A stretch of 64,000 bases of DNA, taken from contig DAOUPZ010000017.1 of the NCBI GenBank assembly GCA_030625885.1, positions 1-64,000 on the forward strand. Direction: 5' to 3'. A program made the translations under genes and the position numbers. Origin of the DNA: Clostridia bacterium. Its GTDB lineage: Bacteria; Bacillota; DAOUPZ01. The number at the start of each line of letters is the position of its first letter. The stretch's first letter is position 1. Positions 1 to 64,000 of this stretch are shown here, one piece after another. Below the pieces are notes generated by a model. That model did not search any database. It was not told the origin of the DNA and saw nothing but the letters and a program-made list of their open reading frames with translations.

Positions 1-1
1 A

Positions 2-217
2 ATGGCGTTGATGATCGTTCGAGCAGCCAAGCTGGATACTGCAGCAACCGGCAAATCATTCGAAGATGGCACAGCGATTTCCGGCTGGGCAGCCAACGCT
101 GTGAACACCGCATTTGAAAATGGGATCATCAGCGGTTATCCGGACAACACCTTTAAACCGCAAGGCAATGCTAAACGGGCTGAAGCGGTTACGGTCATCG
201 TTAATGCACTGAAATAA
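2..217 (+). CDS. SLH-domain protein, C-terminal end only
   Basis: This is the last 71 codons of a gene whose start lies before the window. The residues fit the end of one S-layer-homology repeat and one complete repeat: a helix start around ISGWAANAV, then IISGYPDNTFKPQGNAKRAE and a final hydrophobic helix. SLH repeats bind pyruvylated secondary wall polymer and hold exported proteins on the Gram-positive surface. It closely resembles the SLH repeats of the cohesin-bearing anchor at 14379. What precedes the SLH part cannot be seen. The stop codon is followed within 20 bases by a REP palindrome. Confidence 0.85.
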   Translation: MALMIVRAAKLDTAATGKSFEDGTAISGWAANAVNTAFENGIISGYPDNTFKPQGNAKRAEAVTVIVNALK

Positions 218-230
218 TGCAATAAACAAA

Positions 231-292
231 AACAGGGACAGTTCCGCATTTTGCGTAAGACGCAAAAATGGGGACTGTCCCTGCTTTTGCGT
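231..292. repeat. REP-A palindrome
   Basis: Nested inverted repeat. Outer arms are CAGGGACAGT and ACTGTCCCTG; inner arms are GCATTTTGCG and CGCAAAAATG. It sits between the convergent SLH gene and the minus-strand gene, where the hairpin could end transcription in both directions. It belongs to the same family as the elements flanking the RAYT gene at 17511. Confidence 0.75.
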
Positions 293-293
293 T

Positions 294-656
294 CTATTCA
301 GGCCAGCTCATTTTTTTTACGATATGTTTCTCATCCATATGCTCTTTTTGATCGTACATAACGACTTGAATGTTATCTACATCTTGGTATTTATCTAATG
401 TATAGGTAACAAGGTCTTGATAAATGGTCTCTATTTGAGATTGAGCAGCATTTTGCGGGATAATAATGGAATAAATAATGGAGCGTTGCTCCGTTGTTGC
501 ATCCATGTTGGTTTCGACAATTTCATAAGTATAAGAACCATCAGGATTAACCATGAAAAAAGTTTGGGCTTGATGATGATTGCCGGAAACAAAGCCAAAA
601 ATAACGATAGGAATCAATATGAACCAAAGCCATTTCTTTTTAAACAAAGAAATCAT
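294..656 (-). CDS. Small membrane-anchored protein of unknown function
   Basis: About 120 residues. The N-terminus is FKKKWLWFILIPIVIFGFVS, a positively charged stretch followed by one membrane segment, so the rest (residues 30-120) is probably outside the cell. The outer part is polar, with a possible helical segment around SQIETIYQDLVTYTLDKYQD, and no family motif that I recognise. I start at the ATG at 656; a TTG three codons earlier (665) is in frame. The upstream GGAGGAG lies almost on the ATG, so the start is unsure. It is convergent with the SLH gene and divergent from the giant surface protein. Confidence 0.5.
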   Translation of the reverse strand: MISLFKKKWLWFILIPIVIFGFVSGNHHQAQTFFMVNPDGSYTYEIVETNMDATTEQRSIIYSIIIPQNAAQSQIETIYQDLVTYTLDKYQDVDNIQVVMYDQKEHMDEKHIVKKMSWPE

Positions 657-665
657 CTCCTCCAA

Positions 666-1169
666 AAATTTAAATATAAGACAAAGAAAAAAACATATGT
701 TATGTGTTATGAAAAAAATGAGACAAAAGGACTATTATCATTACATGAGTCAGTTTTTTAAAATCAATAAAAAATATGAATACGTTAAATAAGAAGCTTG
801 CTAAAGATATAGCATATATACGTTTCTATGTGATGTTTTAGGGGTAAATTAATACTAAAACTTTGAAATTAATACTAAAAAATAGTATGATAGTATTATT
901 AATCCATAAAAATTGCAAATATAGAACAAATAAAAATAGCAAAAAATATTTTGAGCAATAGGTATTTGGTAACGTTTAAAGATCCAAATTGATAATCAAT
1001 GTGAGTACTAGTACCTATATAAAAATGTCTCCTATGTCATTTTACCATAAAACACAGAAACAAACGATTAGGGAAACAAGTTGCAGGAGGTGATTCGAGG
1101 CAAGGGAAGGATTAATTTGTACGAAAATGTTTTTAGAAAATGAATGAGAAGTTGAAAGGAGTGTAGTTA
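666..1169. other. Long AT-rich leader region before the giant surface protein
   Basis: About 500 bases without a convincing gene. It contains a 15-base direct repeat, AAATTAATACTAAAA, at 846-860 and 866-880 (20 bases start to start), followed by AATAGTATGATAGTATTATT. A strong GGAGG at 1085-1090 is not followed by a usable ORF. The ribosome-binding site for the next gene is AAAGGAG near 1157. I could not fit a known riboswitch or a clean promoter pair. Confidence 0.4.
846..880. repeat. 15-base direct repeat, possible operator pair
   Basis: Two exact copies of AAATTAATACTAAAA start 20 bases apart, roughly two helical turns, about 290 bases upstream of the giant surface-protein gene. The spacing would suit a regulator binding one face of the DNA. 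No experimental basis; it could be chance in AT-rich DNA. Confidence 0.3.
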
Positions 1170-4100
1170 ATGACAACAAATTTCTTTAGAGTGCGTCACC
1201 TGAAACTGTCTAAGTTTCTGTCTGTTATCATCACTTTTATGATGATTTTTTCATCTATGGCCTCTATTCCGGTAGCGGCTATAGCCGCTGATGGTGACAT
1301 TACGAATATTTTAGTGACCGGGACCGAGGCACATCAAACAATGGCATCTGATTATACATTAGCCTTTGATTTAGACAGGGCAATTATAGATGTTGATAGT
1401 GTTACTGATGGATTTCAGGCAGATGGTGTAATTACAGTAGATTTTGGGGCCAGTGATTTTAATTGTGATAATTTGGACAGCATGGATGTTAATGTGATTC
1501 AGTTTAAAGTTGATGGAAGTGACTTTGATCAGGCAGCAAAGGTATGGGATTCAACTAATCACGTTTTGACGATTACCCCACAAGCGGAAATCGCATTGGG
1601 TTCAACGATTAGTATTGAATTTAATGATATTATTGTTAACCCAACAGAAGCAGGAGATAAGTACTTTGCAACCTTGCGACTGATTGATAAAGATGGAATC
1701 GCACTATGTCAGAAACTTGTTCATGAACAGGTGAAATTCCTTTCATTAGCAATGATGGCTGTTGATGAAGCAGATATACATAATGATGAAACACAAGTCA
1801 ACATTCGTAAAAAGATTAAAATTGAATTAAAAGATGATGATGGATTACTTGCAGCAAAAGAAGATATTACAGGATATCTTTATGGCCAGGGTACATCTTT
1901 TTACACAGCACCCGCTGATGAAACTTCAAATGCTACATTTACCATTCCAGCAGGTGAATCATCTGCAGAACTGTATTTTGTAGCAGATAATCCTGGCATC
2001 TATACAATTAGCATGGATTTGGATTGGAGTTCTATATATATACCTTTCATTTCAGACTCGATTGAAATCAATGTCACTCCAGCTGAAAAGATAGATTATG
2101 GGTGGGATTTTGCTAAAGAAGATATAATAGCAGGGGAAACAGGTAAAATTGATATTTGGGTTTTAGATGGTGATCAGTATGGGAATGTTGTAGATCGAAC
2201 AGAGCCTATTACCCTGGATTTACAAGCAATTAATTTCTATAATGGGGAAGTATCTGAAACAGCTGCATTCTTTGCTGCAGATGAAGACGATAATCTTGTA
2301 GAGCCTAAACAGTCCATTGCGTCGGTGACGATTCCGGCGAATGAGTATATGGCAACTTTTTATTATACCGATACGCATGCGACAGTTAATGATCCGCTTT
2401 ATAACTTAGACATTCAGGCTTCGTATGGCGAAGATGTACTGGATATGTCGCCCGTTGTTTATCCTGCGGAATCGACCGGCATTTTTTTAAAAACCGTTCC
2501 GGAAACCGATGATGGCAGTATGATGAGAAGTACAACAGGTGTAAATGTTGAAATTCAAGCAGAGCTTCAAGATGAGTATGGTAATAAAGCAAATCCGCAG
2601 CCGGATCAATTAACACTTAATTTATCCAGTGATTCGAATACGGGTGAATTTCTTGATGGGGAATATGGCAATGTAATTTCCCAAGTTACTTTCTTAGCGA
2701 ATGATGATTTTAAAACGTTCTATTATCAAGATACGACACCGGGTACATATACAATTACAGCTTCAACAACCGATTTAGAAGATGGAACGGTACAGGTTGA
2801 GGTGATTGATGCACCGCAAATCGGTATTACACTGGAGAATAACCCGGTTGAAATTTATCTAAATAATAAAGTAACTTTGGATTTAAAGTATGCAGATGGA
2901 ACAGCTTATTTAGATCATGAAGATATTATGGTTGAATTGAGCAGCTATCTTATGGATGATGAAGGAAGTTATGATATACAGGCAGGTTTATTCTATCCAA
3001 ACAAGGCAGATAACGATTATAGCATTGAGTATGTTACAGTTCCTGCTGGGCAGTCTAGTGTAGATGTTTATTACTGTGCTAATCTTGTAGGGGAACATTT
3101 CATAGAAGCTTATGCACAATGCGATGAATTTGATATTTCGTTATGGACTGAAAGCGAATCGCTGACAGTTACGGCTGCACAGCAAGTCCAAAATGAACTG
3201 ACGGTAGAGACCGATGAGTTTATTGCCGGAGAACCCGGCAAAGTAACCGTTGAGATTCAGGATCAATATTGGAATCCGGTTGTACAAGGTGAAGGCGGAT
3301 TAACCGTAGGACTTGAAGCCAAATGTTATCCAGATGGGGTAGGGGAAGGTGAAATCGTATATGATGAAGATGCCGAACCGGTAGAAGGGGCATTCTATGC
3401 GACCCTTGATGGAAATGGCGATGTATCAGGAGAACCAATTACTGAAATTACCATTCCTGAAGGAGAGAGTAGTATCTCATTCTATTACATGGATACCAAA
3501 TCAACCAATGATCCCGAATACAATGTCTGGTTGGGTGTTGAAGCGGGAATGCTGCGTGAGGTTGCTGAATACGTATGGATAGATGAGATATATGTTTTAC
3601 CGGCTGCAGCCAGCCAATTAATGACCACAGCGATTGATGAAGATGAAGCAGTCGTTGATGCACCATACGTATTACAGGGAAGACCCATCGTATTAAAGGT
3701 TGAACTCTTGGATGAATACGGCAATAAGGCGAATCCACAAGAAGAGCTATTAACCGTTAATTTAGTCAGCAGTACAGATACGGGTGTTTTTTATGATGAA
3801 TGGTTTTGGGATGAGCATCCAAGCGTCAGCCAAATCACATTTGGCTATGATTGGTGGAATGATAGTGAAGATCAAGATGAAGAGCAAGAACCTTATTTCA
3901 TTTACTATTTAGATACAGAGCCGGGTACTGTTCAGGTCAGTGCTCAGGACTTGAACTTAACGCATAATGAACTTTCCATTGATGTGTTGGAAGCGCCAAC
4001 ATGCATTAAATTGGATGATGCAGGTGCAGACTGGACCATTAATCAAAGAAGCAAGGTCACTATTTCCTTGTTTTCTGATGAGGCAGGAATGGTTCCATAC

Positions 4101-7100
4101 AGTGTACCGGCAGCATTAGAAGAAGGATTGGATCTTTATCTATGGGCAGAAGATGATGGTGAATTCTATACCGAACAGATTGGCGGAGACTATATTGATT
4201 ATTATTGGGATGAGCCATTAGTAGTTTCGGCAGGTGAAAATTCAATTGATGTATATTATGAACCCTGGTTTGTCGGTGAAGAGACCATCTATGCAGGCTA
4301 TAATGCTATTGAATGTTACACTGAAGGCGAATTACTTATAGAAGATGTTAAACCGGCAACGGGTGTTTACGTTGTCTTTGACAGTGAAGAAGAATTGCAA
4401 TTCACAGCAGGTCAGCCCGGAGAAGTTCATTTGAAGGTGCTGGACCAAGAAGATAATCCGGTTAAAACGGGTGAAGTTGAGGTTGAATTGTTTGCGAAAA
4501 CAGTCAGCATTTCAATGCTTGGTGGTTTCAAGGAACAAGATGCGACGGGTGAATTTTATGCAGCATTAGGCGAAAATGGTCAGCCTGTTGGGGATCCTGT
4601 TACGCAGATTACCATCACGAATGGTGAGGCAACCGTATACTATTTGGATGATAAAGTAACAGGCGTTGATGGGATAACAGGAAATGCGTACTATTTGGGT
4701 TTGGGTGTGAAATCCCCTGTGGTGAATGGCGATATGATTGGAGCCATTGTGAACCCGGGTGTTAGCAGAGAATTAGGCATTAAAGTATATGAAATGCCGA
4801 TTTACCCACTAGAACGAATTGATTGTGCCGAAGATGATCGGTATGTTATGAAAGGAAATATAGCGGGAGACAGCCTTCTCAATGAAACGGATGATGTTGC
4901 GGCAGGTACGCCATTCCCGGTTGTATTGGCTATTCAGGATGAGAACGGTAATCCGGTGACCCAAACCACACCGATTACCATTAACCTTTCAACGGAATTA
5001 GATGAAGGTGTAACGCCTGAAACGGTTTACGGGCGATTCTATTTTGATCGGGAGGGTTCAGAGCCCGCCACTCAAGTGACGATTGATGAGGGTGATCAAG
5101 AGACCGGGCCATTATGGCTCATTGCTTCCGGTGCAGGGCAAATCACCTTACAAGCAGAAGTTGCAGGTATTGCTCAGCCGATAACTAAAGTCATTCAGGT
5201 CCATCAAGCCAACAAAGCAGAAATTCATTTCCCACTAACATTGGGAATTGATCCGTATGAAGAACTGGATTTATATGAAACAAATCTTTTTGACCTGATG
5301 CTTGAAGATCAAAAAATCGGACCGGAAGACCGTAAAGTGATGTATGTGATTGCTACGGACGGACTTGGTGAAATTGGTCATCCGGGTATTGTGTCAGAAG
5401 ACATGGTTGTTAATCTAGAGGGTGCTGTTTTCCATGACCATGATAGCAGATATAGCCCGATTACGACGGTGACGATTCCTAAAGGTTATGAGGGCGTACG
5501 TGTTTTCTATGAAGCAAATGCATTGGAAGGAACAATGGATATGACAGCAACAGTAGCAGATACACAAGTTACTGATACCGAAGCAGTTGAAATTGTTCAG
5601 GAACCTTATTATACAAAATTCCTGCAGCGTGGTTGGAATGTGATTTCTGCACCCGTGCAGCTTGGCAAAAGTACGATAGCAGATATAGTGCATGATGCGG
5701 ATAGGATCGTGGATGTAGCATATGCCTATAATGCAGAAACCAAGTTGTGGGAACAAGCAGGTCCTGAATCTGCGTTAGACCCAATGGACGTTGTATTTGT
5801 GAAATTGAAAGGCTCCAGTTATGCTAAGTTTTATCCGGCGCTTAACCCATCCGGACCGTATACACGCAATCTAGCAACAGGCTGGAACTTAATCGGTCCA
5901 TCACTAGATATGAATAATGTTTATGAAGAAGATTATGAACCGTGGAGTATGGAAAGTCAGTCATTTATACCGTATTTTGATGATACGTATGGAAGATCTT
6001 TAGACTTTGTTTTAGAAAGTATCCAAGGTAAATATTCTCGAGTTATCAGTCCCCAAATCGGGGAACAGTATCAATGGGCGTATCTTCCCGGTATGGATAA
6101 TGTACCGGATATGGGGATGACGCAAGGGTACTGGATCTACATGAATGAACCGGGAACCATGGTCGGTTATGGTTATACACCGGTTGCTGCCGGACTGCAT
6201 GGACATCTGCCCTACATTCCCGGGTTTGCAGATATCTTATTTGGAATGGGTGCAGCAGAAGCTGATGTGGAAGATGCGCCGCCATTACTACCAGCAGCAT
6301 TCTGCGGTACGGTTGTGGATCAAAATGGCAATGCCATTGATGCAGGAACCATTGAAGCGGTTATTGATGGGATTGTAAGAGCAAGAATGGACTTTACAGA
6401 CGGTGAATTTGGTCTTTCCTATGGGGCAAGACTGATTGTTCAGTCCTTAAGCAGTGACAACATTCAGAATATTACCTTCTTGGTGAATGGGATGCCAGCT
6501 AATGAAAGCTTTAAATTAGCTGATGTGACCGGTGAACTGGTAGAAGCGAAGTTAACCGTAGATACGAGCGCCCTACCGCTTGCTTACAATGCGGTTCAAG
6601 TGACACCGCAGGCTCAAGTGGCGTTGACGTTCAATAAAGACATCTTAGGTGCAGTGGATGATGTGAAGGCAGCAATTACGTTTGCTGCAGATGGAGAAAA
6701 TTATACTGCATTGGGTGAAAATGATGTTGTAACAATCGAAGGTAATCAAGTCATCATTACCTTTGCTAATGAATTGACAGGTTCAACCAATAAGATCAAG
6801 GTGGCAGCAAGTACATTTAAAGATGATAGCGACAATGTTTTAGAAACGGCTATTGAAACAGCTGCATTTGGTTTGGAAGATCAACCCTCGGATGAGTGTT
6901 TCATAGCAACGGCAGCTTATGGGACCAAGTTCGGTCCGGCAGTGACGTTGCTCCGAGAATTCCGTGATCAGTTCTTAATGACTAATGAATTGGGTAGACA
7001 ATTCGTTAACTTCTATTATGAAAAATCACCCGCTGTTGCCAAGACAATAGCAGGCAGTGAATTCCTGAAGTTATTGGTTAGAATAGCTCTAGCACCGATC

Positions 7101-7202
7101 GTGATCTTAGTCTTCCTGTTATTTAACCCTGTTTTACTGGTATCATTGATGTTACTGGTAGGATTAGGATATATGAGCAAAAGAAGATTACACGTACGTT
7201 AA
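1170..7202 (+). CDS. Giant Ig-like-repeat surface protein with CFI-box C-terminus
   Basis: A 2010-residue exported protein. Residues 1-40 are a signal peptide (basic N-terminus, FLSVIITFMMIFSSM core, cleavage near AIAADG). Between about 200 and 1400 there are at least six related beta-rich modules containing an AGxxGxVxxxVxDxxxNPV-type strand or DEYGNKANPQ (near residues 321, 468, 686, 848, 1080 and 1257), resembling bacterial invasin/Big-type Ig folds. Residues 1485-1600 hold a GWNVISAPV module found in other exported proteins. An SbsA-like Ig domain spans about 1790-1900. The end carries CFIATAAYGT (residue 1910), a membrane helix near 1971-2003 and a basic tail, the layout of CFI-box-CTERM proteins, thought to be a sorting/anchoring signal. 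It has no dockerin or SLH repeats, so it would be held by the membrane instead. Start: ATG with AAAGGAG about 9 bases upstream. A strong terminator follows. Confidence 0.8.
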   Translation: MTTNFFRVRHLKLSKFLSVIITFMMIFSSMASIPVAAIAADGDITNILVTGTEAHQTMASDYTLAFDLDRAIIDVDSVTDGFQADGVITVDFGASDFNCDNLDSMDVNVIQFKVDGSDFDQAAKVWDSTNHVLTITPQAEIALGSTISIEFNDIIVNPTEAGDKYFATLRLIDKDGIALCQKLVHEQVKFLSLAMMAVDEADIHNDETQVNIRKKIKIELKDDDGLLAAKEDITGYLYGQGTSFYTAPADETSNATFTIPAGESSAELYFVADNPGIYTISMDLDWSSIYIPFISDSIEINVTPAEKIDYGWDFAKEDIIAGETGKIDIWVLDGDQYGNVVDRTEPITLDLQAINFYNGEVSETAAFFAADEDDNLVEPKQSIASVTIPANEYMATFYYTDTHATVNDPLYNLDIQASYGEDVLDMSPVVYPAESTGIFLKTVPETDDGSMMRSTTGVNVEIQAELQDEYGNKANPQPDQLTLNLSSDSNTGEFLDGEYGNVISQVTFLANDDFKTFYYQDTTPGTYTITASTTDLEDGTVQVEVIDAPQIGITLENNPVEIYLNNKVTLDLKYADGTAYLDHEDIMVELSSYLMDDEGSYDIQAGLFYPNKADNDYSIEYVTVPAGQSSVDVYYCANLVGEHFIEAYAQCDEFDISLWTESESLTVTAAQQVQNELTVETDEFIAGEPGKVTVEIQDQYWNPVVQGEGGLTVGLEAKCYPDGVGEGEIVYDEDAEPVEGAFYATLDGNGDVSGEPITEITIPEGESSISFYYMDTKSTNDPEYNVWLGVEAGMLREVAEYVWIDEIYVLPAAASQLMTTAIDEDEAVVDAPYVLQGRPIVLKVELLDEYGNKANPQEELLTVNLVSSTDTGVFYDEWFWDEHPSVSQITFGYDWWNDSEDQDEEQEPYFIYYLDTEPGTVQVSAQDLNLTHNELSIDVLEAPTCIKLDDAGADWTINQRSKVTISLFSDEAGMVPYSVPAALEEGLDLYLWAEDDGEFYTEQIGGDYIDYYWDEPLVVSAGENSIDVYYEPWFVGEETIYAGYNAIECYTEGELLIEDVKPATGVYVVFDSEEELQFTAGQPGEVHLKVLDQEDNPVKTGEVEVELFAKTVSISMLGGFKEQDATGEFYAALGENGQPVGDPVTQITITNGEATVYYLDDKVTGVDGITGNAYYLGLGVKSPVVNGDMIGAIVNPGVSRELGIKVYEMPIYPLERIDCAEDDRYVMKGNIAGDSLLNETDDVAAGTPFPVVLAIQDENGNPVTQTTPITINLSTELDEGVTPETVYGRFYFDREGSEPATQVTIDEGDQETGPLWLIASGAGQITLQAEVAGIAQPITKVIQVHQANKAEIHFPLTLGIDPYEELDLYETNLFDLMLEDQKIGPEDRKVMYVIATDGLGEIGHPGIVSEDMVVNLEGAVFHDHDSRYSPITTVTIPKGYEGVRVFYEANALEGTMDMTATVADTQVTDTEAVEIVQEPYYTKFLQRGWNVISAPVQLGKSTIADIVHDADRIVDVAYAYNAETKLWEQAGPESALDPMDVVFVKLKGSSYAKFYPALNPSGPYTRNLATGWNLIGPSLDMNNVYEEDYEPWSMESQSFIPYFDDTYGRSLDFVLESIQGKYSRVISPQIGEQYQWAYLPGMDNVPDMGMTQGYWIYMNEPGTMVGYGYTPVAAGLHGHLPYIPGFADILFGMGAAEADVEDAPPLLPAAFCGTVVDQNGNAIDAGTIEAVIDGIVRARMDFTDGEFGLSYGARLIVQSLSSDNIQNITFLVNGMPANESFKLADVTGELVEAKLTVDTSALPLAYNAVQVTPQAQVALTFNKDILGAVDDVKAAITFAADGENYTALGENDVVTIEGNQVIITFANELTGSTNKIKVAASTFKDDSDNVLETAIETAAFGLEDQPSDECFIATAAYGTKFGPAVTLLREFRDQFLMTNELGRQFVNFYYEKSPAVAKTIAGSEFLKLLVRIALAPIVILVFLLFNPVLLVSLMLLVGLGYMSKRRLHVR

Positions 7203-7220
7203 GAAATAAAATAGTATGAT

Positions 7221-7252
7221 AAAAAGGGAGCAGCTTCAGCTGCTCCCTTTTT
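7221..7252 (+). terminator. Rho-independent terminator
   Basis: Perfect 9-bp stem GGGAGCAGC / GCTGCTCCC with a TTCA loop, followed by TTTTT, 19 bases after the giant surface-protein gene. The A-run on the 5' side would allow bidirectional function. Confidence 0.9.
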
Positions 7253-7275
7253 CGCTTTCCCCTTTCGTCTAAACA

Positions 7276-7284
7276 TGGTAAAAT
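7276..7284 (+). promoter_or_regulatory. Extended -10 promoter candidate
   Basis: TG-G-TAAAAT between the terminator and the first subtilase gene. Initiation about 7 bases downstream would fall near 7291, which supports the TTG start at 7336 over the ATG at 7291. No good -35 is seen. Confidence 0.4.
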
Positions 7285-7335
7285 AATCTTATGAAGCAAT
7301 TATATTCAAGGATACTGTTCGGGAGGTCTGAGACA

Positions 7336-10300
7336 TTGAGAAAAAATCCGCTTTATATCATTGGATTGTCATTATTAATTGGGTTAATGTTTTTTCAGGT
7401 TGCCTATGGGGAAAATGAAGAACCGTTTGAAATATTGGTTAAGTATGCTCCATCATCTTTTAAAGCAGCCGATGCTCATAAAAAAGAGGGGATTGAAAAG
7501 CTGGGGGTTAGAAAGATTGTGGTAGATACCCTTGCAGAGAAGGAACGGATGATTGCGGCCTTAAAGGAAGACGAATCGGTTGAATATATTGAAGAAAACA
7601 TTAAATATTCAGCTTGTCAAATCCCTAATGATGAACTTTATGATCATGATTGGGGATTATCTAACCTAAATGCCGCAGCAGGGTGGGATTTAACCACCGG
7701 TAATTCAGAGGTCATTATTGCGGTTTTGGATACAGGGCTGTTAACGGACTATGCTGACCTGACTGCTAATAGGATAACCGGAAAAACATTTATTACAGGA
7801 ACCAGTACGCCTTATGATGATAATGATGATCATCATGGGACCAATGTGTCTGCTATTATTGCGGCGCAAGGTAATAATGGATTGGATAAAGCGGGCGTTA
7901 CATGGCATTCTAAAGTGATGCCGCTCAAAGTTTTGGACAGTAATGGGGATGGCTATACGGATAAGATTGCCGAAGCAATTATTTACGCTGCGGATCAGGA
8001 TGTGGACGTCATTAATATGAGTTTAGGCGGGGATCAATCATCAAACGTATTGGAAGATGCGGTTGAATATGCTTATAATAAAGGGGTCATCATGGTTGCA
8101 GCCTCCGGAAATCATAATGAGGGCATACCGCCCGTATCTTATCCTGCTGCCTATGATCATGTGTTGGCCATAGGGGCTATTGATCAAAATGAGACCATTG
8201 CGTATTTTTCGAATACGGGATATAACATGGGGTTTGTCGCGCCCGGGGTTGATATTACTTCTTATAATGGACAGAAGACCATTAACGGAACATCCTTTGC
8301 TGCGCCTTATGTATCGGGAACGGTGGCGTTGATGCTGTCCTTAAATCCTCAATTGACATTTGAAGAGATACAATCTATTTTAATCAGCACGGCTAAGGAT
8401 TTGGGATTACCGGGGTTTGATGAAAAATATGGTTACGGGTTAATTAATATTTATAATGTGTTAAAAATGATTGCTTCAGAGCCGGTTATTACACATGAGC
8501 CAATAACCATGGCAGCAGCAGGGAAGCCACTACAAATTGAGGCACAGGTGACGGATGAGAATGAGGTTGAAGCTGTTCTGTTATATTATAAGCCATCTAA
8601 CGGGAATGAATATTTCATGAAAGAAATGGTTCCGATCGAGGGAGATATTTATACGGCTGTCATAGAAGGAACCATGCTGCAGCAGCCGGAATTAGACTAT
8701 TATATTGAAGCGTCTAATGGTATACAAATAACCCATGAGGGAACGGCAGACAACCCGTTTAGAGTAACCGTGATGAGCGCACCGGTAATAGAATGCATCA
8801 ATAGCCAAGAAGGACCGGCAGCCGGAGGATCAGAAGTGATGATCAGCGGATTCAATTTCCAGCAAGGCGCGCAGGTTAAATTTGGTGATGTATTAGCAAC
8901 AGATATAACCGCCAATTCGGATACGAGCATCACAGTCATCACGCCGCCGCATTATCCATCATGGGTAGATGTTACCGTTATAAATCCTGATGGGCTTCAA
9001 GATCGGCTCACGCAGGCGTTTATGTTTAAAAGCGAAGGGGTAACGGTAAGCATACCCGATCGGACGGTATATGAGGGGCAGCTTGTTCGGATACCACTCA
9101 ATATTTCGGATGTTTCGGGATTACGATCGGTTGATCTTCAGCTGTCCTATGATGAAAAGATTCTACAATTGATACAAGTGACAAAAGGCAGTCTGACAGC
9201 TGACTTTGAACTGGGATATAACAGGGATCAAGCGGGGCAGTTGATATTGTCCATGGCATCGCCGACAGCGGTTTACGGAGCAGGTGTATTAAATAACCTC
9301 TATTTTAATGTTTTAAATACAGAAGCAGCAACTTCAGCACTTCATATGGATGATATTTCTTTAAATTCACCGGGGAGTATTCCGGTGAGTACAACAAATG
9401 GGACGATTTATATTACGCATGCCTTTGAAATATCTGGGAACGCCGGTTATTATAAAGGCGACAAAGTGCTTTCAAATGTGACTTTGGAATTGGCAGGGGA
9501 TAAGATGAGTACGACGGTTACCGATGCAACCGGAGCCTATCGAATGAAAGGCATCACAGAGGGTGAGTATACGCTGACGGCAAGCAAGGAAGATGAAGTC
9601 GATGGCATATCGGCCTATGATGCGTCTTTAATATTACAATCTTCTGCAGGTTTACTGGATTTTTCAATCGGGGAACTCATAGCAGGGGATGTTGATCATG
9701 ATGAAACGATTTCAGCTATGGATGCTTCCTATGTATTGGAAAAAGCAGTGGGGTTAAGAGAACTGCCGTTTCCGGGATTGGATAAAATGTGGACATTTCT
9801 TCCTGAGCAAAAAACGTATACTGATCTCAATAGCAATAAAGCCGCGGAAGATTTCACAGGGATTTTGATCGGAGATGTTTCTGGAAATTGGGGAGAGCTG
9901 GAAGCAGCTGTGCAAAGTATTTCAGAACAAGTTGAATTTACCCTGGGTACGGTCAGGACACAGCCCGGCGGACAGGTAGTTGTTCCTCTGCTGTTTGATG
10001 CCGCTCAAGAAAATCTGTATGGCATTGATATCAGTATAAGTTATGATCAAAATGTGGCCATCCCGGTATCTGTTATAAAATCCGATTTGGCGGATGAGCT
10101 TAGTCTAGGGATTAATTTAAATACCCAAGGTGTCATCAAAATGGCGCTTGCAGGGGCACAACCGCTGACGGGTCAAGGAAAACTGATGGATATTGTCTTT
10201 GATACCGTACAAAGTGCCGGATTAAAAACAGATATAAAAGTGGATCGGGTCGAGGTTAATGAGACGAATGCATCTGCAATCCATAACGGTCAGGTCATTA

Positions 10301-10473
10301 TTTCCATTGCAGGTGATGCGGATTTAAATAATACAGTAGATGTTTTAGATTTAGCATTAACGGCTAACCAATATGGCTTAGGTGATCAAGCGGTAGATCT
10401 TAATCATGACGGTATCATTGACCTTTATGATCTGGTTATTATCAGTAAGCATTTAGGCAACAGTTATTTATAG
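7336..10473 (+). CDS. Secreted subtilisin-like protease with cohesin-like and dockerin modules
   Basis: About 1045 residues. After a signal peptide (LYIIGLSLLIGLMFFQVAYG) come an I9-like propeptide, then an S8 serine-protease domain with the triad Asp132 (VLDTG), His167 (HHGTN) and Ser320 (NGTSFAAP). Next come an IPT/TIG-type Ig domain (8790-9030), a cohesin-like domain (9040-9415), a carboxypeptidase-regulatory-like domain (9420-9600), an irregular dockerin pair (9680-9890), a second cohesin-like domain (9930-10310) and a terminal dockerin (10312-10470) with DLNHDGIIDLYDLV. The protease should cut extracellular protein; the dockerin should plug it into a cohesin. The TTG at 7336 has GGGAGGT 9 bases upstream and gives a clean signal peptide; an in-frame ATG at 7291 has no ribosome site. 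Holding both cohesin-like and dockerin modules could make it a branch point. Whether those cohesin-like folds bind dockerins is unknown. Confidence 0.88.
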   Translation: MRKNPLYIIGLSLLIGLMFFQVAYGENEEPFEILVKYAPSSFKAADAHKKEGIEKLGVRKIVVDTLAEKERMIAALKEDESVEYIEENIKYSACQIPNDELYDHDWGLSNLNAAAGWDLTTGNSEVIIAVLDTGLLTDYADLTANRITGKTFITGTSTPYDDNDDHHGTNVSAIIAAQGNNGLDKAGVTWHSKVMPLKVLDSNGDGYTDKIAEAIIYAADQDVDVINMSLGGDQSSNVLEDAVEYAYNKGVIMVAASGNHNEGIPPVSYPAAYDHVLAIGAIDQNETIAYFSNTGYNMGFVAPGVDITSYNGQKTINGTSFAAPYVSGTVALMLSLNPQLTFEEIQSILISTAKDLGLPGFDEKYGYGLINIYNVLKMIASEPVITHEPITMAAAGKPLQIEAQVTDENEVEAVLLYYKPSNGNEYFMKEMVPIEGDIYTAVIEGTMLQQPELDYYIEASNGIQITHEGTADNPFRVTVMSAPVIECINSQEGPAAGGSEVMISGFNFQQGAQVKFGDVLATDITANSDTSITVITPPHYPSWVDVTVINPDGLQDRLTQAFMFKSEGVTVSIPDRTVYEGQLVRIPLNISDVSGLRSVDLQLSYDEKILQLIQVTKGSLTADFELGYNRDQAGQLILSMASPTAVYGAGVLNNLYFNVLNTEAATSALHMDDISLNSPGSIPVSTTNGTIYITHAFEISGNAGYYKGDKVLSNVTLELAGDKMSTTVTDATGAYRMKGITEGEYTLTASKEDEVDGISAYDASLILQSSAGLLDFSIGELIAGDVDHDETISAMDASYVLEKAVGLRELPFPGLDKMWTFLPEQKTYTDLNSNKAAEDFTGILIGDVSGNWGELEAAVQSISEQVEFTLGTVRTQPGGQVVVPLLFDAAQENLYGIDISISYDQNVAIPVSVIKSDLADELSLGINLNTQGVIKMALAGAQPLTGQGKLMDIVFDTVQSAGLKTDIKVDRVEVNETNASAIHNGQVIISIAGDADLNNTVDVLDLALTANQYGLGDQAVDLNHDGIIDLYDLVIISKHLGNSYL

Positions 10474-10494
10474 ATACTCAATGTCAAAACTACA

Positions 10495-10610
10495 ATTACT
10501 ATAGAGAACGCGTTAAATATTTTTCATAGAGTTTAATATCAAAAGGCAGTTGGTTAGTTTGAAATAAAAGATTAAGGAAGCTATAATTTAAGTGATCAGC
10601 TTGGAAATCA
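10495..10610 (-). repeat. CCAACTAACCAACT dispersed repeat, reverse copy
   Basis: Read on the minus strand it matches 28484-28612 and 28745-28860 almost base for base over more than 100 bases: TTAAATTATAG, CCTTAATCTTTTATTT, CAACTAACCAACTGCC, TTTTGATATTAAACTCT and GAAAAATATTTAA occur in the same order. Confidence 0.75.
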
Positions 10611-10621
10611 TAAATATAACA

Positions 10622-10680
10622 ATAGGGACTGTCCTCCTATTTTGCGCACGCAAAATCGGGGACAGTCCCTGTTTTTGCGT
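10622..10680. repeat. REP-A palindrome
   Basis: Outer arms TAGGGACTGTCC and GGGGACAGTCCCT; inner arms ATTTTGCG and CGCAAAAT. Lies between the two subtilase genes. Confidence 0.75.
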
Positions 10681-10781
10681 TAAAGCAGGAATAATCTTTA
10701 TTTTGTAGAAATATTTCTTTGATTGCAAAATACGGGGCAACCTTATTTTTGCATCCATTAATCAGTTAAAGGGAGAAGCAA

Positions 10782-12368
10782 ATGTTCAAACAATGGATAC
10801 GATTTGCAGTGATGATGATTAGTATTTCAGTGATGGTGCAGCCCGGTTGGGCCAGTGAAGGCGAAAGTGAACTGCTGGTAAAGTATAAACCGGGGTACCG
10901 CCAGAGTACGTCTAAGGCAAACAACTTTGCTATTCAGGTAGTAGAAAACACGCCCTTAAGTAAAATCGGTGTCAAGAAACTAAAAGGTGCAGATAAGAAA
11001 AACATGGCGCAGCTGCATAAAGACCTGCTGCAAGATCCGGCCGTTCAATACGTTGTGGTCAATCATGTGCGTCATGCGCTGACAGTTATCCCCAACGACC
11101 CGGTGTTTACCGAACAATGGGCCTTAATGCGGATGCGCTTGCCGGAGGCTTGGGAGATAACCCGTGGAAACGCGGAAGTGGTGACAGCGGTTATCGATAC
11201 GGGTGTTGATATGGATCATCCGGATCTGGTCAATCGGCTGACATCAGGCCATGATTATGTTAATGACGACGATGATCCCGATGATGATAATGGGCATGGG
11301 ACGTTGGCGGGCGGCATTATTGCTGCTGCCACCGATAATCAAACACAGGCGGCCGGTGTGACCTGGCAGGGAAAGGTCATGCCGATGAAAGTGTTGGACA
11401 GCAATGGCAACGGGAATGATTCCGATATTGCAGCATCCATTATTGATGCTGCAGATGAGGGCGCCAAAGTTATTAACCTAAGTTTGGGTGCGCCTGAGTC
11501 TTCGCCCGTACTTCAGGATGCGATCAATTATGCCTATGGAAAAGGGGTCGTGATTGTCGCGGCTTCGGGAAACCATGATACATATGATTTGGAAAAGTTC
11601 GTTTTCTATCCCGCCGCTTGCGATCATGTGATTGCGGTAGGTGCGATTGAAAGTAATAATGAAATCGGCTATTATTCAAATTATGGGTTTGGAATGGACG
11701 TGGTTGCACCGGGGAGCAATATCACCGGCTTAAGTCATGATGGGGACATGAAGCAGGGAAGCGGGACATCATTTGCATCACCGCATGTTGCAGGATTGGC
11801 AGCGTTACTATTGGGATATGATACATCACTAACGCCAGATCAAACAGAAGCGTATATCACCAATAGTACCACCGATTTAGGCGATCCCGGCTGGGATGAA
11901 TATTACGGCTATGGCCTGGTGGATGCGTATACCGCGCTGCATACGCTGCAGCTCGATAAGCCGGGGATGCTCAGCGGCCAAATTATACCGGAAAACGGGT
12001 ATGGGATGGAAGCGATTGATCTTCGATTGGATGGTATGGATGTTTTGCAAAACCTTGATGACAGCGGCTATTTTACCATTGAGAATATCCAGGAGGGCGT
12101 ACATCATCTTGAGATATCAAAGCCCGGGTTTGTGACGAAAAAATTGGAAGTCCATGTTGGTTTGGGTCATACGATTGATTTAGGCGAAATAGATCTCAGG
12201 TATGGTGATCTTAACGGTGATGGGATCATCGATCTTTTTGATCTGGTGCTGTTATCTCGCAAACTGGATAGTACCTCTACATTACCGGACGCTGTTTATG
12301 ATCCAGATCATGATGGGAAAATATCGCTTGTCGATTTAACCTGCATCGCCTGGAACTATGGAAAGTAA
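10782..12368 (+). CDS. Secreted subtilisin-like protease with C-terminal dockerin
   Basis: 528 residues. Signal peptide about 1-25 (FAVMMISISVMVQPGWAS), an I9-like propeptide region to about 110, then an S8 domain with Asp139 (VIDTG), His172 (NGHGT) and Ser330 (SGTSFASP). A carboxypeptidase-regulatory-like domain follows (11965-12195), then a dockerin (12204-12366): DLNGDGIIDLFDLV and DPDHDGKISLVDLT. It should be exported, mature by removing its propeptide and attach through the dockerin to a cohesin such as that at 14379. It is a shorter relative of the preceding protease, lacking the cohesin-like modules. Its two dockerin halves are in the opposite order to those of the neighbour. AAAGGGAG precedes the ATG. 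Confidence 0.92.
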   Translation: MFKQWIRFAVMMISISVMVQPGWASEGESELLVKYKPGYRQSTSKANNFAIQVVENTPLSKIGVKKLKGADKKNMAQLHKDLLQDPAVQYVVVNHVRHALTVIPNDPVFTEQWALMRMRLPEAWEITRGNAEVVTAVIDTGVDMDHPDLVNRLTSGHDYVNDDDDPDDDNGHGTLAGGIIAAATDNQTQAAGVTWQGKVMPMKVLDSNGNGNDSDIAASIIDAADEGAKVINLSLGAPESSPVLQDAINYAYGKGVVIVAASGNHDTYDLEKFVFYPAACDHVIAVGAIESNNEIGYYSNYGFGMDVVAPGSNITGLSHDGDMKQGSGTSFASPHVAGLAALLLGYDTSLTPDQTEAYITNSTTDLGDPGWDEYYGYGLVDAYTALHTLQLDKPGMLSGQIIPENGYGMEAIDLRLDGMDVLQNLDDSGYFTIENIQEGVHHLEISKPGFVTKKLEVHVGLGHTIDLGEIDLRYGDLNGDGIIDLFDLVLLSRKLDSTSTLPDAVYDPDHDGKISLVDLTCIAWNYGK

Positions 12369-12370
12369 CC

Positions 12371-12406
12371 AACGCAAAAACGGGGACAGTCCCCATTTTT
12401 GCGTTA
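12371..12406. repeat. REP-A palindrome, compact form
   Basis: Near-perfect 31-base palindrome: CGCAAAAA, GGGGACAGTCCCC, TTTTTGCG. Starts two bases after the protease stop codon, so it can act as an RNA stem protecting or ending the transcript. Confidence 0.8.
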
Positions 12407-12427
12407 TGATAAGGAGAGGTGCAATTC

Positions 12428-14227
12428 ATGAAAGAAAAGTGTTATAGATTATTTTTATACAGCATTATCATAACAACCGTTCATTTGTTGATGAACACCG
12501 GTTTTTATGGCTATGCGGCGGAGGACTTCAGGTCATCTGCTCAATTATTCAGCATGGAACGGGATGCTAAAGTGGTTGATGCAGGTGATAAAATAGCCAT
12601 CACTGTGAAGGGAACGAATGACATTTCTAAGATTTGTATCGTTCATTATGCGCCTTCATATGCTACGACTAAAAATTTTAAAGCCATCGAATTGAGTTCC
12701 CATGATGAAGGTTTATGGCAAGGCAGTTATGAAATTTATGCTTATGATGAAGCAGGTGTCTGGACCTTTAAAAATATGGTACTTTATGATTGGGCAGGGA
12801 ACCGGACGATGATCAACAGAAATGAATTATCCCAATGGATCAGGGGTATGGATGAAGAAACGTTGGATTTTATGGTGAGGGACACCATGAAAACGGATCC
12901 GTTAGCGGCCGATTTAAATGAGGATGGGATTGTCAATATTGAAGATCTATCTCAATTATCACTATCGTATGGCTCAAAAAGTACAGATAAAGATTTTGAT
13001 CGTATCAATGATTTAAATTATAACGGGTCAGTGGATTTATATGATTTGGATTTTATGGCTACACAATTTGATCACGATGTTCAAAAGCAAGCGCTGATGG
13101 CTTTTTGTCCCGGGTATATAGCCTACTCAGAGGATTTAGAAGCATCCATCAATCCTCTGGATACGGTTGCGTTTGCCTGGGGGCGGTTAGAAGATGAGCA
13201 TGGCATTGAACTGAATACGACTAAAGGTGAAAATGGCAACTATGATTTCTATTTTCCTTCCCGGGAGGATGATGGGATGAGCCTTCTGCAATATTGTAAG
13301 GATTCAGGGAAGTCAACAGCGTTCAGTGTTTTTGCCGATCGGGCAACGGTTGAAGCCATATTGCCGGATGACGAAAAAAGGCAAGAAGTGATTGAAGTCA
13401 TCATTGATCAAGTTTCAGAAGAGATTGAGATGGATGATGGGGAACCCTTTACATTTGACGGTATTGTTGTTGATTTTGAGGGGATGAAAGATCATAATGC
13501 CAGTGGTGATTATTATTTTTTTAATCATAAAGTTATGAGTGAATACTTTGATTTGTTTTTATTTGAATTAAAAGATAGGCTGCATGCGATGAACAAAAAA
13601 CTCTATGTAACGGTTCCTCCTAGAAAGTGGATGAATGGCTATAACTATGACAACATCATAAAGAATGCAGATCAAGTCATCTTGATGGCCCATGATTATG
13701 CATCAAGGGGAAAAATCAGCAAGCGCGATGTCATTAAATTTTTGGATGATAACATCAAAGACTCCATCAATTCGCTTGCCCCTATTCATCGAGTAGAAGA
13801 GGCGCTTATAGATATTGCCAGCTGTACAGAAAACCAGTGGGAACGAGATAAAATAGCTTTGCAGATTTCTTTTGGGACAGCCCAGTGGCAGTTTAAACTG
13901 TCGTCTCCAAAAGCATGGGAAAGTTTAAGTGATGAAACAGAGAGCGACAATGGCGCCCTGTCAACAACGTATGAAACGATAGCGGCCCGATTAAGAAATG
14001 AGGACGGTAAAGCAGAGGCACTTAAAGCCGGTTATAACAATGAAGTGGAAAGCCCGTATATCACGTACTACAATACAGATTCACAAACGTATAATTTTAT
14101 TCTTTATGAAGACAGCAGAAGTATATCAGCGAAAATCAATAAAGCAAAGGCATATGGTTTAAATGGGATCTCGATATGGTGTTTAGGGAAGATCACGGAC
14201 TTTCCCATCACTCTCTGCGTTCGCTGA
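12428..14227 (+). CDS. Secreted GH18-like protein with internal dockerin
   Basis: 599 residues. Signal peptide about 1-30 (RLFLYSIIITTVHLLMNTGF), a beta-rich domain to about 150, a dockerin at 12905-13075 (DLNEDGIVNIEDLS, DLNYNGSVDLYDLD), then a glycoside-hydrolase-18-like barrel to the end. The barrel has FDGIVVDFEG with the catalytic-position Glu351 and later YVTVPPRKW and VILMAHDY, as in SleL/YaaH-type spore and wall hydrolases that cut N-acetylglucosamine linkages. The canonical DxxDxDxE is reduced to DGIVVDFE, so activity needs proof. Start: ATG 12428, after AGGAGAGGTG; an in-frame GTG at 12419 overlaps that site. The last codons (LCVR, stop) lie in a dispersed repeat, so the original C-terminus may be replaced. 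Confidence 0.78.
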   Translation: MKEKCYRLFLYSIIITTVHLLMNTGFYGYAAEDFRSSAQLFSMERDAKVVDAGDKIAITVKGTNDISKICIVHYAPSYATTKNFKAIELSSHDEGLWQGSYEIYAYDEAGVWTFKNMVLYDWAGNRTMINRNELSQWIRGMDEETLDFMVRDTMKTDPLAADLNEDGIVNIEDLSQLSLSYGSKSTDKDFDRINDLNYNGSVDLYDLDFMATQFDHDVQKQALMAFCPGYIAYSEDLEASINPLDTVAFAWGRLEDEHGIELNTTKGENGNYDFYFPSREDDGMSLLQYCKDSGKSTAFSVFADRATVEAILPDDEKRQEVIEVIIDQVSEEIEMDDGEPFTFDGIVVDFEGMKDHNASGDYYFFNHKVMSEYFDLFLFELKDRLHAMNKKLYVTVPPRKWMNGYNYDNIIKNADQVILMAHDYASRGKISKRDVIKFLDDNIKDSINSLAPIHRVEEALIDIASCTENQWERDKIALQISFGTAQWQFKLSSPKAWESLSDETESDNGALSTTYETIAARLRNEDGKAEALKAGYNNEVESPYITYYNTDSQTYNFILYEDSRSISAKINKAKAYGLNGISIWCLGKITDFPITLCVR

Positions 14228-14259
14228 ACGAGGAACGATCGCTTCCTTTGGTTGCTGAA
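14209..14259. repeat. CGTTCGCTGAACGAG dispersed repeat overlapping a gene end
   Basis: CTCTCTGCGTTCGCTGAACG then AGGAACGATCGCT and CCTTTGGTTGCTGAA. Same unit as at 21557, 25624, 27729, 27854, 58814 and 61876. Here it provides the last four codons and the stop of the GH18-like gene. Confidence 0.8.
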
Positions 14260-14378
14260 AGAGAAAAAGAAAAGACATTTAAGTTGTCAGCTTAGAGGAA
14301 AAGACAAAAAGATGAGATGAAAGTTAAAGAATAAAAAGCATTTATTCCAAAGCATATAAATAGTTAGGAGGCGTCGAA

Positions 14379-15563
14379 ATGAAGGAAAAAAAGTGTTTTA
14401 AGGGGATATTAACAGTGTCTGTCATCGTTTTTCTATGTTGTAGTATGGTGATTGCTGATCGCGTCGATGCGTCAGAGGTTACCGTCAGTATTAACCCGGC
14501 AAATTATACGGTAAGCCGTACAAACGAAATTATCCAGATTGAGATTCAAGCTGAGAATGCGAACAATTTGTATGGGGCAGAGGTGCATTTGTCATTTGAT
14601 CCAGAGCGCTTGGAAGTGGTGGATCCGAATGGAAACAGAATCACAAAAGTTAACGCAGGGGATGCATTTGTAACCGGGAACAAGTTTGTGGCCCAGAATA
14701 AAGTGGATCATGAGCAGGGAAAGGTTGATTTTACTGTTACGTTGTTGGGAAAAGTAAAAGGGAAGACCGGTGATACCATCGTATGTACATTTAACGTTAA
14801 AACAAAAAAAGTAATGGATAGTGAAATCCAATTGGACGAGGTTATTTTAATCCAATCGGACGACAGCGTCAGCCAATTATCTAAAGTGATGCCCCACATT
14901 CAAAATGGGCAGATCACAATAGAGGCGCAAACGGGTCACAGTCATTCCGGCAGTAATGATTCACAGACGCATAAAACATCTGACACAGATTCACAACAAT
15001 CGGTTGTTGATAAACAGACGCCAGTTTCTAAATCGTTGCATGACATTCAAGGCCATTGGGCTGAAGGGGATATTACGCGATTGGTCAATCAAAAAATCGT
15101 ATCCGGTGATCCGGATGGACGGTTTAGACCGGAAGATCAGGTTACGCGGCAGGAATTTGCCAAAATGATCGTGCTGGCAGCAGGTTTGCAAGAAGAGTTA
15201 AACCCATCACTCGATCTGACAGATAAAAATGGGATAGCCGATTGGTCCAAAGGGTATGTCGCCGCCGCTGTAAAAGCAGGGATTATCAACGGTTATGCGG
15301 ACCGCTCCTTTAAACCGCAGCAAAATATTACCCGGGCAGAAATTGCAGTCATGGCGGTTAGAGCGCTGGGGTTAAATGTGCAAGCAGGGAATATAGCTCA
15401 ATTTAATGATGCGCATGCCATTCCGGGCTGGGCACAATCCAATGTGGCAGCCGCTGCAGCCAAAGGGATCATTAACGGCTTCCCCGACGGGACGTTTCAA
15501 GCAGGCGGCAGTGCCACCCGGGCACAAGCCGCAAAGATCATTTCACATATTTTAGATAATTAA
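14379..15563 (+). CDS. Cohesin-SLH cell-surface anchoring protein
   Basis: 394 residues in three parts. Signal peptide 1-31 (LTVSVIVFLCCSMVIA). A single cohesin domain (about 35-185): VTVSINPANYTVSRTNE, then LYGAEVHLSFDPERLEVV, ending in IQNGQITIE. A short polar linker rich in Ser, Thr, His and Gln (about 186-218). Three SLH repeats (about 222-394), each with the GDPDGRFRPEDQVTRQE-type signature. Known families imply that the SLH part docks on the secondary wall polymer and that the cohesin captures a dockerin protein. With six dockerin proteins within 20 kb, it is the likely receptor for all of them, though specificity is an inference. It has only one cohesin, so it would tether one partner per molecule instead of building a long scaffold. 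TTAGGAGGCG precedes the ATG. Confidence 0.93.
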   Translation: MKEKKCFKGILTVSVIVFLCCSMVIADRVDASEVTVSINPANYTVSRTNEIIQIEIQAENANNLYGAEVHLSFDPERLEVVDPNGNRITKVNAGDAFVTGNKFVAQNKVDHEQGKVDFTVTLLGKVKGKTGDTIVCTFNVKTKKVMDSEIQLDEVILIQSDDSVSQLSKVMPHIQNGQITIEAQTGHSHSGSNDSQTHKTSDTDSQQSVVDKQTPVSKSLHDIQGHWAEGDITRLVNQKIVSGDPDGRFRPEDQVTRQEFAKMIVLAAGLQEELNPSLDLTDKNGIADWSKGYVAAAVKAGIINGYADRSFKPQQNITRAEIAVMAVRALGLNVQAGNIAQFNDAHAIPGWAQSNVAAAAAKGIINGFPDGTFQAGGSATRAQAAKIISHILDN

Positions 15564-15635
15564 TCTATAAATGCAATAAAGAACTTACATTACAGGGTTG
15601 CAGGAAAAGACTAAAAGAGGTAAGTGGCTTGTGGT

Positions 15636-15687
15636 TGTTTAACTATTGTTAAACGATAGTTGAGCGATGGTTAAACTATCGTTAAAA
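15636..15687. repeat. 11-bp tandem repeat array, short
   Basis: Four to five units related to TTAAACGATGG / TTGAGCGATGG. Same unit as the longer arrays at 30738-30893, 32028-32112 and 32490-32571. Confidence 0.7.
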
Positions 15688-15707
15688 AAGGAGTTATAGA
15701 AGGCTAA

Positions 15708-15760
15708 TGAAAGAATGGGGACATTCCGTGAGGTACGAGCGGAATGTCCCCATTTTTTCA
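15708..15760 (+). terminator. REP-B hairpin, terminator-like
   Basis: Perfect 15-bp arms AATGGGGACATTCCG and CGGAATGTCCCCATT around a loop TGAGGTACGAG, then TTTT. It stands downstream of the cohesin-SLH gene and could end its transcript. Other copies at 22953, 60098 and 63213 have less perfect arms. Confidence 0.7.
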
Positions 15761-15950
15761 TTATTACAGGTACAAAGTGTCAATGTTCTAAATGTTTTAA
15801 TCATTTAATTGTGAATTATGAATTGTAAATTGTGAATTGTCATTCTGGTGTGTCCCTTTTTTGCGTCTACTAGAAGGAATTAAACGAGTTAAGTGGGAAT
15901 ATATAAAATATTGCGTAGAAATTTATGGAATAATGCGAGGAGGAATGAAA

Positions 15951-17411
15951 ATGAAGAAAAATTTAATCGTATTGAGTGTTTGTATGCTGTTGGCATTTAT
16001 GGGTCTGATTCAGGTATCCCAGGATATCGCACTGGCAGAAGAAAGCATACATGTTGATTCAAAGGATGGGGGAAGCAAAATCATTAAATTACCGTCAGAC
16101 CGTGATCAAACGGACAGGAAAATGATGGATATTACAGGTGATACGGTAACCATTTTTGCGGAAGATCCTTTGCAAGATTGGGCTGTGGCAGAAGTGTTTT
16201 ATATGGATCCGGATTGGGATAACAATTATGGATGTTGCTGGGATATTGAGCCGCTGATTGAAGAGGTTGATGGCGGATGGAACATTACATTGAATGACTT
16301 GGACTGGTCAATGGCTGATACATATTATGTGAGTATTTCTACAGGTCATCGTATCTATCAAACCGAAGTTACCGCAGCTCAAGTCGGGCAGCAGATCAAT
16401 CTTGCACCGGATGATACCTATTTTAACGTTGAAATCGATGCGTCGTTTATGGAAAACATTGAAGAATTGGTATTACACTATATCGATGATGCAGGCCATG
16501 AAATGTCAGCAGGCGATTTAGAAGCGGGTGCTTTGATTCCTGCGGGGACGTATCATGTCCAGTTAAATGGTTGGGATGCGAGTGGTAACGGCTATTGCTT
16601 GTTTAAACGAAATGTTCAATTGTCCGCTGCGCAAAAGGTTATTTCTTTTTCACAAGATAATATGGAAAAAGTGACACTGAATCTAACCCTGCCGGCAGAT
16701 ACAAGTTTGAATCTGAATGCTATCATACCTTATCATGTGAATGATTTTTATACGACATATTACTTGGAAGATGACGAACATATCAATATCATTCAATCCC
16801 TTTACTTAACAAAAGATACTTATGAACATATTGGCTTTGAGTTCAATACGCCGGATAATCAATGGCTTTATGAAATACAATCCCCTCAACTTATCGTGGA
16901 TGGTAGTGCTTCAACCATCAGTATAGATGTTGGTGCGGATTTACAAGCAAGCATTGATTTAGAATCGCTTACCTTTCAGCCGGGTCAAACCATCGATACC
17001 TGGGGTGATATAGGGGTGTTTGATGGTGATGGGAATCAGTATTTTATTTATGATGCCGATTGGAATGAATTTGAAGGTATGATGGAACTGAATAACAGCA
17101 CTTTAACAGAACCCATTATATTACCGATCATGTATTCTACCATTACTTTCCCCGCTGATGTTACCGGCACTTTTGATATGACATATCGAGTAGAGGACGG
17201 GCCGCTCTCTATAGCGCCTGCAACGGTACAGATCAGTATTGGCGACAGTGGATCAGGTGCAACCAGTGATATCAATGGTGACGGCTATGTGAATATCGAC
17301 GATCTGTCCTATATGGCTGGCTTTTATGGAACAAATGATGTAGATTGTGATCTTAATAGTGATGGCATCGTTGATCTTTATGATTTGGTCATGATGAGTA
17401 AAAATCTATAA
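15951..17411 (+). CDS. Secreted dockerin protein of unknown function
   Basis: 486 residues. Signal peptide 1-30 (LIVLSVCMLLAFMGLIQVSQ, cut near ALAEE). The middle is beta-rich and acidic, with repeated aromatic segments such as YYVSIST, TYHVQLNGWD and FYTTYYLEDD; I do not recognise the fold. The last 48 residues are a dockerin: DINGDGYVNIDDLS and DLNSDGIVDLYDLV. It should be exported and held by a cohesin, perhaps as a binding or structural component because no catalytic motif is visible. The ATG at 15951 has GAGGAGG 7 bases upstream; the frame runs back to 15837, but that part encodes no signal peptide and overlaps a repeat. Confidence 0.75.
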   Translation: MKKNLIVLSVCMLLAFMGLIQVSQDIALAEESIHVDSKDGGSKIIKLPSDRDQTDRKMMDITGDTVTIFAEDPLQDWAVAEVFYMDPDWDNNYGCCWDIEPLIEEVDGGWNITLNDLDWSMADTYYVSISTGHRIYQTEVTAAQVGQQINLAPDDTYFNVEIDASFMENIEELVLHYIDDAGHEMSAGDLEAGALIPAGTYHVQLNGWDASGNGYCLFKRNVQLSAAQKVISFSQDNMEKVTLNLTLPADTSLNLNAIIPYHVNDFYTTYYLEDDEHINIIQSLYLTKDTYEHIGFEFNTPDNQWLYEIQSPQLIVDGSASTISIDVGADLQASIDLESLTFQPGQTIDTWGDIGVFDGDGNQYFIYDADWNEFEGMMELNNSTLTEPIILPIMYSTITFPADVTGTFDMTYRVEDGPLSIAPATVQISIGDSGSGATSDINGDGYVNIDDLSYMAGFYGTNDVDCDLNSDGIVDLYDLVMMSKNL

Positions 17412-17476
17412 ACGCAACAACAGGGACAGTCCCGCATTTTGCGTACGCAAAATTGGGGACAGTCCCCTTTTTTGCG
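17411..17476. repeat. REP-A palindrome upstream of the RAYT gene
   Basis: Two stems: CAGGGACAGTCCCG and GGGGACAGTCCCC, separated by GCATTTTGCG / CGCAAAAT, with a TTTTTT tail. It starts on the last base of the preceding dockerin gene and ends 34 bases before the RAYT start. Confidence 0.85.
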
Positions 17477-17483
17477 CATAATA

Positions 17484-17492
17484 TGGTAAAAT
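17484..17492 (+). promoter_or_regulatory. Extended -10 candidate for RAYT
   Basis: TG-G-TAAAAT, 8 bases after the REP stem and just before AAGGAGGTG. The same block (AATATGGTAAAAT, then AAGGAGGTG) is repeated before the next gene at 18336, so it may travel with the REP instead of being a true promoter. Confidence 0.35.
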
Positions 17493-17510
17493 ATAGAAGG
17501 AGGTGTAATA

Positions 17511-18296
17511 ATGATGCCCAGACAGGCCCGTATCAAAGCTGAAAATGCTATTTATCATATCATGCAGCGTGGTAATGAAAAGAAACCCATTTTTAAAGGG
17601 GGGGCAGATAAATACTGTTATTTAGAGAAGCTTCAGATAGCAAAACAGAAATTTAAGTTTAAAATACATGCCTATTGTCTCATGAACAATCATGTCCATC
17701 TTTTAGTATCTGCCAACGGTGCTGATATTTCCGAATTTATGAAAAGCATCAATGTTAGTTATGTTGCTTATTTTAATCATCAATATCAGCGTTGTGGGCA
17801 CTTGTTTCAAGGGCGTTTTATTAGTGAAATCGTAGATACGGATCGTTATTTTTTGCAGGCCAGTAAATATATTCATGCCAATCCCGTTAAAGCTTTAATG
17901 GTTGAGAAACCTCAAGATTATCATTGGAGTAGTTATGGGGTCTATATTGGTACGAGAAAAGATGAGCTGCAGTTGGTTGATATAGATTTAGTATTAGATA
18001 TCATTTCCAAAGATCGCAAAGTCGCTATTGAGAAATATAAAGAATGGGTAACCGATGAAAGACGCATTGGTTCCGGCTATCGACGTTTCAGGTATTTTGA
18101 AGAAGGCAAGGAGGATGAGAGAATTCAACAGGCTATCATTAGAAATATTCTAACGACTTATCCTGGAGAAAGAGATCAGGTTTTGCTGGAACTCAGGAAA
18201 AAAACAGATTTAACGTTAAAGGAAATGGGGCAGCTGGTTGGCGGTCTTTCCGCATCAGCAGTCCAAAGAGCATTGAAGAAACAAGAGAACAAGTAA
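17511..18296 (+). CDS. REP-associated tyrosine transposase (RAYT, Y1/TnpA-REP family)
   Basis: 261 residues, usual for the family. The HUH motif is His61-Val-His63 in MNNHVHLL, and the catalytic tyrosine is Tyr120 in SKYIHANP, followed by WSSYGVYIG. The C-terminal 60 residues form a helical DNA-binding-like region (LKEMGQLVGGLSASAVQRAL). RAYTs are single-copy IS200-like enzymes that cut and join single-stranded REP hairpins and probably spread them. REP-A palindromes lie directly on both sides, and at least nine more are in this window, which strongly suggests they are its substrates. Start: ATG 17511 with AAGGAGGTG 6 bases upstream (17514 is also possible). The catalytic residues are intact. 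Confidence 0.93.
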   Translation: MMPRQARIKAENAIYHIMQRGNEKKPIFKGGADKYCYLEKLQIAKQKFKFKIHAYCLMNNHVHLLVSANGADISEFMKSINVSYVAYFNHQYQRCGHLFQGRFISEIVDTDRYFLQASKYIHANPVKALMVEKPQDYHWSSYGVYIGTRKDELQLVDIDLVLDIISKDRKVAIEKYKEWVTDERRIGSGYRRFRYFEEGKEDERIQQAIIRNILTTYPGERDQVLLELRKKTDLTLKEMGQLVGGLSASAVQRALKKQENK

Positions 18297-18329
18297 CGCA
18301 ACAAAAAGGGATTGTCCCGCATTTTGCGT
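18297..18329. repeat. REP-A palindrome downstream of the RAYT gene
   Basis: CGCAACAAAAAGGGATTGTC then CCGCATTTTGCG, starting in the base after the RAYT stop codon. A half-size copy of the upstream element, completing a REP-RAYT-REP arrangement. Confidence 0.75.
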
Positions 18330-18335
18330 GGAATA

Positions 18336-18344
18336 TGGTAAAAT
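18336..18344 (+). promoter_or_regulatory. Extended -10 candidate for the transglycosylase gene
   Basis: TG-G-TAAAAT followed by AAAAAGGAGGTG. The block matches that upstream of the RAYT gene, giving a very short leader if used. Confidence 0.35.
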
Positions 18345-18363
18345 GTAAAAAGGAGGTGTGGTT

Positions 18364-19860
18364 ATGAACGGGAAAAGAACGATAATGATCAGTATCTTAA
18401 TTTTTGTGGTTCTATTTAACCTTAAGCTATCGGTTGCAGCAGCGCAGGAATTAGACTTAAATCAAATGACGCATACCATTGTTACAGAAGATCGCGGTGA
18501 TGTTCTTAATATGACCATTGATCAAGCGCAGGGGATGGTAACGGTCAATGACCAGATAATCTCAATGGAAGGATATCTTTATAAAGTATTTGTCAATGAT
18601 TTGACAGGCGACGGTCATTATGAAATAATTGTATCGTCTAAAAAAGAAGGTACCGCTTCTCTGTTAAGTTATAGCGTGTATGACGTATTAAATGGGGAGC
18701 TCAACAGCCTATATAAGAAAGAAAACATTTATAAAGGCCGTATTGAAATAAATGAAGGCAGCATCGTAGAATGGATACCGGTTTATGCTGAGGGAGATGC
18801 CAATGCATGGCCGAGTGCGTATATGCAAAATATGTATCGATTTGATGGGACAACCTTTGTACCGGATCGCGCCGTAGAAACGGTTCCGCAAAGACAATCG
18901 TTAACCATAGGACCCGGTGTTAATCCTTCAAGAGCAGAAATAGAAAGCATCATGGAAGAAGTTGCGGCTCGTGTGGGTATCCCGGCTTGTATTCTCAAAA
19001 GTATTGGTTATACGGAGAGTACGTTTCGCCAGTACAAAGACGGCTACCCCCTTTCGCCAGTCGGTGAAAGCAGCTGGGGGATCATGCAGGTCAATACGAA
19101 GTGGCATCCCGAATATTCGGAAGAACGATTAAAATATGATATCCGGTACAATATTCAAGCCGGGGCGGAAATATTGAAGAACAAATGGCACAGAACAGAC
19201 ATTCCTAAAGTTGGAAATCATGATCTGCGGGTGTTGGAAGACTGGTATTTTGCGATTTGGGCCTACAACGGATGGTCCGATGTGAATAATCCCAACTGCA
19301 ACTTAAAACCGGAAGTGTATCAGGATAAAGTCATCGGCTTTGCTCAGGCGCAATTTGGACAGGCTGTCACTAGAATAGATTCAGATTTATTACCCCAGAC
19401 AGGTAAGCCGGCTTCCGATGAGATCTATACAACGCCCCAGCCGCAGCATTTGATCGATTTAGGGATTCACAAAGGCGATATTTTAATCGATATGACGGAT
19501 GAGTCCGGTGTCAATTTGCGAGATCAAGCGCAAGATGGGTTAACGGTTGGCAGTTTATCCCCGCGTGAGGGGATGCTGGTCGTGGGAGAAGAACCTGTGG
19601 TAGATGGTCATTATTTAAGGTATCACGTTAAAACGCTTGACGATGCATTGGAAGGCTGGGTTGTGCTGAAATATGTGCAAAAAATGCGCAACAGTGACGT
19701 GAATAAAGATGGGATCACAGATGTATTTGATCTTGTAAAGCTATCTCGAAAGATGGGCTGTTTTATAACGGGTGAAAATGGGGATGATCAACTTGATATG
19801 AATGATGATGGGGAAATCGATACCTATGACTTTATGTTAGCAGCAAAAAAATATCACTAG
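18364..19860 (+). CDS. Secreted lytic-transglycosylase-like protein with SH3-like and dockerin modules
   Basis: 498 residues. Signal peptide 1-28 (TIMISILIFVVLFNLKLSVA), an N-terminal domain of unknown type (30-180), then an SLT lysozyme-like domain (about 185-330) with Glu218 in GYTESTFRQ, ESSWGIMQV and WAYNGW. An SH3b-like module follows (about 370-440, GVNLRDQAQDGLTVGSL) and then a dockerin (19693-19857): DVNKDGITDVFDLV and DMNDDGEIDTYDFM. Lytic transglycosylases cleave the MurNAc-GlcNAc bond of peptidoglycan; here the enzyme would be held at the surface by its dockerin. The Tyr and Gln positions expected around GIMQV are present. ATG 18364 is preferred over the in-frame GTG at 18358, which lies inside AGGAGGTG. 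Confidence 0.87.
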   Translation: MNGKRTIMISILIFVVLFNLKLSVAAAQELDLNQMTHTIVTEDRGDVLNMTIDQAQGMVTVNDQIISMEGYLYKVFVNDLTGDGHYEIIVSSKKEGTASLLSYSVYDVLNGELNSLYKKENIYKGRIEINEGSIVEWIPVYAEGDANAWPSAYMQNMYRFDGTTFVPDRAVETVPQRQSLTIGPGVNPSRAEIESIMEEVAARVGIPACILKSIGYTESTFRQYKDGYPLSPVGESSWGIMQVNTKWHPEYSEERLKYDIRYNIQAGAEILKNKWHRTDIPKVGNHDLRVLEDWYFAIWAYNGWSDVNNPNCNLKPEVYQDKVIGFAQAQFGQAVTRIDSDLLPQTGKPASDEIYTTPQPQHLIDLGIHKGDILIDMTDESGVNLRDQAQDGLTVGSLSPREGMLVVGEEPVVDGHYLRYHVKTLDDALEGWVVLKYVQKMRNSDVNKDGITDVFDLVKLSRKMGCFITGENGDDQLDMNDDGEIDTYDFMLAAKKYH

Positions 19861-19882
19861 AAGTTGGATGGTAAAATAAGGT

Positions 19883-19911
19883 TTGACATTTTACATAAAT
19901 AAGCATAAATA
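19883..19911 (+). promoter_or_regulatory. Promoter candidate for the cps operon
   Basis: TTGACA at 19883-19888, a 17-base spacer, then a weak TAAATA at 19906-19911, about 72 bases before the cpsC-like gene. The -35 is consensus; the -10 matches only three of six. Confidence 0.4.
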
Positions 19912-19983
19912 TTAAGAGGAGTTTCACAACATATGGAGAAATATAATTAGTCTTAGCAAAGAAAAAAGTAAGGGGGATCATTT

Positions 19984-20745
19984 GTGGAAAGAATGGAAGA
20001 AGGTATGATAGAAATTGATTTGCGGGACTATCTCCGTATTATCAAGAAAAGAGCATGGATTATTGCAGCCATTACGCTGATAGCGGTCATAACCAGTGCA
20101 GTGATCAGTTTTTATTTCTTAACGCCGATTTACTCTACAGGCGCAACTTTAATGGTTATCCGCCAGGGCGGCCAGGAGCAAGCAGCAGATGTGGACTATT
20201 CAGACTTAATGGCCAATCGTCAATTGGTAAAAACGTTTGGAGAAATTGTAAAAAGCCGCACCGTAGCGCAGCGGGTGGTTGATCACTTAAGCTTGGATAT
20301 GACACCGGGAGCGCTTTTGAAACACATACAAGTTAATTACAGAGAACAAACGGAGATTGTACAGATTTCTGTTGAAAATAGTGATCCTAAGCTGGCCCGT
20401 GATATCGCCAATAGCTTTGCCAATGGGGTGGTGGAGCGTGTTCACGAGATTATGGGTGTCGATGTATTGCGTATTATCGACCTGGCTGTCGTACCCCAAT
20501 CACCGATTAAACCGCGGCCGCAGCTCAATATCATCATTGCCGGCTTTTTGGGGCTGATGGTGAGCGTGGGGATTGTCTTTTTAATGGAATATTTCGATAA
20601 TACCATCAAAACACCAAATGATGTGGAACGGTATCTGGAATTGCCGGTGATCGGTCTTATCCCAAAATTTGAAATGGATGAAGAAAAAGGAAATAAATCT
20701 GAAAATAAAGCAGCAGATAAGATCAAGCAGAACGTCGCGTTGTGA
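19984..20745 (+). CDS. Wzz/CpsC-type polysaccharide co-polymerase and kinase activator
   Basis: 253 residues. A membrane helix at about 25-48 (AWIIAAITLIAVITSAVISF), an extracellular domain, and a second helix at about 175-195 (IIIAGFLGLMVSVGIVFLME) preceded by a proline-rich PQSPIKPRPQ, the classic Wzz motif. The short cytoplasmic tail would contact the neighbouring kinase. In Firmicutes such as Bacillus (YveK/YwqC type) this membrane protein activates a separate tyrosine kinase and sets chain length. The GTG start at 19984 has AGGGGG 7 bases upstream. The stop codon sits just before the ribosome site of the kinase gene, so the pair is co-translated. Confidence 0.9.
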   Translation: MERMEEGMIEIDLRDYLRIIKKRAWIIAAITLIAVITSAVISFYFLTPIYSTGATLMVIRQGGQEQAADVDYSDLMANRQLVKTFGEIVKSRTVAQRVVDHLSLDMTPGALLKHIQVNYREQTEIVQISVENSDPKLARDIANSFANGVVERVHEIMGVDVLRIIDLAVVPQSPIKPRPQLNIIIAGFLGLMVSVGIVFLMEYFDNTIKTPNDVERYLELPVIGLIPKFEMDEEKGNKSENKAADKIKQNVAL

Positions 20746-20759
20746 TAAGGAGGAATACT

Positions 20760-21479
20760 GTGAGTGCATTAAGCGAAAAATTAGTAACTTTTATAAATCC
20801 TAAGTCGCCTGTCGCGGAAGCCTATCGTTCCTTGCGAACCAATATTCAATTTTTAGGTATTGATACACCGCAGCGGGCTATTGTTGTCACAAGCGCGGGG
20901 CCGGGTGAAGGAAAATCAACAACCATTGCCAATATAGCGATTGCTATGGCGCAGGCGGGTAAGAAGGTTTTGTTGGTGGACTGTGACCTTAGGCGTCCGG
21001 TGGTTCATAAGAACTTTGGCCTTGCGAATACAAGAGGACTAACCAATATCTTAGCTAATAACCTTCCCTTCGCGGAAGTGGCACAGGAGACGGAGATTGA
21101 AGGCTTAAGAATTGTTACCAGCGGCCCGATTCCGCCGAATCCTTCAGAACTATTGGGTTCAATGAAAATGAAAGATTTGATTAACACATTCAAAGAACAT
21201 GTAGACTTTGTCTTTTTTGACACGCCACCCGTATCCGCTGTCACGGATGCAGCGGTCCTTTCCACGCAAACAGATGGCGTCGTACTGGTCTTAAGTGCCG
21301 GAGAAATTACCCGCGATGCAGCGCTTCACGCCCGTACCGTACTGCATAATGTCAATGCGCATATCCTCGGTGTGGTACTGAACAAAGTGAATGTGGAAAA
21401 AGAGCAGGGATACTACTACTATTACTATTATGGTGATGGAGAGAATAAGAATCATAAGCATGGGGGGAAGAGAAAGTAA
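20760..21479 (+). CDS. CpsD/YwqD-type tyrosine-protein kinase
   Basis: 239 residues. Walker A is GPGEGKST with Lys52, Walker A' is VLLVDCDLRRP and Walker B is FVFFDTPP, as in bacterial BY-kinases. The C-terminus carries a tyrosine cluster, GYYYYYYYGDG, the autophosphorylation tail. It phosphorylates itself when bound to the CpsC-like partner and modulates polysaccharide assembly; such kinases can also act on Ugd, present here at 53.1 kb. The GTG start at 20760 follows AAGGAGG by 6 bases; an upstream in-frame GTG at 20742 would encode the ribosome site itself. The gene ends immediately before an AATTCACAATT repeat. Confidence 0.93.
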   Translation: MSALSEKLVTFINPKSPVAEAYRSLRTNIQFLGIDTPQRAIVVTSAGPGEGKSTTIANIAIAMAQAGKKVLLVDCDLRRPVVHKNFGLANTRGLTNILANNLPFAEVAQETEIEGLRIVTSGPIPPNPSELLGSMKMKDLINTFKEHVDFVFFDTPPVSAVTDAAVLSTQTDGVVLVLSAGEITRDAALHARTVLHNVNAHILGVVLNKVNVEKEQGYYYYYYYGDGENKNHKHGGKRK

Positions 21480-21556
21480 CAATTCACAATTGACAATTCA
21501 TAATTCACAATTAAAAGATGAAAGAACAGGCGTTAGCAGGCAGCAGGTAGGAAAAG

Positions 21557-21624
21557 ATAGAGGGACGATCGCTCTCTGCGTTCGCTGAACGAGGAACGAT
21601 CGCTCCCTTTGGTTGCTCAACGAT
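21557..21624. repeat. CGTTCGCTGAACGAG dispersed repeat
   Basis: A tandem pair of about 31-base units, each beginning GAACGATCGCTC or GGACGATCGCTC: the first continues TCTGCGTTCGCTGAACGA, the second CCTTTGGTTGCTCAACGA. Confidence 0.75.
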
Positions 21625-21665
21625 AAAGGATAAAAGATTGGCTGAAGGCTGAACGTTAAACGAAA

Positions 21666-21735
21666 GATTGGGGACTGTCCCTGCTGGTTGCATGCTTTAT
21701 TGAAATCAGAGGGACTGTCCCCAATGTTGCGTATT
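21666..21735. repeat. REP-A palindrome, long-loop form
   Basis: Arms of about 22 bases, ATTGGGGACTGTCCCT plus CTGGTT, facing the complementary GGGACTGTCCCCAAT, with loop GCATGCTTTATTG. The same form recurs at 25725, 27963 and 58982. Confidence 0.8.
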
Positions 21736-21982
21736 AGAAGCTAAAGGAACAGGAGTTAGGAGTTAGGAGTTAGGAGTTAGCAGGTAGGAGTTAGGAAAAG
21801 ATTTTTCATTTGACAGTTGACAGTTAAAGGGTGAAAGATAAAAGATTGGCTGAAGGCGGAAAGCTGAAAGCTAAAAGCAAGTGTAAAGTAGAACCAATTG
21901 CGAAAACGATCTTTTAATCATTTAATTATGAATTGTGAATTAATAATTGTGAATTGCTTACAGAAAGGTTCAGGGTGATGTC

Positions 21983-22792
21983 ATGATTGATATCCATAGT
22001 CATATTTTGCCCTTTTTAGATGATGGGGCGGACGATTGGGAAACCGCATTGGCCATGGCGCGAATTGCGAGTGAGGAAGGCATTCATACCATGGTAGCGA
22101 CGTCTCATTATATTGAAGGTGCCGTGGAGCCGACAAAAGAAGAGATTCAAGAGAAAATTGCTGAATTTAGTAATCTTTTATTACAAGCAGGGGTTGAACT
22201 GACGGTTTTGCCCGGTCATGAAATATACTTGACACCGTTCGTCCCACAGCTTTTGGAAAAGGGACGGCTGTTTACGTTAAATGATCGTTACCCGTATGCG
22301 CTCATTGAATTTCCCATGCAGGAAATACCGATCTATTGTGAATCTGTGATTTTTGAGCTGCAATGTATGGGTATTAGCCCCGTTTTGGCCCATCCCGAAC
22401 GGAATCGGAAGATTGTCGAGAATCCCAATTTGCTATATCCCCTGTTAGAAAAGGGGCTTTTGACGCAGATGAACAGCAGCAGCCTGACCGGGAAATTTGG
22501 TTCAGCTGTTCAGAAAACGGCGCAAATATTGCTGCAATGTCGGATGATCCACGGTATGGCCACAGACGCTCATTCGGATGGCGGCCGTGCACCTCGAATC
22601 CAGGAAGCATCACGAATCGTGCGGGAAATGGTACCGGAAGACTATGCCCAGAAAATTCTTGAGGAATGGCCTCGGCGGATCATTGCCGGAGAGCCCATCA
22701 ACCCGCCTTTACCTCAAGAATATATACCGCCGCGGAAGAAAATGAGTTTTCTGGAAAAGATGAAAAGGCAATTTACAATTCATAATTCATAA
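21983..22792 (+). CDS. CpsB/YwqE-type tyrosine-protein phosphatase (PHP domain)
   Basis: 269 residues. The metal-binding PHP motifs are present: MIDIHSHILP near the start, the HPERN block at about 137-141 and DAHSD near 196. These enzymes are manganese-dependent and dephosphorylate the CpsD-type kinase encoded just upstream, completing the switch. It is separated from cpsD by 500 bases of repeats, unlike the tight clustering usual for this operon. The final residues FTIHNS come from an AATTCATAATTCAC repeat, so the C-terminus has probably been changed or extended. ATG 21983 with AGGGTGATG upstream. Confidence 0.9.
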   Translation: MIDIHSHILPFLDDGADDWETALAMARIASEEGIHTMVATSHYIEGAVEPTKEEIQEKIAEFSNLLLQAGVELTVLPGHEIYLTPFVPQLLEKGRLFTLNDRYPYALIEFPMQEIPIYCESVIFELQCMGISPVLAHPERNRKIVENPNLLYPLLEKGLLTQMNSSSLTGKFGSAVQKTAQILLQCRMIHGMATDAHSDGGRAPRIQEASRIVREMVPEDYAQKILEEWPRRIIAGEPINPPLPQEYIPPRKKMSFLEKMKRQFTIHNS

Positions 22793-22952
22793 TTCACAAT
22801 TGAAAGGATAAAAGAACAGGCGTTAGGCGTTAGCAGGTAGGGAAAGATTTTTCAGTTGACAGTTGACAGTTGAGAGTTGACAGTTAATGGATAAAAGAAC
22901 AGGAGTTAGCAGGTAGCAGGTAGGAAAAGAAAAAAGGATTAGCTGAAGGTTA

Positions 22953-23007
22953 ATGCAAGAATGGGGACATTCCGTGAGGTACGAGCGGTGTGTCCCCATT
23001 CTTGCAT
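22953..23007. repeat. REP-B palindrome
   Basis: ATGCAAGAATGGGGACATTC, loop TGAGGTACGAG, then GTGTCCCCATTCTTGCAT. The outer arms ATGCAAGAATGGGGACA pair perfectly with TGTCCCCATTCTTGCAT. Confidence 0.8.
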
Positions 23008-23170
23008 ATGCGAGAATCTAAAAACTAGGGGAAAGTAAATCTAATGCAAAAACGATCTTTTAATCCTTTAATTGTGAATTATGAATTGTGAATTATGAAT
23101 TGAAAGCAATGATTTCCAATTTTTGTCTATGATGCATGTTATATTTTTAGTATAATAAATTTATAGTATA

Positions 23171-23202
23171 CGCAAAATTGGGGACTGTCCCCGATTTTGC
23201 GT
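23171..23202. repeat. REP-A palindrome, compact form
   Basis: ACGCAAAATTGGGGAC and GTCCCCGATTTTGCGT flank a central T. It lies 20 bases before the CPBP gene start and within a longer open frame that is not the true coding start. Confidence 0.75.
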
Positions 23203-23222
23203 CTGTAGAGAGGGGTGATAAT

Positions 23223-24176
23223 ATGTTGCGGAAAATATTTTTTTCTAAAGAATATGGTGTCAGATTGGTCTGGAAGTTTTTGATGATTTACAGCATATCT
23301 TTACTGGGCGGTATTTTGTTTACTGGTTTATTCAACGAGTTAATTGGCCTCTATGTTTTGCTTGTTTACAACCAATTACCGGAATGGGTTAGCATTACGA
23401 ATAATACAGTTAATTCTATGGTGACGGAATTTGGTTTACAATTGATCTTATTGTTTACTGTATTTATGATTGCCAAAAAAGTAGATCGTATTTCTATAAA
23501 AGATAACGTTTTTGTGATTCGTAAGAATGAAATTGGGGAATTTTTATGGGGCTGTTTGTTGGGCGCATTAGCTATAATGGCTGTAGTAATGATTGGGGTA
23601 TGGACGGGAACGATTGCCATAAAAGTTTCGGCATATGGACAGGAGAATATCACACTGTTATGGCAAAACATTATTTATGGACTATTCTTTTTCTTGATGG
23701 TGTCCATGGCAGAGGAAGTATTCGCCAGAGGCTATATTCTCAATGATTTAAATCGTAAAATGGGCACAGTGAGAGCACTTGTTATCTCTTCTGTTATCTT
23801 TTCCTTCTTACATCTCAGTAATCCCCATATTGGATTAATCGGGATCATCAATATTTTCCTGGCAGGGATACTTTTCGGCTATGCCTATTTAGTGACGGAA
23901 TCGCTCTGGATGCCGATCGGCATTCACTTAATGTGGAATTACTTTCAAGGTTACATTTTCTCTTTGCCCGTCAGCGGTATAGAGATGAGAGGCATCTTTA
24001 AAATCAGCGATTTAGGTCCGGAAATGATAACCGGGGGACAATTTGGTCCCGAAGGGGGCTTAATTGCTACCGGTGTATTAGTTGTTATGATCCTCTTATT
24101 AAAAAGTTTCTGGGCAAAAAGTAAAATGTCAAAAGATATAGGTGCCGAAGGTTGTCTGGAGGAGGGTGTAAATTGA
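23223..24176 (+). CDS. CPBP-family intramembrane metalloprotease (CAAX-protease-like)
   Basis: 317 residues with about eight membrane helices. The conserved motifs are present: Glu164-Glu165 with Arg169 in AEEVFARGY, His197 in FLHLSNPH and His235 in GIHLMWNYFQG. This family includes Rce1-type prenyl-protein proteases and bacteriocin self-immunity proteins; the substrate here is unknown. The start at 23223 follows GAGGGGTGATA; the frame extends back to 23178, but that part is a translated REP palindrome. Its TGA stop overlaps the TTG start of the next gene, so both are made together. This suggests a joint role in the envelope. Confidence 0.85.
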   Translation: MLRKIFFSKEYGVRLVWKFLMIYSISLLGGILFTGLFNELIGLYVLLVYNQLPEWVSITNNTVNSMVTEFGLQLILLFTVFMIAKKVDRISIKDNVFVIRKNEIGEFLWGCLLGALAIMAVVMIGVWTGTIAIKVSAYGQENITLLWQNIIYGLFFFLMVSMAEEVFARGYILNDLNRKMGTVRALVISSVIFSFLHLSNPHIGLIGIINIFLAGILFGYAYLVTESLWMPIGIHLMWNYFQGYIFSLPVSGIEMRGIFKISDLGPEMITGGQFGPEGGLIATGVLVVMILLLKSFWAKSKMSKDIGAEGCLEEGVN

Positions 24177-25615
24177 AGCCGAACAATCAATTGAAGATAT
24201 ATATTGGGATTTTAATGGTTCTTGCTTTTTATGCCAGCTGGTCGGTTATAAAATCATATCCTGTTGCCAACACCTTGGGGACATGGTTTGTGATCGGTAT
24301 TTTTGTGTTATTGAGAATCATATTGGGAACGAAAAGCACAACAATTATTGATAACGGGGTAGAGAAACAATACCGATATACATTTGTAATTAGCGTTCTT
24401 GCCGTTTTGAGTGTAGGCCCCGGGGCTGCCCTGGTCAGTATGCTGGTTGCTTATCCTGTCTATTCTGTAATCAATATTGTTACAAAGAAAATAGGCAGGG
24501 ATATAGGAGAGATTTTTTTCAATTATGCCATTCAATTACTATCCCTTTCGGGAATGGGAACATTGTTCGTCTTGTTGGGCGGTTACGCTGGGGGTGTTCG
24601 GTTTCCATATAATACCTTTGCAATATTAACGGCATCAGCAGCTAATTTCTTTATCAGTAATTTACTAACTATTGTAAAGATGAAGCTGAAAAGAAAAGAA
24701 TCGGAAAGTATCACCCAGATTTTTAAAAAAGAGTATCTGTGGCTGATTCGATATGATTTGTGGCAGGCCATTTACGGCGTATTGGTTTACAATGTGTTTC
24801 AAATGACGTTATTACAGCTGGCGGGACGGAAAGCTGGTGCATTGGGTGGAACAGGGTTATATCAGGTGACCAATACGGATGTTATTAGTTTGCTGGGTAT
24901 CATTACTATGGGCTTTATATTCTATTATCCATTGAGTCAAAGACTTCACTCTTTTCAAACGCTCATAAAATACAACAAACAAACTCAGGAAATTAAAAAC
25001 CTCTATGAATTGCTGCAAAAGGAATATGATCGAGAAGTAGAAAATATTGAAAATGTCATTGTTGTACTGGCAAAAGCCATTGAAGCCAAGGATAAATATA
25101 CGGAAGGTCATGCGCAAAGGGTCAGTCAGTATGCCGTGGCCATCGGTAAAAAAATGAATCTTTCCGATCAAAGTATTAAGACGTTGGAAATCGGTGGGCT
25201 TATTCATGATATTGGAAAAATCGGAATCCCGGAAGCGGTTTTGAATAAACCGGGAAAATTAACCGATGAAGAATATGAAATTATCAAGAAACACCCTGCG
25301 GTAGGCGAAGAAATTTGTAAACCGCTGCAATCTCTGAAAAATATCTTACCCGTTATTCGCTATCACCATGAGAAACTGGATGGTGTGGGTTACCCGGACG
25401 GTTTAAATGCCCCTCGAATACCTGTAGAGGCCAGAATTGTTGTCGTCGCCGATATTTTCGATGCATTATACAGTGACCGACCATATCGTGGTAAGATGCC
25501 TTTGGAGAAAGCATTGAATATTTTAAGAGAGGAAAAAGAACGCAATCATCTAGATGGGCATATTGTGGATATATTTATTGATATCGTCACGACTGGCGAG
25601 CTAGCGGTTGACTGA
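24173..25615 (+). CDS. Membrane HD-GYP domain protein (probable cyclic-di-GMP phosphodiesterase)
   Basis: 480 residues. The N-terminal 270 residues form about seven membrane helices, a likely sensor. A short coiled linker (about 265-300) leads to an HD-GYP domain with His345-Asp346 (LIHDIGKIGIP), HPAVGEE, YHHEKLDGVGYPDG (Gly-Tyr-Pro at 406-408) and DIFDALYSDRPYR. The domain normally hydrolyses cyclic-di-GMP, a signal that often controls exopolysaccharide. TTG at 24173 has GGAGGAGGG upstream and overlaps the preceding stop (TTGA), so translation is coupled. No matching GGDEF cyclase is in the window. Confidence 0.9.
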   Translation: MKPNNQLKIYIGILMVLAFYASWSVIKSYPVANTLGTWFVIGIFVLLRIILGTKSTTIIDNGVEKQYRYTFVISVLAVLSVGPGAALVSMLVAYPVYSVINIVTKKIGRDIGEIFFNYAIQLLSLSGMGTLFVLLGGYAGGVRFPYNTFAILTASAANFFISNLLTIVKMKLKRKESESITQIFKKEYLWLIRYDLWQAIYGVLVYNVFQMTLLQLAGRKAGALGGTGLYQVTNTDVISLLGIITMGFIFYYPLSQRLHSFQTLIKYNKQTQEIKNLYELLQKEYDREVENIENVIVVLAKAIEAKDKYTEGHAQRVSQYAVAIGKKMNLSDQSIKTLEIGGLIHDIGKIGIPEAVLNKPGKLTDEEYEIIKKHPAVGEEICKPLQSLKNILPVIRYHHEKLDGVGYPDGLNAPRIPVEARIVVVADIFDALYSDRPYRGKMPLEKALNILREEKERNHLDGHIVDIFIDIVTTGELAVD

Positions 25616-25623
25616 ATTAAAGA

Positions 25624-25690
25624 TAGAGGGACGAGCGCTCTCTGCGTTCGCTGAAGGAGGAACGATCGCTCCCTTTGGTCGCTGAACGAT
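25624..25690. repeat. CGTTCGCTGAACGAG dispersed repeat
   Basis: ACGAGCGCTCTCTGCGTTCG, CTGAAGGAGGAACGATCGCT, CCCTTTGGTCGCTGAACGA. First element of composite copy 2. Confidence 0.75.
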
Positions 25691-25724
25691 AAAGCATAAA
25701 AGATTGGCTGAAGGCTAAACGAAA

Positions 25725-25794
25725 GATTGGGGACTGTCCCTGCTGGTTGCATGCTTTATTGAAACCAGAGGGACTGTCCCCAATGTTGCGTATT
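25725..25794. repeat. REP-A palindrome, long-loop form
   Basis: Identical to the element at 27963 and one base different in the loop from that at 21666, which suggests recent copying. Confidence 0.8.
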
Positions 25795-25974
25795 AGAAGC
25801 TGTTAGCAAGTGTAAAGAAAACCTAATGCGAAAACGATCTTTTAATCCTTTAACTGTCAACTGTCAACTGGCAAAGGCGTGTCCCCATTGTTGCGTTATT
25901 ATAGGCACAAAGTGTCAATATTCTAAATGTTTTTAGTCTTTTAATTATGAATTAATAATTGTGAATTATGAATT

Positions 25975-26034
25975 GGTGACTATAAGAGCAGCAGCCTACT
26001 ACGGCTGCTGCTCTTATAGTCACCCGTTTGGGTG
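25975..26034. promoter_or_regulatory. Perfect 22-bp hairpin with overlapping second stem
   Basis: Arms GGTGACTATAAGAGCAGCAG-CC and the exact complement, with loop TACTAC (25975-26024). The end of the 3' arm, CACCC, can instead pair with GGGTG (26021-26034), so the two stems exclude each other. There is no clear T-run, so it is not a plain terminator. A diverged relative lies at 28123-28181, on the other side of the dockerin gene. Confidence 0.55.
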
Positions 26035-26213
26035 ACAGACAAATACAAGAAAATTGCTTAAACTAAAGTTTAAGGAACGATTCCTTAGACTTACTTTTTT
26101 CACTGTTAGGTCATATCAACATGGTATCTTACAATATAATTAAAGGATAGAGAACATGTTGGCTTGCAGGATGTTGTATATGTATTTTAATGACAAAGGA
26201 GGCGAATGTTCTA

Positions 26214-27719
26214 ATGAAAAAGCAGGGTAGTCTTATTTTGGTCCTTATTTTTGCCTTGATCTGTTTTGTAGGGATACCTCAAGATGCGGCATGGGCGGAA
26301 GGGACAGAAAACTTTACTTTAAGTGTGGTTGAGCCTGAATTAACGGTGATTCAGGGGCAAACAGCCGAGTTTGTGGTGGATGTGAAATTTGTCAGCGGTT
26401 TTAGTACAGCGGGTGGGATTAATTTCTTTATTCCTGAGGCATCGGATGGGAGTTATGCTTTTAGTCCGGTACCCGTTAAGAATCCCGGTGGTGTGCTGCT
26501 CCAGATTGATACCAGCAGTCTGGCAGCAGGGACTTATGAGTGGCAGGTGCAATCATTGGAAGATCAATCTTCTGCCCAATTTGCGCCCATTACCTTGAAT
26601 GTCATTCATCCTACGGATATTCTATTTGATGTTTGGGATGGCACCCAAACACAGAATGACGTCACGTCGGTGAATGTAGCGTCTCAGGATAAATTTGAAG
26701 TCTGTGGCCGCATAATGGATGATGATGGTGAAGAAATGGAGTGGGATACGCCGTTTACATTGCAATCCGGTGATCCCGGGAAAATGGCTGTTTACCTTAA
26801 TCAGTACGGGAGTTATGACGTGTACGCCATTGATAATGGGACGGTGACTTTAACAGCCGCTTGTGCAGATGGGTTATCGAGAGACTTGACGGTCAATATC
26901 AATATTCCCGCAGATGCCCCCCGGATTACGGCCATTGATCTGAATCCAATGACGGTGACCAATGGGGGAGATGAAGATATCTATTTTACTGTTACGACAA
27001 TGACTCCGGCTCCCATTACTGTAGGCGTACTAGGTGTGATGGGTGTAGATTTCGTAGATCATGAATGGAGCGATGATTTAAAAACCTATACGTCTTTGAT
27101 TCGAGTTAATGAAGGGGAAGTGCCGGGAGAATACCTGTTTTATGGTAGTACAAGTGACGAAGTAACGGGGTTAAGTGCAACGCGTGCTATTCCATTGACT
27201 CTGGTAAATGACCCTGCACGCTGTGAAATTAAGGGAACGGTACAAAAGATGGATGCCGGTGACTTTGTACACCATGGGGCATCCGGTATGCTGGAACTCT
27301 ATGATCCAGTTACCGAAACTAAAGTGTATGAGCAACATATTTGGAACATGACGAACGAGTACTGCCTGCCTTATGTGACACCGGGAAATTATCGATTACG
27401 CTTTATACCTGATTCAGCCTTTGAACAAACATCCCAATGGTATCCCAATGCACCGGACTATCAATCAGCTGATGTGATATCCGTGAATGCAGGCCAGACG
27501 ACAGAAGATATTCACTTCTTTATAGCGTCTGAAAACACAGAACCGGTCGAAGGTGATGTAAATGATGATGGATTGGTCGATCAGCTCGATCTATCCGCCG
27601 TTGCATTAGCTTACGGAATGGACTCGACAATGGCCGGATTTGACAGCAAATATGATATCAATCAAGACGACATTGTGGATCTCTATGATATCGTGTTAAT
27701 TGCTAAAAAGATAATTTAA
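26214..27719 (+). CDS. Secreted dockerin protein with Ig-like modules, function unknown
   Basis: 501 residues. Signal peptide 1-29 (LILVLIFALICFVGIPQDAA, cut near AWAEG). Beta-rich modules follow, including FTLSVVEPELTVIQGQTAEF (30-130), a region around 130-230, another near 235-340, and a carboxypeptidase-regulatory-like domain (about 345-440, CEIKGTVQKMD to YRLRFIPD). The dockerin (27549-27716) reads DVNDDGLVDQLDLS and DINQDDIVDLYDIV. No catalytic motif is visible. The dockerin type matches those of the 7-20 kb cluster although the gene lies 6 kb away, beyond the cps regulatory genes and between two copies of a composite repeat. ATG 26214 follows AAAGGAGG by 11 bases; the frame begins at 26190. 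Confidence 0.75.
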   Translation: MKKQGSLILVLIFALICFVGIPQDAAWAEGTENFTLSVVEPELTVIQGQTAEFVVDVKFVSGFSTAGGINFFIPEASDGSYAFSPVPVKNPGGVLLQIDTSSLAAGTYEWQVQSLEDQSSAQFAPITLNVIHPTDILFDVWDGTQTQNDVTSVNVASQDKFEVCGRIMDDDGEEMEWDTPFTLQSGDPGKMAVYLNQYGSYDVYAIDNGTVTLTAACADGLSRDLTVNINIPADAPRITAIDLNPMTVTNGGDEDIYFTVTTMTPAPITVGVLGVMGVDFVDHEWSDDLKTYTSLIRVNEGEVPGEYLFYGSTSDEVTGLSATRAIPLTLVNDPARCEIKGTVQKMDAGDFVHHGASGMLELYDPVTETKVYEQHIWNMTNEYCLPYVTPGNYRLRFIPDSAFEQTSQWYPNAPDYQSADVISVNAGQTTEDIHFFIASENTEPVEGDVNDDGLVDQLDLSAVALAYGMDSTMAGFDSKYDINQDDIVDLYDIVLIAKKII

Positions 27720-27728
27720 GGATGGAAG

Positions 27729-27919
27729 ATAGAGGAACGATCGCTCTCTGCGTTCGCTGAACGAGGAACGAGCGCTCCCTTCGGTTGCTGAAGGATAAAA
27801 GAACAGGCGTTAGGAGTTAGCAGGTAGGAGTTAGGAAAAGAATAAAGATAAAGATAGAGGAACGAGCGCTTACTGTGTTCGCTGAACGAGGAACGAGCGC
27901 TTCCTTCGGTCGCTGAAGG
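27729..27919. repeat. Two CGTTCGCTGAACGAG repeats
   Basis: Copies at 27729-27794 and 27854-27919, separated by GGCGTTAGGAGTTAGCAGG-type repeats. The second copy has drifted (TTACTGTGTTCGCTGAACGA). Confidence 0.75.
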
Positions 27920-27962
27920 ATAAACGATAAAAGATTGGCTAAAAGCTGAAAGCTAAACGAAA

Positions 27963-28032
27963 GATTGGGGACTGTCCCTGCTGGTTGCATGCTTTATTGA
28001 AACCAGAGGGACTGTCCCCAATGTTGCGTATT
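27963..28032. repeat. REP-A palindrome, long-loop form
   Basis: Same 70 bases as 25725-25794, followed by the same TATTAGAAGCTGTTAGCAAG in both places. Confidence 0.8.
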
Positions 28033-28122
28033 AGAAGCTGTTAGCAAGTGAAAAGAAAACCTAATGCAAAAACAGTCTTTTAAATCTTTTAATTATGAAT
28101 TGTGAATTATAAATTGTGAATT

Positions 28123-28181
28123 GGGGTGAAAGTAGAAGCAGCAGCCAACAGGCGCTTCTTCTACTTTCACCCCTTTGGGTG
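28123..28181. promoter_or_regulatory. Hairpin related to 25975-26034
   Basis: Arms GGGGTGAAAGTAGAAG and CTTCTACTTTCACCCC around CAGCAGCCAACAGGCGCTT. As at 25975, the last CACCCC can pair with a following GGGTG. The core AGCAGCAGCC and the trailing TTGGGTGACA are shared between the two. Confidence 0.5.
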
Positions 28182-28483
28182 ACATACACCCCGTCAAAAA
28201 AGCATTAAAATAAAAGGGGCTTTATATATATAGATTCCTTAATCTTTTACTTCCAACTTTCCAACTAACCAACTTATTAACAACACAATAATATTTTAAC
28301 ATAAAATTTTGTTAATAATATTAACCATGTTTAGCAGGATTTTAAAGATTTAATAAGAATTACTAATAAATCATAAATATTCCTTGTACCTCATAAAACG
28401 ACATTTTTTTCAATATTCAAGTGCTATAATGACTTTTGGGCAGGGAAATAAAATCAAACAAAATGTATGAATATGCTATAGAT

Positions 28484-28870
28484 TTCCAAGATGATCACTT
28501 AAATTATAGATTTTTTTATCTTTTATTTCCAACTAACCAACTAACCAACTGCCTTATGATATTAAACTCTAAGAAAAATATTTAATGTGTTCACATAATA
28601 ATTTTATTTTTGACATTGGATATCTATAACCATTATTATAAAATGGAAATCAATACAAATTGCCGATGTGGAATAAAAGTGATATAATTCCATTAAGTAG
28701 TAAAACGACAATATGTAGGTATTTATACAATAATTAAGCAAACTTTATATTTTTATAGATTCCTTAATCTTTTATTTCCAACTAACCAACTAACCAACTA
28801 ACCAACTGCCTTTTGATATTAAACTCTATGAAAAATATTTAATGTGTTCTCTATAATAATTTTACATTTT
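28484..28870. repeat. CCAACTAACCAACT dispersed repeat, two direct copies
   Basis: Copies at 28484-28612 and 28745-28870. Both carry TAGATT, TTATTTCCAACTAACCAACT, GATATTAAACTCTA and GAAAAATATTTAATGTGTTC. They differ in the number of AACCAACT units (two against three), as expected of slippage. A third long copy is inverted at 10495-10610. Confidence 0.75.
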
Positions 28871-28910
28871 CAATTTTCAATTTTAAATTCCCGAAGGGGT
28901 TGTGGTTTTA

Positions 28911-30740
28911 ATGAAGTGCTGGACTAGAAAAATAATACTCATGTTCATTGACATTGCGTGCATTAATGCCGCGCTCATTGCGGCACTTTCCCTGCGATTT
29001 GACGGTCAGGTTCCCATGCAGCACTGGGATTTGTTCATGAAACAAGCATGGCTCATTGTAGGTTTTCAAATTGTAGTTTTTTATGTTTTTAATCTTTATA
29101 ACAGCCTTTGGCGATATGCAGGGACGGATGAGCTTGTTAATGTGATACTAGGTGTTACAGCGGCGAATTTACCCCTGTTTATTTTAACCTTTTTTGTGGA
29201 AACGCACTTTCCTAAAAGTGTCCATATCATCATGTGGGCCACAGAACTGATCTTAATTGGCGGAAGCCGCATTTCCTATCGTGTCTTGCGCAGACTTCGC
29301 CTTTCCTATTATTTGGAGGCCCATAAAACGAGCAAAAATGTTGCAATCGTCGGTGCCGGGGATGCGGCCGAAATGGTTATTAAGGAATTTACCAAGCATC
29401 CGGAATTGGGTAAAAAGCCCGTGGCAATTTTTGATGATGATTCAATTAAAATTGGCCGAAAAATAAAAAATGTACCGATTGTAGGAAAAATAGATGAACT
29501 TGTCGAACAAGTCAATGATTTGAAAATAGAGGAGATTATCATTGCCATTCCGTCTGCTGCCCGGCAGCGGATGCGGGAAATAGTTGATGTTTGCAAGGAA
29601 ACCAAATGCAAGCTGAAAACACTGCCCGGCGTATATGAAATGATTGACGGGAAAGTGAATATCAGCCAGATTCGCGATGTGGATATTGAAGACTTGCTGG
29701 GACGCGATCCGGTTAAAGTGGATTTATCGGAAATATGCGGTTATGTGCAGGACGAAGTGGTCCTGGTGACCGGCGGGGGCGGTTCCATTGGTTCCGAGCT
29801 GTGCCGCCAGATTGCGCGGTTCAATCCCAAAAGTTTGTTGATTTTAGATAACAATGAAAACAACATATATGATATTGAAAATGAGTTGAAAGTGAAATAT
29901 CCCGCGCTCAATCAAGTATCGATTGTGGCCAATATCCGGGAAAAAGATAGAATCAATTCAATCTTTGAGCAACTTCATCCGGCCGTGGTTTTCCATGCTG
30001 CCGCACATAAGCATGTGCCGCTGATGGAAGCGAATCCGACCGAAGCTATTAAGAATAACGTATTTGGTACGCTAAATGTTACAGATGCAGCCGATAAATA
30101 TGGTGCCAAGCGTTTTGTGCTCATTTCGACGGATAAAGCGGTGAATCCCACTAATATCATGGGGGCCACCAAACGGGTGGCGGAGATGATTATTCAGTCT
30201 ATAGATAAAAAGAGCCAGACTGAGTTTGTAGCCGTGCGCTTTGGTAATGTCCTGGGCAGCAGCGGCAGTGTGATACCGTTGTTCAAAAAGCAGATTGCCA
30301 GGGGCGGCCCGGTGACGGTGACGCATCCGGAAATCAACCGCTTCTTTATGACGATCCCAGAAGCCGTGCAACTGGTCATTCAAGCCGGCGCCATGGCCCA
30401 AGGCGGCGAGATCTTTGTCCTCAATATGGGCGATCCCGTGAAAATTGTAGATCTAGCCCGCGATTTAATTCGCTTATCCGGTTATGAACCGGATCAAGAT
30501 ATTGAGATTGCATTTACCGGACTACGCCCTGGGGAGAAATTGTATGAAGAAATCCTGATGGCCGAAGAAGGCTTGCAATCGACCAAACACGAGAAGATTT
30601 TTGTGGGGCAACCCATGTTTAATGATATGAATAGATTACGTAAAGAGCTGACGAAATTGGGGGCGGTCCTCCAATTTTCTCCGGAAGAATTGATACCGTT
30701 TATGGAGAAGATGGTGCCTACTTATAAGAGAGTGATTTGA
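28911..30740 (+). CDS. Membrane nucleoside-diphosphate-sugar 4,6-dehydratase (CapD/PglF/WbpM type)
   Basis: 609 residues. Four N-terminal membrane helices (about 10-130), a first Rossmann domain with GAGDAAEMVI, then an SDR domain with VTGGGGSIGSELCRQ (about 283-300). The catalytic region is STDKAVNPTNIMGATKR: Met replaces the usual catalytic Tyr, as in WbpM/FlaA1-like members of this membrane subfamily. The family makes UDP-4-keto-6-deoxy-GlcNAc, the first step to bacillosamine- or QuiNAc-type sugars. With the DegT aminotransferase at 32668 and the sugar transferase at 35470 it forms such a route. ATG 28911 is chosen; GTG 28902 sits too close to AGGGG. The TGA stop is the first part of an 11-bp repeat array. 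Confidence 0.9.
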   Translation: MKCWTRKIILMFIDIACINAALIAALSLRFDGQVPMQHWDLFMKQAWLIVGFQIVVFYVFNLYNSLWRYAGTDELVNVILGVTAANLPLFILTFFVETHFPKSVHIIMWATELILIGGSRISYRVLRRLRLSYYLEAHKTSKNVAIVGAGDAAEMVIKEFTKHPELGKKPVAIFDDDSIKIGRKIKNVPIVGKIDELVEQVNDLKIEEIIIAIPSAARQRMREIVDVCKETKCKLKTLPGVYEMIDGKVNISQIRDVDIEDLLGRDPVKVDLSEICGYVQDEVVLVTGGGGSIGSELCRQIARFNPKSLLILDNNENNIYDIENELKVKYPALNQVSIVANIREKDRINSIFEQLHPAVVFHAAAHKHVPLMEANPTEAIKNNVFGTLNVTDAADKYGAKRFVLISTDKAVNPTNIMGATKRVAEMIIQSIDKKSQTEFVAVRFGNVLGSSGSVIPLFKKQIARGGPVTVTHPEINRFFMTIPEAVQLVIQAGAMAQGGEIFVLNMGDPVKIVDLARDLIRLSGYEPDQDIEIAFTGLRPGEKLYEEILMAEEGLQSTKHEKIFVGQPMFNDMNRLRKELTKLGAVLQFSPEELIPFMEKMVPTYKRVI

Positions 30741-30893
30741 ACGATAGGGGAACGATGGGTGAACGATGATTGAACGATGGTTAAACGATAGTTGAACGAT
30801 GGTTGAACGATGGTTAAACAATGGTTGAACGATAGTTAAACGATGGTTAAGCGATAGTTAAACGATGGTTAAACGATGGTTAAACGATGGTTG
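30738..30893. repeat. 11-bp tandem repeat array, about 14 units
   Basis: Units of TTAAACGATGG or TTGAACGATAG with A/G changes at fixed places, beginning inside the capD-like stop codon. There are no spacers, so this is not a CRISPR array. Confidence 0.9.
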
Positions 30894-30946
30894 GATGTAG
30901 CATAACATTAGATAAAAATGTGCTGAGTTATGCAAGATATATATTT

Positions 30947-30979
30947 CTCCAACTACTCGAATTTCTCGATGAGTTGGAG
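30947..30979. promoter_or_regulatory. Inverted repeat upstream of the rhuM-like gene
   Basis: 14-base arms CTCCAACTACTCGA and TCGATGAGTTGGAG with two mismatches, loop ATTTC. TATAAT follows at 31003-31008 without a good -35, 26 bases before the start codon. It could be an operator or an RNA stem in the leader. Confidence 0.45.
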
Positions 30980-31033
30980 TCCTTAAAATAAGCTATTTAG
31001 TATATAATGGAAGCCGATAAACGGGGTGAACTG

Positions 31034-32041
31034 ATGAACTCAAGAATAATTATGTATCAGACTGAGGATGGTTTAACTAAAATAGAAACAAATTTTGATG
31101 GCGATACCGTATGGCTTTCAATAGATCAAATGGCGGAGTTATTTCAGCGGGATAAGTCTACAATCTCGCGTCATATAAAAAATATTTTTACTGAAGGAGA
31201 GCTTGAGCGTAATTCAGTTGTTGCAAATTTTGCAACAACTGCGACTGATGGTAAAACCTATCAGGTTGACTATTATAACCTCGATGTTATCATCTCCGTC
31301 GGTTACCGGGTAAAGTCGCTACGTGGCACACAATTTCGTATCTGGGCAAATAGGATCTTAAAAGAGTACCTCAAAAAAGGCTTTGCCATGAATGATGACC
31401 TCCTTAAGAATGCAGGAGGGGGAAATTATTTTCAAGAGCTTCTTGAACGTATCAGAGATATTCGTTCAAGTGAGAAAGTTTTTTATCGACAAATACTTGA
31501 TATTTATGCAACAAGTATTGATTATGACCCAAGAGCATTTGAGTCCATTGAGTTTTTCAAAATAGTACAGAATAAAATGCACTATGCAGCTCATGGTCAT
31601 ACAGCTGCAGAAATTATTTATTTGCGTGCTGATGCAGACAAGGACTTTATGGGAATGACATGTTTTGATGGTAAGAGTTTGAGAAAATCTGATGCTTCAA
31701 TTGCTAAGAATTATTTGAATGAAGACGAGATTAAGATTTTGAATAGATTAGTTACTGCTTATTTAGAATTTGCTGAACTCCAGGCAATTAGGCAAAGACC
31801 TATGTATATGAAAGATTGGATAAAGAAATTAGATGACTTTATTAAAATGAGTGGAAGTGAATTGTTAGATCATGCCGGAAAAATCAGTCATGAAAAAGCT
31901 AAAATTAAAGCAGAACTGGAATATGAGAAATATAAAGAACGTAGAAAAGATCAATTAACGCAAGTTGAGAGAGATTTTATAGAACATGTAAAAAGCACTC
32001 AAAAGAAACTCGAACAAGGCAAAGGCAAAAACGATGGTTAA
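31034..32041 (+). CDS. RhuM-family protein
   Basis: 335 residues. The N-terminal domain has WLSIDQMAELFQRDKSTISR, a helix-turn-helix-like block, then the typical YNLDVIISVGYRVKSLRGTQ FRIWA segment, and a C-terminal Fic/Doc-like or helical region with DGKSLRKSDASIAKNYLNED. RhuM-like proteins were named from a Salmonella pathogenicity island and are scattered on mobile DNA; their biochemical role is not established. ATG 31034 follows GGGGTGA; an upstream in-frame ATG (31007) lacks a site. The last codons AAC GAT GGT TAA are the 11-bp repeat, so the C-terminus is repeat-derived. With the next gene it forms a two-gene cassette between repeat arrays, inside the polysaccharide locus. Confidence 0.82.
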   Translation: MNSRIIMYQTEDGLTKIETNFDGDTVWLSIDQMAELFQRDKSTISRHIKNIFTEGELERNSVVANFATTATDGKTYQVDYYNLDVIISVGYRVKSLRGTQFRIWANRILKEYLKKGFAMNDDLLKNAGGGNYFQELLERIRDIRSSEKVFYRQILDIYATSIDYDPRAFESIEFFKIVQNKMHYAAHGHTAAEIIYLRADADKDFMGMTCFDGKSLRKSDASIAKNYLNEDEIKILNRLVTAYLEFAELQAIRQRPMYMKDWIKKLDDFIKMSGSELLDHAGKISHEKAKIKAELEYEKYKERRKDQLTQVERDFIEHVKSTQKKLEQGKGKNDG

Positions 32042-32112
32042 ACGATGGTTGAGCGATGGTTGAACGATAGTTAAACAATGGTTAAACAATGGTTAAACAA
32101 TAGTTAAACTAT
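32028..32112. repeat. 11-bp tandem repeat array between cassette genes
   Basis: About seven units of TTAAACAATGG/TTGAACGATAG. It starts within the last codons of the rhuM-like gene and continues to 32112. Confidence 0.88.
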
Positions 32113-32152
32113 GGTTCCACTACTGTTAAACTGCCGTTCAGGAGGTATGGGT

Positions 32153-32509
32153 GTGTTTGGGTTTCAGAAACTAGAGATATATCAATTAGCGAAGGAAATT
32201 GTGAAATATAATTATAAATTGACTAAGAAGTTTCCTGGTGAAGAAAAATTTGCTTTGATGCAGCAGATGAATAGAGCAGCTGTATCAGTTCCGTCTAATA
32301 TTGCGGAAGGAACAAGTAGAAAGAGTAATAAAGACAAGGCTCATTTTATTAATATCGCCTATGGATCTTTGATGGAGCTGGTTTGCCAAATGGAGATAGC
32401 TTTAGAGTTAGGGTATATAGAGCAGATTGAGTATGATGAGTTTGTTAAGAGGGTTAAGAATTTGAGTGTGAAGATGAGCAACTATCTTAGAACGATAGTT
32501 AAACAATAG
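32153..32509 (+). CDS. Four-helix-bundle protein (23S rRNA intervening-sequence protein family)
   Basis: 118 residues, the usual length. Opens FGFQKLEIYQLAKEIVKYNY and has the family core MNRAAVSVPSNIAEGTSRKS and FINIAYGSLMELVCQMEIA. The family is found inside rRNA intervening sequences and as free genes in many bacteria; function is unclear, possibly RNA or ligand binding. GTG 32153 has AGGAGG 7 bases upstream; ATG 32147 overlaps that site. The final LRTIVKQ-stop is encoded by the start of the next 11-bp repeat array. It is not in an rRNA gene here but in the repeat-bounded cassette. Confidence 0.88.
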   Translation: MFGFQKLEIYQLAKEIVKYNYKLTKKFPGEEKFALMQQMNRAAVSVPSNIAEGTSRKSNKDKAHFINIAYGSLMELVCQMEIALELGYIEQIEYDEFVKRVKNLSVKMSNYLRTIVKQ

Positions 32510-32571
32510 TTAAACAATGGTTAAACAATGGTTAAACGATTGTTTAGCAATGGTTAAACTATTGTTAGACG
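32490..32571. repeat. 11-bp tandem repeat array, right edge of cassette
   Basis: Units of TTAAACAATGG with drift (TTAAACGATTG, TTTAGCAATGG). Supplies the last six codons and stop of the four-helix-bundle gene. Confidence 0.88.
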
Positions 32572-32667
32572 ACATGAGTATGTTAAAAGGATTAATTGAT
32601 GTATAGATTATAAATTATAAATTATAAATGTTAATTTAACTTAATTGGAGATAGGGGGTTAGGGACT

Positions 32668-33873
32668 ATGAAAATACCATTTTCCCCACCGGATATAACT
32701 CAGGAAGAGATAAATGAAGTGGTAGATACACTTAAATCTGGGTGGATAACAACAGGGCCAAAAACAAAGTTATTTGAAAAGAAAATAGCAGAGTATTGCA
32801 ATACCAATAAAGCAGCGTGTTTAAATTCAGCAACAGCTTGTATGGAAATGACATTGAGAGTATTAGGCATTGGTGAAGGTGATGAAGTTATTACTTCAGC
32901 TTACACATATACAGCATCAGCAAGTGTTATTCATCATGTGGGAGCAAAGATAGTATTAGTTGATACAGCTAAAGATTCTTTTCATATAGATTATGATGCT
33001 ATTGCAGATGCGATAACGGAGAAAACAAAAGCTATCATTCCAGTAGATATTGCTGGTGTAATGTGTGATTACGATAAAATCTTCGAAGCGGTTAATAAGA
33101 AGAAAGGCTTGTTCAAACCTTCAAATAAAATTCAAAAAGTAATAGGTAGGGTTGCAGTGATAGCAGATGCAGCTCATTCTTTTGGGGCTACTCACAAAGA
33201 CAGAATGAGTGGTGAAGCAGCTGATTTTACAAGCTTTTCATTCCACGCAGTAAAGAACTTAACAACTGCTGAAGGTGGAGCCGTTACGTGGAGAGATATA
33301 GAAGGTATAGATAATGAAGATATTTATAAGGAATATATGTTGTTAACACTTCATGGACAGTCGAAAGATGCACTTGCTAAAACAAAAATTGGTGCATGGG
33401 AGTATGATATTGTGGCTCCTAATTATAAATGTAATATGACTGATATTATGGCTTCACTTGGGTTAGTTCAACTTAAGAGATATCCTGAAATATTAGAAAG
33501 AAGAAAGCAAATTATTGAGGTGTATGATGAGGCATTGAAGAGTTGTAATGTTGATGCGTTGAAGCATTATACAGAGGAGTATTCTTCAACTGGTCATTTG
33601 TATTTGATTAGGTTGCTTGGTAAGGATGAAGAGTTCAGGAACAGAGTGATAGAGAAAATGGCTGAAAGTAGCGTGGCTACTAATGTTCATTATAAGCCAT
33701 TGCCTATGCATACTGCATATAAGGAGTTGGGATTTCAGATGAAAGATTATCCTAATGCATTTGATATGTATAAAAATGAGATTACACTCCCACTTCATAC
33801 ATTGCTTAGTGATGAGGAAGTAGAATATGTGGTTGGCAGTTTTAAGGATGCTATGAAGGTAGTTTTGAAATAA
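32668..33873 (+). CDS. DegT/DnrJ/EryC1-type sugar aminotransferase
   Basis: 401 residues. PLP-dependent fold with the nucleotide-sugar aminotransferase pattern: SGWITTGPKTKLFE near the start, EVITSAYTYTASASVI, the DAAHSFGA block and the catalytic Lys196 in FHAVKNLTTAEGG. These enzymes put an amino group on a 4-keto sugar using glutamate; the substrate is most likely the product of the CapD-type enzyme encoded upstream. It is close to PglE/PseC/WbpE homologues; exact product stereochemistry cannot be read from sequence. Preceded by GATAGGGGG. Confidence 0.93.
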   Translation: MKIPFSPPDITQEEINEVVDTLKSGWITTGPKTKLFEKKIAEYCNTNKAACLNSATACMEMTLRVLGIGEGDEVITSAYTYTASASVIHHVGAKIVLVDTAKDSFHIDYDAIADAITEKTKAIIPVDIAGVMCDYDKIFEAVNKKKGLFKPSNKIQKVIGRVAVIADAAHSFGATHKDRMSGEAADFTSFSFHAVKNLTTAEGGAVTWRDIEGIDNEDIYKEYMLLTLHGQSKDALAKTKIGAWEYDIVAPNYKCNMTDIMASLGLVQLKRYPEILERRKQIIEVYDEALKSCNVDALKHYTEEYSSTGHLYLIRLLGKDEEFRNRVIEKMAESSVATNVHYKPLPMHTAYKELGFQMKDYPNAFDMYKNEITLPLHTLLSDEEVEYVVGSFKDAMKVVLK

Positions 33874-34454
33874 ATGCAAGGAGTTATAGACATGATTTTA
33901 AGCGAGAATTAGTACTGATTGTTTTACCTCTGAGTCTATAACTAGAATACTTAATTAGGTAAATGAACCTGATATCAAGGTAATGATAGGTATAGTGTAC
34001 CATTTTTTAGAGTTTGAACATAATGATTGGAATTATAAACAAGCAAGACAAAGCTAAACAAGACCTTTGTTATTTAGGGAAAAGTCACTCAAACCAAGAT
34101 TGAAACAATTGATATGAAAAATACTTATTTCATCAAAACAAAAATTGAATTATGAACTTACATTTGTTACAAAAATTTTGTGGGGCGGATGGGGCTAATG
34201 TTGTAAACTCTCTAGTACATCTTTGCTTTTTAACCCTTAATTTTTACTAGGTTAATCTGCATGTATTTGTAATTAATGAGAGAGCGGATTCACAGTTACC
34301 AAAAACTGGTTTTGCTTTAGAAGGAGTGTTTAGAGAACAGCGCTACCCTGTAGTTAAATATGTGAAATTATTATAATGTGTAAGATAAACAAAGGGAATT
34401 TGTGTAAAAAAACAAACAAAAAAGTATCAATAGAAAATTTAAAGGAGGAACGAA
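33874..34454. other. Intergenic region with a decayed gene
   Basis: About 580 bases. The only recognisable part is a GNAT-type C-terminal fragment at 34251-34376. The rest is AT-rich with stops in all frames. The ribosome site of the next gene is AAAGGAGG. Confidence 0.5.
34251..34376 (+). pseudogene. GNAT acetyltransferase remnant
   Basis: Forty-one codons after an in-frame TAG read VNLHVFVINERADSQLPKTG then FALEGVFREQRYPVVKYVKL and stop. This matches the closing helix-strand pattern of GNAT N-acetyltransferases (N-R/A, then GF-x-x-EGV-x-R). No upstream frame restores the rest of the domain. It sits directly after the aminotransferase, where an amino-sugar N-acetyltransferase (PseH or similar) would be expected. 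Confidence 0.55.
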
Positions 34455-35456
34455 ATGATTATTGTAATTGGGGCATCAAGCTTTATTGGGGTTTATACAG
34501 TAGAGGAGCTATTAAAACAAAACTGTAAGGTCTTAGTAACTGGTAGAAATAACGAATTTAGGGAACATTATGAGGCTCTTGGAGTTAAATACGTTAATTT
34601 GGATTTGAGAAACAAAGAAGATTTTAAGCAGCTTCCAACAGAAGGGGTAAAAGGTGTAATTTTATTAGCAGGATTATTGCCCGCTAATGCACCTGTTAAT
34701 CTTGATGAAACAGAAAATGCTGCAGACTACTTTGAGATTAATACAATAGGTACAATCAATGTATTGGAGTATTGCAAAGTCAATAATATAAAGCGTGTTA
34801 TTTCAACTGCATCTTATGCTGATGTGTTCAATTCATGGAACAAGGAACGCCCACTTACTGAGGATGAACCGCGAGGGTTCAAATACGTAGGTGACCATGC
34901 TGTGTATGTTATGTCCAAAAACGCCGCATCAGATGTTATGGAATATTATAACCAACAGCATGGAATGTCGAATGTGGTATTTAGACTGCCGCCGGTTTAT
35001 GGTGTAGGTCCTCACGGTTCACTATTTATTAATGGCACTTATGTTAAATCTGGACTACAGATATTTATAGATAATGCAACTAATGGGGAGGACATTGTAA
35101 TTTTCGGCGATAAAGATTTAAGCAGAGATGTTGTTTATGTAAAAGACGTAGCACACGCATTTTATCTTGCTATGATGAGTGACAAGACATCGGGACTTTA
35201 TAATATGACATCCGGCAAGTCAGTGACATTGCAGAAACAAGCAGAAGTCATTGCAAAACTATTTGCTACTAAACGTGTTTCAGAAATTAAATATAGACCA
35301 GAAGTGAAGAACAATACTCCTTCATATATATTTAGTATTGACAAAGCCAAGAAAGATTTTGGTTTCGTTCCTCAGTACTCTGATTTTCAAGTTATGATGA
35401 ATGATTACAAAAAAGATTTAGATTCAAATAAATTTAAGGAACTATTTAATTACTAA
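34455..35456 (+). CDS. NAD-dependent epimerase/dehydratase family protein
   Basis: 333 residues of the extended SDR family. The nucleotide-binding motif is GASSFIGVYTVEE at residues 6-18, and the catalytic YxxxK is in AVYVMSKNAASD (about 150-161), with a Ser-Thr-Ala block before it. VFRLPPVYGVGPHG is the usual substrate-pocket segment. It acts on a nucleotide sugar, but whether it is an epimerase, reductase or dehydratase is undetermined. It directly precedes the priming sugar transferase, and both may be one operon with the downstream glycosyltransferases. Confidence 0.85.
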   Translation: MIIVIGASSFIGVYTVEELLKQNCKVLVTGRNNEFREHYEALGVKYVNLDLRNKEDFKQLPTEGVKGVILLAGLLPANAPVNLDETENAADYFEINTIGTINVLEYCKVNNIKRVISTASYADVFNSWNKERPLTEDEPRGFKYVGDHAVYVMSKNAASDVMEYYNQQHGMSNVVFRLPPVYGVGPHGSLFINGTYVKSGLQIFIDNATNGEDIVIFGDKDLSRDVVYVKDVAHAFYLAMMSDKTSGLYNMTSGKSVTLQKQAEVIAKLFATKRVSEIKYRPEVKNNTPSYIFSIDKAKKDFGFVPQYSDFQVMMNDYKKDLDSNKFKELFNY

Positions 35457-35469
35457 GCGAGGTGAGATA

Positions 35470-36084
35470 GTGTATAGTACTATAAAAAGAATACTTGATA
35501 TTATCTTTTCTTTACTTATGTTACCTTTCATTCTTGCTCTAATATTATTTGTAGGTATAGCGATAAAAGCTGAAGATAGAGGGCCAATATTCTATTTTTC
35601 TGACCGTATTGGGAAAGATGGTAAGATATTTAAGATGTTCAAGTTCCGATCAATGAAGGTAAATGCTCCAGATATTCGACTTGAGGATGGTTCTACATAT
35701 AATTCTGATAATGATGAGAGAGTTACGAAAGTAGGTAAATTACTTAGAAAAACCAGCATTGACGAAATACCCCAGGCTATAAATATACTGAAAGGTGACA
35801 TGGCTTTTGTTGGTCCTAGACCAGATTCTGCTATGTGGCTAAATAACTATACGGAAGAAGAAAGAATTATACTTACTGTTCGTCCGGGTATTACTGGATA
35901 TAATCAAGCAATTAATCGGAATGCTGTTGGAACAAAGGAAAAACTACAAAATGATATTATTTATGTTAATAATATGTCGTTATTATTCGATTTGAAGATT
36001 CTGTTCATGACTGTAAAGAGCGTATTTCTTTCAAAAAACATATATAGGGATGAAGTAAAAAAGCAAGAAGCAATGCATATGTAA
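35470..36084 (+). CDS. Priming sugar-phosphate transferase (PglC/WcaJ type)
   Basis: 204 residues, the short monotopic form. One N-terminal re-entrant or membrane helix (ILDIIFSLLMLPFILALILF), then KMFKFRSMKVNAP, the catalytic Asp-Glu pair in KTSIDEIPQ, and DMAFVGPRPDS and VRPGITGYNQ. It moves a sugar phosphate from a UDP-sugar to undecaprenyl phosphate and starts each repeat unit. With a CapD- and DegT-type pair present, the first sugar may be a diamino or amino sugar. The GTG start at 35470 follows GAGGTGAG. The gene lies 13 bases after the preceding stop. Confidence 0.93.
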   Translation: MYSTIKRILDIIFSLLMLPFILALILFVGIAIKAEDRGPIFYFSDRIGKDGKIFKMFKFRSMKVNAPDIRLEDGSTYNSDNDERVTKVGKLLRKTSIDEIPQAINILKGDMAFVGPRPDSAMWLNNYTEEERIILTVRPGITGYNQAINRNAVGTKEKLQNDIIYVNNMSLLFDLKILFMTVKSVFLSKNIYRDEVKKQEAMHM

Positions 36085-36134
36085 TTTGCTATTTAGATTA
36101 ATTAATTTTATGATTAAAGGATATGAGATTAAAT

Positions 36135-37322
36135 ATGAAAAAGATAATGATTCTTGGTGGTAGTATATTACAACTTCCTGCTATATTAAAGGCAAAAGAG
36201 ATGGGATTGCAAGTTATAGTTGTAGATATGGATGAGAATGCTATTGGGTTTAAATATACAGATATTAGTCTTAAAATTAGCACAATAGACGTTTGTAGAG
36301 TTGTTGAAGCTGCTAAACAATATAAAATTGATGGAATAATGACTTTAGCGAGTGATATGCCTATGCGTACTGTTGCTGCTGTTGCTAAAGAATTAAATAT
36401 TATTGGAATTAGTGAAGAAACAGCTCTTATTGCAACTAATAAAGCTGAGATGCGTCAATGTCTTGCGCAAAACAACGTTCCGATTCCTAAATTCTATAGA
36501 CTAAAAGATAGAAGCGACTTTGATAGTATAATTCAAGAGTTTGAGAAATGTATTATAAAACCTGTAGATAATTCTGGTAGTAGAGGTGTTTTTCTAATAA
36601 AAGATACTTCAAATCTAGAATTACTTGATGAGGCTTTTAAACATAGCAAGGAATTTTCAAGAAGTGGTGAAATTATTGTTGAAGAGTATATGGTGGGGCC
36701 AGAAGTAAGCGTTGAAACAATAAGTATCGAAGGAAAAGTTCATGTTATTCAGATAACTGATAAGCTGACTACAGGTGCTCCTTATTTTGTAGAAATGGGT
36801 CATTCTCAACCTTCACAGTTAAGTCCAATTATTCAAGATAACATAAAGAATGTAGTAACTAGAGCGGTAAGGGCTTTGGGGATAAAAAACGGTCCATCAC
36901 ATACGGAGGTTATCGTAACTAATGAAGGTGCAAAAATAGTTGAACTTGGTGCACGTCTGGGTGGCGATTGTATCACAGCTCATTTAGTTCCATTATCTAC
37001 TGGAATAGATATGGTTGAATGCTGTATAAAATGTGCTATTGGTGAGAAACCTGACCTTGAACGAAAATGGAATAAGGGTTCAGCAATTAGGTACTTAGAT
37101 TTACATCCAGGAATAATTAATGATATTAAAGGTATTCAAGATGCTGAAAGCATAGATGGAGTAAGACAGATTTCAATTGTGCATAACGTTGGAGAAGAAA
37201 TTAGAGAAATCAAATCCAGTACAGATAGAATTGGTTTTGTCGTAGCTCAAAATGACGATGTAAATATAGCTATAGAATCTTGTCAAGAAGCTATTAATAA
37301 AATAAGAGTAACAATAAATTAA
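36135..37322 (+). CDS. ATP-grasp enzyme of the polysaccharide locus
   Basis: 395 residues. An N-terminal pre-ATP-grasp Rossmann-like domain (KKIMILGGSILQLPAILKAK), then an ATP-grasp fold with CIIKPVDNSGSRGVF (about 141-155), EEYMVGPEVSVE (about 181-192) and the metal-binding VELGARLGGDCI (about 277-288). It should couple ATP hydrolysis to joining a carboxylate with an amine or thiol; in this context, attaching an amino acid to a sugar or its acid group is plausible, but this is inference. Neither candidate start (36123 or 36135) has ideal spacing to AAAGGA; 36135 matches the family start. Distinctly AT-rich like its neighbours. Confidence 0.82.
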   Translation: MKKIMILGGSILQLPAILKAKEMGLQVIVVDMDENAIGFKYTDISLKISTIDVCRVVEAAKQYKIDGIMTLASDMPMRTVAAVAKELNIIGISEETALIATNKAEMRQCLAQNNVPIPKFYRLKDRSDFDSIIQEFEKCIIKPVDNSGSRGVFLIKDTSNLELLDEAFKHSKEFSRSGEIIVEEYMVGPEVSVETISIEGKVHVIQITDKLTTGAPYFVEMGHSQPSQLSPIIQDNIKNVVTRAVRALGIKNGPSHTEVIVTNEGAKIVELGARLGGDCITAHLVPLSTGIDMVECCIKCAIGEKPDLERKWNKGSAIRYLDLHPGIINDIKGIQDAESIDGVRQISIVHNVGEEIREIKSSTDRIGFVVAQNDDVNIAIESCQEAINKIRVTIN

Positions 37323-37336
37323 ATGGAGACTTATAT

Positions 37337-38470
37337 ATGAAAAAAGCAGTAATAATTAGTTTGAATTTTTCCTATAGCTATAATGTGAGGATAAAATTCT
37401 TAGAGGATTATTTAATAAACGCAGGATATAAAGTAACAATATTGACTGCTAATTTCGAGCATAGAAACAAAAAACGATTCAATATTGATAAAGAAAATGT
37501 TGTTTTAATATCTGTTCCGACTTATAAAAAGAATTTATCAATTGGTAGAATAGTTTCTCATATGGTTTTTTCAAAAAAATGCTGGAATCATATTAATAAA
37601 ATAAATCCGGATTTGGTTTATGCCAGTACTCCACCAAATAGTATTATAAATGATTCCAAAAGATGGAAACATAAAAATGATTTATTTATTGAAATTGGGG
37701 ATTTATGGCCAGAAACGTTCCCTGTATCGAATACAAAGAGATTTCTATTAGGCTATGCTTTTAAAAAATGGAAAAATCTTCGCAATAGGGAATTATTAAA
37801 TAGTAATGGAGTAATTTTTGAATGCAAGTTATTTAAAAATAAGATAGAAAGTCAATTAGGGGAAAGTGGTCTCTATAATGTTCTTTATTACTGTAAAGAT
37901 GATGAAAATTTAGTTGTAAGTGATATTGATAGTTTAGAAGAAATTTGTTTGGGATATTTAGGGTCTATCAATAATATCATTAACATTAAATTAATCTTAT
38001 CTTTTGTAAAAAAATTATCGAAATTTAAAAAGGTTAAATATGTAATTGTTGGAGCAGGTGAGAAAAAAGAAGAACTAATAAACGGTTTAACTGTGCTTGG
38101 CTGCAATGTGGATGATTACGGTATTATTTATGATATAGACAAGAAAGTAGGAGCATTCAATGAGTGCCATTTCATGATGAATATTATGAAATCTTCAGTT
38201 TGTGTTGGTTTGACGATGAAATCTGTTGATTATTTTCAAATGGGCTTACCAGTTATTAATAATATACCTTATGATAATAAAAATATGATTACGGAATACA
38301 AAGCAGGGTTTACAATTTCTGATGAAAACTTAGATGATACAATTAAAAAAATTTGTGAATTGGAGATAAAAGATTTTAATGAAATGAGAAAGCATTCCAG
38401 ACAAATATTTGAAGAAAATTTTTCAAAAGATGTTTTTTATAAAAAGATAAGAGAAATTATTAAATTATAG
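37337..38470 (+). CDS. Glycosyltransferase, GT4-like
   Basis: 377 residues. The fold is GT-B: ISLNFSYSYNVRIKFLEDYL at the N-terminus, PDLVYASTPPNSII, EIGDLWPETFP, then VKYVIVGAGEKKEEL and a C-terminal MGLPVINNIPYDNK nucleotide-binding region. It probably adds one sugar to the lipid-linked repeat unit on the cytoplasmic face. Donor and linkage cannot be told. It lacks the strict E-x7-E of the best-known GT4 enzymes, so the family is by overall pattern. Confidence 0.78.
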   Translation: MKKAVIISLNFSYSYNVRIKFLEDYLINAGYKVTILTANFEHRNKKRFNIDKENVVLISVPTYKKNLSIGRIVSHMVFSKKCWNHINKINPDLVYASTPPNSIINDSKRWKHKNDLFIEIGDLWPETFPVSNTKRFLLGYAFKKWKNLRNRELLNSNGVIFECKLFKNKIESQLGESGLYNVLYYCKDDENLVVSDIDSLEEICLGYLGSINNIINIKLILSFVKKLSKFKKVKYVIVGAGEKKEELINGLTVLGCNVDDYGIIYDIDKKVGAFNECHFMMNIMKSSVCVGLTMKSVDYFQMGLPVINNIPYDNKNMITEYKAGFTISDENLDDTIKKICELEIKDFNEMRKHSRQIFEENFSKDVFYKKIREIIKL

Positions 38471-38480
38471 GAGAGCTTAT

Positions 38481-39635
38481 ATGAAAAGTAAAATCCTAGT
38501 TTTTAACGGATATTATATACCATCGAAAAATTGTGGTGGACCAGTTACTAGTATTCAAAATGCTGTAAATGCTTGCTTTGATGAATATGACTTTTATATT
38601 GTGTGTTATAACCATGATTTTGGTGATAAAACAAGGTATGAAAATATTGGAGATGGTTGGAATAAAGTTGGGAATGCATATGTACAGTATGTGCCTGATG
38701 GGTTTTATGATTTCAATTATAAAAATATATTTAATTTATTATCAGAAATTAAGCCTGATGTTATTTGGTTTTCTGGTGTATTAACTCCAAACAATAAATT
38801 AGTGACTATGCGTGCATCAAGAAAATTGAAGATTCCTGTAATTTTTTCTCCAAGAGGAGAGGTTAGTGCAGATAGAGTATGTATAAAGGGTTATAAAAAA
38901 AGACCATATTTATTTTTACTAAAATTGTTTGCTGTATATAGAGATGCATATTTTCATGTTACAAGTGATGATGAAAAAGAAGGGGTAATAAAATTTTTCA
39001 ACCCTAAAAAAGACCATATATTTTTCTCTTCTAATATACCATATATATCTAATGATAGAGATGATTTCAGGGAAAAGGTAGATGGTGAACTGAAATTAAT
39101 ATTTTTCTCTAGGATACACGAGGTTAAGAATCTGAAATTTGCAATTAGTATTTTAAAAAATGTCAAGGAAAATATTATTTTCGATATTTATGGGCCTATT
39201 GAATCTAAGGAATATTGGCAGGAATGTACTAATCTTATTAATACAATGCCCGAAAATATTAAAATAAATTATAAGGGAATCATTGATAAAGAGAATTTGT
39301 CAGCAACTATAAAAATTTATCATTGTTTTTTATTTCCTACGATTAACGAAAACTATGGTCATGTAATTGCAGAATCTTTAGCAAATAATTGTCCTGTTAT
39401 TCTAAGTAAAGGCACTACACCATGGGATGATTTAGATAAAAAAGCAGGATATGTATGTGATTTAGAAAAGGAGACCGACTTTGTTAATGCAGTGGAGAAA
39501 TTAGCAAACATGAATGAGAACCAATATAATGAATTGTTATCAACTACTCAACAATACTATATTGATAAAACCGATAGTGATGATGCAATTAATTTACATA
39601 TAAAAATGTTTAGGACAATTATTAATAATAATTGA
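38481..39635 (+). CDS. Glycosyltransferase family 4
   Basis: 384 residues, GT-B fold. GGPVTSIQNAVNACF near the N-terminus, IPVIFSPRGEVSADR, then LIFFSRIHEVKNLKFAISIL and the donor-site segment LFPTINENYGHVIAESLANN, which holds the usual Glu and Glu positions. It is 10 bases after the previous glycosyltransferase with a GGAGAG site, so the two are co-translated. Sugar specificity unknown. Confidence 0.88.
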   Translation: MKSKILVFNGYYIPSKNCGGPVTSIQNAVNACFDEYDFYIVCYNHDFGDKTRYENIGDGWNKVGNAYVQYVPDGFYDFNYKNIFNLLSEIKPDVIWFSGVLTPNNKLVTMRASRKLKIPVIFSPRGEVSADRVCIKGYKKRPYLFLLKLFAVYRDAYFHVTSDDEKEGVIKFFNPKKDHIFFSSNIPYISNDRDDFREKVDGELKLIFFSRIHEVKNLKFAISILKNVKENIIFDIYGPIESKEYWQECTNLINTMPENIKINYKGIIDKENLSATIKIYHCFLFPTINENYGHVIAESLANNCPVILSKGTTPWDDLDKKAGYVCDLEKETDFVNAVEKLANMNENQYNELLSTTQQYYIDKTDSDDAINLHIKMFRTIINNN

Positions 39636-39695
39636 TTAATTTATAATTTAATCAATTTAATAAATATTACAAATAATTGATAGAGGAGTAAAGGT

Positions 39696-40670
39696 ATGCC
39701 AGATTTTGTTACATTGAATGTTTTAAATTACAATACTTATGAAAAAACAAAAAGATGTATAGAAAGTTGTCTACGGCAAAAATATGAAAATAAAAAAGTG
39801 ATATTAATTGATAATGATTCATCTGATGATAGTTTTCTTCTGTTAAAAAAAGAATTTGGAGATCAAATACTATATTTAAGAAATGAAGCGAACTGTGGAT
39901 ATGCCTTGGGAAACAACCTTGGGGTGAAATATTCAGCTAGCTTAGGTGCAGATTTTGCGTTTATATTGAATAGTGATACACGATTAGTATCTGATAAACT
40001 ACTAGCAAAAATGATGAAAATAATTACTAAACAAAAAAACTGTGCAATATTAGCACCTGAAATTTATAATATAACTTCTGTTGGAAAAGTGTTAAATAAA
40101 AATAAATCATCCTACTTGACTATGCTTATTAATACAGGAATTATAAAACAGAATAAAAATGATACTATTAGTGAGGAACTTGACTACATATATGAAGCTC
40201 AAGGATCTGCATTACTATGTCGGATTAATTCGTTCGTTGAGGTTGGAGGTTTTTCTACTGAGTACTATATGTATAATGAAGAAGCTACTTTATGTAAAAA
40301 AATGATTTGGCAAGGTTATAATATTTTCTGGTTTCATGATAGTAATAGTTATGTTGAGCATTATCATGATAAGTCAGGGAAAATTGAGGAATGGCGATTA
40401 TTTTTAATGGGACGAAATTTGACAATAGAATATTATAAGTACCGAAAGATGCATTTTATACCATGGTTAACTTGTTTTGAAATTTACTTAATATATCAAC
40501 GAATAAAACATTTTCGAGATAAAGACTTTTCCTATTATTTTCTTGGAATTAAAGAAGGGAGAAAATTAATGAAAAATTCTTTTTCAGAAGATATGATATA
40601 TAATAATGCAATTAAGCGTAAAGAAGAAATAATACTCCAAACTCAAAAGCTAAGTGATAAGAAATATTGA
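39696..40670 (+). CDS. Glycosyltransferase family 2
   Basis: 324 residues. GT-A fold: VTLNVLNYNTYEKTKRCIES at the start, VILIDNDSSDDS, then the metal-binding FILNSDTRL and GSALLCRINSFVEVGGF with YMYNEEATLC. The length and the NNLGVKYS pattern resemble rhamnosyltransferase-like GT2 enzymes; with a dTDP-rhamnose route at 47.7-51.2 kb, rhamnose is a reasonable but unproved donor. AGAGGAG precedes the ATG. Confidence 0.88.
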   Translation: MPDFVTLNVLNYNTYEKTKRCIESCLRQKYENKKVILIDNDSSDDSFLLLKKEFGDQILYLRNEANCGYALGNNLGVKYSASLGADFAFILNSDTRLVSDKLLAKMMKIITKQKNCAILAPEIYNITSVGKVLNKNKSSYLTMLINTGIIKQNKNDTISEELDYIYEAQGSALLCRINSFVEVGGFSTEYYMYNEEATLCKKMIWQGYNIFWFHDSNSYVEHYHDKSGKIEEWRLFLMGRNLTIEYYKYRKMHFIPWLTCFEIYLIYQRIKHFRDKDFSYYFLGIKEGRKLMKNSFSEDMIYNNAIKRKEEIILQTQKLSDKKY

Positions 40671-40831
40671 AGTGATTGTTTCAAATGTAAATGTATAATA
40701 TTTATTAATTTACAACTAAGTAGTATAAAAATAAGTTATGGAATATAATGCATTCTTATACTGAAGATTAAGTATAAAGAAATGATGTTGCGAATGTGAA
40801 AACATGATGTTTGATAAGGAGGTGAAATAAA

Positions 40832-42136
40832 ATGATATTAATGTTTTACGTGCCGTTCATTATTATAATAGTATTAATTATTAAATTAAAAGGTCTACAG
40901 ATTTTGGCTAATGATTTATTCTGGTTAATCCTCTTTTGGGCACTTATAACAGGATTGTACTTTTTTTCTGGAGTAGAATGGTCGTATCCACTTCAATTTG
41001 ATACCATTTTGTACCTTCTAGGTGCATTTTTCACATATATATTTTTTAGAAGTGCGGGAAAGCATATCAAACCGATGAGAAATAAGCGTTATTCTGTCAA
41101 AAAAAAATTTAATGATTCTAAAATAGAATATAAAATTAATACAAAGTTATGGGAACGGTTGGGATATATTGGTTTAACATTATTTACATTAGACTATTTA
41201 AGGCTAAACTCTTTTGTAAACTATATAAAATCATCTTATTCTATTTCTCTAATTGGGTCAATTGGTATGATTTTTGTACCAATTTTATTAGTAGTAGGAA
41301 TATATAATTTGGGATATGAATTTAAATATTATGGGAAAATAAGTGTTGTAGCAATAGTAGATATTGGATTATATTCAGTTCCAGTTATTTTAAATTCAGG
41401 CAGAGAGAGTATACTTCTTAGTGTTATTGCTGTGATTGTAATTACTATAACATGTTTTGATAATATTAAAATTAGAGCTTTATTACACAACAGAAGGTTT
41501 AAGAAATATATACGTTATGCATTTATTATTATTATTGTGGCATTCATAATTATAACCAATATTTCTAAAGATAGATATACAAATACAGAAATTTCTAATT
41601 ATTTAAATAATCATATAGTTCCTGATTATATTGTTGTAGAAGCAAATTCGCTTGGGAATTATAAGTTTTTATATTATAATGTCCTGCAATATTACAGCCA
41701 TCAATTGCCATTTTTCGAGATTTTATATCATAATTATGAAGGACCTTATTTAATGGGTTTATTTGAATTAAATATTATTTCTAGAAGATTACCTGATTTT
41801 TTTGGGTTGGATTATACTTTGGCTATTAATTCAGTACGAAATATGCTTTCATTAGTTGGTCAGAATGTATTTGTTGGAGGGTGGTTTACAGTAATAGGAT
41901 CATTTATTATAGATTTTGGTAGAATTGGTGTTTACATTGTGACTGCAGTTTTAGGGTTCGTGACAGGAAGAGTTCGTAGACAGTTCCTATTAGAACAATC
42001 AGTTAGGTATGCGACATTGACTTCAGTAATTTGTGCTTCAATGTATCATACAATAATCATATCACCTTTCTATAATGTCCTTGTTTATGGGTTGTTTATA
42101 TGGTGGTCAATTATTTTTAAATCAAAAATGAAATAA
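40832..42136 (+). CDS. Wzy-type repeat-unit polymerase
   Basis: 434 residues with about ten to eleven membrane helices and one larger external loop (about 255-345, with YYNVLQYYSHQLPF), typical of oligosaccharide repeat-unit polymerases. These join lipid-linked repeats on the outer face of the membrane under control of a Wzz/CpsC protein, present at 19984. Sequence conservation in this family is low, so the call rests on topology and location. AAGGAGGTGA precedes the ATG. Confidence 0.8.
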   Translation: MILMFYVPFIIIIVLIIKLKGLQILANDLFWLILFWALITGLYFFSGVEWSYPLQFDTILYLLGAFFTYIFFRSAGKHIKPMRNKRYSVKKKFNDSKIEYKINTKLWERLGYIGLTLFTLDYLRLNSFVNYIKSSYSISLIGSIGMIFVPILLVVGIYNLGYEFKYYGKISVVAIVDIGLYSVPVILNSGRESILLSVIAVIVITITCFDNIKIRALLHNRRFKKYIRYAFIIIIVAFIIITNISKDRYTNTEISNYLNNHIVPDYIVVEANSLGNYKFLYYNVLQYYSHQLPFFEILYHNYEGPYLMGLFELNIISRRLPDFFGLDYTLAINSVRNMLSLVGQNVFVGGWFTVIGSFIIDFGRIGVYIVTAVLGFVTGRVRRQFLLEQSVRYATLTSVICASMYHTIIISPFYNVLVYGLFIWWSIIFKSKMK

Positions 42137-42499
42137 TTATGTCTTTCTAATGTAATAGGTATAGAACATATAGTGATATATATCTTATTATAGTAATCAA
42201 TTGGTTATTGTTGACAACTTGCACTATATTGAGTTGTATGATTTTTGTATATTTACAGGTTAATTATAAATAAAGATTCAGTTAAGGCAAAAGTGGACAG
42301 ACGTTGTAAGAATTGATATGACTCATACTGAATGGAATCTTGGCTCAGTTTAATTGGATAACCAGATTATATTTACTATAATATTCATGATGCAATTATT
42401 TATAAAAGCACTTAAATGAAATTGTATTAGTGGGTTAGAATATAAGAGATATTATCAGGTTTTGTTTTAGAATATAGCATTAATTAGGAGGTCATGACT
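42137..42499. other. Intergenic region, no feature recognised
   Basis: About 360 AT-rich bases after the wzy-like gene with stops in all frames. A stretch near 42290-42345 shows a short readable frame (QLRQKWTDVVRIDMTHTEWN) that I cannot assign. The next gene has AGGAGGT at 42486-42492. Confidence 0.4.
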
Positions 42500-43420
42500 A
42501 TGAATTTTGGTATTATTGTAGTTACTTATAATCGTTTAAATTTATTAAAAGAATGTGTGGAGCATATAGAGAATCAAACAGTTCCAGTGGAGAAGATAGT
42601 TATTGTTGATAATAATAGTTCTGACGGTACAAAGGAGTATTTACAGAGTTTATCAAAAGAAAGTTATATAGTTGATTTTAGGAATGAAAATGGAGGGGCT
42701 AGTAGTGGATTTGCTAGAGGGTTGGAATTAATTCAAAATGAAGATGTTGATTGGATTTTGATTATTGATGACGATGCTCACATTGAACCGGATTATTTAG
42801 CATTTATCATGCAAGCAGCACAAAGATATCCAAATATTTTTGCATTTTCAGGAACTGTATATGAAGGAGAAAGAATTGCAACAAGCCATAGGAAAATAAT
42901 TTCTGATTGGATAAAGTTTAAAACTATGGAGGTGTCACAAGAGCAATATAACATTGGTTTTTTTGAATATGATCTTAGTTCGTTTTGTGGACTGACAATT
43001 AAAAAATCTCTATTACAACAAGTGGGGCTTCCGAATGTCAATTACTTCACCCAGTATACTGATACTGATTTCTCCATAAGAATTAGAAAGCATACAAAAA
43101 TTTACAATATTAACGATTCCAAATTATATCACAAAGTAAAAATTGTATCAAATAATTGTGATAAGAAGGAACTAAATTATAAATCATATTATTCTATAAG
43201 AAATGGTATTTATACTAGATTATTATATACAGAACACAAAAGGAGGCAGCGCGTAAAAATCACGAACTTTTATTTAATCTGGATAGCAAGAAATATTATC
43301 ATGAGTATTATTGATAATAAAAATAGTAGAATATATATAAATAATGTCAATATAATATTTTGTGCGTTAAGAGATGGTCTTAATGGTAAGCTTGGTAAAA
43401 ACAAAAGATATTTACCATAG
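42500..43420 (+). CDS. Glycosyltransferase family 2, galactofuranosyltransferase-like
   Basis: 306 residues. GT-A fold with FGIIVVTYNRLNLLKECVEH, IVIVDNNSSDGTKEYL, and an unusual acidic DDDAH metal motif in ILIIDDDAHIEPDYL. NENGGASSGFARGLEL and the DDDAH motif are typical of GlfT-like enzymes that use UDP-galactofuranose. The next gene encodes UDP-galactopyranose mutase, which makes that donor, and this strengthens the call. ATG 42500 is 7 bases after AGGAGGT; ATG 42494 lies too near. Confidence 0.88.
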   Translation: MNFGIIVVTYNRLNLLKECVEHIENQTVPVEKIVIVDNNSSDGTKEYLQSLSKESYIVDFRNENGGASSGFARGLELIQNEDVDWILIIDDDAHIEPDYLAFIMQAAQRYPNIFAFSGTVYEGERIATSHRKIISDWIKFKTMEVSQEQYNIGFFEYDLSSFCGLTIKKSLLQQVGLPNVNYFTQYTDTDFSIRIRKHTKIYNINDSKLYHKVKIVSNNCDKKELNYKSYYSIRNGIYTRLLYTEHKRRQRVKITNFYLIWIARNIIMSIIDNKNSRIYINNVNIIFCALRDGLNGKLGKNKRYLP

Positions 43421-43465
43421 TATAAAAAATAACGCTTTTATGATAAGAAAGAGGAGTGAAATATT

Positions 43466-44560
43466 ATGAACTTTAAATATGTTATAGTAGGTGCAGGATT
43501 AGCTGGTATTACAATGGCTGAAAGAATAGCAAATGTTATGGATGAAAAAGTATTAATCATTGAAAAAAGAAATCATATTGCTGGAAATATTTATGATAGT
43601 TATAATAACGATGGTATTATGATTCATAATTATGGTCCACATACTTTTCATACTAATTTTAAACATGTGTTTGATTATATATGTCAATTTACAGAGTGGA
43701 ATGATTATCAACATAGGGTGTTATCATATGTTGATGGTAATTTTGTTCCTTTACCAATTAGTCTAGAGACAATAAATCAATTATATAATTTAAAACTTTC
43801 TCAAGCTGAAATGGAAGATTTTATTGAAAGTAAAAAAGTTGTTAAAGAAAATATTGAAAATAGTGAGGATGTTGTGTTAAGCCAAGCGGGACAGGATATT
43901 TATGATAAGTTTTTTAAGTATTTTACTATAAAACAATGGGGAGTATCACCAAAAGAACTAGATAAAACAGTCATATCTAGAATTCCTTTTAGAACCAACA
44001 GAGATACTAGGTATTTTACAGATAAATATCAAGGTAATCCTAAACATGGTTACACAAAAATGTGTGAAAATATGTTGAGAAGTAAAAAAATTAAAATACT
44101 TCTTAATACTGATTATAAAGAAATAATTTCAGATATCAAATATGATGTTTTGATTTATACCGGTCCTATTGATTATTATTTTGATTATGAATTTGGTGAA
44201 TTACTATATCGTAGTATAGATTTTAAGTTTGAAACTTATGACATGAATTCATATCAACCTACGGCGTCAACTCGTTATCCGAAAGATTATGATTATACTA
44301 GAATAACAGAATTTAAAAAAATGACGGGGCAAAAGCATCAAAAAACTACAATATTAAAAGAATATCCTTGTTTTGGAAAAGAACCATATTATCCTTATCC
44401 GACTAGCGAGTGGAAAAATATGTATGAGAAATATAAAGCTAAAGCAGATTTAGAAAAAAATACGATTTTTTTGGGAAGATTAGCAGAATATAAGTATTAT
44501 GATATGGACGACGTAATTGCTAAAGCGTTAGAATGTTTTGAAAAGCTTAAGGAAGATTAA
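43466..44560 (+). CDS. glf: UDP-galactopyranose mutase
   Basis: 364 residues, the family length. FAD-binding VIVGAGLAGITMAERIA, IIEKRNHIAGNIYDSY, then the conserved NYGPHTFHTNFKHVFDY and FTIKQWGVSPKELD. It converts UDP-galactopyranose to UDP-galactofuranose with reduced FAD, supplying the preceding transferase. Galactofuranose in the product is thus likely. GAGGAGTG precedes the ATG. Confidence 0.95.
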   Translation: MNFKYVIVGAGLAGITMAERIANVMDEKVLIIEKRNHIAGNIYDSYNNDGIMIHNYGPHTFHTNFKHVFDYICQFTEWNDYQHRVLSYVDGNFVPLPISLETINQLYNLKLSQAEMEDFIESKKVVKENIENSEDVVLSQAGQDIYDKFFKYFTIKQWGVSPKELDKTVISRIPFRTNRDTRYFTDKYQGNPKHGYTKMCENMLRSKKIKILLNTDYKEIISDIKYDVLIYTGPIDYYFDYEFGELLYRSIDFKFETYDMNSYQPTASTRYPKDYDYTRITEFKKMTGQKHQKTTILKEYPCFGKEPYYPYPTSEWKNMYEKYKAKADLEKNTIFLGRLAEYKYYDMDDVIAKALECFEKLKED

Positions 44561-45084
44561 AAAATGTTAAGGGAATAGTGAGAGTATTCTTAGAGGCGTT
44601 TTTAATTGCTGAAGAATAATGAAAATCTATACATTATTAATGGGAAGTAACTATAGAGACATGCAAGAAATAGCTAAGTGCTACTTTCTTTGGTTTTGGC
44701 ATACATTTATTTTATTGTAATTACTAATTTACTTTCCTAATACCCAAAGTTTTGATAGAATGTGTCATAGTTTTAAGCACCTTTACATGTAGGAGTCCAC
44801 TGTTAGGCAATGAATACTCAACTTAACATGTGATACGGGTAGCGCAGGAGGCCGGACATCTATGAGGATTTCGTCTTTCTTACTAGCCAGTGAAGATGAT
44901 ACCATATGAGTTAGTTTAGGTCTATGAGAGTTTGAATAAAAGTACATCAAATATGTAACTTATTCAAATGATATTCATGGAGATAAATTTTGAAGGAATC
45001 CTCCCTTTCTATGACTATCATTTAACAAAACAATAAATTTGTCGTGGCTATGTGGCTCTGACTACAATATACTAGGAGATAAGT
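44561..45084. other. Intergenic region with a GC-richer patch, not assigned
   Basis: About 520 bases, mostly AT-rich, but 44820-44900 has GC-rich text (GGGTAGCGCAGGAGGCCGGA) unlike the surroundings. It could be the scar of a lost insertion or a decayed gene; every frame has stops. A similar patch lies at 47440-47690. Confidence 0.4.
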
Positions 45085-46533
45085 ATGAAATCATCAATAG
45101 CTTCTGATACAGTGAAACTAACAACTTCAAAAATTATTACTATGCTTATTTCTTTGATAGCTACTATGCTTTTGTCAAGGTTTCGAACACTTGAAGAATA
45201 TGGAACTTATTCTCAATTGCTGTTAGTCATAAATATAATAATACCGGTATTAATGTTTGGCTTACCAAATAGCGTTAACTTTTTTTTATCTAGAAGTGAA
45301 ACAGAGAATGAAAAGAGAGAATTTCTTTCTGTTTATTATACTCTATCAACAATATTGAGTGTTTTCATGGGAGTAGTTTTAGTAATTTTAACACCATTTA
45401 TTGTTAATCAATTTAAAAATCCGCTAATTATTAATTTTGGGTATGTTTTGGCAATATTACCATGGGCTAAGATTATTCAGGAAAGCATCAATAATGTCTT
45501 AGTTGTTTATCATGAAACAACTAAACTTCTAATTTATAAAGCATTAAATGGTATACTGCTACTCTTGATAATTTTTATTACACAAATGTTTGGGTTAGGG
45601 TTTTCAAAATATATGTTATTATTTATTATAATTCAGACGATATTTGCATTATACGTATACATTATTGTAAAGAGAATATCAGGGGGGATTAACGTTAGAA
45701 TTGATTTGAATGTAGCCAAACAAATATTTATATTTGCAATACCAATTGGTCTTGCAAATATAGTAGCTACTATCAATACTCAATTAGATAAGCTGATTAT
45801 TGGGAAGATATTTAATACTGAGCAACTGGCTATATATACTAATGCTGCAAGAGAGATGCCTGTAATGGTAATCTCATCTTCACTAATAGCGATATTAATG
45901 CCTCAACTTGTTTTATTATTGAAGGATGATAAAAAAGATGTAGCAATAGATTTATGGGGAGACGCCTCAAATTTGTCATACATATTTATTTGCTTTTTCG
46001 CTATAGGGCTTTTTGTATTTGCACCTGATGTAATTACTTTGTTGTATTCGGAAAAATATTTGCCCGGTGTATCTGTTTTTAGGGTGTATTGTTTGGTTCT
46101 ATTGCTGAGGTTTACTTATTTTGGGATGATATTGAATTGCATTGGTAAAACAAAATACATATTATATAGTTCTATTATATCAATAATATTAAATATTATT
46201 TTAAATATTTTCTTCTCAAAATTGTTTGGGTTTATTGGTCCATCTATTGCAACACTTATATCATTAATAGTAGTTGCTACTGTTTTATTAAGTTACACAT
46301 CGAAAAATTTAATAATTCCGTTTCATAAATTACTTAAATACAAGGAATTGTTTTACATTACGCTTATAAATATTGCCATGGGTACTATATTTTATTATAT
46401 TAAAATATATATACCAGTTGAATTGTTTATGTATGAAGAATTGGAATCAGTATTTTTAGGATGCATATGGGGAGGGGCATACATTATTATTATGAGAAAA
46501 ATGATAATAAAATATTGGAATATTTTAAATTAA
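45085..46533 (+). CDS. Wzx-type polysaccharide flippase
   Basis: 482 residues with about 12-14 membrane helices, MATE/MOP-like. The N-terminal pattern TSKIITMLISLIATMLLSRF and LEEYGTYSQLLLVINIIIPV is typical of RfbX/Wzx proteins, as is TINTQLDKLIIGKIFNTEQL. It would flip the undecaprenyl-linked repeat unit outward for Wzy. Exactly one is present. AGGAG precedes the ATG. Confidence 0.9.
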   Translation: MKSSIASDTVKLTTSKIITMLISLIATMLLSRFRTLEEYGTYSQLLLVINIIIPVLMFGLPNSVNFFLSRSETENEKREFLSVYYTLSTILSVFMGVVLVILTPFIVNQFKNPLIINFGYVLAILPWAKIIQESINNVLVVYHETTKLLIYKALNGILLLLIIFITQMFGLGFSKYMLLFIIIQTIFALYVYIIVKRISGGINVRIDLNVAKQIFIFAIPIGLANIVATINTQLDKLIIGKIFNTEQLAIYTNAAREMPVMVISSSLIAILMPQLVLLLKDDKKDVAIDLWGDASNLSYIFICFFAIGLFVFAPDVITLLYSEKYLPGVSVFRVYCLVLLLRFTYFGMILNCIGKTKYILYSSIISIILNIILNIFFSKLFGFIGPSIATLISLIVVATVLLSYTSKNLIIPFHKLLKYKELFYITLINIAMGTIFYYIKIYIPVELFMYEELESVFLGCIWGGAYIIIMRKMIIKYWNILN

Positions 46534-46593
46534 TATAATTTAAATGAAATCTTCACATTTTAAACTTAATTATTTTGGAGAGGTTAAATTTAT

Positions 46594-47211
46594 ATGATAA
46601 CAAATATCTATCAAATCAGTTCAAAAGCTTTTAAAGGATTAATAAATTTTACTTTAGGAAATTTAATTACATTTATTATTTATGACAGAAAATATTTGAA
46701 GGGAAAACATTTCTCAGGTCGCTATTGCGGTATGTTTAATGAGAATTGGAACTGGGTATTCTCAGATTTTAAAGCAAGAGTATTTTTAAATATTAATAGA
46801 AATATACCGTGGCCAATATCTCCTAAAGTAATGATTGGAAACTACAGGAATATTATTTTTGATATAAGTAGTCTTCAATGCTTTCAAGCACATGGTTCAT
46901 ATTTTCAAGCAATAGATGGGAAAATTTGTATAGGTAAGGATGTTTACATTGCGCCAAATGTAGGTTTGATAAATTCGAATCATAATATATACAATCCCAA
47001 AATTAGAATGAAAGGTAGAGATATAGTTATTGGAGACGATTGTTGGATTGGTATGAATTCAACATTATTGCCAGGTGTAGAACTCGGTGAGCATACAACT
47101 GTAGGTGCAGGAGCAGTTGTTACAAAGAGTTTTAAGAAAGGGTATTGTGTAATAGCAGGAAACCCAGCTAAAATTATAAATACCCTAGATAAAAGTTTAT
47201 CAGATGAATAA
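46594..47211 (+). CDS. Hexapeptide-repeat acyltransferase
   Basis: 205 residues. The C-terminal half has left-handed beta-helix hexapeptides: ICIGKDVYIAPNVGLI, SNHNIYN, DIVIGDDCWIGMNSTLLPGV and TTVGAGAVVTKSF, with a catalytic-type His in SNHNIY. This resembles CoA-dependent O- or N-acetyltransferases of the maltose/virginiamycin type. In this locus it could acetylate the polysaccharide, or stand in for the lost GNAT enzyme at 34.3 kb. It is unusually extended at the N-terminus by about 90 residues of unknown role. Confidence 0.85.
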   Translation: MITNIYQISSKAFKGLINFTLGNLITFIIYDRKYLKGKHFSGRYCGMFNENWNWVFSDFKARVFLNINRNIPWPISPKVMIGNYRNIIFDISSLQCFQAHGSYFQAIDGKICIGKDVYIAPNVGLINSNHNIYNPKIRMKGRDIVIGDDCWIGMNSTLLPGVELGEHTTVGAGAVVTKSFKKGYCVIAGNPAKIINTLDKSLSDE

Positions 47212-47739
47212 GTTTTGTATATCAAAATTAATTTTAAATTTTTTAAGATTAGTATTCATTATAAAAGATACTTTAAAAATACAGTGGTATGGAAGTAATT
47301 AGAGATTAATGTATTTGTTTAAGAATATGATATTAAACATATAAAAGATAAGGTGTATGCACAAGACTTATACATACTGTAGAGATTAAAGAAAAATCTA
47401 GAGCATTATGAATATTCCGGTTAAGATGATCTAACAAACCGGTAAAATGGAGCACGGTTCTGGTAGGTAAGAGCAATGTCACTTCTGACAAGTCTTATTA
47501 ATTTCTGTGTTGGATATGATTTCTAAGCAACAAAGGTTTTGTTAAGGGCTTGCTCCGAATGCAGTGGCACATCCTTGATAAATCGTTGTTGCCGAGTAAC
47601 CTATGATCAAACAAAATTCAGATGACTCACTTTTATCGGAATGATTGTTCTCGTTCGACGGATATGGGGGGCTCAAAGTGGTCCAGACTATTTATATTAG
47701 TTGTTAAAAATTTTCAACTTTAAAGAGAGGTCGATTTAA
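47212..47739. other. Intergenic region with a GC-richer patch, not assigned
   Basis: About 530 bases. 47400-47690 is richer in GC and contains CCGGTT / AACCGG inverted arms (about 47417-47442). The minus strand has a long readable stretch interrupted by stops that I cannot match to a family. It separates the assembly genes from the dTDP-rhamnose genes and may be a scar of recombination. Confidence 0.4.
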
Positions 47740-48624
47740 ATGAGAGGTATAATTTTAGCAGGTGGATCAGGAACTCGGCTTTATCCATTAACCATGATAA
47801 CAAGTAAGCAATTATTACCAGTGTATGATAAACCAATGATTTATTACCCATTATCAACATTAATGCTAGCTGGAATAAAGGATATTTTAATTATCTCAAC
47901 ACCACATGATTTACCAAATTTTAAGAAGCTACTAGGAGATGGTAGTCAATTTGGAATTAAGTTATCATATGAAGAACAACCTTCACCAGATGGACTAGCT
48001 CAAGCTTTTATTATTGGAGAAGAGTTTATTGGTAATGATTCATGTGCTATGGTGCTTGGTGATAATATTTTCTATGGTAATGGTTTTACTCCAATACTTA
48101 GGGAAGCAAAAGAAAAAGCTGAGAATGGTGAAGCTAGTATATTTGGCTACTATGTACATGATCCGGAACGTTTTGGCATAGTTGAGTTTGATGAAGATGG
48201 GAAAGTAATATCAGTTGAAGAAAAACCTAAAAATCCTAAATCAAATTATTGTATTACAGGACTATATTTTTACGATAACAGAATAGTTGATTTTGCAAAG
48301 AAAGTTAAACCTTCAGCAAGAGGAGAACTTGAGATTACTGACTTGAACCGTATGTATTTAGAAGATGAATCTTTAAACGTACAATTGTTAGGTAGAGGAT
48401 ATGCATGGTTAGATACCGGCACAATGGATAGTCTAATTGACGCAGCAGAATTTGTACAAACAATAGAAAAGAGACAAGGTATAAAAATATCAGCACCAGA
48501 AGAAATTGCATATTTAAATAAATGGATTGATAAAGAAACATTAATGACTTCAGCAGAAAAATATGGAAAATCGCCATATGGACAACATTTAAGAAAAGTT
48601 GCTGAAGGCAAAATCAGATATTAA
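47740..48624 (+). CDS. rfbA: Glucose-1-phosphate thymidylyltransferase
   Basis: 294 residues. Signature [20 protein letters not shown] then [34 protein letters not shown] and the GDNIFYG metal region. It makes dTDP-glucose from glucose-1-phosphate and dTTP, the first step to dTDP-rhamnose. Glucose-1-phosphate would come from the phosphoglucomutase at 55.7 kb. First gene of a set of three followed by the fusion and rfbB. Confidence 0.96.
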
Positions 48625-48654
48625 ATACTACTAAACAAAGGAGTAGTCAGTATT

Positions 48655-50046
48655 ATGAAAGTTATAGAAACTAAATTCAAAGGATTAAAAATTATAGAAA
48701 CTGATGTCTTTGGTGATTATAGAGGATGGTTTACAGAGTCGTATACAAAGAGTAAATTTAAAGATAATGGTATAGACATTGATTTTATCCAAGACAATCA
48801 ATCTTATTCAGCTCAAAAAGGAACTTTGAGAGGTATTCATTTTCAAACTAACCCTAAAGCTCAAACTAAAATGATTAGATGCACTAGAGGTGCAATCATT
48901 GACACTGTGGTAGATTTAAGAAAAGGTTCTGATACATATAAGCAATGGTTTAGTATTGAATTATCTGCAGAAAACAAAAAACAATTATTAATTCCAAAAG
49001 GATTTGGACATGCCTTTTTAACAATAACAGATGATGTAGAAGTTCAGTACAAAGTTGACGAATATTATTCTAAGGAGAATGATAGAAGCATTAGATTTGA
49101 TGATCCTGAAATAGGAGTTGAATGGGGAATAGACAAACTAATATTATCTGATAAAGATTTAAATGCACCATCCTTAAAAAATAGTGACGTTGATTTCAGT
49201 ATTAAAGTTTTAGTAACAGGAGTAAATGGTCAATTAGGTTATGATGTAGTAAAAAGACTTAATGAACTTGGTATTGAGAATTTAGGTGTGGATATTGATG
49301 ATTTCGATATTACAAACAAGCAACAAACGGAAGAGTTTATATTAAATTACAAACCAGATGTTGTATTACATTGTGCTGCATACACTGCTGTAGATAAAGC
49401 AGAAGATAAAAAAGATAAATGTTATGCAATTAATGTAGATGGAACAAGAAATATAGCTGAAGCTTGTGTAAAGATTGATGCTAAGATGGTATATATTAGT
49501 ACGGATTATGTATTTGATGGAGAAGGTAAAAAACCTCATTTAGAAGATAAAGATACAAATCCGGTAAATTATTATGGTTATTCTAAAGAGCAAGGTGAAG
49601 AGGTTGTTAGAGAATTACTTGATAAGTATTTCATAATAAGGACTTCATGGGTATATGGTAAGAATGGAAATAATTTTGTTAAAACAATGCTTAAATTAGC
49701 TGAATCTAGAGAAGAATTAAATGTTATTAATGATCAAATAGGAGCTCCAACTTACACACCTGACTTAGCAGTGTTAATATGTGATATGCTTCAAACTACA
49801 AAGTATGGAACCTATCACGGAGTAAATGAAGGATATATAAGTTGGTATGACTTTGCAGTAGAAATATTTAAAAGAGCAAATATAGATATGAAAGTAAATC
49901 CTATACCTACATCAGAATATCCTACGAAGGCAAAAAGGCCATTAAACTCAAGGTTATCGAAATTAAAACTTGATGAGAATGGCTTTAATAGATTGCCAAA
50001 ATGGGAAGATGCTTTAGTTAGATATTTTGTAGAATTACAAGAATAA
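48655..50046 (+). CDS. rfbCD: Fused dTDP-4-dehydrorhamnose 3,5-epimerase / 4-reductase
   Basis: 463 residues made of two enzymes. Residues 1-175 are RmlC: ETDVFGDYRGWFTESY, FIQDNQSYSAQKGTLRGIHF with the catalytic His, and IPKGFGHAFL. Residues 183-463 are RmlD: VLVTGVNGQLGYDVVKRL, CAAYTAVDKAED, STDYVFDGEG, NYYGYSKEQGE with YxxxK, and RTSWVYG. Together they turn dTDP-4-keto-6-deoxyglucose into dTDP-L-rhamnose. The two are usually separate genes; a continuous frame without stop or frameshift shows a real fusion, which should pass the unstable intermediate directly. Order of steps in the pathway is rfbA, rfbB, then both halves of this protein. Confidence 0.95.
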   Translation: MKVIETKFKGLKIIETDVFGDYRGWFTESYTKSKFKDNGIDIDFIQDNQSYSAQKGTLRGIHFQTNPKAQTKMIRCTRGAIIDTVVDLRKGSDTYKQWFSIELSAENKKQLLIPKGFGHAFLTITDDVEVQYKVDEYYSKENDRSIRFDDPEIGVEWGIDKLILSDKDLNAPSLKNSDVDFSIKVLVTGVNGQLGYDVVKRLNELGIENLGVDIDDFDITNKQQTEEFILNYKPDVVLHCAAYTAVDKAEDKKDKCYAINVDGTRNIAEACVKIDAKMVYISTDYVFDGEGKKPHLEDKDTNPVNYYGYSKEQGEEVVRELLDKYFIIRTSWVYGKNGNNFVKTMLKLAESREELNVINDQIGAPTYTPDLAVLICDMLQTTKYGTYHGVNEGYISWYDFAVEIFKRANIDMKVNPIPTSEYPTKAKRPLNSRLSKLKLDENGFNRLPKWEDALVRYFVELQE

Positions 50047-50098
50047 TAAAAGCACCTTTTAAGTTGAATATAACTAATTTTGAAAGGAAGTAAATACA

Positions 50099-51181
50099 AT
50101 GAAAACTATATTAGTTACTGGCGGAGCGGGTTTTATAGGTAGCAATTTTGTAAAGCTTATGTTGGAAAGACATCCCGATTATAAGATTATCAACATTGAT
50201 TCATTAACTTATGCAGGTAATTTAGAGAACTTAATGGATATTGATAATAATGAAAACTATACATTCATTAAAACAGATATTAGAGATAGAGAAAAGATTG
50301 AAGAAGTATTTAATACATATGAAATAGATACAGTAGTAAATTTCGCAGCAGAATCACATGTTGACAGAAGTATTGAAGAGCCGGAAGTATTCTTAACTAC
50401 CAATGTTATTGGTACTCAAACACTACTTGATGTTGCAAAAAAATATTGGAAAGTTAATCCTAAAGATAAGTATTGTAAGGAATTTAAAGAAGGAGTTAAA
50501 TTCTTACAAGTTTCTACCGACGAGGTTTACGGTGCTTTAGGTGAAACTGGTATGTTTGTTGAGACGATGCCACTTATGCCAAACAGCCCATATTCAGCAT
50601 CAAAAGCAAGTGCAGATATGGTTGTAAGAGCATATCATGAAACATTTGGAATGCCGGTAAATATTACTCGTTGTAGTAATAACTATGGCCCTTATCAATT
50701 TCCGGAAAAACTTATTCCTCTTATGATAAATAATTGTTTGAAAGAAAAAGACTTACCTGTTTATGGAGATGGAATGCAAATTAGAGATTGGCTTCATGTA
50801 TTTGATCACTGTTTAGCAATTGATACTGTATTACATAAAGGTGAAGTTGGAGAAGTTTATAATATTGGTGGCAACAATGAAAAGGCGAATATTGAAATCG
50901 TAAAATTGATTATCGAAACACTTGGTAAATCAGAAAACTTAATTAAGTATGTTAAAGACAGACCAGGTCATGATAGAAGATATGCTATAGATAATACTAA
51001 AATAACAACTCAGCTAGGTTGGGAGCCAACATATACTTTTGAACAAGGTATGAAAGAGACGATTGAATGGTATTTAAGTAATACTGAATGGATTGAAAAT
51101 ATTGTATCGGGTAATTATGCTAGATATTATGAGCAGATGTATTCAAATATTGGTGAAGAGGTTGCAGTGACGGAAGAATAA
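50099..51181 (+). CDS. rfbB: dTDP-glucose 4,6-dehydratase
   Basis: 360 residues. VTGGAGFIGSNFVKLMLERH, NFAAESHVDRSIEEP, VSTDEVYGALGETG and the YSASKASAD catalytic YxxxK. It makes dTDP-4-keto-6-deoxyglucose for the fused RmlC-RmlD protein. The characteristic Asp-Glu after Thr (STDEVYG) identifies it as a dehydratase. GAAAGGAAG precedes the ATG. Confidence 0.96.
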   Translation: MKTILVTGGAGFIGSNFVKLMLERHPDYKIINIDSLTYAGNLENLMDIDNNENYTFIKTDIRDREKIEEVFNTYEIDTVVNFAAESHVDRSIEEPEVFLTTNVIGTQTLLDVAKKYWKVNPKDKYCKEFKEGVKFLQVSTDEVYGALGETGMFVETMPLMPNSPYSASKASADMVVRAYHETFGMPVNITRCSNNYGPYQFPEKLIPLMINNCLKEKDLPVYGDGMQIRDWLHVFDHCLAIDTVLHKGEVGEVYNIGGNNEKANIEIVKLIIETLGKSENLIKYVKDRPGHDRRYAIDNTKITTQLGWEPTYTFEQGMKETIEWYLSNTEWIENIVSGNYARYYEQMYSNIGEEVAVTEE

Positions 51182-51226
51182 TTATTAATGTACAAGCTAA
51201 GTAAAATTTTAATAAGGTGATATAAG

Positions 51227-51577
51227 ATGGATGTAAAAATATTAGTAGCTAATTTGGGGTCTTCTTTTCTAGGAGCAATAATAACATCTTTTTATAACAA
51301 ATTAAATAATGATATTAACAATCATTTGAAATACATAACAGAAGAAAGATGTAAATGGAGGAAGCTTATAAGAAAAAATATTACTGAAATTGTATCAACT
51401 GAAAATATTACAACTAGAACTAAGTTGATATGTGAGCTAGAGCTTAATCTTAATCCTAAAGATAAAGAAGATAACAGATTAATTGAATGTGCAAAGAAAT
51501 TAATAAATTCCAATGATGGTAACATAGAAAGTTTTAAAGAGGAATTGCTTTTGTATTATTTATTACAAGCATTTTAA
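51227..51577 (+). CDS. Small hypothetical protein, possibly frameshifted
   Basis: 116 residues. A short N-terminal hydrophobic patch (ILVANLGSSFLGAIITSFY), then a helical region with YITEERCKWRKLIRKNITEI and LELNLNPKDKEDN, a pattern I have seen in hypothetical single-helix proteins of many bacteria that continue another 50-100 residues. Here the frame stops at TAATAA, and a second short frame (51586-51807) follows in a different phase. A single frameshift near 51570 would join them. Function unknown. It interrupts the sugar-precursor genes. Confidence 0.5.
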   Translation: MDVKILVANLGSSFLGAIITSFYNKLNNDINNHLKYITEERCKWRKLIRKNITEIVSTENITTRTKLICELELNLNPKDKEDNRLIECAKKLINSNDGNIESFKEELLLYYLLQAF

Positions 51578-51585
51578 TAAAGTAT

Positions 51586-51807
51586 TTGTTTTATGATAAA
51601 TTTAAAAATATTGAGGTATTGAAGTTTATTAAAAATCTTATTGGAATAGATTTAATATTTTATATTTTAACCCCAATTGTAACAGTTATGATTTTAAAAA
51701 TACTATTAAGAATGACATATAAAATTATTTGCTGCTTAGGTAAGGATAAAAATTTTAAATTTTATAAATTATTTTGTGATATTTTTGGTTATCCATATAG
51801 ATGTTAA
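51586..51807 (+). CDS. Short membrane ORF, possible 3' part of the preceding gene
   Basis: 73 codons from a TTG, with one clear membrane helix (LIFYILTPIVTVMILKILLR). There is no ribosome site. It is in another phase to 51227-51577 but starts nine bases after it, and its frame reads open back past 51560. Most simply it is the displaced C-terminus of the previous gene. Confidence 0.3.
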   Translation: MFYDKFKNIEVLKFIKNLIGIDLIFYILTPIVTVMILKILLRMTYKIICCLGKDKNFKFYKLFCDIFGYPYRC

Positions 51808-51849
51808 TATAAAAAAATAAACAACACTAATACAAAGGGAGTTTTTGCT

Positions 51850-52881
51850 ATGGGTAATGTTATTAATAAAAATTCAAAAATACTAATTACCGGTGCTGCT
51901 GGTTTCATAGGATTTCACTTATCCACCTTATTACTAGATAAAGGCTATCAAGTAATAGGTGTGGATAACTTAAACGATTATTACGATACGAAATTAAAAG
52001 AAGAACGTCTTGAAAATCTACAAAATTACGATAATTTTACTTTTCACAAAGTAGATTTAAAGGACAAACAACAACTCGATGCTATCTTCGAAACATACAA
52101 ACCTGATTACATAATCAGCCTAGCAGCTCAAGCAGGAGTTCGTTATTCAATTACTAACCCATATGCTTATGTTGATTCAAACTTAATTGGTTTTGTTAAC
52201 ATCTTAGAAGCTTGCAGAAATTATCCTGTAAAGCATTTACTATATGCTTCTTCAAGTTCTGTTTATGGTGGTAATAAAGTTGCTCCATTTTCAACGAATC
52301 ATCAAGTAGATCACCCAGTATCACTTTATGCAGCTACTAAGAAATCTAATGAATTAATGGCTCATACATATAGCCATCTCTACAATATTCCAACAACTGG
52401 ACTTAGATTTTTTACTGTTTATGGTCCATGGGGAAGGCCTGATATGGCGTACTTCTCATTTACAAAAAACATACTAGCAGGAAAGACTATCAATGTATTT
52501 AATCATGGAAAGATGGAAAGAGATTTTACTTATGTTGATGATATTGTAGAAGGAATATACAAACTTATCCCATTAGTACCAGAACCGAACCCAACATGGG
52601 ATGAAACAAAAGATGATTTAAGCAGTAGTTTTGCTCCGTATAAAATTTATAACATAGGAAATAATCAACCGGTACAACTTATGAAGTTTATATCGGTGTT
52701 AGAAGATAAATTAGGAATTGTAGCGGATAAGAAATATATGGATATGCAACCTGGTGATGTCTTGAGAACCTATGCGAATGTATCAGATTTGGAAAGAGAT
52801 ATTGACTTTAAACCAAGTACAAGCATTGAAGAAGGACTAGGTAAGTTTGTAGAGTGGTATAGGGATTACTACAATGTTTAG
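51850..52881 (+). CDS. UDP-glucuronate 4-epimerase-like enzyme
   Basis: 343 residues. ITGAAGFIGFHLSTLLLDKG, VDNLNDYYDTKLKEERL, LAAQAGVRYSITNPYAY and YAATKKSNELMAHTYSHLYN are typical of CapI/LpsL-type UDP-glucuronate epimerases, which give UDP-galacturonate. Upstream Ugd at 53113 would supply UDP-glucuronate. The stop is followed at once by GTTGGATAGTGGGTAGTTAG repeats. AAAGGGAG precedes the ATG. Confidence 0.9.
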   Translation: MGNVINKNSKILITGAAGFIGFHLSTLLLDKGYQVIGVDNLNDYYDTKLKEERLENLQNYDNFTFHKVDLKDKQQLDAIFETYKPDYIISLAAQAGVRYSITNPYAYVDSNLIGFVNILEACRNYPVKHLLYASSSSVYGGNKVAPFSTNHQVDHPVSLYAATKKSNELMAHTYSHLYNIPTTGLRFFTVYGPWGRPDMAYFSFTKNILAGKTINVFNHGKMERDFTYVDDIVEGIYKLIPLVPEPNPTWDETKDDLSSSFAPYKIYNIGNNQPVQLMKFISVLEDKLGIVADKKYMDMQPGDVLRTYANVSDLERDIDFKPSTSIEEGLGKFVEWYRDYYNV

Positions 52882-53112
52882 TAATCCAAGTTGGATAGTG
52901 GGTAGTTAGATAGAAGATAGGAAAATCTTTAGGGAAGTTAGTGAAGGCTAATACCCAACTATCTAACTATCCACTAGTAAGGGGTAATAAGTTTATTAAA
53001 ATAAAGAACAAATAATGGAAAGTTATATATAAATAGTTGTACATGAATTTATGTTTTTCTATCTTCTACCCAACTATCTACTATCTAACTATCTGACGAA
53101 GGAGGAATAACC
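52882..53112. repeat. Inverted-repeat intergenic (TAGTTAGATAG / CTATCTAACTA)
   Basis: Left arm around 52905-52925 (GGGTAGTTAGATAGAAGATAGG), an inner pair at 52957-52975 (CCCAACTATCTAACTATCC), and right arm at 53060-53095 (CTATCTTCTACCCAACTATC then TACTATCTAACTATC). The arms can pair over more than 20 bases. A relative of the GTTGGTTAG/CTAACCAAC element in the next gap. Confidence 0.65.
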
Positions 53113-54279
53113 ATGAAAATTGCAGTAGCAGGTACAGGTTATGTAGGATTATCAATTGCAGTATTATTAGCACAACATCATGAAGTCGCAGCACTGGATA
53201 TTATTCCGGAAAAAGTAGATAAGATAAATGACAAAATATCTCCAATCGTTGATCGGGAAATTGAGAATTTTTTATCAACTAAGGAATTGAATTTAGGAGC
53301 TACAACAGACAAATATCTGGCATATCAAAATGCTGAGTTTATTGTCATTGCGACACCTACCGATTATGATGAAGAGACCAATTATTTTAATACCAAAACC
53401 GTTGAAGGTGTCATCAAAGATGTTATGGAGATCAATCCAGATGCAACCATGGTTATAAAATCAACCGTACCGGTAGGCTATACAAAAGATATTAAAGAAA
53501 AATTCAATATAGAAAACATTATATTCTCACCGGAATTCTTAAGAGAAGGAAAAGCTCTATATGACAATCTATATCCCGCAAGAATTGTCGTGGGTGAAAA
53601 ATCAGAAAGAGCTGGAAAATTTGCACAATTACTGGCTGAAGGGGCAATAAAAGAAGATATTCCGATTTTATTTACAGAATCAACAGAAGCAGAGGCGATT
53701 AAATTATTTGCAAATACATATTTAGGGATGAGAGTGGCCTACTTTAATGAATTAGATACATATGCGGAGTTAAAAGGATTAGATACCAAACAAATTATTG
53801 AAGGTGTAGGGCTTGATCCCAGAATCGGGGACCATTACAACAATCCTTCTTTTGGTTTTGGTGGGTACTGTCTCCCAAAAGATACAAAACAACTCCGAGC
53901 CAATTATAAAGATGTACCAAACAATTTAATAAGTGCCATTGTTGACTCTAATGATACCAGAAAAGATCATATAGCTAATATGATTCTGGAAAGAAATCCA
54001 AAGGTTGTAGGTATCTATCGTTTAATCATGAAAACCGGTTCTGATAATTTTAGAGCCTCAGCGATACAAGGCATCATGAAACGCATAGAAGCAAAAGGGA
54101 TTGAAGTCGTAATATATGAACCTGTTTGGGAAGAAGATACATTTGATAACATCAGGGTTATAAAAGATTTAGATGAATTCAAGAATATATCCGATGTTAT
54201 TGTTTCAAATAGAATGACCGATGAACTTTCAGATGTTGAAGACAAAGTATATACAAGAGATTTGTATCAGAGAGATTAG
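53113..54279 (+). CDS. ugd: UDP-glucose 6-dehydrogenase
   Basis: 388 residues. NAD-binding [42 protein letters not shown], and the catalytic Cys in [16 protein letters not shown]. It oxidises UDP-glucose to UDP-glucuronate for capsule precursors and the epimerase next door. In related systems it is a substrate of CpsD-type kinases. The stop codon TAG lies inside the following TTAGTTGGTTAG repeat. GAAGGAGG precedes the ATG. The body is higher in GC than the 34-50 kb genes. Confidence 0.95.
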
Positions 54280-54396
54280 TTGGTTAGAAGATAGTTGGTT
54301 AGGAAAAGAATAGTTGTTTAGATGCGGATGTTTTAATCTTTTCCTATTTTCTAACCAACTAACCAACTATCTAACTGCACTAAGGAGGTTTTAACA
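54277..54396. repeat. GTTGGTTAG / CTAACCAAC inverted repeat
   Basis: Left arm TTAGTTGGTTAGAAGATAG and TTGGTTAGGAAAAGAATAG, right arm CTTTTCCTATTTTC, TAACCAACTAACCAACTATC. The whole gap between ugd and galU can fold into one long imperfect stem. The right arm is the same sequence as the CCAACTAACCAACT dispersed repeat. Confidence 0.65.
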
Positions 54397-55314
54397 ATGA
54401 AAGTACGTAAAGCAATCATCCCAGCGGCAGGCTTAGGCACCCGTTTCCTACCTGCTACCAAAGCGCAGCCAAAGGAAATGTTACCCATTGTCGATAAACC
54501 AACATTACAATATATAATTGAAGAGGCTGTTGCATCGGGTATAGAAGAAATACTGATTATAACGGGTCGTAATAAGAGTTCTATTGAAGATCATTTTGAT
54601 AAATCTGTTGAGTTGGAGTTAGCTTTAGAGAAAAGCGGCAAAAAAGAATTACTGGAAAAAGTCAGAAAAATATCTGATATGGTTAATATTCATTATATCC
54701 GTCAAAAAGAGCCGAAAGGATTAGGACATGCAATTCATTGTGCAAAGAGTTTTATCGGCAATGAACCTTTTGCAGTTATGCTGGGGGATGATATTGTTGA
54801 AGGACAAGTACCTTGTTTGCAGCAAATGATCGATGTTTATAATGAATATAAGACAACGATATTAGGGGTACAACCTGTTATTGAAGAAGATATTAATAAA
54901 TATGGTATTGTATCGGGTAAGCAAATTGAAGATAACATCTACAAAGTAAAAGATTTGGTAGAAAAACCATCTAAAGAAGAAGCCCCTTCCAATATAGCCA
55001 TATTAGGACGGTACATTATTTCTAGCAGCATATTTGATATTCTAGAGCATACAAAGCCGGGAAAAGGCGGGGAGATTCAGTTAACAGATGCTTTAAAAGA
55101 ATTAGCCAAACATGAAGCGATGTATGCTTATACTTTTGAAGGCAGAAGATATGATGTCGGAAATAAATTAGGATTTCTACAAGCAACCGTGGAGTTTGCA
55201 TTGAGAAGAGATGATCTTAAAGAAGAATTTATGAATTATCTTGTAAATATCATCAATCAGGAAAAGAGCGATGAAGTTATAGCCGAAGCAGCACCAACTA
55301 TTTGTACCGATTAA
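54397..55314 (+). CDS. galU: UTP-glucose-1-phosphate uridylyltransferase
   Basis: 305 residues. AAGLGTRFLPATKAQPKEML with the catalytic Lys, LPIVDKPTLQYIIEEAV, GLGHAIHCAKSF and VMLGDDIV. It makes UDP-glucose, feeding Ugd and other routes. GAGGTTTTAACA precedes the ATG (AAGGAGG). It is followed by a CCACGG palindrome. Confidence 0.95.
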   Translation: MKVRKAIIPAAGLGTRFLPATKAQPKEMLPIVDKPTLQYIIEEAVASGIEEILIITGRNKSSIEDHFDKSVELELALEKSGKKELLEKVRKISDMVNIHYIRQKEPKGLGHAIHCAKSFIGNEPFAVMLGDDIVEGQVPCLQQMIDVYNEYKTTILGVQPVIEEDINKYGIVSGKQIEDNIYKVKDLVEKPSKEEAPSNIAILGRYIISSSIFDILEHTKPGKGGEIQLTDALKELAKHEAMYAYTFEGRRYDVGNKLGFLQATVEFALRRDDLKEEFMNYLVNIINQEKSDEVIAEAAPTICTD

Positions 55315-55684
55315 GGAATTAAAAACCATACCACGGAATACACGGGAAAAACATATCACGGAAGAACACTGAGGGAATATTTTACATTACAGTGTGTTTC
55401 CGTGTATTTCAGTGTCCTCCGTGGTAATGTTTTGGATGCAGTTGACAGTTGAGAGTGGATAGTTGACAGTTGAAAAGATAATTAACAAATATAGATTTCC
55501 AAGATGATAACCTAAATTATAGATTCCTTAATCATTTATTTCCAACTAACCAACTTTCCAACTAACCAACTTTCCAACTAACCAACTGCTCTCGGAATAA
55601 TAAAGGCTGAGAGCTGGGAATTGGGAATTGAGAATTGAAGATCTTTTCCTACCTGCTACAGTGACCGAAAGGAGCGTTCTACAA
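55315..55684. other. Intergenic region with CCACGG palindrome and CCAACTAACC repeats
   Basis: No gene. The CCACGG palindrome (55329-55426), GTTGACAGTTGAGAGTGG repeats (55441-55475), a CCAACTAACCAACT repeat (55490-55587) and the AAAGGAG of the next gene. The open frame from 55628 to 55684 is repeat-derived. Confidence 0.65.
55329..55426. repeat. CCACGG palindromic element
   Basis: Left half TACCACGGAATACACGGG and CACGGAAGAACACTGAGGG; right half TTACAGTGTGTTTCCGTGTA and TCAGTGTCCTCCGTGGTA. About 98 bases able to fold on itself end to end. Copies at 59546, 60699 and 61641; a right half alone at 63312. Confidence 0.85.
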
Positions 55685-57418
55685 GTGAGCAAAGCGAACG
55701 ACCTACCTACTAGTGAAAACATTCGTAAAACTTATGAACTGTGGCTTGAAAGTCCATGCTTCGATGAAGCGACTAAAAGCGAGCTTTATAGTATCAAGGA
55801 TGATTGGCCGGAAATTGAGGATCGGTTTTTTAAAGAGCTGCAGTTTGGTACGGCCGGACTTAGAGGCGTTATCGGCGCAGGAACGAACCGAATGAACGTC
55901 TATACCGTCAGAAAAGCCACCCAGGGGTTGGCGGATTGTATCAGTTGTGAGGGTGAAGCGGCTAAAGCCAGAGGTGTTGTGATTACTTATGATTCCAGAC
56001 GCATGTCGCGAGAGTTTAGTGAAGCGGCGGCTTTGGTGTTAGCGGCTAATGGCATCAAAACGTATCTTTTCAAAGATTTAAGAGCGACACCCGAGCTTTC
56101 TTTTGCCATCCGATATTTAAACTGTATGGCCGGGATCGTCGTTACAGCTAGCCATAATCCGAAAGAATATAACGGCTATAAGGTCTATTGGGAGGATGGG
56201 GCGCAGATTGCGACGGAAAGAGCCGAGTCTATTATAGCATCCATCGCCAAGATTAATGATTTTGCCGCGATCCCTGTCTTATCTAAAGAAGAGGCTTTAA
56301 CAAAAGGCTTACTGGTTTATTTAGATGAACAAGTCGATGATCAATATATTACTGCGGTTAAGAAACAATCCATTCGCAGCGATATCATTAACAAAGTGGC
56401 CGGTGATTTCAAAGTGGTCTATACGCCGCTGCACGGGACTGGGAATCGACCGGTTAGGCGGGTGCTTAAAGAGATAGGTTTTAAGAATGTTTATGTAGTG
56501 CCGGAGCAGGAATTACCGGACTCTGAATTTTCTACGGTTAGGTACCCGAACCCTGAAGATAAGAAAGCATTTCAATTATCAATTGAGCTGGCAAAAGGAA
56601 AAGAGGCGCAGCTGGTTTTAGCGACTGATCCGGATTGTGATCGGGTGGGTGCCGTTGTAAAGAATGACAGCGGTGAATATGTCGTGTTGACCGGGAACCA
56701 AACCGGGGCTTTATTGGTGGACTATATCTTAAAGCAGCGCAAAGAAGCAGAGCACCTCCCGGACAATGGGGCGATCATTAAAACGATCGTTACCAGTGAA
56801 ATGGGGGCTGATATCGCTAAAGGCTATGGCGTTGAGGTGATGAATACCCTGACAGGGTTTAAATACATTGGTGAAAAAATTAAACAATTTGAAGCAGCAG
56901 GGGACAAGACTTTTTTATTTGGCTATGAAGAAAGCTATGGCTATTTAGCTGGTACCTATGCCAGAGATAAGGATGCGGTGGTTACCTCCATGCTCATCTG
57001 TGAAATGGCTGCGTATTATTATGATCAGGGCATGAATTTATACCAGGCGTTAATGGCGTTATATGATAAGTACGGCTATTATCTGGAAGACTTAAAGTCA
57101 ATCACCTTAGCCGGTAAGGAAGGCTTAGAAAAAATAGGCTGGATCATGGAATGCTTTAGAGGAAATCCACCCGCTGTGATCGGTGATAGCAAGGTGATTG
57201 TTGTGGAAGATTATGCGCGGCAGCAAAACAGAACGCTGCCCAAAGCTAATGTCCTGAAGTTTATCTTAGAGGATGATGGCTGGGTATGTTTGAGACCGTC
57301 AGGGACCGAACCGAAGTTGAAAATATATGCTGGTGTAAAAGGCAATACCCTACAGGAAAGCCGGGAACGACTAGCGCAAACCATCGCTTGGATGGTGCAT
57401 CAGATTAAAGAGAATTAG
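55685..57418 (+). CDS. pgcA: Phosphoglucomutase (alpha-phosphohexomutase family)
   Basis: 577 residues, the size of Gram-positive PgcA-type enzymes. All four loops are present: active-site Ser156 in [14 protein letters not shown], metal-binding [10 protein letters not shown], the sugar loop GYEESYGYL and the phosphate loop [12 protein letters not shown]. It interconverts glucose-6-phosphate and glucose-1-phosphate, the supply for GalU and RfbA. The GTG at 55685 follows AAAGGAG by about 10 bases; an upstream ATG-like extension begins in a repeat. The gene has visibly higher GC than the glycosyltransferase block, so it looks native. Followed 16 bases later by pgi. Confidence 0.93.
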
Positions 57419-57434
57419 AGGCAGGTGTATTGAG

Positions 57435-58781
57435 ATGGGGGAAATTACGTTAGATTATGCACATACCTTAAGCTTTATCAGCCAGGATGAGATCGATAAT
57501 TTACAAGAATGCGTCAATGAATGCCACCAGATGCTTCATAACGGCACGGGAGAAGGCAGCGATTTCCTGGGATGGGTGGATTGGCCGAATTGCTATGATC
57601 AGGACGAATTTGCAAGGATTCAAACGGCGGCAGAGAAAATACGAAATCAATGTGACGTTTTCTTAGTGGTTGGGATCGGCGGTTCTTACCTGGGGGCTAG
57701 GGCGGCTATTGAAATGTTAAATACCAGCTTCTATAATGAACTGCCCAGGGAGAAACGAAAGGGGCCTAAAATCTATTATGTGGGCCATAATACCAGTCCG
57801 ATTTACATTAACCAGCTGCTGGAAGTGATTGAAGGTCACGACATATGTATCAATGTGATCTCCAAGTCCGGAACCACAACAGAACCCGCGCTGGCCTTTA
57901 GGTTGTTAAAAGAATACATGGAGTATACATATGGACGAGAAGCAGCGAGTCAACGCATCTATGCCACGACGGATAAAAGCAGAGGGGCGTTGAGAACGCT
58001 GTCGGATCAGGAAGGTTATGAAACGTTTGTTGTCCCGGATAATATCGGGGGCAGATACTCGGTATTAACGTCTGTGGGTCTGCTGCCAATGGCGGTTGCC
58101 GGAATAGATATCGATGCGGTGATGGAGGGCGCTCAGGATGCCTTAAGGAAGCTGAGCGTGAATCGTCTGCAGGATAATAGCTGCTATCAGTATGCTGTCA
58201 TTCGAAACTTACTGTATAACAAGGGCAAAATGATCGAGATTCTAGTCAATTATGAACCGTGTCTATATTATCTCGGTGAATGGTTTAAACAGCTTTTTGG
58301 CGAAAGTGAAGGGAAGGATGGGAAAGGGATCTTTCCGGCTTCTTTAAACTTCACGACTGATCTTCATTCCATGGGGCAATATATCCAAGAAGGTCATCGA
58401 ACGCTCTTTCAAACGGTCCTGAATGTTGAGAAAACCCACCGCGATCGGGTGATTAAAAGAACGGCTGATAATCTGGACGGCTTAAACTACCTGCAGGGTA
58501 AAACGCTGGGCTTTGTGAATCACAAGGCCATGGAGGGTGCCTTAGCGGCCCATGTTGCGGGGGGTGTCCCGAACCTGATGATCAATATTCCGGAGATTAG
58601 CCCCTATTATTTCGGATATCTCGTCTATTTCTTGGAAAAAGCCTGCGGCATGAGCGGCTATTTACTGGGCGTCAATCCGTTTGACCAACCCGGTGTCGAG
58701 GCGTATAAGCGTAATATGTTCAGGTTGTTAGGGAAGCCGGGATATGGCTATGAGGAAGTGGCGATGACAGTTGACAGTTGA
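57435..58781 (+). CDS. pgi: Glucose-6-phosphate isomerase
   Basis: 448 residues, normal for Gram-positive Pgi. [39 protein letters not shown], the [14 protein letters not shown] block, and QFGxLF-type helix region [18 protein letters not shown]. It interconverts glucose-6-phosphate and fructose-6-phosphate. With the phosphoglucomutase it links central metabolism to the sugar nucleotides. The end, MTVDS-stop, is written by the GTTGACAGTTGAGAGTGG repeat, so the natural C-terminus may be lost. A decayed unrelated cupin-type isomerase exists at 62698. Confidence 0.94.
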
Positions 58782-59071
58782 GAGTGGACAGTTGACAGTT
58801 AAGGGATTAAAAGATAGAGGAACGAGCGCTTCGTTTGGTCGCTGAACGAGGAACGAATAACGATTAAAAGATATTTTAGTGATCAGTTATAGATTTCCAA
58901 GCTGATAACTTAAATTATAGATTCCTTAGTCTTTTATTTCCAACTAACCAACTAACCAACTATCCTCTGAGGACTGAGCAACATTGGGGACTGTACCTGC
59001 TGGTTGCATGTTTTTTATGCAACCAGAGGGCCTGTCCCCGAGGTTGCGGCTTAAAGGAAAGAGGATTAGAT
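58782..59071. other. Intergenic repeat mosaic
   Basis: GTTGACAGTTGAGAGTGGAC repeats (58768-58800), a partial CGTTCGCTGAACGAG-type repeat (58814-58857), a CCAACTAACCAACT repeat (58880-58970) and a long REP-A (58982-59048). No gene. Confidence 0.65.
58982..59048. repeat. REP-A palindrome, long-loop form
   Basis: CATTGGGGACTGTACC, then inner perfect arms CTGGTTGCAT and ATGCAACCAG around GTTTTTT, then AGGGCCTGTCCCCGAGG. Ends 23 bases before the VanZ-like gene. Confidence 0.8.
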
Positions 59072-59539
59072 GTGAATGAAAAAAGTAAAATGATGATCTT
59101 ATCATGGACGGCAGTATTATTATGGCTTGTCCTTATATTTTATCTATCAGCCCAACCGGCGGTTCAGTCTGATGCGCTTAGCAAAAAGGTTACGGAGGTT
59201 ATCGTAGAAACGGTCGAACGCATAGCGCCTGCAGATGATGGCGGCCACACTACGATCGACCTGGTAGAAAGCTTTAATCACATGGTGCGGAAGTATGCTC
59301 ATGGTGGTGTCTATTTTGTGCTCGGTGTATTGATGATGATGGCATTGAGGCAAAGTGGTGTGAGGGGGGGAAGTGATGAAGTGTACCAGCTATTTGTACT
59401 GGGCAGGGGGGCACAGGTGACGGATGTTTTGATTGATGGTGCCGGGGCAATTGTTGGGGCTTTAGTGTATGGGGTGGGAAGTCTGTGTCAGTTGACAGTT
59501 GAGAGTGGACAGTTGAAAGGACAAAAGACAATTAATTAA
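59072..59539 (+). CDS. VanZ-family membrane protein, internally shortened
   Basis: 155 residues. MILSWTAVLLWLVLIFYLSA is helix 1; RKYAHGGVYFVLGVLMMMAL is the next with the family RK-AH motif. Then ALRQSGVRGG runs directly into SDEVYQLFVLGRGAQVTDVL, where the normal protein has another helix before the DE-x-YQ motif (compare 60230, which keeps it). About 15-20 residues are missing. The C-terminal [15 protein letters not shown] is encoded by a GTTGACAGTTGAGAGTGG repeat. Probably non-functional or changed in topology. VanZ proteins are linked to teicoplanin tolerance, but most relatives have unknown roles. GTG start with AAAGGAAAGAGG upstream. Confidence 0.75.
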   Translation: MNEKSKMMILSWTAVLLWLVLIFYLSAQPAVQSDALSKKVTEVIVETVERIAPADDGGHTTIDLVESFNHMVRKYAHGGVYFVLGVLMMMALRQSGVRGGSDEVYQLFVLGRGAQVTDVLIDGAGAIVGALVYGVGSLCQLTVESGQLKGQKTIN

Positions 59540-59545
59540 AAAACA

Positions 59546-59653
59546 TACCACGGAAGACACGGGGGGAAAACACGCAAGTACGGGGAAGGGATTATTTTAT
59601 AAAAAATCCGTTCTTTACAGTGTGTTTTCGTCTTTTTTCGTGACCTCCGTGGT
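59546..59653. repeat. CCACGG palindromic element
   Basis: TACCACGGAAGACACGGG to TTTTCGTGACCTCCGTGGT. Directly downstream of the first VanZ-like gene. Confidence 0.85.
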
Positions 59654-59782
59654 CAGGTTTTATGGGCATTTGAGAGTGGGCAGTTGACAGTTAAAGGAAA
59701 GTAATTATATGTAAAATATTGGATTTAATGATAGACACGACAGCAAATGATGTGTTAGAATCAACTTAAGGAGTTGATTCTT

Positions 59783-60058
59783 ATGGCAGATAAGGTATTG
59801 GAATTAGTAGAGAAAATGTATATTGAATTTAGCCAAAAGTTTGATGAGATGGGAAATGAAATTAAGAATAATCGCGACGAGATTAAGAAAATTGGGGCTA
59901 AGATTGATGGCGAGGTCATGCCTAAAATAGATGCTTTATTTGATGGATATAAACAGAATCGTGATAATATTAAAGAAATAAAGCATGATGTTAAAGAGTT
60001 GAGCCGTAAAGTTGACAAACAAGAGTTAGAAATAAAAGTGATTAAAAATGTCCGATAA
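59783..60058 (+). CDS. Small coiled-coil protein
   Basis: 91 residues, nearly all charged helix. Heptad-like pattern in KFDEMGNEIKNNRDEIKKIG and IKEIKHDVKELSRKVDKQEL indicates a coiled coil. No membrane segment or enzymatic motif. ATG 59783 has AAGGAG 9 bases upstream. Function unknown; similar short proteins are common in clostridial genomes. Confidence 0.6.
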   Translation: MADKVLELVEKMYIEFSQKFDEMGNEIKNNRDEIKKIGAKIDGEVMPKIDALFDGYKQNRDNIKEIKHDVKELSRKVDKQELEIKVIKNVR

Positions 60059-60097
60059 TAAAAAGACAGCTGAAAGTTGAAAGATTTAAAAGATAGA

Positions 60098-60150
60098 GCG
60101 TAAGAATGGGGACATTCCGTGAGGTACGAGCGGTCTGTCCCTACTTTTGT
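60098..60150. repeat. REP-B palindrome
   Basis: TAAGAATGGGGACATTCC, loop TGAGGTACGAG, then GTCTGTCCCTACTTTTGT. The right arm has drifted. Confidence 0.75.
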
Positions 60151-60180
60151 ATGGGTAAGGGATTTATTTTGGATGGCGTG

Positions 60181-60189
60181 TGGTATAAT
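60181..60189 (+). promoter_or_regulatory. Extended -10 promoter for the VanZ-like gene
   Basis: TG-G-TATAAT, 41 bases before the start codon and 31 after the REP-B hairpin. No clear -35, as expected for an extended -10 type. Confidence 0.5.
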
Positions 60190-60229
60190 AAGGAAAAGCG
60201 GTTGATTAAGAAAATTAAGGGGAATTTAA

Positions 60230-60682
60230 ATGCTGAATAAACGCAATTTATTATGGATATTTGTTTGCCTTTGGATGATATGGATTATTCAATTTTCAAG
60301 TGATCCGGCAGAGGTTTCGAAACAAAAGAGCGGGAGGGTGCTGGAGAAGATTGAGCCGGTGATTGAACAGGTGGAGGAGCGTTTGCACACGAACATTATC
60401 AGTAAAGACCAGCTTCATTTTTATGTCCGGAAGAACGCACATGCCTTTAACTATTTTGTCTTAACTGTGGGCCTTGTGTTGGCTTTAAGGGCAACGGGTA
60501 TTAAAAGGATGAATACGTATTGGATTGCATGGATGATTGCGACTGTTTTTTCCATGGGAGATGAGTTTTATCAGACGTTTATCCCCGGGAGGAGTGGGGA
60601 ATTAAGGGATGTTTTTATTGATAATATGGGCATTCTGGTTGCGATCGTGGTGGTTAGAATGCAATTGACAATGCATAATTGA
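60230..60682 (+). CDS. VanZ-family membrane protein
   Basis: 150 residues with four membrane helices: WIFVCLWMIWIIQFSSDPAE, RKNAHAFNYFVLTVGLVLAL, YWIAWMIATVFSMGDEFYQ and DNMGILVAIVVV. The RK-x-AH and DEFYQTFIPGRSGELRDVFID motifs of the family are intact. The role is unknown beyond the link of VanZ to teicoplanin. The final QLTMHN is written by an AATTGACAATGCATAATTG repeat. AAGGGGAA precedes the ATG. Confidence 0.88.
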   Translation: MLNKRNLLWIFVCLWMIWIIQFSSDPAEVSKQKSGRVLEKIEPVIEQVEERLHTNIISKDQLHFYVRKNAHAFNYFVLTVGLVLALRATGIKRMNTYWIAWMIATVFSMGDEFYQTFIPGRSGELRDVFIDNMGILVAIVVVRMQLTMHN

Positions 60683-60698
60683 CAATTAATAAAAAACA

Positions 60699-60803
60699 TA
60701 CCACGAAATACACGGGGAAACACGGAAGTACACTGAGGGATTATTTTATAAAGAACCCAATTTTTACAGTGTAATTCCGTCTTTTTCCGTGACCTCCGTG
60801 GTA
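60699..60803. repeat. CCACGG palindromic element
   Basis: TACCACGAAATACACGGGG to TTTCCGTGACCTCCGTGGTA, about 20 bases after the second VanZ-like gene. Confidence 0.85.
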
Positions 60804-60886
60804 TGGTTTTATGTACAGTTATTCAGTTGACAGTTGAAAGATAGCAAAGGAAGATTGTGGTTTTGGTAATAAATTAAGAAGGTACA

Positions 60887-60915
60887 TTGAAAGCAAGACA
60901 TAATAATGCTATAAT
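60887..60915 (+). promoter_or_regulatory. Promoter of the Phd-ParE type pair
   Basis: TTGAAA, 17-base spacer, TATAAT (60910-60915); 30 bases before the antitoxin start. AAGGAGATG follows. Confidence 0.75.
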
Positions 60916-60944
60916 TAAGGCATAATATAGAAGGAGATGATATT

Positions 60945-61211
60945 ATGCCACAGATACGTCCAATCAAGGATCTTAGAAATACAACAGAGATTTCAGAGCT
61001 TTGCCATCAAAATAAAGAACCAATCTTCATCACTAAAAATGGTTATGGTGACTTGGTTGTTATGAGTATGGAAACATATGAAAAGTCCATGGCTAAACTA
61101 GACTTATACCAAAAGCTTGCTGAAGCAGAAGCACAGATTAAAAACGGGGTAGAGCTTTTAGATGGAGAAAAAGTTTTTAAAAAGTTAAGGGAAAAACATG
61201 GAACAAAATAA
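60945..61211 (+). CDS. Phd/YefM-type antitoxin
   Basis: 88 residues. N-terminal PIKDLRNTTEISELCHQNKE PIFITKNGYGDLVVM is the Phd/YefM DNA-binding fold; the C-terminal helix (LYQKLAEAEAQIKNGVELLD) would wrap the toxin. It should neutralise the ParE/RelE-like protein encoded next and repress the shared promoter. The stop overlaps the toxin start by 14 bases. Confidence 0.93.
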   Translation: MPQIRPIKDLRNTTEISELCHQNKEPIFITKNGYGDLVVMSMETYEKSMAKLDLYQKLAEAEAQIKNGVELLDGEKVFKKLREKHGTK

Positions 61212-61518
61212 ATATAGAATAAAATTTACACCAAAAGCTAACGATGACTTAGATGAGATTTATAGCTACATTGCTGGTGAACTTTATAGTGCAGATGCCG
61301 CAGACAATCTCATGTACAAAATTGAAACGAGTATAATGAGGCTTGTGGACTTCCCATTCTCTTGTAGCTTCGTGCATGATGATATACTTAAAGAAAAAGG
61401 ATACCGAAAACTTGTTATTGATAACTATATTGCCTTCTATATTGTAGATGAAACAGAAAAACAGGTCGTTATTATGCGTGTGCTTTATGGAAGACAGAAA
61501 TATCAAGATATTATCTAG
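61198..61518 (+). CDS. RelE/ParE-type toxin
   Basis: 106 residues. KYRIKFTPKANDDLDEIYSY and the helical IAGELYSADAADNLMYKIE, then YRKLVIDNYIAFYIVDETEK and VVIMRVLYGRQKYQDII, the usual ParE/RelE order. It may cut mRNA or inhibit gyrase; the split between these is not resolved by sequence. Coupled to the upstream antitoxin by overlap. Confidence 0.92.
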   Translation: MEQNKYRIKFTPKANDDLDEIYSYIAGELYSADAADNLMYKIETSIMRLVDFPFSCSFVHDDILKEKGYRKLVIDNYIAFYIVDETEKQVVIMRVLYGRQKYQDII

Positions 61519-61640
61519 CAATCTATCTCTAGAGGAAATCCAACACTTGAGGATGGCGATTTTGGGAATAAAAGAACAGTTGACAGTTGAGAGTGGACAG
61601 TTGACAGTTGAAAAGATAATTGACAATTAATTGAAAAACA

Positions 61641-61747
61641 TACCACGGAAAACGCGGGGAAAAACACGGAAGTATACTGAGGGATTATTTTATAAAAAAT
61701 CCCATCTTTACAGTGTCTTTTCGTGTTTTTCTGTGATCTCCGTGGTA
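61641..61747. repeat. CCACGG palindromic element
   Basis: TACCACGGAAAACGCGGGG to CTGTGATCTCCGTGGTA. Fourth complete copy. Confidence 0.85.
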
Positions 61748-62037
61748 AGGTTTGGTAAGAACAGTTGACAGTTAAAGGATAAAAGAACAGGAGTTAGGAG
61801 TTGGCAGGTAGGAAAAGAATAAAGATGGAAGATGCAAGTGGCTAGTGGTAAGTGGTAAGTGGGGAAAGATTAAAAGACGAGGACTGAGCGTCCACTGCGT
61901 TCGCTGGAAGAGGGAAGAAGCTGAACGAGGAACGACAAAAGATTAAAGACTTAGGGAGACTTGAGGCTGAAAGTTGTTGCGAAATTGGGGAATGTCCCTT
62001 ATTTTTGGTTGACAAACGGTAATTTTTGGGTGCTGTA

Positions 62038-62046
62038 TGGTATAAT
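62038..62046 (+). promoter_or_regulatory. Extended -10 promoter candidate
   Basis: TG-G-TATAAT, 41 bases before the start at 62087 and about 30 after a half REP-A. A TTGACA at 62009 is too far (26 bases) to be its -35. Confidence 0.45.
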
Positions 62047-62086
62047 AAAAATATTAATACTTTTGCTTGAATGGAGGTAGAAATCA

Positions 62087-62347
62087 ATGAAATGGAGTGA
62101 AGTGAGAAAGCTTTATCCAAATCAATTTGTAAAAATTCAAGTGCTGAAATCTCATTTGGAAGAAGATAAAGAATATATTGATGATATGGCGGTAATAGGA
62201 CGGGTTATTGATTTTGATGCAACAAAAGAGCTTCTTAATTCTAAGGGAGATACGCTAGTATACCATACTTCTAAAGAAAGAATAGTTCTTCAAATTAGGA
62301 ACAGAATAGGGTTACGGAGATTATTTAAAAATGAATATACAATTTAG
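62087..62347 (+). CDS. Small hypothetical protein paired with a retropepsin-like protease
   Basis: 86 residues, cytoplasmic by appearance. MKWSEVRKLYPNQFVKIQVL, then DKEYIDDMAVIGRVIDFDAT and VYHTSKERIVLQIRNRIGLR. I cannot name a family. It overlaps the next gene by 17 bases, so the two form one unit; similar small ORFs are paired with aspartic-protease-like genes in other bacteria as far as I recall, but I cannot check this. GGAGG precedes the ATG by 9 bases. Confidence 0.65.
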   Translation: MKWSEVRKLYPNQFVKIQVLKSHLEEDKEYIDDMAVIGRVIDFDATKELLNSKGDTLVYHTSKERIVLQIRNRIGLRRLFKNEYTI

Positions 62348-62708
62348 AGATGGTCTTATATTTACTTCAATAAAAATAGTTTATCGAGGAAGAACAAAAG
62401 TAATTAGCAATATAGTAGTAGATACAGGTGCCTCAAAATCTTTAATCTCTCAGGATGTTGTAGATGATATTGGAATTAAGGTTAGCAATGAAGATGAAAT
62501 AGTTACTTCCTATGGTATTGGAGGAAAGGAATTTGCCTTTGTTAAAAAAATAGATAATGTAAGTTTGGGTAATTTTACTATAAGTGATTATGAGCTTGAT
62601 TTTACTGTTTTTCAGGATGATGATATTAATGGGTTACTTGGACTTGATCTATTAATGGAATCAGGAATTGTTATTGACTTGAAAAAGCTAGAGATGTACC
62701 AAAGTTAA
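62331..62708 (+). CDS. Retropepsin-like aspartic protease domain protein
   Basis: 125 residues. The single-domain retropepsin fold is seen in VVDTGASKSLIS (Asp31-Thr-Gly-Ala-Ser), the flap-like TSYGIGGKEFAFVKK and the hydrophobic-hydrophobic-Gly motif NGLLGLDLL. A protease of this type acts as a dimer with one Asp from each chain. The substrate is unknown. No signal peptide or membrane segment, so it acts in the cytoplasm. It abuts the broken cupin gene. Confidence 0.82.
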   Translation: MNIQFRDGLIFTSIKIVYRGRTKVISNIVVDTGASKSLISQDVVDDIGIKVSNEDEIVTSYGIGGKEFAFVKKIDNVSLGNFTISDYELDFTVFQDDDINGLLGLDLLMESGIVIDLKKLEMYQS

Positions 62709-63108
62709 CTATTCGCCGAAACCGATTATGATGGAAGCCAATGCAGGTGATAAGGTGTGCATTCCACCTGATTACGGCCATATTACGGTTAATGCAGGGT
62801 CGGAAAATTTGGTTATGGCCAATTGGGTTAGCGAAGGATGTTCGTCTTTTTACGAGCCGATTAAAGTCGTTGGCGTGGCTTCTTGCTTTGTAATAGAAGA
62901 AGATGGTAAGAAACAGTTTGTGGTGAATTATAAATGTAAGCTATCTAATCCAGTGCGGCATTTAAAAGCCTAGGATGTGGTGGAGTTTGGACTTTGCAAG
63001 AGTGTACCGATGTATGAGGCATTTTTACAATCACCGGAGAAGTTTGATTTTTTGGTGGAGCCGCAGAAGTACGTTGATGTGGTTGAACAGTTGACAGTTA
63101 AGGGATAA
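62698..63108 (+). pseudogene. Cupin-type glucose-6-phosphate isomerase, truncated and with a nonsense codon
   Basis: The frame reads YSPKPIMMEANAGDKVCIPP then DYGHITVNAGSENLVMANWV, the metal-binding cupin core of the archaeal-type isomerase (PF06560). It runs to LKA, then an in-frame TAG at 62971-62973, and resumes DVVEFGLCKSVPMYEAFLQS then PEKFDFLVEPQKYVDVV, a normal C-terminal part. The first two-thirds of the gene are missing; the remaining part begins where the retropepsin gene ends. The tail runs into a GTTGACAGTTAAGGGATAA repeat that supplies the last stop. A canonical Pgi at 57435 would take over its role. Confidence 0.8.
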
Positions 63109-63212
63109 AAGAACAGAAGTTAGGGGTTAGCAGGTAGGGAAAGAATAAGGATTAAAAGATTGGTAGAAGGTTGAAGGTTAAAAGAAAAAAGATTGGCGGA
63201 AAGCTGAAGGCT

Positions 63213-63272
63213 AATGAAAGAATGGGGACATTCCGTGAGGAGGTACGAGCGGTGTGTCCCCGTTGTTGCATA
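63213..63272. repeat. REP-B palindrome with a 3-base loop insertion
   Basis: AATGGGGACATTCC, then TGAGGAGGTACGAG (GAG duplicated) and GTGTGTCCCCGTTGTTGC. Two families of right arm seem mixed. Confidence 0.75.
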
Positions 63273-63311
63273 TGCGAGAAGCTTCAAGTGGCAAAGGTTT
63301 AAAATATCTGC

Positions 63312-63354
63312 TTTTTACAGTGTGATTCCGTCTTTTTCCGTGACTTCCGTGGTA
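63312..63354. repeat. CCACGG element, right half only
   Basis: CTTTTTACAGTGTGATTCCG then TCTTTTTCCGTGACTTCCGT and GGTA. The left half is absent, so it no longer forms a hairpin. Confidence 0.8.
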
Positions 63355-63408
63355 AGGGTTTAAAAGGTGGTAAGGTTTTAGATGCAGTAGACAGCCAAAA
63401 AACAATTA

Positions 63409-63437
63409 TTGACAATTGTAGATACAATGTATATACT
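63409..63437 (+). promoter_or_regulatory. mazEF promoter with operator palindrome
   Basis: TTGACA (63409-63414), a 17-base spacer, TATACT (63432-63437). The spacer holds the perfect palindrome ATTGTA-GA-TACAAT (63415-63428), placed to block polymerase, as expected for autoregulation by the antitoxin. Confidence 0.8.
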
Positions 63438-63457
63438 TGAGGCGAGAGGTGATGCAT

Positions 63458-63697
63458 ATGTATACAACCATTCAAAAGTGGGGAAATAGCCAGGCGGTAA
63501 GACTTCCGAAAGCGCTTCTTGAAATGGCAGAGATTAAAGAAAATGATAAGGTAGAAATAAAAGTTCAGGATGGTAATCTGGTCATTGTTCCTGTTAAAAA
63601 GCATAAAACCATGGCAGAAAGAATTGCTGAATATAAAGGAGATTATACGTGCAGTGAATGCGATACCGGAAAACCGGTGGGTAAAGAGGTGTTTTAA
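63458..63697 (+). CDS. MazE-type antitoxin (AbrB fold)
   Basis: 79 residues. MYTTIQKWGNSQAVRLPKAL is the SpoVT-AbrB swapped-hairpin DNA-binding fold, then KENDKVEIKVQDGNLVIVPV and a C-terminal acidic tail to hold the toxin. ATG 63458 follows GAGAGGTG by 6 bases; upstream in-frame starts overlap it. The stop TAA overlaps the toxin ATG (TAATG). Confidence 0.93.
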   Translation: MYTTIQKWGNSQAVRLPKALLEMAEIKENDKVEIKVQDGNLVIVPVKKHKTMAERIAEYKGDYTCSECDTGKPVGKEVF

Positions 63698-64000
63698 TGA
63701 TCTATATACCGGAGCAAGGGGATATTGTATTTTTAGAATTTGACCCACGAGCAGGACATGAACAAAAAGGAAAGAGACCTGCACTCGTTGTTAGTAATAA
63801 TACTTATAATCAATTTACTAGAATAGCTATGGTATGTCCGATTACTAACACAAACAGAAATTTTCCGCTTCATATGGAATTGGATGAAAGAACTAAAACA
63901 ACAGGTGTTATTATGTGTGAGCAAGTAAAAGCTTTAGATATATACGCAAGGAATGTGTGTTTTCACGAAAAAGCACCCAAAGATATCCTAGAAGAAGTGA
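63697..64000 (+). CDS. MazF/PemK-type endoribonuclease toxin, runs off the window
   Basis: The visible 101 codons read IYIPEQGDIVFLEFDPRAGH then EQKGKRPALVVSNNTYN and VCPITNTNRNFP, with TTGVIMCEQVKALDI. This is the MazF fold, in which Arg in the KRPALVV loop and Thr in the CEQVK region support mRNA cleavage. The gene is co-translated with the antitoxin (overlap by one base). Only the extreme C-terminus should be missing. Confidence 0.93.
   Translation, partial: MIYIPEQGDIVFLEFDPRAGHEQKGKRPALVVSNNTYNQFTRIAMVCPITNTNRNFPLHMELDERTKTTGVIMCEQVKALDIYARNVCFHEKAPKDILEEV

What the first reader, a model, noticed from the sequence alone, without database searches (positions are those of the whole stretch)
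7336..27719. An S-layer-anchored cohesin-dockerin complex carrying proteases and wall-acting enzymes
One protein joins a cohesin to three SLH repeats (14379-15563). Six exported proteins within 20 kb carry dockerins (7336, 10782, 12428, 15951, 18364, 26214), all with DxNxDGxxDLYDLV-type loops. The cargo is two S8 proteases, a GH18-like protein, a lytic-transglycosylase-like protein and two unknowns; none is a cellulase. Seen directly: the modules. Established: cohesins bind dockerins and SLH binds the wall. Inferred: these six occupy this anchor, making a small surface proteolytic or wall-remodelling complex, encoded next to the capsule locus.
Basis: partly seen in the sequence, partly recalled or inferred. 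Interest (0 to 1): 0.85.

Follow-up and report, generated by a model that had tools for sequence, protein, structure and literature searches.

The report
Cell-surface cohesin–dockerin protease and wall-enzyme cluster
A bacterium with no sign of the usual cellulosome genes carries a gene cluster that looks built to plug two proteases, a wall-cutting enzyme, a chitinase-like enzyme and two structural proteins onto its S-layer with the plug-and-socket modules cellulosomes use, one protease being also a socket carrier; the parts are known, the combination is little described, and no binding has been tested.

Summary
The modules are real: one exported type II-like cohesin–SLH×3 anchor and six exported dockerin proteins (two S8 proteases and a lytic transglycosylase with intact catalytic motifs, a GH18, two unknowns). 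So 'these six occupy this anchor' is plausible but not a unique solution. In its favour: the anchor cohesin models as type II; CarboxypepD-like–dockerin dyads of this genome, two of them here, align with type II X-module–dockerin pairs; nine dockerins, all six here included, share one recognition face. CBM3 and GH9 are absent (the GH48 search is uninformative). Comparable cohesin-anchor plus dockerin loci, and another S8–cohesin–dockerin protein, occur in other genomes of the phylum. S8 protease–dockerins and peptidase–cohesin–dockerin scaffoldins are known from cellulosomal clostridia. Best read as a small, branched, non-cellulosomal surface complex: a new variant of a known kind, pairing untested.

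The parts
7336..10473 (+).
9580..9840 (+). divergent dockerin-like 'DAS' repeat pair inside the S8 protease (Pfam 21.6 bits, cut-off 22.9)
10309..10464 (+). C-terminal dockerin, DLYDLV in repeat 2, immediately after cohesin 2
10782..12368 (+). S8 protease - CarboxypepD-like (X-like) - dockerin (12201-12365)
12428..14227 (+). GH18-like enzyme with an internal dockerin (12905-13078) ahead of the GH18 domain
14379..15563 (+). anchor: type II-like cohesin (14475-14924) + three SLH repeats (15036-15560)
15951..17411 (+). exported protein of unknown fold with C-terminal dockerin (17262-17408)
17511..18296 (+). Y1_Tnp (RAYT-like) transposase gene interrupting the cluster; not part of the complex
18364..19860 (+). 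lytic-transglycosylase-like (SLT) protein with C-terminal dockerin (19690-19857)
26214..27719 (+). Ig-like / CarboxypepD-like protein with C-terminal dockerin (27546-27713)
1170..7202 (+). 2010-aa Ig-like surface protein ending in a CFI-box C-terminal domain, directly upstream; no cohesin or dockerin found; possible partner only

Best explanation
The locus encodes a small, branched, non-cellulosomal cohesin-dockerin complex (type II-like) displayed on the S-layer. Shown by sequence: the modules, signal-peptide-like starts, SLH anchor, intact catalytic motifs and a shared dockerin recognition face. Inferred: the 14379 anchor binds the secondary wall polymer by its SLH repeats and takes one dockerin protein at a time on its cohesin; when that is the 7336 S8 protease, its own two cohesins can take two further dockerin proteins (second protease, GH18, transglycosylase or structural proteins), giving a short tree instead of a linear scaffoldin. 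Dockerins of the same class elsewhere in the genome, and other cohesins (a two-cohesin CFI-box protein on C15, a cohesin-dockerin adaptor on C38), probably exchange with it. The cargo suggests turnover of surface or foreign protein and local peptidoglycan remodelling, not plant-fibre degradation.
For: Modules confirmed. Anchor cohesin: moderate model (pLDDT 62, pTM 0.61) whose cohesin matches of ranks 1-24 in the PDB are all type II, several solved bound to X-dockerins, ahead of type I and III; sequence search agrees. CarboxypepD-like-dockerin dyads of this genome, including 10782 and 26190, align as a profile with type II X-module-dockerin pairs over much of the X-module (4wi0_B, 4u3s_B, E 6e-15); 10782 alone also spans both modules (E 1.7e-5), 26190 alone only the dockerin. 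The best solved match of the 10782 dockerin is a serine-protease dockerin pair, 8x39/8x3a. All six window dockerins and three others carry an aliphatic/Thr-aromatic pair at positions 10-11 of one repeat, with a basic residue at 18 in eight of nine. The anchor gene lies among the dockerin genes, same strand. CsaB is present. No CBM3 or GH9. Cohesin-SLH genes lie beside dockerin genes in G293, G377, G383 and G285, and an S8-cohesin-dockerin gene lies beside a cohesin-Cu-amine-oxidase-N gene in G191.
Against: No binding data. Most cohesins of this genome are only about 20-35% identical to one another, so specificities may differ and the anchor may bind only some or none of these dockerins. Cohesin 2 and the dockerin of the 7336 protease have almost no linker, which constrains geometry. 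The protease's cohesin 2 gives only weak matches, to type I cohesins as far as the hits can be typed. No X-like module was detected before the dockerins of 12428, 15951 and 18364. Palindromes with terminator-like features lie between the genes, so one operon is not established.
Confidence: 0.6

Rival explanations
1. Distributed network: the window's dockerin proteins are held mainly by other cohesins (the C15 two-cohesin CFI-box protein, the C38 cohesin-dockerin adaptor, or the protease's own cohesins), and the 14379 anchor serves another dockerin or only a few of these.
For: Ten cohesins and twelve dockerins genome-wide; same-class dockerins on C38, C27 and C6; on C38 a cohesin resembling the two C15 cohesins (33-37% identity) is joined to a DLYDLV dockerin.
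Against: Gene linkage favours the local anchor; type II likeness of both the anchor cohesin and the dockerin dyads.
Confidence: 0.27
2. Vestigial or purely structural modules: cohesin and dockerin folds are kept as Ig-like and calcium-binding spacers with little specific pairing; the proteins are secreted or wall-bound independently.
For: Divergent dockerins, some under the Pfam cut-off; several proteins of the genome carry a cohesin and a dockerin in one chain.
Against: Calcium-loop residues are conserved in both halves and a common face recurs in nine proteins; cohesin anchors sit beside dockerin genes in several distant genomes.
Confidence: 0.1
3. Part or remnant of a cellulosome that degrades plant polysaccharide, with cellulases encoded elsewhere or lost.
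For: Homology to cellulosomal modules; dockerin-bearing S8 proteases and GH18 occur in real cellulosomes (PMC12484212).
Against: All 12 dockerin proteins were inspected and none is a cellulase; no CBM3 or GH9 in a 98% complete genome. The GH48 search rang in no control and shows nothing.
Confidence: 0.03

Closest known systems
Clostridium thermocellum S8 protease with double dockerin (dDoc_0689), binding cell-bound ScaD (review PMC12484212)
   Same: S8 subtilase carried by a dockerin and proposed to be held at the cell surface; the best solved match of the 10782 dockerin is the 'Serine protease' chain 8x39/8x3a, which I take to be this protein
   Different: Works beside a cellulosome; no cohesins described in that protease; that 8x39 is Cthe_0689 is inferred from its name only
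ScaO/ScaP peptidase-cohesin-dockerin scaffoldins of Clostridium alkalicellulosi, Acetivibrio cellulolyticus, Pseudobacteroides cellulosolvens (PMC6780208)
   Same: Peptidase, cohesin(s) and dockerin in one chain, as in the 7336 protein
   Different: Found in large cellulosome systems with many cellulases; orthology not tested
SLH-anchoring scaffoldins with type II cohesin (SdbA, ScaF1 types; PMC11557425, PMC6780208)
   Same: Type II-like cohesin plus SLH repeats; a single-cohesin form is known (ScaF1)
   Different: There it holds a primary cellulose-binding scaffoldin; none was found here
Non-cellulosomal cohesins and dockerins of diverse bacteria and archaea, including ANME archaea (Peer et al. 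2009, as cited in PMC9012536)
   Same: Cohesins and dockerins outside cellulose degradation; proteins joining S-layer and dockerin domains
   Different: Described as domain inventories with unclear roles; a compact anchor-plus-enzymes cluster is not described in the text I read

Membership tests
Cohesin-SLH anchoring scaffoldin | At least one cohesin paired with SLH domains in an exported protein | tested here: met
   14379-15563: cohesin 30.6 bits (cut-off 24.1), three SLH; signal-peptide-like start
Type II cohesin | Fold and sequence closer to type II than to type I or III | tested here: met
   Foldseek ranks 1-24 all type II, on a moderate-confidence model
Type II X-module-dockerin dyad | Ig-like X-module directly before the dockerin | tested here: inconclusive
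   Met for 10782 alone and for the dyad profile; 26190 alone matches by its dockerin only; not seen in 12428, 15951, 18364
Cellulosome | Cellulose-binding primary scaffoldin (CBM3) and dockerin-bearing cellulases | tested here: not met
   No CBM3, no GH9; no cellulase among 12 dockerin proteins; GH48 search had no ringing control
Functional cohesin-dockerin complex | Specific calcium-dependent binding between partners | not testable with these tools
   needs binding assays
SLH-type wall anchoring | CsaB, the enzyme that pyruvylates the wall polymer bound by SLH | tested here: met
   C15:24075-25007, 295.6 bits, cut-off 213.1
Peptidase-cohesin-dockerin scaffoldin (ScaO/ScaP-like) | Peptidase, cohesin and dockerin in one exported chain | tested here: met
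   7336-10473; sequence orthology with ScaO/ScaP not tested

The most novel reading that the evidence does not exclude
A dedicated, self-branching surface protease complex: a protease that is at once enzyme, cargo and bivalent scaffold builds an S-layer tree of proteases and wall hydrolases in a lineage without a cellulosome; similar cohesin-anchor systems with other cargo (purple acid phosphatase, RCC1, S8) occur across its phylum, suggesting that the cellulosome is one specialisation of an older, general surface-assembly kit.
Probability: 0.25. Interest if true: 0.75.

Novelty: new variant of a known kind. Interest (0 to 1): 0.5.

Why it matters
Cohesin-dockerin pairs outside cellulosomes are known but their roles are mostly unclear. 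A compact locus with an anchor, an enzyme that may double as scaffold, and a clear set of cargo makes the question testable with about twenty small modules, and bears on whether cellulosomes arose from a general surface-display kit.

Tried and rejected
Naming the organism: the one genome-contig scan returned only a weak SLH match in a goat gut MAG, and records of the own genome may be left out; no held genome shares the class, order or family, so conservation of the locus in close relatives could not be tested. Docking of cohesin and dockerin could not be modelled (single chains only); mixed alignments misaligned cohesins with dockerins and were not folded. The fold of the unknown 15951 protein gave pLDDT 42 and was not used. 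A Pfam-only census undercounts: 8 cohesins and 7 dockerins against 10 and 12 with own profiles. Peer et al. 2009 is not held and is known here only through PMC9012536. The cellulosome reading was considered and rejected.

Full report
OBSERVATION. The window is part of contig C10 of a 3.1-Mb, 98% complete draft genome with no held relative below phylum level. All modules claimed are present. The 14379-15563 protein has a cohesin and three SLH repeats; six proteins with signal-peptide-like starts carry dockerins. S8 triads (D-H-S) are intact in both proteases, the SLT glutamate and GIMQ/AYNG motifs are present, and the GH18 motif is DGIVVDFE, keeping the catalytic acid. Random placement of 12 genes never put six in 20.4 kb in 200,000 trials.

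(1) The first protease (7336-10473) is S8-TIG-cohesin-CarboxypepD-divergent dockerin-like-cohesin-dockerin. The two cohesins are solid (45.1 and 47.4 bits); the middle dockerin-like repeat is just below Pfam's cut-off and has no second copy in the genome at E 0.1. This protein is therefore cargo and potential bivalent scaffold. (2) The GH18 protein has its dockerin in the middle (12905-13078), ahead of the enzyme. (3) Genome-wide there are 10 cohesins (one cut by a contig end) and 12 dockerins: on C15, two cohesins in a protein ending in a CFI-box C-terminal domain; on C38, an RCC1-repeat protein with cohesin and dockerin, a cohesin...dockerin adaptor, two large cohesin...dockerin proteins and the cut cohesin; on C27, an SLH-dockerin protein; on C6, an N-terminal dockerin protein. 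That the C38:58.8k protein has RCC1-like repeats is my reading of its sequence.

DOCKERIN CLASSES. Reading the usual contact positions 10-11 and 17-18 of each repeat, nine dockerins (the six here plus C38:60.3k, C27, C6) share an aliphatic (or Thr) - aromatic pair at 10-11, a small residue at 17 and, in eight of nine, a basic residue at 18. In seven this sits in the second repeat only; in 10782 it is in the first, and 18364 has a version in both. Two C38 dockerins form a second class (FYDITN-like in both repeats), and C38:59.3k stands alone. The contact positions come from general knowledge of dockerins and are an inference for these proteins.

COHESIN TYPE. The anchor cohesin was modelled with only three sequences (pLDDT 62, pTM 0.61); even so, Foldseek's ranks 1-24 are all type II cohesins, several from solved complexes with X-dockerins (4u3s, 4wi0, 5g5d, 2b59, 5k39), with type I and III lower. 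Separately, a profile of five CarboxypepD-like-dockerin dyads from this genome aligns with the X-module and dockerin of 4wi0_B and 4u3s_B at E 6e-15, better than dockerins alone (6e-11). For 10782 alone the alignment also spans both modules; for 26214 alone it covers only the dockerin. So the anchor and at least part of the cargo are of matching type. A type match is compatibility, not proof of pairing.

MECHANISM. Most likely a small branched surface complex, as set out under Best explanation. Shown: modules, export signals, catalytic residues, SLH and CsaB, recognition-face similarity. Inferred: pairing, branching through the protease, and function in protein turnover and wall remodelling. 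The anchor has a single cohesin, so six proteins cannot fill one anchor molecule together; either many anchors each carry one protein or the protease branches the tree. The genome has no CBM3 or GH9, so it does not look like a cellulosome; the GH48 search cannot be interpreted because no control rang.

RELATIVES. In 399 genomes drawn from the phylum, 81 have a cohesin match. Of 20 stretches taken, four genomes have cohesin-SLH genes near dockerin genes (G293 and G377 with purple acid phosphatase-dockerins; G383 with an RCC1-fn3-cohesin-dockerin giant; G285 with cohesin-dockerin proteins), and G191 has an S8-PA-cohesin-CarboxypepD-dockerin protein beside a cohesin-Cu-amine-oxidase-N protein, close in plan to this locus. 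The stretches were picked for promising frame lengths, so this is not a frequency estimate.

KNOWN. S8 protease dockerins that prefer a cell-bound scaffoldin (PMC12484212), peptidase-cohesin-dockerin scaffoldins and Coh2-SLH anchors (PMC6780208; PMC11557425), and cohesin/dockerin sets in organisms not thought to degrade cellulose (PMC9012536) are published. What I did not find in the papers I could read is a compact locus where these come together without cellulases. Literature coverage was limited to open-licence papers.

VERDICT. Observation confirmed and extended; interpretation partly supported; new variant of a known kind; interest 0.5.

Noticed in passing
window 17511-18296 and palindromes at 10639-10679, 12363-12403, 17403-17476, 18308-18350: A RAYT-like Y1_Tnp gene sits in the cluster, and palindromes around GGGGACAGTCCCC with GCAAAA flanks lie between the dockerin genes. 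A pattern search gives 24 forward and 24 reverse matches genome-wide and none for the reversed control, most of them on contig C10. Looks like a REP/RAYT system; membership not tested.
   Followed up: partly
window 21553-21742, 25612-25801, 27850-28039: Three copies of a ~190-nt intergenic repeat (66-91% identity to the first) with a strong hairpin (z -7.2 for 25700-25810); two of them flank the 26214 dockerin gene.
   Followed up: partly
window 21466-23116, 25840-25989, 28079-28123: Short repeats of the AATTGTGAATTATGAATTG and AGGAGTTAGCAGGTAGG kinds in intergenic regions.
   Followed up: no
L081:6202-9435 (contig C10, about 70.2-73.4 kb): Another S8 protease, fused directly to three SLH repeats, about 43 kb downstream of the cluster; further SLH proteins follow on the same contig.
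   Followed up: no
window 1170-7202 and L018:3363-5192: A CFI-box C-terminal domain is shared by the giant Ig-like protein upstream of the cluster and by the two-cohesin protein on C15, suggesting a common surface tail.
   Followed up: no
L083, L084 (G293, G377): Giant proteins of 2630-2868 aa with two cohesins beside cohesin-SLH anchors and purple acid phosphatase-dockerin proteins: different cargo for the same plan.
   Followed up: partly
window 31007-32041: A RhuM-family gene inside the polysaccharide locus.
   Followed up: no

Follow-up and report, generated by a model that had tools for sequence, protein, structure and literature searches.

A tyrosine transposase gene and its flanking hairpins

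The window, a stretch of 64,000 nt analysed here as a whole, lies on contig C10 of its genome (G000) and contains a gene for an HUH tyrosine transposase that is flanked by copies of REP-A, a hairpin of about 33 nt with the pattern ACGCAAAA-NNN-GGGACWGTCCC-NNN-TTTTGCGT (Table 1). Two REP-A copies form a head-to-tail tandem pair upstream of the gene, and a third lies downstream. The original prediction had described one palindrome on either side, starting at the last base of the upstream gene and directly after the transposase stop codon, respectively. The flanking arrangement is confirmed, with three copies instead of two, and the ends shift by a base: the first copy follows the upstream stop directly, and it is the third that begins within a stop codon.

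Table 1. Positions of the transposase gene, the REP-A elements and the leader copies in the window.
Feature	Position	Strand	Remarks
HUH tyrosine transposase gene, probably of TIRYT / TnpA-Y1 subclass 2.1 type	17511..18296	+	261 aa; PF01797, NF047646, model against 4er8
REP-A copy 1	17412..17444	+	directly 3' of upstream stop codon (TAA 17409-17411)
REP-A copy 2	17445..17477	+	left TIR in the phylum-wide orientation; abuts copy 1
Leader	17478..17510	+	extended -10-like TGGTAAAAT and Shine-Dalgarno sequence
REP-A copy 3	18296..18329	-	right TIR; overlaps last base of transposase stop
Second leader copy	18330..18359	+	ahead of downstream SLT-dockerin gene
REP-A tandem pair	225..292	.	members at 225 and 260
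REP-A tandem pair	10615..10680	.	member 10615 degenerate, 10648 full or near-full
Single REP-A	12372..12404	.	3 nt past stop of 10782-12368
Single REP-A	23170..23202	.	
Composite, REPIN-like	21660..21732	.	two REP-A-like halves about 40 nt apart, within 190-nt repeat
Composite, REPIN-like	25719..25791	.	
Composite, REPIN-like	27957..28029	.	
Composite, REPIN-like	58976..59049	.	cores degenerate

The protein carries the catalytic motifs HVH at residues 61-63, FQ at 99-100, and Tyr120 within YIHANP, the first and last of which had been correctly predicted as HUH and catalytic tyrosine. Neither the reading frame nor any catalytic residue is disrupted, and the gene is found in a single copy in the 3.1-Mb genome. 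On contig C4, PF01797 matches a second gene, but this one is degenerate and lacks the HUH motif. The Pfam family Y1_Tnp (PF01797) matches the protein with an E-value of 4.6e-16, the NCBIfam model REP_Tyr_transpos (NF047646) scores 79 bits, 1 bit short of its cutoff of 80, and the IS200 transposase model stays far below its own (20.6 bits against 55). Matches to small heat-shock proteins obtained with phmmer were judged to be due to chance. An AlphaFold model built on a five-sequence alignment (mean pLDDT 78.5) has as its top PDB match the complex of E. coli RayT with a REP hairpin (4er8, E 2.3e-7, TM 0.69 by target length), followed by the IS608 and ISDra2 transposases. The C-terminal third is helical in the predicted model, and families of HTH domains match it only below cutoff, with Bac_DnaA_C (E 0.13) as a match that is weak by sequence.

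The hairpins around the gene can be read as inverted and as direct repeats. As inverted repeats they align with a score of 39, 34 nt upstream of the gene. The left TIR, whose GGGAC starts 55 nt ahead of the transposase ATG, carries GGGGACAG at 17455, which fits the motif GGGGWSAS, and the right TIR carries GCGGGACA, where the first base of this motif is missing. As direct repeats, the first copy (REP1, 17412) and the third (REP3, 18296) differ at four of 35 aligned columns. This repetition extends into the leader, so that hairpin and leader (AATATGGTAAAAT...GGAGGTGT) are duplicated 3' of the transposase gene, before the SLT-dockerin gene; the leader sequence ATATGGTAAAAT is confined to two places in the genome, the leader at 17478-17510 and 18333. 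The same layout is found in the related locus L053, whose gene stands between two identical direct copies of a 42-nt sequence that begins at the core, and in L029 a long direct repeat has the TIR as its end. The repeated hairpin and leader would fit the integration or loss of a gene-bearing circle with one hairpin, and could alternatively stem from an older tandem duplication. No Rfam family was matched.

Dispersed copies and their surroundings

The core GGGACWGTCCC is present in 12 exact copies in the window, where first-order Markov simulations predict 0.0, and in 21 copies genome-wide, 16 of them on C10. A genome-wide search requiring both arms, with at most three mismatches, found full-arm REP-A at 14 places, and none with the reversed pattern used as control. 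Nine of these places are on C10 (seven inside the window), two on C9, one on C26 and two on C38. Absence of REP-A outside the window had been named as grounds against the original prediction; since five elements lie on other contigs and two more on C10 beyond the window, these grounds do not apply. The predicted presence of at least nine other copies in the window also holds if composite half-sites are counted (the full or near-full elements at 225, 260, 10648, 12372 and 23170, the degenerate one at 10615 and the four composites). These composites, together with two more on C10 beyond the window, have paired halves as in REPINs.

Of 17 elements or half-elements checked, 16 contain no coding bases; the exception, at 23170, overlaps the putative TTG start codon of an ORF that may begin elsewhere. 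Copies sit 0-3 nt past three stop codons, and some resemble terminators in that a T run follows GGGGACAGTCCCC.

The distribution of REP-A is far from even, with nine of the 14 full-arm elements on the 2.9% of the genome represented by C10. This clustering does not demonstrate local hopping from the gene, which is unproven as its source, because unrelated repeats of the window are likewise concentrated on C10 and at the beginning of C9, and become sparser in other places. The simplest reading is that the C10 region is tolerant of intergenic insertions and rich in genes for secreted proteins and polysaccharides. That C10 is so strongly enriched in REP-A and other repeats could also be expected if the contig were foreign, a binning error or a recent island with repeats of its own. 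This is very unlikely, since several repeat families, including full REP-A and the GGGGACATTCC family, occur on many other contigs and most of C10 is close in composition to the sampled genome.

The secreted-protein setting noted in the original prediction is borne out by a run of genes (7291-12368, 12419-14227, 15837-19860 and 26190-27719) encoding subtilases with cohesin and dockerin, GH18, SLT-dockerin and further dockerin proteins, which adjoins polysaccharide biosynthesis genes. The presence of cohesin and dockerins in one cluster suggests a small cell-surface complex.

Besides REP-A, the window holds several other repeats. Another hairpin family starting with GGGGAC, GGGGACATTCCGTGAGGTACGAGCGG...TGTCCCC, consists of two inverted halves with a short spacer. 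It is found in the window at 15717, 22963, 60108 and 63224, and at 19 places on ten contigs of the genome; among the 199 other phylum genomes, a single one has it, in one copy. No cognate transposase was recognised for this family. An 11-bp unit (AACGATGGTTA and variants) forms arrays at or just past gene ends (30751-30892, 32029-32131, 32491-32567). A dense intergenic mosaic of short-unit repeats covers 21480-23116, 25611-28123, 28228-28869, 54322-55587 and 58765-63392, with the units GACAGTT, AATTCATAATTGAC, CCAACTAA, GGAGTTAG and the 31-bp CGCTGAACGAGGAACGA; these are concentrated on C10 and found elsewhere in the genome too. These repeats resemble the STRR repeats of cyanobacteria. Beyond the window, a segment of C10 (L060, G000:C10:84001-91128) has a GC content of 0.47 and a tetranucleotide composition that departs from that of the remaining genome (correlation 0.65); it is not rRNA, because no Rfam family matches it.

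Hairpins beside related genes in the phylum

A protein search of a general collection of genome contigs gave only six relatives, all distant, and a phylum-wide search was used instead. The comparison set comprised the 200 nearest genomes, including that of the window; all are from the same phylum, and none of the others is from the same genus, family, order or class. A relative of the transposase (E ≤ 1e-10) is encoded in 60 of the 199 other genomes. Since the class associated with TIRs is this common in the phylum, its occurrence in a Gram-positive host is no surprise. The host is taken to be Gram-positive from its nearest named relatives, which are of Clostridium.

The motif GGGAC[AG] was sought within 300 nt of the gene in 30 loci, which include the window and are not fully independent. 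Upstream it is found on the gene strand in 26 loci and in reverse in two; downstream it is found in reverse in 23 and forward in seven. Motifs pointing inward at both ends are present in 21 of the 30, against 0.48 expected from shuffles. These shuffles replaced a cross-locus control for inverted repeats, which was inflated because all loci share the motif.

The commonest core across the phylum is GGGGACGGTTCT, set within stems that vary between genomes: 20 loci have 18 distinct left arms. Self-complementarity of the arms is nevertheless high, with a mean of 6.3 versus 3.9 for permuted partners (z 8.3; reached in none of 500 permutations). Each arm pairs with its own partner though the arms differ, and therefore pairing is kept while the sequence drifts. 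The number of GGGGACGGTTCT copies is associated with the gene, with 1,062 copies in the 60 genomes with a relative versus 121 in the 139 without (Mann-Whitney p 8e-19; p 4e-5 when each family is represented by one genome). Eleven genomes with a relative lack GGGGACGGTTCT, and seven genomes without one have at least five copies. Full-arm REP-A itself was not found in any of the 199 other genomes, and the tie between REP-A and the gene therefore rests on position in one genome.

These comparisons bear on whether REP-A elements serve chiefly as intrinsic terminators or as hairpins at mRNA ends, having multiplied through ordinary duplication and lying beside a transposase by chance, as their T runs and their closeness to stop codons could indicate. 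Such an origin is improbable in view of the relatives from many families, which have GGGAC hairpins in fixed orientation around the homologous gene, and of a motif number that tracks the presence of this gene. A role as terminator could coexist with a role in a TIRtron.

Across the phylum, the two strands of the hairpin differ in predicted folding. For 59 TIR candidates, which are non-independent samples, the mean folding energy with RNA parameters is -12.8 versus -10.2 kcal/mol between strands (Wilcoxon p 1e-6), and the difference with DNA parameters is small (-5.7 versus -5.2 kcal/mol, p 2e-4). One strand folds better because G-T is among the closing pairs of the wobble core GGGACGGTTCT. In the window itself the hairpin has no strand bias, because the core of REP-A is symmetric.

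The window's own genome also contains eight copies of GGGGACGGTTCT (on C15, C23, C27, C31, C33 and C38), some of them in hairpins (AAGCAAGC...GCTTGCTT), and its sole intact relative gene is the one flanked by REP-A. Could these copies be orphan TIRs belonging to a TIRYT that has been lost or is foreign? The spacing of GGGGACGGTTCT hinted at a decayed second TIRtron at C33:12659-13431; no Y1 gene is found there, and the intervening ORF encodes a different protein.

Orphan hairpins of this kind, without a recognised cognate gene, would suit a unit that is domesticated or dead, its hairpins being relics and its gene being kept for another role on single-strand DNA. The single gene copy, the few elements and the divergence of REP-A copies point the same way. 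This explanation is possible but somewhat unlikely, given that the frame is intact with all catalytic residues present, and that REP1 and REP3, on either side of the gene, have diverged little from one another.

Class membership and proposed mode of action

RAYT-like genes flanked by inverted repeats that are not of the GTAG type and share GGGGWSAS were described by Di Nocera et al. 2013 (PMC3733652), who named them TIRYT and the units TIRtrons. Their TIRs can be self-complementary and dimeric, and form moderately abundant repeat families (PMC3733652). The locus in the window has the same composition, a RAYT-like HUH/Tyr gene between non-GTAG inverted repeats with this motif. Contrary to the described cases, its core is a near-perfect palindrome, and the downstream hairpin also directly repeats the first upstream copy, with the leader repeated past the gene.

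In the classification of Quentin et al. 2018 (PMC6006769), 20 of 26 TIRYT examples belong to TnpA-Y1 subclass 2.1, which corresponds to group 1 of Bertels (Table 1 therein) and consists of long proteins with a C-terminal HTH. The marks of this subclass are NHVH, W[EQ] or FQ, a Y[IV]HLNP-like motif, a median length of 238 aa, and a C-terminal domain of the type Bac_DnaA_C, HTH_23 or HTH_28 (PMC6006769). The protein agrees with this subclass in NHVH, FQ, Y--NP (YIHANP, with A for L) and a length of 261 aa, close to the 240-260 aa seen in the subclass; its C-terminal extension, helical in the predicted model, may correspond to the HTH domain. The tree accompanying this assignment took in phylum relatives and E. 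coli RayT. The same study reported no REP-like structures near subclass 2.1 (PMC6006769), whereas here the hairpins are consistent once a variable stem is allowed.

The best-known relative is the REPtron of E. coli RayT/TnpAREP (4ER8; PMC8266576), with which the unit shares the fold of the catalytic core, the HUH and Y--NP motifs, and hairpins that flank the gene and are dispersed. Identity between both proteins is 24% over 103 aligned positions, and the C-terminus is longer here than in RayT. The residues of RayT that contact GTAG are W94, Q95, E100, H101 and R104 (PMC6006769); they correspond here to F, Q, S, E and D, so that only Q95 is kept. The original prediction of a REPtron, for which a GT-rich or GTAG-like foot was to be sought, thus stands as regards the unit of REP-like palindrome, tyrosine transposase and palindrome with dispersed copies, and fails as regards the GTAG type, since no GTAG or GTGG was found beside any of the seven REP-A elements tested and four of the five contact residues differ. 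A canonical GTAG-type REPtron as in Gammaproteobacteria, whose protein reads the GT-rich foot, is therefore largely refuted and highly improbable, in spite of the shared fold family, the closest solved structure being RayT, and the flanking and dispersed palindromes. The conserved sequence is instead GGGGAC inside the hairpin, and, as in subclass 2.1, the protein is extended by a long stretch at its C-terminus. The copy number of REP-A, at 14 places, is likewise below that of the high-copy dispersed REP of GTAG REPtrons (often >100). The IS200/IS605 TnpA proteins (IS608, ISDra2) share the HUH/Tyr single-strand chemistry and the fold; contrary to them, the protein has Y--NP instead of Y---Q, and its gene is single-copy and adjoins no TnpB gene.

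The unit is thus probably a TIRtron, consisting of a single-copy gene for a TIRYT-type HUH/Tyr nuclease (TnpA-Y1 subclass 2.1) and its cognate hairpins. The fold family, the catalytic motifs, the flanking hairpins, the conserved inward GGGAC and the varying yet paired stems support this, as does the association of the gene with motif copy number across the phylum. We infer that the unit is mobile. The protein would bind the GGGGAC hairpin in single-stranded DNA such as the lagging-strand template and, judging from its fold family (PMC8266576), nick the DNA beside it via Tyr120 with a 5'-phosphotyrosine link. The freed end would be joined elsewhere, and hairpins, dimers and REPIN-like pairs would slowly spread between genes, chiefly at sites that tolerate insertions. 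Through the direct repeats at 17412 and 18296 with their leader, a gene segment of about 884 nt could leave or arrive as a one-hairpin circle.

TIRtrons are already known as a kind, although sparsely described. New here are a motif better defined than the published one, its orientation, and its co-occurrence with the gene. As a more speculative and rather doubtful extension, TIRYT proteins might represent a third recognition mode among REP-type transposases, in which GGGGAC is read near the tip of a stem free to drift and strand identity is given by the G-T wobble of GGGACGGTTCT; in the window, the wobble core would now be a symmetric palindrome, readable on both strands and working as direct and inverted repeats.

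The subclass concerned, the largest REP-less one among the REP-type transposases, was described as lacking recognisable hairpins, and its TIR partners were known from about two dozen examples. A GGGGAC hairpin with a free stem, a fixed orientation and a copy number that tracks the gene supplies a well-defined substrate for tests. It also makes such elements searchable in Gram-positive genomes, in which repeats of the REP type have received little study.
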